Below, piece after piece: positions 1 to 24,608 of a DNA stretch of 24,608 nt. Each line of letters opens with the position of its first letter. The stretch's first letter is position 1. The stretch covers positions 246,712-271,319 of the forward strand of contig WELB01000185.1 of NCBI GenBank assembly GCA_009602725.1, written 5' to 3'. The DNA is from Spirogloea muscicola (Eukaryota > Streptophyta > Zygnematophyceae > Spirogloeales > Spirogloeaceae). A model generated the notes under the pieces. It was not told where the DNA came from. It worked only from the letters and a program-made list of their open reading frames with translations, and did no database searches. The translations under genes were made by a program, and so were the position numbers.

Positions 1-497
1 GGAAGCGCGGCCAGATTGACTGGTGGCTGGGAAAGGCCAGCCCAAAGGAATGGACAAGGTCTGAAGGAGCCGGAGTGCGAAGGACTAGACTAAGACATCA
101 GCCAGGGAACGCTCAGTAACCTCTAGTCAGGAGATGCAAGTCTGAGTAGCTAGCCGGCGGAAAGACGTCGCCCTGACGGAAGCCGGAGGCCGCCACCAAA
201 GCTCGGCCTGTTCGCGCAAGTGAACCGTGAAGGCAAGGGACCGCTGCATCGAGATGGCCAAATGCATTCGGAAGACTTGAGCGAGGGACCCGGCGACGTT
301 AGAGCCGGGCTGCTCGCCCTGCTGCCCGAGGCGGCGGGCCGCTGCACGTCGCGCAAGGCGGTGAAGCAAGTCAATCCATTTCGAGCCAGAGGCTCTGTGC
401 ACGTCGACTGCCAGTGGAACAAACTCGTCTCCCACCAGGTGGTCCGAGTACTTCTGTTCCTTTTCACCCGCCGCTTGGCCGACTGCGTAGCCTGTAG
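1..497 (-). mobile_element. 5'-truncated LINE-like element, subfamily F2: nuclease C-terminus plus 3' UTR
   Basis: Read on the minus strand, 497 to about 200 encodes the end of a retroelement protein: a K..KYSD segment, then EFVPLAVDVH, matching EFFPLAIDTH in the better copy at 1513-2193, then a CHxC-free basic tail with MQRS. The frame shifts by one base near 195-200 and continues as ASGFRQGDVFPP...DLHLLTRGY, with stop TGA at 113-115. The 3' UTR (112 down to 1) carries the hairpin GGGCTGG/CCAGCC at about 25-43 and ends in a GCGCTT motif shared by other F2 copies. It is truncated at the 5' side near 497. No intact protein is possible. Subfamily names are mine. Confidence 0.75.
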
Positions 498-550
498 AGG
501 ATAGGGAACAGACCTTGTTCATCTCCAAAACTCCCGGCTGGCCTCTCACA
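498..550 (+). repeat. Truncated F2 hairpin fragment
   Basis: Plus-oriented remnant of an F2 3' UTR: GACCTTGTTCAT is followed by GGCTGGCCTCTCAC. The 5' hairpin arm and loop are present, but the 3' arm is replaced by the minus-oriented F1 tail that starts at 550. The break falls in the hairpin loop. Confidence 0.5.
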
Positions 551-722
551 AGAAGAAAGTGCTCGCTCATTGAGGATAGGGGCCGGAAAAGCCAGCCCAA
601 CAAAGAATGAACTAAGGACGAGAAGGGGGCCAGGGGAAGAAAGCGCGGCCAGAGGGGAAGTGCTAAGGAATACAAGCACACAAAGAAACAAAGCAGCTAC
701 GAATCACTCAGTAACTCCTGAT
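550..722 (-). mobile_element. F1 3' UTR fragment
   Basis: Minus-oriented F1 tail. Signature parts in sense order: CACTCAGT complement next to the lost stop (about 705-712), GTTTCTTTGTGTGCTTG, a GGCCCCCTTCTCGT stretch, the hairpin at 580-597 and the ATGAGCGAGCACTTTC end at 550-575. About 13 bases of F2-like GCGCGGCCAG are embedded near 641-652, so this copy is itself patched. The hairpin has one C-to-G·U-compatible change (GGCCGG) and still pairs. Confidence 0.7.
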
Positions 723-905
723 AGGCTCTCACAACTTGCTGTCCGGCAGCTAGTCTTTCGGATGCGGCTTCTCACTCGTGGTTATTGAGTGATTCATACT
801 ACCCCATATTTGTGACAGAGCCTTTTGGCCTCTTCAAACCCTGTCAACTCTTCCCGGGCGAGCTGTTCACAGTCCTTGCCCACATTGGGAGAGCCACTTC
901 TCTCT
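723..905 (+). mobile_element. Degenerate plus-oriented retroelement tail
   Basis: Bases 754-786 read VFRMRLLTRGY then TGA, the family C-terminal peptide, on the plus strand. A degenerate 3' UTR follows, with GGGCGAG, TTCACAG and CATTGGGAGAGCCACTTCTC resembling the tail end CAATGGGCGAGCACTTTCTTC. It lies 5'-end to 5'-end with the minus-oriented F1 tail at 550-722, so GAATCACTCAGTAAC and GTTATTGAGTGATTC form an inverted pair. Confidence 0.6.
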
Positions 906-1004
906 ACAGCCCCGCCTCCTTTTGGAAGAGCTCAAAATTTCTTCCAATTTAAGCCAAGTACGCAGTTCAGGCAAAAAGCTACTGCAGAAAGCGGCTCCAT
1001 AAAA

Positions 1005-1170
1005 TGAAAGGTGGCGGCAGCCGCGACGGCCAGCGGCGCCGTGGCGCCACGTCCCTGTCGCCCAGACCGCCGCCAGCGGCCACGCTGGCCGCACCGGCGT
1101 CGGCAGCCGGCCGCCGCCACCGCCGGCAGCCGGCCGCCGCCGCCGCCCGCCGCAGATTTGGTTATGCGCT
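1005..1170. repeat. CCG-rich imperfect tandem repeat
   Basis: A GC-rich stretch in which GGCAGCCGGCCGCCGCC occurs twice about 25 bases apart, surrounded by CCG/CAG runs. Open frames through it are low-complexity and show no protein family. Bases 906-1004 and 1170-1336 hold nothing I recognise. Confidence 0.4.
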
Positions 1171-1336
1171 TATTTCAGCGGCGCGCGCGTCCGAGCAAGA
1201 ACAGAAAAGGCGCGCGGGGCGCATGAAACGAGAGGGAGGCCAATTCAAGCCAAACCATTATTCAGGCAGAGTCTAGGGCAAACTAAACAAGGCTACATAA
1301 TACGGCTACCTAAACTAAGGTGCCTGACGTGACATT

Positions 1337-1357
1337 AGTACCCACGAGTGAGCACAA
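1337..1357 (-). mobile_element. Isolated ORF-tail remnant (LTRGY-stop)
   Basis: On the minus strand this short stretch reads VLTRGY followed by TAA. It abuts the 3' end of the large F1 copy that begins near 1358. It is the C-terminal end of an older element into which the F1 copy seems to have inserted. Sequence below it (1260-1336) is presumably that element's 3' UTR but is too diverged to assign. Confidence 0.45.
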
Positions 1358-2215
1358 AGCAAGAAGAAGAAAGACGCAAGAAGCAAGCGCTCGCCCTTGA
1401 GGAAAGGGGCTGGAAAAGCCAGCCCAAGAGAATGGACAAAGTACGAGAAGGGGGCCCAGGGGAAGCGCTAAGGAGAACAAGCACAAGAAGAAACAAAGCA
1501 GCTACGAATTACTCAGTAACCCCTGCTAAGCAGCCGCAGATCAGAGAAGCCAAGCTCCTGGAAGTGGATTCCCTGGCCAGAGCCAGAGGCAGCAGCGAAA
1601 GCTCTGCCGGCACGCAGGTGCAGCGCGCGGGCCATAGACCTCTGCAGCGAGACGGCCGCGCGCATGCGGTACACCTGCGCAAGCGACCCGGCTGCAGGAA
1701 AGTCCACCGGCTCCCCATGGAAGCGGCGGGCGATGGCGTGGCGGGCGAGCTGGTTGAGCAGCTCGAGCCACCGAGCGCCCAGCGTCCCATGGGTGTCAAT
1801 AGCCAGCGGGAAGAACTCGTCTTCCCGCGGATGATCAGCATAGTTGAGCTCTTTAGCCCGAGCGGCGCAGGCGACTGCGTACCCAGGCTTGATGGCACAT
1901 TGGGCTGGGTGTGAGCGGTCGTATGCGTCAGTAGTTACCACGTCCAGAATAAGACGTGGCCCGCCTGCCTGTGGGGTGGCCACCAGGTCTACACGACGAG
2001 CGTGGAGACCGTCGGCCCTTTGCTGGAGCTGCATGACGGCGGAGTTCTCCGCTGCCACCAAGAAGCCAGCCTCCACCAGGATGCCATGCATCGCATCCCG
2101 GAGGCGGTTGTGGGCCGCTGTCCGCTCTCCGCCGTGGAAACAGCGCAGACCATGAGCAGCCAGCTCTCCAGGCTCGGCCCGCGCTCGCCACACTCACATT
2201 GACGGACGCCATGGA
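1358..2215 (-). mobile_element. Largest F1 element copy (3' 850 bp)
   Basis: This is the longest retroelement remnant. From 2215 down it holds a zinc-knuckle-like segment, the nuclease-like domain and family tail (separate entry, 1513-2193), and an F1 3' UTR from 1512 to about 1358. The UTR hairpin at 1407-1425 is a perfect 7-bp GGGCTGG/CCAGCCC stem. Sequence above 2215 does not match other copies, so the 5' truncation is placed there. No reverse transcriptase motif is seen. Confidence 0.75.
1513..2193 (-). pseudogene. Retroelement protein C-terminus: zinc knuckle plus PD-(D/E)XK-like nuclease (226 aa remnant)
   Basis: Seen: HGLRC at residues 14-18, RTAAHNRLRD (24-33), RVDL with D69, LILDVV with D84, AKELNY with K114, EFFPLAIDTH (126-135), LQRSMARALHLRAGRA (183-198) and the end SDLRLLSRGY. 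A CECG pair lies just upstream in another frame (about 2195-2206), so a C-x-C...H-x3-C knuckle is split by a frameshift or stop. Known: LINEs with a restriction-like endonuclease (R2, NeSL and CRE type) carry CCHC, an RHN-like motif, then (K/R)-PD, D and K of the PD-(D/E)XK fold in this order at the C-terminus. Inference: this is that domain. The initiating ATG is fortuitous; the real protein began far upstream. It could instead be a related non-LTR clade. Confidence 0.6.
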
Positions 2216-2489
2216 GACATGGCGGCGGCAGGCCCAGGAGCCGGTGGAAGGGGCTGCGAAATACCTCGTCCGGGAGAGTGAGGGCGGGGCAAGAAGTGGC
2301 TCTTTCTAAGCGGGCCGAGGCCTACGAGCTCCCTGTCCTGGTTATCAGGGCGGTCGCCACTAAAGCGGCTCACCAATTGGGGCAAGCGCTGTGCAGGCAA
2401 GCACGCAGGGTCTGCTTTGCGGTGACGGTCCCGACAAGGAGAAGCGGCTGTTCCAAATGGCCGCATGGCCTTTCCAGGCTAGACCCATA
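2216..2489. other. No recognisable gene
   Basis: GC-rich sequence with open frames on both strands that show no known domain. It may be the older 5' continuation of the element at 1358-2215, too decayed to align by eye. Confidence 0.3.
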
Positions 2490-2800
2490 AAGCTTGGAAA
2501 GATCGTTCTCTTTCTGGGCTAGCCAATCACAGCCATCGCCCTCTACTGGGAAGAGTCTTTCACTGCGGCCTCCGGCATTCGTCAGGGGGATAGTTTTCCG
2601 GCAGCTAGTCTGTCGGATGTGAGTCTCCTCACTCGTAAGTACTGAGTAGTTCATCCTCCCCCCGTTCTGACATAGCTTCTTCAGGCCCCTTCGTAGCTGC
2701 TAAGCGGTTTTTGGCTCCTTCGAATCTTTGTCAGTCCTTTTTGGGCGGGCACTTCACAGCCCTTGCCCCCATTGGGAGTGCCACTTCTTTCTTTCTTAGA
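2490..2800 (+). mobile_element. Degenerate plus-oriented tail with hairpin-module fragments
   Basis: Bases 2510-2563 carry GGGCTAGCCAATCACAGCC and CATCGCCCTCTACTGGGAAGAG, the hairpin module in its CAGCCATCGCCCTCT variant. Bases 2608-2643 read VSLLTRKY then TGA, a decayed form of the family tail. The following UTR (2680-2795) keeps GGCTCCTTCGAA, CCTTTTTGGGCGGGCACTTCACAGCCC and CATTGGGAGTGCCACTTC in F1 order. Confidence 0.55.
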
Positions 2801-2807
2801 TACTGGT

Positions 2808-2880
2808 TGCCATGAGAACTCTCCTAATGGGGGCCAGGGCTGTGAAAAGCCAGCCCCAAGACAATTGACAAAGATGCCAT
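2808..2880 (-). repeat. Minus-oriented hairpin-module fragment
   Basis: CTCCTAATGGGGGCCAGGG, GCTGTGAAAAGCCAGCCCC and GACAATTGACAAAG form the minus version of the 3' UTR hairpin module. It faces the plus copy that ends at 2800, making an inverted pair. Bases 2881-3004 hold nothing I recognise. Confidence 0.5.
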
Positions 2881-3004
2881 GGGGTACGATGCGTGGGCCT
2901 TCACGACGCAGCACACAGCTTGTCATTCGTTTCTCTTCCTTTTCTGTAGTCCCGCTTTACATGGACCTTCTTCACTTCGTTGCGCCGGCGTCTCACTGCC
3001 ACTG

Positions 3005-3195
3005 CCTTGGATGAGAAGAGCTGTTTATCTCACAGCCCTCGCCCTGTTTGGGGAAACTGCTTCCTCTTCAAGACCGGCATTTTCTTGTAGGCATCTTCTT
3101 GGCTAATTGGCATTTGTCCTCTCTCTTCGGGCTGCCAGCCCCACTTCTCTATGGACGCGCACTTTCTTCTCAAGCCATCTGCCCCAATCGGAGGG
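3005..3195 (+). repeat. Degenerate plus-oriented 3' UTR fragments
   Basis: Two damaged modules: CTCACAGCCCTCGCCCTG near 3030-3047, then CTCTTCGGGCTGCCAGCCCC and CTATGGACGCGCACTTTC at about 3124-3168, which parallel the hairpin and the CAATGGGCGAGCACTTTC end. The hairpin loop is deleted here. Confidence 0.5.
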
Positions 3196-3207
3196 ATGTG
3201 GTTAAGA

Positions 3208-3364
3208 AATAAGCGCGGCCAGATTGACTGGTGGCTGGGAAAGGCCAGCCCAAAGAATGGACAAGGTCTGAGGGAGCCTGAGTGCGAACGACCAGGACTA
3301 AGACAGCAGCCAGGGAAAGCTCAGTAACCTCTAGTCCAGGAGATGCAAGTCTGAGTGGTTAGCG
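3208..3364 (-). mobile_element. F2 3' UTR and ORF-tail fragment
   Basis: Nearly the same as bases 3-155: GCGCGGCCAGATTGACTGG, the hairpin at about 3231-3251, the AAAGAATGGACAAGGTCTGA stretch, GGGAAAGCTCAGTAACC with the stop complement, and the start of the DLHLLTRGY region. A one-base insertion (GTCCAGGAG against GTCAGGAG) breaks the tail frame. Homology ends near 3364. Confidence 0.7.
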
Positions 3365-3463
3365 GGGGTGGTGGCCGGAGTGGCCGAGCGCGACCCGTTC
3401 CTGAAAGAAGTAGCCGTTTCGACCAGCGCCGCCATCACACGCGCCCAGTGCTCGAGAGCCCAG

Positions 3464-3974
3464 TACAGTCAAACCTTATTATAGGCACGTCGGCCGGTTT
3501 GGCGAAAACATGTGACTATATCGAGGTGTGCTTGTTCGTTGTAGAGGCACTATTGCCCCCAAATGTGCTTCTACCGTGACAATCAGCAATATATCAAATT
3601 ATATTGAAAATGGCTTTTTGGGTTTAGGTCTAGGGTTAGGGTTTAAAAACTAGACCCTAACCCTAGACCTCAACCCTAAACCCCACACCCTAAACCCTAA
3701 ACCTCAACCCTAACCCCTGTAGAGAATATGATAGATATGTTGATTTGTTTTCATATAGGCACTTCTAGTGGGGGAATCTGCCCCGAAAAACTGTGCCTGT
3801 ACATACAGGCACGTTCCTGTATCGAGTCACATTTGCCGGGGGAAAAAAGTGCTTCCCGCAAAATGGTGCCACTATCAAGGTTTTGCCCTAATGTGCCTAT
3901 ATCGAGAGGTGCCTATAACAATGGGCCCCTATCCTCAATGGGCGAGCCCCTTTCTATAACAAGGTTTGACTGTA
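3464..3974. mobile_element. Tc1/mariner-pogo-type MITE with TA target duplication
   Basis: Bases 3466-3487 (CAGTCAAACCTTATTATAG...) and the complement of 3951-3972 (CAGTCAAACCTTGTTATAG...) form terminal inverted repeats with one mismatch in the first 19 bases. Both ends are flanked by TA (3464-3465 and 3973-3974), as expected for this superfamily. The TIR start resembles pogo-like plant MITEs such as Emigrant (CAGTAAAACC). The 507-bp interior has no transposase and contains several subterminal TATCGAG/GTGCCTATA motifs. It is a non-autonomous element. Confidence 0.8.
3620..3717. repeat. Interstitial telomere-like tract, inverted
   Basis: Degenerate TTTAGGG units run on the plus strand from 3620 to about 3644, then switch to CCCTAAA orientation from 3653 to 3717. 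The switch is a palindrome: AGGTCTAGGGTTAGGGT faces ACCCTAACCCTAGACCT across an 11-base loop. The tract lies inside the MITE. TTTAGGG is the common telomere unit of plants and many green algae. Confidence 0.75.
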
Positions 3975-4300
3975 GATTGATGCGGCGCGGGGGGTAGCGG
4001 CGCAGACCCACAGCAGGGAGGGGCCTGGTAATGGACTGAGGCAAGCGCGGGGAGGAGGGCGAGAAGGGAAGGAGGGGCGGGGGGCCCGGCCCGGGCGGGG
4101 CCCGAGACCAGCGGAAGGGCCGACGGATTGCCTGCCATGGCTGGCCCGCCCCCGAGCTCGCTCCCCCCCGGGCGGCCGCCATGGCGGGCCCCGCCCCGAG
4201 CTCGCCCCTTCCCGAGCTCTCCCCCATGGCGGCCATTCACATCTACTGAGCCATTCGCAGCCCCCGGCCCCTTTGATGGAGCCCACTTCGTCACTGAGCT
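3975..4300. other. GC-rich region with a minisatellite-like repeat
   Basis: CCATGGCTGGCCCGCCCCCG (4136-4155) and CCATGGCGGGCCCCGCCCCG (4180-4199) are each followed by AGCTCGC and a C/T-rich run. A third CCCCATGGCGG occurs near 4223. Open frames on both strands here are low-complexity shadows. Confidence 0.4.
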
Positions 4301-4302
4301 CC

Positions 4303-4452
4303 CAGCCCTCGCCCTCTGCTGGAAGAAGAGTACTAGAAGAGCCTCCATCCCAGCCTCTCCCGCCGTGGCCTCGCCGCGTGACCGCCGCGGGGGCTGAGAC
4401 AGAGGCTGAGGTAGAGGCGAGACTCTTCCAGCAGAGGGCGATGGCTGGGAAT
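4303..4452. repeat. Inverted repeat of the hairpin module
   Basis: The left arm CCCAGCCCTCGCCCTCTGCT (from about 4299, continuing GGAAGAAGAGT) is the reverse complement of the right arm ACTCTTCCAGCAGAGGGCGA (about 4421-4441, continuing TGGCTGGG). Only one substitution and a 3-base indel separate them, and the loop is about 90 bases. The right arm runs on into ATGGCCAGCCCAGAAAAAG, the hairpin of the retroelement tails. Bases 4453-4685 are GC-rich without a recognised feature. Confidence 0.6.
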
Positions 4453-4685
4453 GGCCAGCCCAGAAAAAGCCCTTCCCCCCCCCCCTTCCCTCCTCCTCCG
4501 CCGCCCAAACTCTGCTGCTGGCTGCCCGCCGCAGTACTCCTCGCGGCCGTCGCCGCGGCGCTGCTTCCCAACACCGCGCCTCCCTGCGTGGGCGGCCCCA
4601 ATGGTAGTCTCCGGCTCCCGCTCGCCCCGCTGCTCCAGCCCGCCTGGCTCTGTAGCTGCCTCCGCAGTCTGAGCTGCAGCAGATC

Positions 4686-5485
4686 GTGGCAGCTGTGGTA
4701 ACCCTCATCTCGGTACTGCTGCGCTTCTCGTCAGCTTGCACTCGCAGCAGGTTCTTACAGCCTGGCTGCGGCAGTAGTCATAGGTGGTCGCAGGCTGCCC
4801 GGCCAGCTACAATCATGAGTACCGTGCTGACCTCATGTGCACGGCGGCAAAGTGCAGTGTGCGGGCTGTACGAGTTGGTTTTGGAGGATCTTGGCGTCTT
4901 GCCGATGCATGTCATCCTCACCAACAAGGACATGCTATTGTATATCGTCCGCTCGCATGTTGGCGACACACGCATCCACACGTCTGGCATACTCCATTGA
5001 GCTCAACATGCACACCCTTGTGAAGCGCGGCCTTGAGGTGCAGAGTGCCGACATCAGCCGCGCCACTGCTGACGCGGAGCAACTCCACAAAGGTGCTGCT
5101 GTCCTTTGCTTTGCTTTGCTTATTGGACTTTAAAGTCACGCATTGGCAGGAGACTGATGGCATTTTCCGTTGGGGTGGATTTGGCAGCACATAGACGGTG
5201 ACCAACACCTTCTGCTCCGCGGGCCACACGCTGCCCACCGACCTTGTGGTCAATGGTGGTGGCACGTTCTACCTCGGGCCCAACTAAACCAGCAGTTACC
5301 TCTCTGTCCGCAAGTTCGACGCGTGCCTCGACGGATCATGCGATTGGGTCGTCAACCAGACCATGGGCAGCTCTCGCTTCTATCTAGCTCCATTTGCCTG
5401 CCCAATGGCAATTTTGCGTTCATTGGCGGTTCGCAGAATAATATCAGCGGATGGCAAGAATATCCAGAATAACCCCATGTTTGAG
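4686..5485 (+). pseudogene. Glyoxal oxidase-like pseudogene, N-terminal and central part (copy 1)
   Basis: Copper radical oxidases of this family are secreted and oxidise aldehydes to acids with H2O2 release. Seen: a possible signal peptide from ATG 4686 (MAAVVTLISVLLRFSSA), then YELVLEDLGVLPMHVILTNK, matching the family N-terminus. The frame then shifts near 4970 (LAYSIELNMHTLVKRG). Next come TNTFCSAG with the cysteine expected to cross-link the radical tyrosine (5212-5214), an in-frame TAA (5285-5287), CDWV and SSRFY with that tyrosine (5381-5383). A one-base frameshift at about 5384 follows, then LPNGNFAFIGGS and NNPMFEV. A stop plus at least two frameshifts inside contiguous motifs cannot be explained by introns, so this is a pseudogene. 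Confidence 0.7.
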
Positions 5486-5995
5486 GTGTGCAGCTCTCAC
5501 TCGCCCCTTTGCCCCCTGCACTCCATCTACTCGTCTCGTTCTCTGGCCGTCCCTCTTTTATCTCACGCTCTTCTTGTCGCCCCGACCCTCATCTTTTCTG
5601 AATCTCCTCCGTGGGGCTCTTTCCCCAGTTCCCTTGTATTGTTGCACAATTCACTTCCCCCTGCCGCCGAGCCCATCGGATGGACAGACAATGTAGAGAA
5701 CATTCGAAAGCATATCAACAGGCAGATGTACAGCAGGAGTGATGCAAATTGACACCCAAGGTGGTTCTTTCTAAATCGTATCTGCTGGGCTTTGTCCCGA
5801 CCTGCTTTCTGTTGGAGAAGACAGAAGCTTGCTGATCCAGGGTACCAATTCCGCGGTAGCTGGCTACTTCTTATCATATGAATCCAATTATCAAGGTACC
5901 ATTCCTCCTTTCTGGCGTTACTGAGGCCAATACAAATACCTACAAGTGTTAAATTTTGTATTAGCCTCTCATGGAGCAGCACCTCACCATATGGT
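5486..5995. other. No recognisable coding sequence between oxidase fragments
   Basis: From GTGTGCAG at 5484 the sequence is pyrimidine-rich and intron-like. The middle of the oxidase (the remaining Kelch blades) is missing. GGTACCA(A/T)TTCC occurs twice (about 5841 and 5896). Nothing else is assigned. Confidence 0.3.
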
Positions 5996-6328
5996 CATTC
6001 CTGTGTGCTTGGCGGGCAGCGTATCTAATTGATCCGACCAAGCCGCTGGCATACCCGACCAACGCAACAGTATCGCCGCGCTTCTTGGTGCTTGGCAGGT
6101 CCACCATTACCCGCACTACCACTCATCCGTCACTGTTGGCGAAAACGCCCGTGTCTGGCTGTCAGGCTCTGACTTCCGCGGCACTTACACTGCGCCAAAC
6201 TGTACGGGCGCTTTCCCTACTGAGTTCCGTGTCAAGATCTTCTGGCCACCTTACTTCTTCCGAGGGTGAGGCTATCGTCAACAATGGGTCCACAGACTTC
6301 GGTACCAACATAATGTACCTATCACAGA
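5996..6328 (+). pseudogene. Glyoxal oxidase-like pseudogene, C-terminal part (copy 1)
   Basis: Seen in order: IDPTKPLAYP, RFLVLGRSTITR, a one-base frameshift near 6115, YHSSVTVGENARVWLSGSDF, PTEFRVKIFWPPYFFRG (ends 6266), then a TGA or possible splice donor, and IVNNGSTDFGTNIMY. This is the junction of the last Kelch blade and the DUF1929 early-set domain. The Tyr-His copper ligand pair (YH, 6117-6122) is kept. The domain stops at about 6325 and is joined directly to the central part of a second copy. The missing remainder suggests deletion between tandem genes. Confidence 0.65.
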
Positions 6329-7836
6329 AACGATTCCGCGCTGCTGCACACTGCCCGCCAAATTGGCAATGTAGTGTTTGTTGGCGGCAAATCAGATGGG
6401 AATGACGGAGATGACACAACCCATCGAAGCCAATCTTATGAGATTTTGGTGAAGGCGCTAATGGAAACCTTCAAGCCAATGGCATTGTTGAGCAGCACGC
6501 TTGCTTACGACCTCTACCCCATCCTGCACCTCCTGCCCTCGGGCAACTTTTTCTTCTTTGCCAACACCCAGGTAAGAGCATGCTGGCGACTTTGTCAAGA
6601 TTGTCGCTCCCAATGTTGGCTAACTCTGCTTCACAGCCTGCATGGGCATGCTGAAATGGTGGTCTTGCTTGTGGACTGGCCCGATGGTGCAGGCGTGCGA
6701 AGTGAATTTCCTCGTGTCAGGCAAATGCATCCGCACGTTCCCAAACATCACCACACTTGCGGGCGCCTCAACAACTGCAGCCACCACTACGTGGCCGCGT
6801 CAGCTCATTGCCCTCTGGTCCCTGAAATAAATTTATGCCGCACTTGTCCTCATCTGCGGCGGTGGGTCGCTGCCAACCAGCTCCTGTGCCACGCTCGACA
6901 CCTCGTTGGGTGGCCCCACGTGGCCGTATGAGGATCTGCCGGGCCCGCGGACCATGAGCTCTATTGTCGTCCTTCCGACGAGCACTGCTCATCATCAATG
7001 GCGCTGCAGCTGGCTCGGCTGGTGAGATGTGTGCTGCTACCTTGGGCTGGCCTGGTTTTGAAAACGCTGTCTTTGTGTCTTTGACTGCCGCCTCTCCTTC
7101 TATTGCTGTGACAATGACTATATCTAAAATGTTGACAGTTGTTCTCAAACCTATGCCTCTGTTGTATTTGTCCCCAGTGAACTACGGTGCAGCCTATCTG
7201 GTGTTGATGCCGTACCTGGTTGCCACGTCGCTCCCAGTCGGCCATGCAGGCCGCTTCACTGTGCTTAACAGCTCCAGTACTACTCGAATATTCCAAGCGA
7301 CTACGTTACTCGCACCAGCTGCATTTGTTATTGTGGCAGGTGGCAACTCTGCCCAGGCTCCGACCGCAGCTAGGTACACACTCCCCCCGGCCAGCCTCTC
7401 TGTCGAGGCATTCTCGCCTCCGTACCTGCGGGGAGGACCACAGCCTACCATCACAGCTGCACAGGCTACGCTTGCATACGGCGCAGCCTTCACGGTGTCC
7501 TTCTATGGCCCAGGGGGTGCCATTGGGGATTACGCGGCATTCATAGACTCTGGGTACTCCACCGATGGCCCGACACTCGGACAGCGCATGGTCAAGGCAC
7601 TCATGTCCCCATTTGCAGGACTGGGCCCCGCGTACGACCTCGCCTGCCTTGCTCCCAGCAGCTCATCGTTGTTGCCACCCGGCTTCTACTTGCTGTTTGT
7701 GACTGTGACGCCAGCACCTGGCGCACTGGCGGTGCCGTCCAAGGCCACTTGGATGCAGATTGCAGTCAATAAGGCCCCAACGCCTCCTCCCCAGCCGCCA
7801 CCAGCCCCCAACTTTCCGCCACCATCAGAGGGGTAG
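6329..7836 (+). pseudogene. Glyoxal oxidase-like gene remnant, copy 2 (centre to C-terminus)
   Basis: Begins inside the family (RFRA..., GNVVFVGGKSDGND) without an N-terminus. AYDLYPILHLLPSGNFFFFA (ends near 6570) is a strong family match. A likely intron follows (GTAAGA at 6571), then a weak region with a TAA before YAALVLICGGGS (from about 6833), and EDLPGPRTMSSIVVLP. A frameshift at about 6970 leads into LLIINGAAAGSAG, a probable intron (about 7020-7139), and an open 3' part with RFTVLN, VEAFSPPYL, LPPGFYLLFVT and ATWMQIA. It ends in a proline-rich tail at TAG 7834-7836. The copper ligands are altered: Tyr-His becomes Phe-Gln (7291-7296) and the distal His becomes Asp (7564-7566). It is probably a pseudogene; an inactive oxidase-like secreted protein is the alternative. 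Confidence 0.65.
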
Positions 7837-9394
7837 GATCTCAGTCCGTCTATCTTGCCTACCATTTCCACGCCAGCCCATTCGTTGCCCTCCCTCTAGT
7901 GTTCATTGTGGTCTCGGTGCATTGTCCATCGGTCCACTGGCCCAGAAAAGTTGGCACCTTCATCAGCTCAGCTTCAAGGAGGCGGTGTCGGTTTAGCAAC
8001 ACTAAGCTCCCCTCCACACCCTTCTACGCCTCAGCTAGTAGCAGAAATAAGCAGAGGGTCTAAGCAAGCCCTTGCAATGGTGAAGGTTTTTATTTTGTCC
8101 CAGCTTACGACATGTTTGACCTTATATGTCTTCATACTGTAACGGTGTCTCTCATTCTAGCCAAAGCTTCCAAATGATGTGGGGTTTGCTTGAGGACAGC
8201 AGAGTCTTCAAGTGCGCTGCATCTTTTCGGTCACTGGCACAGCTTGCCAGCGGCCTGTAACACAGCGCGAAACGGCTCAGCTGCCCCTACTCGTATGCGC
8301 AAAACAGGCTTGCCTACCTGTTGCGTTTATTGGGTCTGCGCATATCAAACTCTGGTGAAAGCATTCTACATAAGCAAGTTAGCAGCTCATGAAGAGGAGT
8401 TGGACAACGAGTGGTGCTGTTTGAGAAGATCTCAATCTATCTTTCCAATCCTCTCATAGAGGAAGTACTGAAATTCCTACTTTTGTGAGCTGTAGTGAAT
8501 CTGCCGATTCCCTCACAACTGAAGACAACGAACGGGTAAGTCGAGTAGGCCAGGAAAAGCAGTCCTATAAGTCATTGCAGACTGCCAGTATGACATCATA
8601 CACTCTCAAACGAATGAGGTAATGAGTTCAGGTATCTCACCAGTGCTTTGAAGGGCAGACAGGTCAGTGTGTCATACATTTGAGCTGGCCATCTGCCATT
8701 ATTGGAGACATAGGGCCTATCTTCCGCTGTTAAACAGGGGAGAAGAGGAGAAGTAGCGCATCTGCAAAGGGTGTGAGGGCTGCAAAGGGCCGGCACACAT
8801 ACATAATTAGGATTCTGATCAATCTTGTGGTTCGTTTCACATAGCTCCCTATACCCGCCGGATCCTGTGCTGGAAGGGTGTGTGCGAGTAGATGACAATG
8901 TTTCTGTCACCCCAGGTCGTGACACATTGCAGCTCCTCAACCCATTCCGCTGGGGTTCTCTATGAATGGAGATGGAAGCATCCTGGAGGAGGTAGGACAG
9001 CTAGCCATATTAAGGAACTTGGCTCCAACTTCTGAGGGCATCAGCCTCTTCGACAGCCTGCCTTAGCCAGTTCGTCAGCAGCGTCACGCACAGAGGCCGC
9101 CTCCATGCCCAATTCGAACCCAAGTGCCACATGCTGACTGCCTTGACAACGCTGCACTGCTGCTGTTGCTGCAGACCCTGCCACCACTAGGGAGTGCTGC
9201 AGGCTGGGAGAGTGCACCGCGCACCATCTCCGTCCACATGGCCTGTGTTGGTGTAGAGAGACGCCAGTACCACAAGCAAGTGTAATAGGACATGCGCTGC
9301 AACAGCTTTTGCTGTTAGCAGCCGCTTGTTTGCCGAGCACTTGCATTCCGCTTTCCTCTTGACTTTGCCCAACTGTCAGGGGTTGGCCTCCATG
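7837..9394. other. Intergenic stretch, no recognised gene
   Basis: Oxidase 3' flank followed by about 1.2 kb in which open frames on both strands (for example 8596-8940 and 9041-9346, minus) show no family and look like chance frames. A TGTAA motif, the usual chlorophyte poly(A) signal, lies at 8138-8142, about 300 bases after the oxidase stop. Confidence 0.3.
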
Positions 9395-9404
9395 ATCGAG
9401 AAGC

Positions 9405-9935
9405 TCTTACAACGGGGGCGATGGCTTTTAAAGGCCAGCCGAAAGGATGAGGTCTACAACCATCTCCCCGCTGAAGCAGCTTCCTACTTTTCCTTGTGCT
9501 GACCTTCTACAGCCATCGCCTCCTTCGAGTTGGAGAAGAATAGCAGCAGTACTTGTTGCAGGGCTGTGAGAAGGGACCCACAATTCAGTGAACAAGATCC
9601 GATGGATTCGGAACCGTCGGGGCCATCACGGATGCCTGCTCAGATCCCCCTGTCAAGAAGCACTTCCTCCTCAGTCAGCAGCCGCGAGTCGGAGAATCGA
9701 GCAGCCAGAGTTGAAGTTCCTCTCAGAAAGGGGCAAAGACTGTGAAGGACCAGCTCAAAAGACAACGGACAAGGTCCGAAGGGACCGCTTTTTGGGAAGC
9801 GCAAAAGCACGTTCAAAGGGGGCAACGGCTTTGAGAAGGAACAGCTCTTCCAGTATAAGGCAGTGGCTGTGAAGGCCAGCTTAAAGGAATGTACAGGAGA
9901 AGGCCACCCCAAGAGAGAATGGGGCGCCATAGTTG
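9405..9935. repeat. Cluster of degenerate hairpin modules
   Basis: Minus-oriented modules lie at about 9415-9447 (GCGATGGCTTTTAAAGGCCAGCC), 9728-9790 (GACTGTGAAGGACCAGCTC then ACGGACAAGGTC) and 9838-9905 (GCAGTGGCTGTGAAGGCCAGC, AAGGAATGTACA). A plus-oriented one lies at about 9508-9540 (ACAGCCATCGCCTCC). All are diverged versions of the retroelement 3' UTR end. Confidence 0.5.
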
Positions 9936-10290
9936 AACTTTGTTCTTTTTCTGGGCTGGCCTCTCCCAGTGGCGGTCTCCGGCTTCCGTCAGGGCGACGT
10001 CTTTCCGCCTGCTAGCTATCCAGACTTGCATCTTCTGACTAGAGGTTACTGAGAGTCCTCTTGCTCTCGTACTCTGTTCATTCTCTTTTTTGGGCTGGCA
10101 TTTCCAGCCCCTATCCTCAAAGGGCGAGCACTTTCTTCCTGCTTGAGTCTTAGTCCTTAGCACTCCGGCTCCTTCAGACCTTTCCCATTCCTTTGGGCTG
10201 GCCTCTCCCAGCCACCAGTTACTCTGGCCGCGCTTGCTTCCCAGCCACCGCCCTCTCCTGGAAGCGTCTTTCTCACAACGTCCTTGGCGC
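9936..10290 (+). mobile_element. Plus-oriented F2 ORF tail with compound F1 and F2 3' UTRs
   Basis: A hairpin (CTGGGCTGGCCTCTCCCAG, about 9949-9967) is fused directly to an ORF end reading VSGFRQGDVFPPASYPDLHL then LTRGY and TGA (about 9972-10051). Then comes an F1-type UTR with its hairpin at 10098-10117 and a GGGCGAGCACTTTC end, followed by an F2-type UTR with hairpin at about 10195-10215 and GGCCGCGCTTG. A CAGCCACCGCCCTCTCCTGG module ends at about 10275. This compound tail is about 290 bases upstream of the BSL start codon, in the same orientation. Confidence 0.7.
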
Positions 10291-10487
10291 CCGGCAGCTG
10301 CGTCCGCTGTCGAGGAATTGGCGATGGGGGCCGGATGGCGTACTTGGCGGGGTTCGTCGTCAGCTAAGTCCCCGTCAACTGGCGGGTTTGGTGAGCCGCC
10401 CCGGCGCGGAAACCGTCCGCGAATGCATGCCAGCCGCCGGCCCCTCCCGGCTGCACGTAAGTGTGGGCGGGCGGCCTCCGGAAGCCC

Positions 10488-10499
10488 CGATTTAAATCG
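10488..10499. promoter_or_regulatory. AT-rich palindrome in BSL upstream region
   Basis: CGATTTAAATCG is a perfect 12-base palindrome in otherwise very GC-rich DNA, 79 bases before ATG 10578. It could be a core-promoter element. A consensus splice donor GTAAGT at about 10457 and an acceptor TTGCAG ending at about 10540 could instead mean a 5' UTR intron spans it. Confidence 0.25.
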
Positions 10500-10577
10500 A
10501 GGGGCCCTGTTGTGCCTTCCCCCCAATTCCCCGTTGCAGGAACCACATTCACCCGTGAGCTCTCCCCTGCGGCAGCC

Positions 10578-13500
10578 ATGGCGGCACCGGCCGCCGCCGC
10601 CGCCCCGCCGCGCGCCCGAGGAGCCCGCGGCGCGCCGCACTGAGCGCTGCAGGAGCGCCNGGCGTTCGCGCCGCTGCAGGGGCACGGCGAGACGCCGGGC
10701 CCGCGATGCGGCCACACGCTGACGTCTGTGGCGGCGGTCGGCGAGCCCGGGGCCGACGACTACGTCGGCGCGCGGCTGATCCTCTTCGGCGGCGCCACCG
10801 CGCTCGAGGGCAGCACCGGCCCCCAGGCCAGCGCCGGAGGCGCCGCCGGGATACGTGAGCGCCAAGGACGCTGAAAACTGGCGCGCCATTGCTTAGGGTT
10901 TCCACTTGCCAGGCTTCCCAATGATCCATTGGTCTCAGAGCGGCCGTGCTGATGGCCATAGAAGCACGAGCGCCATCTATGCTTAACGAGGAGCTGCTCT
11001 ATCCTGACGGTGTAGTGGTACGGGGAGGACGCAGATGAACTGTGATCCCCGTGACATAGCCATTCACGGTCACACAGCTCGGTCCTGCTGGCAGGTCTGG
11101 CGGGCGCGACAGCGGACATCCACAGCTTCGATGTCCAGACCAGTACATGGTCGAGGTGAGCACGGCCTCGCGGTCAAGCTGCTGCAGACTTGCACTTAGC
11201 TGTCATGCATTCTGCATGCCGCGACTGTCTGCTCAGAGACTTCTGGTGCACTTGTACCAGAGGATGGCAGCGTAACCTAGTGGTGAGAGCCATTAGATGA
11301 TGCAAGTTCACAATGCACCAATGTCAATTGCACCTCGAGCCAACTTGCTCACAACCAGAAGAGAGGGAGGGCAGGAGTCTGCTCGTTACATGGACGACAT
11401 GCTATTGTACCAGAGATTGTGGAGTGTGGGGATCGCCCTGTTATGATTTCCTAGCCCATGTAGCCTTTTGCCTAGCTTCATCGCAGTGACACTTGTCTCA
11501 TGCAGGTTCCAACCAGTGGGGGAGCCACCTTCACCCCGGGCTGCACATGCTGCTACTGCTGTGGGCACAATGGTTGTCATTCAGGTCAGCTGCTGCAGCC
11601 AACAAGTCGAAGCCCTAGTTTGAGCTTCTTGTGTGACAGAACAGCCGTTTGGTTTGTCCAGATTATGTGGGTCAACAGAGTGCAGATTTACCTCCTTAGC
11701 TATTGTGTTGCAACCTGCTGTTGTGACAAGAGTTTAGCTAGCAGGATAAAGAAGCTGGCATTAAGGTTGACGTGAAAATTGTGTTGGCAACACCAGAACT
11801 GTGTTGTCGAAAACAAGACTTCTGCTCATCTGCAGACGAGAACCACTGTGTGCAGCTTGTGCAGATGGCTCTCAAGGAATACACTCAACCAGTGTGGCCG
11901 GTAAATTGGGGCAATTGTAGCTCATAGCTTATGCTGCATTTGTGTCTAATGCAGGGTGGTATTGGACCAGCTGGTCTCGCTACGGACGATCTGCACGTGC
12001 TTGATCTGACTCAGACAAAGCCTCGCTGGCACCGGTGAGGACTTACAACCTCCTACATAAATGGTGATGAATCAAGTCTGGTGCACAGACCTGATCTGCT
12101 GAACACCTTGCCTGCACTGTAAGTCATCAGCAGACCTAAATCAACGTGCTGGCGCTTTGCAGTGTGGTAGTGCAGGGTGCTGGGCCTGGACCCCGGTATG
12201 GCCACGTCATGGCATTGGTTGGCCAGCGATTCCTTCTGTCAATCAGTGGCAATGATGGTATGATCCTCAATCCTGCAAACTTCTTCTCTCCCATGCCTTC
12301 CCTGCCGAGATCCATTTGAGCATCTGGTTGGACATCTGGTTATGTCCCACATCACAAACGTGAGCTCAATTTTCCGTGTATTCCAGTATGGAAGGCATTC
12401 TACGCTTCCGGGTCAAGGTATATCATTTTTAAGAATATGTGGGCACCTGCCTGACCATGGCTTGGTTTGACAGGGAAAAGGCCATTAGCAGACGTATGGG
12501 CCCTAGATACAGCTGCAAAACCTTACGAGTGGAGGAAGCTTGAACCAGATGGCGAGGGTCCTCCTCCGTGCATGTATGCAATCTTGTTCCACTCAGTTAG
12601 ACACTTGCATTTAGAGACAGTATGTAGAGCTGCAAATGTTCTACTTTTGGTGCATTATGTTGTACATGAATTTCATAGCTGCAGCAACAAACTTCTCAAG
12701 TCAATGAATCAAGTCAAGGGAGTCCCAATCGCCCCTTGTCTGTTAGGTATGCCACGGCAAGCGCTCGTTCAGACGGATTGTTGCTGTTGTGTGGAGGGAG
12801 GGATGCGAGCAGTGTGGTATTGCTTGAACCCAGTACTTACAATTGCATAGCTCCTGCTAATGCATGATGATGACTTTTGGTCTCTTGACAAGATCAGTCC
12901 CTGTAAGCAGGACATTCTAGCAACCCTGGAACATTCTTGCATGTCCTTGTCTTCTTGGGTGTCCTTGTCTTGTGGGGTGAGGTTGCCGAGGTTGACCATT
13001 TGCATCTTTTTTGCAGCCGCTGGCTGGTGCATACGGGTTAGCAAGACACCGGGACGGGCGATGGGAGTGGGCAATTGCTCCTGGCATTTCGCCGTCTGCC
13101 AGATACCAGCATGCAGCGGTAGATTTTCAAGAAACATTCCTGTCATTGCACGCTCTTAGCTCTAGTGGGCAAGCCTATCACACGGACTGCGATACTTCTC
13201 TTTATATATCCACCATGTATTGACATAAGAGTAACTACTTCAAAGATTTCTTAATGGCTGCTGAAGCAAAGACTGGGCTGCACTTCTTCGCAGCCTTGAT
13301 CACATAGCTGCTGGGTTGCATAAAGTTGAATGGTCAGTGCGATTTGACACATTAATGTGGATGTCTTTGCGGCAGGTATTTGTGAATGCAAGATTGCATG
13401 TCTCAGGAGGTGCTCTGGGAGGTGGCAGAATGGTGGAAGATGCCTCAAGTGTGGCAGGTACTGTTCCAGTCTCCTACTCAGCTGTGTCTTATGCGACTTG

Positions 13501-16500
13501 CGTCCTCCTAATTTAAAGGAAGTTTGTTCCAATAGCAGACTGGAGTTCGAATATGTGCGATGCTAAGGTGTTTGCAACCTGATTGGAGATCCACCACCTT
13601 GTGATTCATTCCTAACAGTGTTTGTGGCTTAGGAGCTGATGACCAGATAGGGAACTGGTTCACAGTCTTACACAGCTCCATCCAGGGAAAAGAAATGCAT
13701 GGTCTACATCCTACATAAGTGCAGGTGGATCCCTCTGTGGCTGCTTGGTATGTCTTGACCTGACTTTCTGCGCTCCTTGGTCCTCGTGGCTGCAGTGCTG
13801 GATACTGCTGCAGGAGTGTGGTGTGACCGTAGGGCAGTGGTGACCAGCCCCAGAACAGGCCGCTACAGTGCAGACGCACCTGGTGGTGATGCTGCTATTG
13901 AGCTTACAAGACGATGTCGGCATGCGGCTGCAGCTATCGCGGATAACATCTACATATACGGCGGTCTTCGCGGTGGTCAGTATCTTGGCAGTACCTGGAG
14001 TCAGTAGGAGGCAGGCTGTGATATGCTTGGATCCTCTGACAACACTTCCAAATATGGTCTACGAGCATAATGTTGATATTAGAAGGGATGTCTATATCAG
14101 ATTGGCTGACTCTAATGTGCCCTTTGTGGTGTCCTCAGGGATCTTGCTGGACGACCTTTTGGTAGCTGAGGATGTTGCAGCTGCAGAGCTTACTCCAGCA
14201 GCAAATGAGGCTGCTGCAGCTGCTGCTACTGCTGGTAGCATTCCAGTGGCTGCAAAATCTCAATCGAGTAGCGACAATGAGACTCTACTTGAGAATGGTC
14301 ACGTTGGTCCTGTGGTGGTGAAGAGTCCTGTTGCCGCTCCAGTGGGCGGGGAAACAAAGATGGACATTACCACAGAGAATGTGCTCGCCCATAATCATAG
14401 GTGAGCTCGGGTGATGCAGAGATCGGAAATGCAGAGATCCAGAGGCCCAGAAACAAAAGGCAGACTTGGGTGTACCATGGTCAGTCAGCTTGCAATGCAG
14501 CTACTGAGCTTTTGCGGCTTGGAGCAATTTGCTCGGGCCAGGTGGGGAGATGTAGGAGATGGTCACTAGGGGCACAGCTCAGGCTCCAAGAGGTCAATAG
14601 GAAGACCAGCGCCAGAGAATTATGGGGCTGATTTGAGCTGATTCTGCTGATGCAGTGTGGACGAGAAGGACTCGGCAGTGCTGGTGGAGGCAGCTGCTGC
14701 AGAGGCAGCTGCTGCCAGCGCGGCATTGGCAGCAGCTGCTTCAGGCAAGCTGCAGGAGAATGGGGAACTGGGTCCTACTGTCAAGGAGCAGGTGGAGCGA
14801 GACGGGGGAGCTGATGCGACGACCAATGGAGCTGCAGGAGCTGCCACGACCTTACCATCAATGGGCGGCTTCACAAAGGCAGCTGCAGCAAGTTTGGCTG
14901 CTCAAAGCCAGGCCGCTGAGCAAAACCAGGGCGTCAGGCTACACCACCGGGCGGTGAGCTCAGAGATTAACATACCTGCTGCCATGAAGCTCGTGCTCTC
15001 TCCACTTGGTCTATTGAGTGTTGTACATATGCTGACATCATGCTTACACTCATCATTTTACAGGTAGTAATAGCGGCAGAGTCTGGGGGTGCACTTGGAG
15101 GGCTAGTCAGGCAGCTCTCAATTGACCAATTTGAGAATGAGGGAAGACGAGTGAGCTTTGGTACACCAGACAGCGCCGGGGCTGCACGCAGGTCACTGGA
15201 CAGGCAAATGTCTATGCAAGGCGTTCATAAGAAGGTTCGCACCTCCACAATGCAAGCAAATGCGCTCAGCTTTTGTCCATGGTCATTGCAAAATCAATTG
15301 CTATGTTAGCGTCACCCTGTCACAGCTCGAGCTGCCCAGTGTACATTCAACGTGGACAGGAGTATAGGTTATTGCTATACATAAAAGGGGATGCACAGAC
15401 TTTGCCCGAGAATGTCCTGGTTAATGATCAAGACTTCAGGAAGTCTCTTGTTCTTGTGATAAGTTTGGGTCTAAGACTATCACTAGCTACACTCCAGGTC
15501 TTGTCCTACCTGCTCAAGCCCCGGGGCTGGAAACCTCCAGTGAGGAGGCAGTTCTTCATGGACATGCACGAGATTGCAGAGCTCTGTGACTATGCGGAGC
15601 GGCACTTTCAGCAGGAGGGCAGTGTCATCCAGATTCGTGCACCAGTGAAGATCTTTGGAGACTTGCATGGTCAATTTGGCGACCTCATGCGCCTCTTTGA
15701 CGAATATGGATCACCGTCAACGGCTGGAGACATTACGTAGGTTACATCTGTGCTTCTAATTGGTGCTTTGTTTCAAGGATTTATGATCATGTCTCACGGT
15801 CTGGCTGACCTAGCCCTGTTCTGGCCCATCTACCGAAGCAGTTTATGCAGCAGCATGCAGAGGTTTGCTTGTACCTGGAGAGCTGCTTAAAGGCGAGGAA
15901 GCTTATGAATACCATTGTCACCCACGGACCTTGCCATACAGTGCTTGCAAGTTGTTGGCACGGCCTTGTCAGCTTCTCTTTGCTGAACAACGAAGCCCTA
16001 CCTAAGAGTCGGCTATCTGTATACACTTGATGAAGGTACATTGACTACTTATTTCTTGGGGATTATGTGGATCGTGGTCAACATAGCCTGGAGACCATAT
16101 CCCTTCTTTTGGCTCTGAAGGTAAGCATCGCTTTCTTCAAGAAGTTGTGCAAGTCCTGGGCATTGTCTGGTTGAATATATCAGCAGCTGCCAGATGTCGA
16201 CGAGTCAATGCTGACATAGCAATTCGTCTGGTATCTTAGATTGAGTATCCCAGAAATGTGCACCTCATTCGAGGCAACCATGAGGCTGCGGATATAAATG
16301 CACTCTTTGGCTTCCGCATCGAGTGCATCGAACGCATGGTGACCATTCCTGCCAACTCTCTGCCCAAGGAAGGCGAAAGTGTATGTTTGTGCACGAGATT
16401 GCTTTGATGATCATTATGACATGCACCTGCACCAAATTGCTCATCCTTTTTCCTGTTGGAAATTGTATGCCTCAGGGAGAGGTTGCAGGTATCTGGGTCT

Positions 16501-17841
16501 GGCAGCGCATCAATCAGCTATTCAACTGGCTACCCCTTGCTGCCTTGATAGAGAAGAAAATCATCTGCATGCATGGTGGAATTGGGAGGTCAATTCATCA
16601 TGTGGAGCAAATTGAGGCACTTCAGCGGCCCATCACCATGGAAGCTGGCTCAGTTGTCCTGATGGACCTCCTGTGGTGAGGACATTGGTTTTGCATTTAC
16701 TAAATCTGCATCAGTGTCCAGATTTTACCTTATTCGGCGAGCAATGATTCACATGGTTCCACAACTGCGCCAATGGGGGCTACAATATAGATTTGTGGGT
16801 GGCTTGGTCGCTTGGAGCGTTATCTCACAAATGTGTCCTCACTGCCAGGTCCGATCCAACTGAAAACGACAGCGTTGAAGGTCTACGGCCAAATGCTCGA
16901 GGACCTGGTCTTGTCACATTCGGGGTGAGCAGAAAAGCTCTTGAAATTCAAATGGTATTTACATTATGCAGCACTGGGCGTCTGCGTGTCAGAGAACTTT
17001 TGGCGAGATCGCATGCCCTCTGCCAGTGTGGTTGACATTGCTGCAAGCAATTGTGGTGATTGGCAGCCGGACCGAGTAATGGACTTCTGCAAGAACAACG
17101 ACCTGCAGTTGATTGTGCGTGCTCATGAGTGTGTGATGGATGGCTTTGAGCGCTTTGCTCAAGGTCACCTGATCACACTCTTCTCTGCCACAAACTATTG
17201 TGGTAAGGATCAGAGCATGAAATTCCTTCAATCCATGTCGACTTTTGGCTACCTAGGCCTCAACTTCTGTGAATTTGGCCTTTACCATTATGTTAGATTG
17301 TTGTTTCCTGTTGGTTCCTGCTTTAGTATGGATATAAGCAAGGCAGAATAGCTGCTTCACTTGCACTGCTCTTGCAGTGCTGAGGTAACCATAACAACTG
17401 AATTTAAATTTGATCCTCTCTGCCCAGGGACGGCCAACAATGCGGGTGCTATATTGGTACTAGGAAGAGACCTGGTGGTTGTACCCAAGCTTATACACCC
17501 ACTTCCGCCAACAGGCCATTCACCCACATCCTCACCTGAGAGCCAACCTGAGGACACGTGGATGCAGGTTTGCTCTTTACTGAGCTGGGACTTGACATAG
17601 GATAAGGCACACTTATGAGCTGAAGTGTTGCTTCTGTTACAATATAGCAGCTTGCGCTAGACCCCTGGTTTGACTGTATGTTTTTCAGCTGATAAGTGGG
17701 GGCAGGCAGGACAAGGACCCTGCATACCCGCCTGATCTGCTACTTGCCCTTTTGCAGGAGCTGAATGATCAAAGGCCGCCAACGCCAACTCGTGGACGCC
17801 CTCAGAGCAGCAATGATCGCAGCTCATTGGCATGGATATGA
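10578..17841 (+). CDS. BSL/PPKL-type Kelch-repeat Ser/Thr protein phosphatase (21 coding exons)
   Basis: The spliced protein has an N-terminal Kelch propeller ([66 protein letters not shown]). An alanine-rich linker of about 200 residues follows, then [15 protein letters not shown] and a PPP-family phosphatase domain. Metal-site motifs, numbered from the codon after TGA 10641, are GDLHG (651-655), GDYVDRG (685-691), RGNHE (716-720), HGGIG (771) and RAHE (H850). It ends [10 protein letters not shown]...SSLAWI with TGA at 17839-17841. This matches plant BSU1-like phosphatases along its length, about 949 residues against roughly 880-1020. In land plants these dephosphorylate GSK3-type kinases in brassinosteroid signalling; the algal role is not established. 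All 20 junctions keep frame. The start is uncertain: ATG 10578 has good context (GCAGCCATGG) but an in-frame TGA at 10641, 17 bases before an N. Confidence 0.93.
10644..17841 (+). other. Exon map of the BSL/PPKL gene
   Basis: Coding exons placed by reading frame and family conservation: to 10854; 11095-11155; 11506-11584; 11955-12034; 12163-12257; 12474-12573; 12747-12816; 13017-13118; 13376-13457; 13796-13975; 14139-14400; 14656-14953; 15064-15234; 15498-15736; 16036-16120; 16240-16338; 16476-16675; 16849-16924; 17067-17202; 17428-17567; 17758-17841. All introns are GT-AG. GTGAGC or GTGAGG is the commonest donor and TGCAG the commonest acceptor. Weaker sites are the AAG acceptor before 16036 and the GTTCGC donor after 15234. 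Introns run from about 100 to 380 bases and contain no recognised gene or repeat. Confidence 0.88.
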
Positions 17842-18465
17842 CTTACCATGCCTGTGTGCAGCTTTCTCGAGCTCGTTATGTGTCAGGGACGGCACTCAAT
17901 TGCCAATACTTAGGATGAGGAGCAACCAGGTAATTAGGTGGAGACATGCTAGCATTCAATATGGGGCCCGTCACGGCGTGTGCATATGTCTTGCGGCAAA
18001 CTGAGGTGTAATTAGCAAGATCTGATTAGACTCAGGTAGTCAACTAAAGGTGAAAACAGCCACAGAAGGCCTTGTGGTCTGGTGGCCTTGTTCATACAGA
18101 CCAGCGTGATCTAAACAACCGCATGGAATGTCCTCAATCAAGGTATTGTAGGATCTGATTGCCTTTCAGAGACATGCAAAGTGTCTGGGGACCAAAGCTT
18201 GCAGGTCATGGGCATTGGTTGCTTTGTGAGCCGAAACGGCTGTGTAGTGCTGGAGTCTGATCAGGAGGCTTGTTGTACTGTATGTTGCTCAGAGAAGGGG
18301 ACTGTAGTGTCATGAGTGACAACGGTACGGATGTCTACAGTCTTGCCAGCTTCTGCACGAGTGGTTGCCTGCCGCGGAAGTTGCTATTTAAGGGCCCAGC
18401 CACTAACTGCCAATCCCCTGTGCCCGCGAAGAGAAGCTCATCAAGATGAAAGTTTTTTCGAAGAA
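17842..18465. other. BSL 3' flank
   Basis: TGTAA at 18007-18011, 166 bases after the stop, is a plausible green-algal poly(A) signal. Further on, TATTTAA at 18385-18391 is followed by an ATG at 18446 opening a 12-codon frame that runs into the next retroelement fragment. No other feature is seen. Confidence 0.35.
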
Positions 18466-18700
18466 TAAAGACTCTTCTCCTTAGAGGGCGATAGCTGGTG
18501 AGTGGCCAGCCCTACTTAAGTCAATTGCAGGGCCCAGAAAAGCGTTGAAGTAAAGAAAAGCGTTGAAGTACATGGCGCCTCTTCCAAAGGAAAGGTGGGA
18601 AGAGCCACTCACGTCATCCAAAGAAACAGCTCTTCCAATACATGGCAGTGGCTGATGAAAGGCAAGGAATATACAAGGTCTGCAAGGGCCGGATGGAGCA
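18466..18700 (-). repeat. Diverged minus-oriented hairpin modules
   Basis: AGACTCTTCTCCTTAGAGGG, CGATAGCTGGTGAGTGGCCAGCCC (18469-18512) and CAGCTCTTCCAATACATGGC, AGTGGCTGATGAAAGGCAAGG (18629-18668) parallel the modules at 4421-4465 and 9843-9890. Between them GAAAAGCGTTGAAGTA is repeated twice, 18 bases apart (about 18537-18570). Bases 18700-18960 contain no recognised gene. Confidence 0.5.
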
Positions 18701-18960
18701 AAAAGCAGGGGGCGGGGACTGTTAATGTCCATCCCGAAGTGAAAGGTCAGAAGGGGCCGGACAAAACACCGAGAAGGCGCGCGGGGAGGGCATGAAAGGC
18801 TACATATATTAGAAAGAGAAAAGCCGGAGAGTGCCGTGAATAAAGAGGCAAGTGCTCGGCCATAAAGAAGAAGAATTTCGTGTATTTGAAACAAACGAAG
18901 GCTAAATGGCCAAGTACAAAGGCAAGCACATCTGAAAACCTACGTAAGCTACAGCAGATT

Positions 18961-19193
18961 GACCCGCCAGTTCATCTGGCCGCGCTTGTCTATTACCCGC
19001 TCAGTAACCACGGGTCAAAACATAGAGGTCTCGAATCGATGCCTGAATAGGGGCTGGGAAGAGGCCAGCCCAAAGGAATGGACAAGGTCTGAAGGAGCCG
19101 GAGTGCGAAGGACTAGGACTAAGACATCAGCCAGGGAACGCTCAGTAATCTCTTGTCAGGAGATGCAAGTCTGAGTAGCTAGCCGGCGGAAAA
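18961..19193 (-). mobile_element. F2 3' UTR and ORF tail
   Basis: From 19045 to 19193 the order is hairpin (19050-19071, GGGGCTGGGAAGAGGCCAGC), AAAGGAATGGACAAGGTC, GGAGCCGGAGTGCGAAGGAC, CTCAGTAATC with the stop complement, and the DLHLLTRGY region (GGAGATGCAAGTCTGAGTAG). It breaks at GGCGGAAA (19193), where an F1 tail begins. A plus-oriented fragment CAGTTCATCTGGCCGCGCTT at 18970-18989 faces it, giving an inverted F2 end pair. Confidence 0.7.
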
Positions 19194-19358
19194 GAAGAAA
19201 GTGCTCGCCCATTGAGAATAGGGGCTGGAACAACCAGCCCGAAAAGGAATGAACAGAGTACGAGAAGGGGGCCATGGGAAGCGCTAAGAAACAGAAACAA
19301 AGCAGCTACGAGACACTCAGTAACCCCTGCTAAGCAGCCGCAGATCAGAGATGCTGAA
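19194..19358 (-). mobile_element. F1 tail joined to the F2 ORF tail
   Basis: It starts with AAGAAGAAAGTGCTCGCCCA at the F2 breakpoint. The hairpin at 19221-19240 has loop variant GGAACAACC. GAATGAACAGAGTACGAGAA, GGGGGCC and the F1 UTR follow, and the ORF end DLRLLSRGY lies on the complement of about 19318-19352 with its stop at 19318-19320. It stops after a few more codons. Confidence 0.75.
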
Positions 19359-19450
19359 AAGGGGCTAGGAAGAGGGGCTGGGTAAGCAAAGCCAGCCCCT
19401 ATGGGGGCAAGGGCTGTGAGAAGGCAGCCCGAAAAGAATGGGTAAAGATG
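19359..19450 (-). repeat. Extra hairpin modules
   Basis: GGGGCTAGGAAGAGGGGCTG is followed by GGTAAGCAAAGCCAGCCCC, then CTATGGGGGCAAGGGCTGTG and AGAAGGCAGCCCGAAAAGAA. At least two partial hairpin modules abut one another between the F1 tails on either side. Confidence 0.55.
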
Positions 19451-19464
19451 TGACAGTGATTGGG

Positions 19465-19660
19465 AGAAGAAAGTGCTCGCCCATTGAGAATAGGGGCTGG
19501 AAAAGCCAGCCCAAAAAAGAATAACAATAGACGAGAAGGGGGCCAGGGGCTAAGAAAACAAGCACACAAAGAAACAAAGCAGCTAAGAATCACTCAGTAC
19601 CCCTGCTAAGCAGCCGCAGATCAGAGATGCTGGGCTCCTGGAAGTGGGTCCCCTGGCCAG
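19465..19660 (-). mobile_element. F1 tail
   Basis: Minus-oriented F1 with GAAGAAAGTGCTCGCCCATT at its 3' end, a perfect hairpin at 19493-19512, the F1 UTR, the stop complement near 19596 and ORF end ...SDLRLLSRGY. The ORF runs up to CTGGCCAG at about 19660, where an F3 tail is joined. Confidence 0.75.
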
Positions 19661-20035
19661 AAGAAGGTGCTCGCCCATTGAGAAGACAGAAAGAAGGTGC
19701 TCGCCCATTGAGAAGAGGGGCTGGCAAAGCCAACCCAAAAAGAATGGACAATGTTCAAAGCCAAAGAAAGAGGTGCTGAAAAAGGACTACACTACAAAGT
19801 GCAAGATGGTGCAGAGGGAGATGCAGATGGCTGCTCAGTATCCACGTGTGAGCAACAGCAGATCAGAGTAACTCGGAGCAGGAGAAGCGGCACTTTGCCG
19901 AGACCCGGAAGCAGCTGCCATAGCACGGCCAGCCCGCGCGTGGACCGCATGAGCCAAAGAGCGCTGCAGCGAGACCGCCAGCCTCATCCGAAAGACCTGC
20001 GAGAGGGATCCGGCAGCATTGAAGCCTAAACAGAA
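19661..20035 (-). mobile_element. F3 element copy (left arm of palindrome)
   Basis: The minus strand encodes FRMRLAVSLQRSLAHAVHAR, then AGRAMAAASG and SYSDLLLLTRGY, with stop near 19858. It is followed by an F3-specific UTR with hairpin 19717-19736 (GGGGCTGGCAAAGCCAACCC, a G·U-compatible change) and a GTGCTCGCCCATTGAGAAG end that is present twice (19666-19686 and 19696-19716). The preceding residues GSLSQVFRMR match GSLAQVYRMR in the large F1 copy. It is truncated near 20035. Confidence 0.75.
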
Positions 20036-20546
20036 GACAGAAAGCGCGGCCAGATTGACTGGTGGCTGGGAAAGGCCAGCCCAAAAGAATGGACAAGGTC
20101 TGAGGGAGCTTGAGTGCGAGGGGCTGGCAAAGCCAACCCAAAAAGAATGGACAATCTTCAAAGCCAAAGCCCTGGCCAGTGCCAGAGGCAGCAGCGAGGG
20201 CTCTGCCGGATGATTTCGGATGAGGCTGGCGGTCTCGCTGCAGCGCTCTTTGGCTCATGCGGTCCACGCGCGGGCTGGCCGTGCTATGGCAGCTGCTTCC
20301 GGGTCTCGGCAAAGTGCCGCTTCTCCTGCTCCGAGTTACTCTGATCTGCTGTTGCTCACACGTGGATACTGAGCAGCCATCTGCATCTCCCTCTGCACCA
20401 TCTTGCACTTTGTAGTGTAGTCCTTTTTCAGCACCTCTTTCTTTGGCTTTGAACATTGTCCATTCTTTTTGGGTTGGCTTTGCCAGCCCCTCTTTCTTTA
20501 GGGGCAAGCCTTCTACTCTTCTCAATGGGCGAGCACCTTCTTTCTG
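19687..20546. repeat. Near-perfect palindrome with arms of about 307 bp
   Basis: Bases 19687-19993 are the reverse complement of 20214-20546. By eye I find no substitution; the only difference is a 26-base insertion in the right arm (AGTAGAAGGCTTGCCCCTAA plus AGAAAG). The arm lengths, 307 and 333, differ by exactly 26. The spacer 19994-20213 holds an F2 3' UTR fragment (20040-20118), an F3 hairpin (20119-20139) and a piece of F1 ORF (about 20170-20210). Each arm is an F3 copy, with their ORF 5' sides facing the spacer. Confidence 0.8.
20214..20546 (+). mobile_element. F3 element copy (right arm of palindrome)
   Basis: Plus strand reads FRMRLAVSLQRSLAHAVHAR and on to SYSDLLLLTRGY, with TGA at about 20369-20371. 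The F3 UTR follows, with the hairpin at about 20470-20489 and a CTTCTCAATGGGCGAGCACC end. A 26-base insertion sits just after the hairpin. The frame is intact over this short distance. Confidence 0.75.
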
Positions 20547-20682
20547 CCGGCCCGCAGTTGCAGCGCGCGGGCCATCGACCGCTGCAGCGAGATGGCCAAG
20601 CGCATCCGGTATACCTGCGCTAGCGACCCGGCTGGGGAGAGGCGGAAATGACGGTGCAGAGTGCTGCCCAGAACACATCAGA
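20547..20682. other. F1 ORF-like fragment and unassigned sequence
   Basis: CAGTTGCAGCGCGCGGGCCA, TCGACCGCTGCAGCGAGATG and GGTATACCTGCGCTAGCGAC parallel bases 1618-1690 of the large F1 ORF in minus orientation, so this is an internal ORF piece (SLAQVYR...LQRSM region). The rest, to 20682, is unassigned. Confidence 0.5.
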
Positions 20683-20862
20683 AGAAAGTGCTCGCCCCCT
20701 TGAGAATAGGGGCTGGAAAAGCCAGCTTAAAATAGAATGAACAGAGTACGAGAAGGGGGCCAGGGGAAGCGCTAAGAAAACCAAGCACACACAGAAACAA
20801 AGCAGCTACGAATCACTCAGTAACCTCTGCTAAGCAACCGCAGGTCGGAGATGCTAGGCTCA
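20683..20862 (-). mobile_element. F1 tail
   Basis: Minus strand ends EPSISDLRLLSRGY with TGA at 20817-20819. The F1 UTR follows, with a hairpin at 20709-20728 whose outer pairs are weakened (AGCTT). It forms the left half of an inverted pair with the plus-oriented F1 tail at 21040-21328. Confidence 0.75.
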
Positions 20863-20877
20863 TCGAGGAAAGGGCGG

Positions 20878-21036
20878 GCTCGCCCATTGAGGATAGGGGC
20901 TGGACAAGCCAGCCCAAAAAAGAATGAACAAAGAACGAGAAGGGGGCCAGAGGAAAGGGCTCGCCCATTGAGGATAGGGGCTGGACAAGCCAGCCCAAAA
21001 AAGAATGAACAAAGAACGAGAAGGGGGCCAGAGGAA
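20878..21036 (-). repeat. 81-bp tandem duplication of the hairpin module
   Basis: GCTCGCCCATTGAGGATAGG with the hairpin, GAATGAACAAAGAACGAGAA and GGGGGCCAGAGGAA occurs at 20878-20958 and again from 20959, essentially identical. Both copies are minus-oriented and lie between the inverted F1 ORF tails. Confidence 0.8.
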
Positions 21037-21039
21037 GCC

Positions 21040-21328
21040 AGAGGAATGCGCCTGGCCGTCTCGCTGCAGAGGTCCATGGCCCGGGCGCTGCACCTTCGTG
21101 CCGGCAGAGCCCTCGCTGCTGCCTCTGGCGCTGGCCAGGGGACCCACTTCCAGGAGCCCAGCATCTCTGATCTGCGGCTGCTTAGCAGGGGTTACTGAGT
21201 GTCTCATAGCAGCTTTGTTTCTGTTACTTAGCGCTTCCCCAGGCCCCCTTCTCGTACTCTGTTCATTCTTTTTCGGGCTGGTTGTTCCAGCCCCTATTCT
21301 CAATGGGCGAGCACTTTCTTCTTCTAAG
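21040..21328 (+). mobile_element. F1 ORF tail and 3' UTR
   Basis: Plus strand from 21047 reads MRLAVSLQRSMARALHLRAG, then AASGAGQGTHFQEPSISDLR and LLSRGY with TGA at 21196-21198. The UTR has the hairpin at 21275-21294 (GGGCTGGTTGTTCCAGCCCC) and ends CAATGGGCGAGCACTTTCTT. It is joined near 21325 to CTAAGAAACCAAAGCACAC, a minus-oriented piece of another F1 UTR. Confidence 0.75.
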
Positions 21329-21440
21329 AAACCAAAGCACACAAAGAAAGATCATCGCCCGCCCGGAACGGCGCTATCACGGGGGCGGGGAGGGGGCCGG
21401 CCCACCGATTGGCGACGGCGAGGTGGCGGGCAGAGAGACC

Positions 21441-21492
21441 AAAAACTTTGGACCATTTCTCGATTTGTGCGTGTTATCCTTGCGCAGGGGCC

Positions 21493-21524
<32 letters not shown>

Positions 21525-21546
21525 ACGGATGTCCCAAAAAACAAAC
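21441..21546 (-). ncRNA. U6: U6 spliceosomal snRNA gene
   Basis: The minus strand matches plant U6 almost throughout: GGGACATCCG, AAAATTGGAACGATACAGAG with the ACAGAGA box (21504-21510), the AGC triad, GGCCCCTGCGCAAGGAT, CACGCACAAATCGAGAAATG and GGTCC, ending in a T run (21441-21445) that fits Pol III termination. Two features differ from the usual plant sequence. The 5' stem-loop GUCCCUUCGGGGAC is replaced by GTTTGTTTTTTGGGAC, which can form only a wobble-rich stem. GGATGACACG reads GGATAACACG in the internal stem-loop. The 5' end (21546) is inferred from the stem-loop. A TATA-like box sits at Pol III distance. Confidence 0.9.
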
Positions 21547-21563
21547 TTGCCGGGGGGCAACTG

Positions 21564-21571
21564 CCTATATG
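21564..21571 (-). promoter_or_regulatory. TATA-like box of the U6 gene
   Basis: The minus strand reads CATATAGG with its centre about 22 bases upstream of the inferred U6 5' end, suitable for a type 3 Pol III promoter. AATCCCATC at 21602-21610 further upstream faintly resembles the plant upstream sequence element (TCCCACATCG). That second match is weak. Confidence 0.5.
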
Positions 21572-21795
21572 AACAGCTAAGAAAGTGTTGGTCGAGAAGA
21601 AGATGGGATTAAGTTTGTCGACGACCGGGGGGGGCGGTGGGTCCGGCGGGGCCCGCACCAAACTGCGATTACCTCGATGAGCTGCCGCCGAAGCCGCCTT
21701 CTCAACGGCGGGTTGGTGGTCGGTGGTGGGAGAAGTGACCCCGCAAAGTCGGTGACGCTTGCCGGGCACGCGGTCGCTTTGGCGGCTCGGAGTAG

Positions 21796-22205
21796 AAGAT
21801 GAGCGGCAGCTGATATAAACGAATCGGCTGTAAACTGCCAGCCAGATGCATACAGGTGTTCATGACGGAGCCGAAGGCTAGGTAGACAGGGCGCCCTCAA
21901 TACCCCCATGTCAGCAGTAGGAAGTCAGATGAGCTGAGGGGAGGAAGAGCAACCCCGCTGCGCAAACCAGAGGCTGCTGCAAGAGCGCGACCAGCCCGGC
22001 GATGCAAAGCAATCGCCTGGGACCGCTGTAGGCACATAGACAAACGCATCCGGTAGCAGGACACAAGACCCAAAGGCACCGAGCCTCCGGGAAGGGCTGC
22101 ACCTCGAGTAAGGAGCGCAAGTACGCGGACACCCTCCCGGCGATGTCTTCGCCGCCCTCGCCATTGACGTTCACGAAAAGTAACTTTTCCTTCTGCCACC
22201 AACTA
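21796..22205 (-). mobile_element. F4 element copy 1: ORF tail and 3' UTR
   Basis: Minus strand: a frameshifted nuclease-like part (NVNGEGGEDIAGRVSAYLRS, about 22174 downward), then MRLSMCLQRSQAIALHRRAG, RALAAASG and SSSDFLLLTWGY with stop TGA at about 21897-21899. The F4 UTR reaches about 21796 and has a hairpin GGCTGGCAGTTTACAGCC at the place where F1 to F3 carry theirs. The TRGY end is changed to TWGY. Bases 21796-22053 are duplicated at 22930-23187. Confidence 0.7.
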
Positions 22206-22229
22206 GAGCTCGCCCAGCTTTCTGTTGCA

Positions 22230-22315
22230 AAGCATTAGCCGGGGGCCAGGGGAAGCACTAAGAAACAACAAGCACAAATAGAAACTAAGCAGCTACGGAG
22301 CACTCAGTAGCCCCT
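22230..22315 (-). mobile_element. F1 3' UTR fragment
   Basis: GGGGGCCAGGGGAAGCACTA, GAAACAACAAGCACAAATAG, AAGCAGCTACGGAGCACTCA and GTAGCCCC match the ORF-proximal part of the F1 UTR in minus orientation. It directly faces the plus-oriented ORF fragment beginning at 22322. Confidence 0.6.
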
Positions 22316-22321
22316 GCACGC

Positions 22322-22475
22322 GCCCGTCAGTCTTGCTGCAGCGGTCAATGGCACGCGCGCTGCATCTGCGTGCCGGTCACGCATTGGCTGCAGCCTCTGG
22401 CCCTGGTCAGGGGGACCCGCTAGCCAGAGATTAGTTTCTCCGACCTTTGGATGCTCAACAGCAATTACTGGATGC
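22322..22475 (+). mobile_element. Decayed plus-oriented ORF tail
   Basis: Reads LLQRSMARALHLRAGHALAA, then ASGPGQGDP and, after a frameshift near 22425, FSDLWMLNSNY. The stop codon is replaced by TGG. This is the inverted partner of the F1 UTR fragment at 22230-22315. Confidence 0.6.
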
Positions 22476-22544
22476 TTCGTGGCTACTTGATTTCACTGTT
22501 CAGCAAAAACAGCTCCTCCGGATTTTGGCTGTGAAAGTGGCTCT

Positions 22545-22860
22545 TCACAAGCAGCCACTGCTCTCCGTATGGAAGCGCGGCCATATGAAGAGCAGTGGCT
22601 GTGAGAGGCCAGCCCAAAGGAATGGACAAGGTCTAAAAGCGCGTCCATATGGAGGATAGAGGAAGCGCGGCCAGATTGACTGGTGGCTGGGAAAGGCTAG
22701 CCCAAAAGAATGGACAAAGTTTGAGGGAGCCTGAGTGCGAACGAGCCACTGCTCTCCATAGGAGAGCAGTGGCTGTGAGAGGCCAGCCCAAAGTAATGGA
22801 CAAGGTCTAAAAGGTGCCGGATGGCACAAGCAGCAAGATATACTAAACGCTAACACGTCA
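22545..22860 (-). repeat. Three hairpin modules in a row, one with its own inverted partner
   Basis: Hairpin modules lie at about 22587-22635 (GCAGTGGCTGTGAGAGGCCA), 22660-22740 (F2 type, GCGCGGCCAGATTGACTGG then GGTGGCTGGGAAAGGCTAGC) and 22763-22815 (GCAGTGGCTGTGAGAGGCCA). GAGCCACTGCTCTCCATAGG and AGAGCAGTGGCTGTG at 22744-22778 form an additional perfect short inverted repeat. A related pair flanks 22553-22600. Bases 22861-22925 include a weak ORF-tail trace (CTCAGTAACCTCTATTCAG). Confidence 0.6.
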
Positions 22861-22929
22861 GCAAGTAGGCTCTCAGTAACCTCTATTCAGTAAACGCATG
22901 GTCGGATAGCTAAAAGACGTCGGGTAAAA

Positions 22930-23187
22930 GAAGAAAGCGGCTGCTGATATTAAAAAATCGGCTGTAAACTGCCAGCCAGATGCATACAGGTGTTCATGAC
23001 GGAGCCAAAGGCTAGGCAGACAGGGCGCCCTCAATACCCCCGAGTCAGCAGTAGGAAGTCAGATGAGCTGAGGGGAGGAAGAGCAACCCCGCTGCGCAAA
23101 CCAGAGGCTGCTGCAAGGGCGCGACCAGCCCGGCGATGCAAAGCAATCGCCTGGGACCGCTGTAGGGACATAGACAAGCGCATACGG
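22930..23187 (-). mobile_element. F4 element copy 2
   Basis: A direct duplicate of 21796-22053 with few substitutions. The minus strand reads MRLSMSLQRSQAIALHRRAG and on to SSSDFLLLTRGY with stop, the intact version of the tail, followed by the F4 UTR and its GGCTG/CAGCC hairpin. It is truncated at the same point (about 23187) as the duplicate homology, then joins AGACTCTTCTCAGTAGAGTG, a diverged hairpin module (23208-23245). Confidence 0.7.
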
Positions 23188-23349
23188 GAAAGAAGAAAGA
23201 CTCTTCTCAGTAGAGTGCGACGGCTGTGATTGGGCAGACCGCAAAAAACAAGAATGCACAATATTTGAAGGGGCCAGAAGAGAAAGCATTAGAAAAGCAT
23301 TAGAGCAACACAGCGACTCAAGTGGCCACTGAGTGCTCAACATCGAGGG

Positions 23350-23612
23350 ACAAGCGCGGCCAGTTTGACTGGTGGCTGGGAGGAAGGAAGTGCCCGCCCA
23401 TAGAGAAGAGGGGCTGGCAAAGCCAACCCAAGAAGAATAGACAATGTTCAAAGCCAAAGAAAGAAGTGCCGAAAAAGGACTACACTACAAAGTGCAAGAC
23501 GGTGCAGAGGGAGATGCAGAGGGAGATGGAGATGGAGATGGATGCAGGTGGATGCTCAGTAGCCACGTGTGAGCAACAGCAGATCAGAGTAACTCGGAGC
23601 AGGAAAAGCGGA
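23350..23612 (-). mobile_element. F3 tail joined inside an F2 hairpin loop
   Basis: An F2 end (GCGCGGCCAGTTTGACTGGT then GGCTGGGA, 23354-23381) stops in the hairpin loop and passes directly into an F3 end (GGAAGTGCCCGCCCATAG). The F3 hairpin is at 23410-23429, followed by the F3 UTR and the ORF tail SYSDLLLLTRGY on the complement of about 23556-23605. A GGAGAT microsatellite (about 23509-23541) expands the F3 UTR relative to the two other F3 copies. Confidence 0.7.
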
Positions 23613-23621
23613 AAAGCAGAC

Positions 23622-23800
23622 CTGAAGGAGTGGCTGGGAGAGGCCAGCCCGAAGGAATAGACAAGGACTGAAGGAGCCGGAGTGCGAAGGATCAACATCC
23701 CTGTTGAGCAGCCCGCAAGTCAGCGAAGCTAGTCTTCGGTCAGCGGGTCCCAGCGGGTGCCACCGCCCTCTCCCGAAAAGCGTCTTCCTTCCAGAACAAG
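23622..23800 (-). mobile_element. F2 hairpin module and decayed ORF tail
   Basis: The hairpin GTGGCTGGGAGAGGCCAGCC (about 23630-23649) is followed by GGAGCCGGAGTGCGAAGGA. The complement of 23695-23735 reads like ADLR..LLNRG with a one-base shift, a decayed family C-terminus. The plus-oriented module CCACCGCCCTCTCCCGAAAA lies at 23760-23779. Bases 23800-23957 have no recognised feature. Confidence 0.5.
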
Positions 23801-23957
23801 GAATCGACAAACGGGCCAGAGGAAAGGGTTTCCGAGATAAGAAACAAATGTAGGCCAAACGGCAAAAAGGAGAGAGCGCAAAAGCAGCTGGTCGGAGAAA
23901 CTAGTCTCTGGGTAGCGGGTGTAACCAGCATCGACAAGGTCCTAGGGGCCAGCCCGG

Positions 23958-24022
23958 AAAGAAGAAAGTGCTCGCCCATTGAGAATAGGGGCTGGAACAA
24001 CCAGCCCGAAAAAGAATGAAGT
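23958..24022 (-). repeat. F1 hairpin module
   Basis: GGAAAGAAGAAAGTGCTCGC, CCATTGAGAATAGGGGCTGG, AACAACCAGCCCG and AAAAAGAATGAA form an F1 3' end with hairpin 23988-24007 and the rest of the UTR missing. This is the last element copy before the GC-rich right end. Confidence 0.65.
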
Positions 24023-24039
24023 GGGACAAAGTGGACAAG

Positions 24040-24608
24040 GATGGACGGGCTGCGTGGTGGGGGCCCCACCCGGCGCCGGGCTCAGCCCAGCCGGGGAGGT
24101 GACCCAGGAAGCGACAGGCAGTGTCCAACGTCGTCAGGTGGTGGCTGCGACCGGGGCCAGCTTGCGGCAACGAGGTCACGACAGAAGCACAGCTTGGCCC
24201 GCTGCCCACCTGGCGGCCCGCGGGGCGGGGCCCGGCCCGGCGCGCCTGCGCCCCCCCCGCCCGACCGCCGTCAAGACGCACTAACGGCGAGCAAAACCCC
24301 CCCCACCCCGGCCGGGCGGGCCCACTTTGACCGGGCGGTCAAAGCCCGCGCATCCCGCCGTACGGCACGCCTCGCACGTGACGTGGCCGGCGCGCCGGCT
24401 GCCACCGCCTCCTCCGGATCTGCGCATCCCGAGTATCTGCGGAGGACGCTTGGGAATCAGCATGCTCGTGGATAGTTCCGGCCGCGGGCTCGGACTCCAC
24501 GTGGCAGCGCGGCAACGGGCTGGGGCCCCCGCGCGGGCGGCGGAGGCGCTGCCACGTCGGCGGCCGTCCGTCGGCCCGGTACACGTGGCAGGCGCCGGGC
24601 GGGGCCGC
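24040..24608. promoter_or_regulatory. GC-rich right end with ACGT-core site cluster
   Basis: No gene is recognised; long open frames here are GC-driven. Between 24370 and 24590 there are five ACGT-core sites: CACGTG (24375-24380), TGACGTGGC (24379-24387), CACGTGGC (24498-24505), CCACGTCGG (24552-24560) and CACGTGGC (24582-24589). CTTTGACC/GGTCAAAG is a palindrome at 24325-24344. ACGTGGC is the core of plant ABRE/G-box elements bound by bZIP factors. This may be a promoter for a gene beyond the right edge. Confidence 0.4.

Follow-up and report, generated by a model that had tools for sequence, protein, structure and literature searches.

In LINEs (non-LTR retrotransposons) with a restriction-like endonuclease (RLE), a reverse transcriptase is expected upstream within one open frame, and a CX2-3CX7-8HX4C knuckle precedes the endonuclease. 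The RLE motif is worded K/R-P-D, X12-14, D/E; a basic residue and a His open the first helix, and GXW follows the fourth strand. The cited sections of the literature describe the RLE of LINEs as a PD-(D/E)XK core with its catalytic lysine as the first K of KX2KY, whose second K is less conserved (PMC5678591), and hold RLE LINEs to be the older LINE branch (PMC4640811, PMC5678591). One of them, R2, is under development for gene insertion, according to the cited portions of two reports (PMC12222951, PMC11331408). In the green lineage, the relevant part of PMC8226300 describes Zepp of Coccomyxa and Chlorella and the Zepp-like elements of Chlamydomonas as LINE arrays that arise by nested insertion and consist mainly of 5'-truncated 3' ends. 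For ZfL2 of zebrafish, the element protein recognizes a stem-loop in the 3' tail, as given in the section cited (PMC4176376). Here, we compare these systems with a 24,608-nucleotide stretch of DNA from Spirogloea muscicola, referred to as the window.

We consider it likely that the window carries 3' ends from five or more subfamilies of a single LINE group, the protein of which ends in an RLE domain, an MRLAVSLQRS block, and an SDLxLLTRGY tail. Very probably, these elements are a known kind of LINE retrotransposon rather than something new. A preliminary description of this DNA had reported at least a dozen fragments in both orientations with a common C-terminal peptide, and our six-frame scan of the window bears this out: allowing up to four substitutions, tail-like peptides occur at 18 places on both strands, whereas 40 trials with first-order random sequences averaged 0.45 and never gave more than 3. 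The ending L-x-(R/W)-G-Y-stop closes 15 of the 18 (random mean 0.03, maximum 1), and every one of the 15 matches to this pattern in the window is a tail place; the remaining three are LTRKY-stop, LTRDY-stop, and RGTE with no stop after it. Matches to the MRLAVSLQRS block number 10, of which the one at 10662-10697, inside the GC-rich DNA of a phosphatase gene, was taken as unrelated. PLAIDTH-type blocks lie at 1786-1815 and 394-423, both on the minus strand, while a third match at 22148-22177 (plus strand), antisense to a subfamily 4 copy, was taken as chance. By eye, several tail-only copies start no more than about 40 nt upstream of the tail, and some fragments represent one half of a copy that another copy interrupts.

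Dozens of LINE tail ends lie beside and between two ordinary genes, which look like those of a plant-like or algal nucleus. The share taken up by elements is 54%, 54%, and 71% in three intergenic blocks and 0% both in two gene blocks and in the last 508 bases, with the intergenic and gene blocks drawn after the map had been seen. At the left, a 5'-truncated subfamily 1 copy (550..726, minus) is followed by a subfamily 5 tail and 3' untranslated region (UTR) (742..903, plus), a second subfamily 5 copy with the tail LSDVSLLTRKY and its 3' UTR (2565..2800, plus), a copy consisting of the 3' terminus only (2809..2883, minus), and a subfamily 2 tail region with 3' UTR (3211..3366, minus). Candidate target duplications are GTGAGAG, repeated at the ends of the first of these, CATGGCA at both ends of the terminus-only copy, and TAACCAC at both ends of the subfamily 2 copy. 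Further right, all on the minus strand, a head-to-tail run (19001..19661) joins tail and 3' UTR units from several subfamilies, and three 3'-terminus copies stand consecutively (22569..22814). Subfamily 3 copies with the tail YSDLLLLTRGY and a 3' UTR occupy 19689..20040 and 23383..23611 (both minus). The subfamily 4 copy at 21802..22210 (minus; tail SSDFLLLTWGY) is 95% identical to that at 22936..23187 (minus; tail SSDFLLLTRGY).

The shared coding end is under purifying selection. Over the last 50 codons, dN was 0.28 to 0.39 in eight between-subfamily pairs, and dS over the same length was 1.20 and 1.60 in two pairs and saturated, and so not computable, in the other six. The two longest copies gave a dN of 0.38 and a dS of 1.99 over 101 codons. 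Because dN between subfamilies is far below dS, we take the tail peptide to be a real protein end. Ungapped 60-nt identity in ten subfamily pairs went from 0.48 to 0.63 before the stop to 0.22 to 0.40 after it. The earlier proposal that the last residues matter for function is supported over the last 50 codons, where dN is much smaller than dS, but their conservation is not strict, with between-subfamily dN reaching 0.66 over the last 22 codons alone.

Four subfamilies with different 3' UTR bodies had been proposed. The bodies do differ, but we count five, and four of the five nevertheless reach the same terminus of about 75 nt with a GGCTGG/CCAGCC hairpin. The terminus pattern has 26 matches in the window, whereas 50 first-order random sequences averaged 0.8 and never exceeded 4; one of the 26, at 13276-13295, is probably chance. 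Our terminus model, R1, gave 37 matches at an E value of <0.001, comprising the 26 training copies and 11 more. R1 carries a 3-pair stem from RNAalifold that we do not trust and is therefore in effect a sequence model. It does not match the 3' termini of the subfamily 4 copies, in which only a similar hairpin can be seen by eye. The hairpin fold is putative, since its 5-pair stem is almost invariant and offers no compensatory change. A candidate outer helix pairing TTGTCCATT with AATGGGCGA is 70% paired and weakly supported: its double changes were reached by 15 of 500 shuffles and its covariation score by 51 of 500, and slid controls were equal or higher on some measures.

Copies are inserted into copies at two places in the window, one of them with a clear target duplication. 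A subfamily 3 copy (20214..20544, plus) lies inside an opposite-strand subfamily 1 copy and is flanked by the 8-bp duplication CCGGCAGA. The left half of the interrupted copy (20543..20634, minus) covers reference positions 500-591 and the right half (20170..20209, minus) positions 584-623, so that the left piece reaches 591 and the right piece begins at 584. At the second place, a subfamily 1 3' terminus (10065..10138, plus) sits within the 3' UTR of a subfamily 2 copy (9969..10242, plus), the two pieces of which align to neighboring reference stretches; no clean duplication is seen. A subfamily 1 copy starting from MRLAVSLQRS (21046..21323, plus) also lies between opposite-strand subfamily 1 3' UTR pieces, one of them a weak 26-nt match. 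A word of at least 7 nt common to both ends was found in 15 of 36 copies versus 227 of 3,000 random pairs, an excess that we do not rely on because several of the words are the 3' ends of neighboring elements. There was no sign of self-targeting in the window: 16 of 34 3' flanks fall in another element, against 63% cover (counted from the 35 best terminus matches minus that at 1-68, whose flank falls outside the window).

The longest copy, of subfamily 1 (1513..2193, minus), holds a 226-codon open frame with an endonuclease-like domain, an MRxAVSLQRS block, and the tail FSDLRLLSRGY-stop, and its 3' UTR (1378..1512, minus) ends in the shared hairpin terminus GAGCGCTTGCTTCTT. A frame-broken subfamily 2 copy (1..520, minus) has an endonuclease part with KEQKY and FVPLAVDVH, the QRS block, the tail YSDLHLLTRGY, and a 3' UTR. 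Residues D69, D84, and K114 of the longest copy are positioned as claimed. Its R-V-D69-X14-D84 stretch keeps both acids and the spacing but not the proline of PD. The KX2KY motif is present as KEQKY in the subfamily 2 copy, while the longest copy reads KELNY, with the second K not kept. At the start of helix 1 (A-H28-N), the His is kept but its basic neighbor is not, and the GXW site is one residue longer (GARW in the longest copy, GSKW in the subfamily 2 copy). As for the CCHC-like knuckle reported upstream, the 226-codon frame includes H14-X3-C18, but the Cys-X-Cys (codons at 2190..2198, minus; coordinates by hand), possibly a zinc-knuckle-like remnant, falls in a different one, with a TGA immediately before the 226-codon frame. 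Only this copy reaches the knuckle, which is broken there and lacks the canonical CX2-3CX7-8HX4C spacing. No copy extends as an open frame far enough upstream to reach the reverse transcriptase region, and none of the 31 window proteins scanned in Pfam carried a reverse transcriptase (the window has 89 frames of at least 80 amino acids).

The preliminary description proposed a profile comparison of the 1513-2193 translation with RLE domains; run against R2, this comparison gave no significant similarity. With hhalign and three solved R2 endonucleases (8gh6, 9nl2, and 9nl3), the best alignment was collinear with the motifs in register, at a probability of 0.49% and an E value of 0.12, a score equaled by 10 of 200 shuffles. 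The R2 HMM does not separate the window protein from its shuffles, with 688 of 5,000 scoring as high. Among the 86 window frames with 100 codons or more, 1 fits the pattern H..[KR]xD-X12-14-[DE]..Kxx[KN]Y, as do 4 of 200,000 shuffles, although the pattern was loosened after the protein had been seen and does not fit one of the two R2 stretches tried. A first fold prediction from seven rows was set aside (pLDDT 41). The model retained has a mean pLDDT of 48 and a pTM of 0.46 (four other models of the same job, pLDDT 30 to 34); it is weak and runs helix, three strands, helix, strand, helix. Foldseek with this model gave no match at an E value of ≤0.001, the best (0.066) being at chance level.

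Relatives were sought more widely. Neither the 226-residue protein nor a seven-piece alignment from the window found anything in scans of IMG/VR proteins, and the alignment found nothing in GTDB genomes; the short-pattern start of these scans would miss distant relatives. Phage and plasmid collections yielded no relative, the exact 3'-terminus pattern had no match in IMG/VR, and Pfam and the PDB gave no relevant match by sequence. C-terminal sequences that we take to be the consensus of retroelement proteins from animals can be aligned over their full length to the window protein (BLASTP, 4e-14; hhalign, 98.2%, E value of 3e-14), a lead and not evidence, as they were written down after the window protein had been read. 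These presumed consensus sequences matched no Pfam family and no IMG/VR relatives, and their profile found no R2 chain in the PDB.

Three other explanations were weighed. The elements could belong to a LINE group whose endonuclease is apurinic-type or absent, in which case the C-terminal domain would not be an RLE and the retroelement reading would stand. That no RLE matches significantly in sequence or fold favors this, as do the CCHC, PD, and GXW motifs, none of which is intact in canonical form. On the other side are the order of the motifs, the KX2KY spacing with its full form in the subfamily 2 copy, the collinear R2 alignment, and the order of secondary structure in the weak model; the proposed RLE type is upheld to that extent, and we regard a non-RLE domain as improbable. 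The array could instead have grown from a few old copies by segmental duplication and rearrangement, and the window does contain an exact 81-bp tandem duplication, a perfect 281-bp inverted repeat, and, by eye, mosaic junctions in the array. Against such an origin, the 8-bp duplication flanks a strand-switched insertion, and the copies have common 3' ends with variable 5' ends, making it very improbable in our judgment. We give still less credence to most tail-only copies being nonautonomous, SINE-like elements with a borrowed LINE 3' terminus. Many copies do hold little beyond the shared terminus of about 75 nt, and several degenerate termini have no recognized coding tail beside them. However, the upstream limits of the mapped copies fall at many different points within LINE coding sequence, and an ARAGORN search of the window gave no tRNA gene (a degenerate tRNA-like head would be missed).

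LINE retrotransposition with strong 5' truncation made the array. The elements had been described as 5'-truncated non-LTR retroelements, and common 3' ends, variable 5' ends, the nested insertion with its 8-bp duplication, and the peptide under purifying selection all agree with this. In the mechanism we propose, the endonuclease would nick target DNA, and a reverse transcriptase, not found among the window proteins scanned, would recognize the hairpin terminus of the element RNA. Copying would start at the nick and stop early, leaving tail copies mostly of some 50 to 400 nt; the C-terminal block and tail peptide would serve the protein, not the RNA. A bolder reading, which we think rather unlikely, is a so far undescribed green-lineage clade of RLE LINEs that carries a conserved C-terminal block and tail peptide of its own behind the endonuclease. 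Most of its subfamilies would have kept one 3' terminus despite saturation at silent sites, so that a single enzyme may mobilize tails from several subfamilies and thereby fill intergenic DNA. A group in which many diverged endonucleases shared one short RNA terminus would be a natural set for asking how a protein distinguishes the end of its own RNA. For gene annotation, LINE ends explain much of the intergenic DNA in this region, and many short open frames there are such ends rather than genes.

Compared with known systems, these elements show the general hallmarks of LINEs: 5'-truncated copies, a common 3' end, and target duplication, with one clear case. Like Zepp and the Zepp-like elements, as portrayed in the cited part of that work, they form a green-lineage LINE array, mostly of 5'-truncated 3' ends, with nested insertion. 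Zepp is placed there with L1 elements (PMC8226300), whereas we read the window elements as RLE type, and the window array lies beside genes without an excess of insertion into its own copies (16 of 34 versus 63% cover). They resemble ZfL2, a stringent-type LINE, as far as the section cited describes it, in a hairpin near the 3' end common to copies, here a putative one. Utopia inserts in U2 snRNA genes, but the window has no U2 gene, its single Rfam match at gathering score being U6. With the RLE LINEs R2, NeSL, and Utopia, the window elements share inserted copies with a common 3' end and a putative C-terminal PD-(D/E)XK-like domain with the KX2KY lysine, as described for those elements (PMC5678591). 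They differ in having HX3C instead of HX4C, in not keeping the P of PD or GXW, in that no reverse transcriptase was seen, and in extending beyond the endonuclease with the MRLAVSLQRS block and the tail peptide.

The window is an ordinary and clear case of LINE tail accumulation. It has one mildly interesting extra, in that diverged subfamilies have a single C-terminal peptide in common and, for four of the five, a 3' terminus as well (the subfamilies being told apart by their 3' UTR bodies). The preliminary description, which had fragments ending in the tail peptide, (F/Y)(S/P)DLxLL(T/S)RGY-stop, was right on sequence, with 18 tail-like places in the window compared to a mean of 0.45 in 40 first-order random sequences of equal length. 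Fifteen of the 18 end in L-x-(R/W)-G-Y-stop (random mean, 0.03). Over the last 50 codons, subfamilies 3 and 4 differ at 15, 9, and 37 first, second, and third codon positions, respectively, and third positions hold most differences across the eight between-subfamily pairs, for which dN is 0.28 to 0.39. For dS, two of these pairs gave 1.20 and 1.60, and the other six gave no computable value. The two longest copies, compared over 101 codons, gave a dN of 0.38 and a dS of 1.99. Within subfamilies, dN/dS is 0.48 (subfamily 1) and 0.26 (subfamily 4), with few changes behind both. Constraint is looser across the last 22 codons taken alone (between-subfamily dN, 0.25 to 0.66; dS, 1.8 to not computable). 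Among 10 subfamily pairs, ungapped identity is 0.48 to 0.63 in the final 60 coding bases and 0.22 to 0.40 in the following 60. The shared peptide is a real protein end. Because of the dN/dS pattern and the identity drop past the coding end, the elements were active and coding during subfamily divergence.

The longest copy, a 226-codon frame of subfamily 1 at 1513-2193(-), does contain the D69, D84, and K114 previously assigned to an endonuclease site, along with H14, C18, H28, and Y118. Its motif order, H-N, R-x-D-X14-D, and K-x-x-N-Y, is kept; however, no basic residue precedes the His, PD is without its P, and GXW is inexact. The subfamily 2 copy at 1-520(-), although frame-broken, still has KX2KY (as KEQKY) and FVPLAVDVH. 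Structure prediction from two sequences gave helix, three strands, helix, strand, and helix (mean pLDDT, 48; pTM, 0.46), with the remaining four models worse; prediction from seven sequences gave a pLDDT of 41. Foldseek with the predicted model returned no matches at E ≤ 0.001. Using hhalign against solved R2 endonucleases, reached via a bait sequence, the motifs fell in register, yet 10 of 200 shuffles scored equally high, and with an R2 HMM the protein did not stand out from its shuffled versions, 688 of 5,000 of which scored as high. There is therefore a good probability that the protein works like a restriction-like endonuclease (RLE), with membership not proven. The proposed kind of element, an RLE-bearing non-LTR retrotransposon, was mostly right.

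In subfamilies 1, 2, 3, and 5, unlike UTR bodies lead into a similar 3' end, comprising TTGTCCATTC or a near-identical sequence, a T-rich part, GGGCTGGC-loop-CCAGCC, and a short final segment with TTTCTTC or CGCTTCC as its last bases. A loose pattern found 26 matches in the window, one probably by chance (random mean, 0.8 in 50 sequences). With E allowed to reach 1, a model built on 26 copies gave 45 matches, of which 37 (the 26 and 11 others) were below 0.001. The two subfamily 4 copies did not match this model; judged by eye, both have a similar hairpin. The stem is conserved but carries no compensatory change, which makes an RNA fold plausible and leaves it unproven. Stringent-type LINE proteins are reported to bind such 3' stem-loops (PMC4176376). 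The 35 best terminus matches are unevenly oriented (27 minus, 8 plus), with nested copies not independent in this count.

A BLAST map showed copies with 3' ends retained and 5' ends missing from many different points. At 20214-20544(+), one copy splits a minus-strand copy whose left part runs to position 591 of the subfamily reference and whose right part starts from 584; therefore, an 8-bp duplication, CCGGCAGA, flanks this insertion, which has four additional bases at its 5' junction. A second case lies at 10065-10138, where a subfamily 1 terminus divides a subfamily 2 copy into a left piece aligning to position 421 and a right piece aligning from 430; here there is no clean duplication. Further candidate duplications are GTGAGAG, CATGGCA, and TAACCAC. 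Elements cover 28% of the whole window; with block boundaries drawn once the map was known, cover is 54%, 54%, and 71% of the intergenic blocks and 0 in both gene blocks and the last 508 bases. Copies gave no sign of a preference for landing in copies (16 of 34 versus 63% cover). An inverted repeat with 281-bp arms at 19713-19993 and 20214-20494 (100% complementary) is a recent duplication or gene conversion; nearby copies are much diverged. An 81-bp 3' UTR unit is duplicated in tandem at 20876-21036 (two copies, 100% match).

The window looks like eukaryotic nuclear DNA, probably from the green lineage. It has a U6 snRNA gene (Rfam search), a galactose-oxidase-like gene (Pfam GO-like_E_set), and a second gene, one segment of which resembles a metallophosphoesterase (E 0.033, short of Pfam's cut-off) and which we take to be a Kelch-type plant phosphatase. 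Genes of these kinds, together with CCCTAAA-like repeats, are the basis for placing it in the green lineage. The U6 match at 21442-21546(-) scores 95.8 bits, covers the whole model with one non-standard pair marked in its 5' stem, and sits mid-cluster, surrounded by retroelements. The sole N, at 10660, is in a GC-rich stretch taken for the opening portion of the phosphatase gene. At 3464-3974 there is an element of about 510 bp, presumably pogo/Tigger-like, with 21-bp inverted ends TACAGTCAAACCTTATTATAG / CTATAACAAGGTTTGACTGTA (95% complementary) and degenerate telomere-like CCCTAAA repeats within it.

No description of this LINE group was recognised in a literature search that was superficial for most papers and says little. 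Utopia elements insert into U2 genes (PMC4640811), whereas the Rfam search found no U2 gene in the window. Zepp arrays of green algae are described as mostly truncated 3' ends made by nested insertion, which resembles the window array, but Zepp is placed among L1 elements in that account (PMC8226300).
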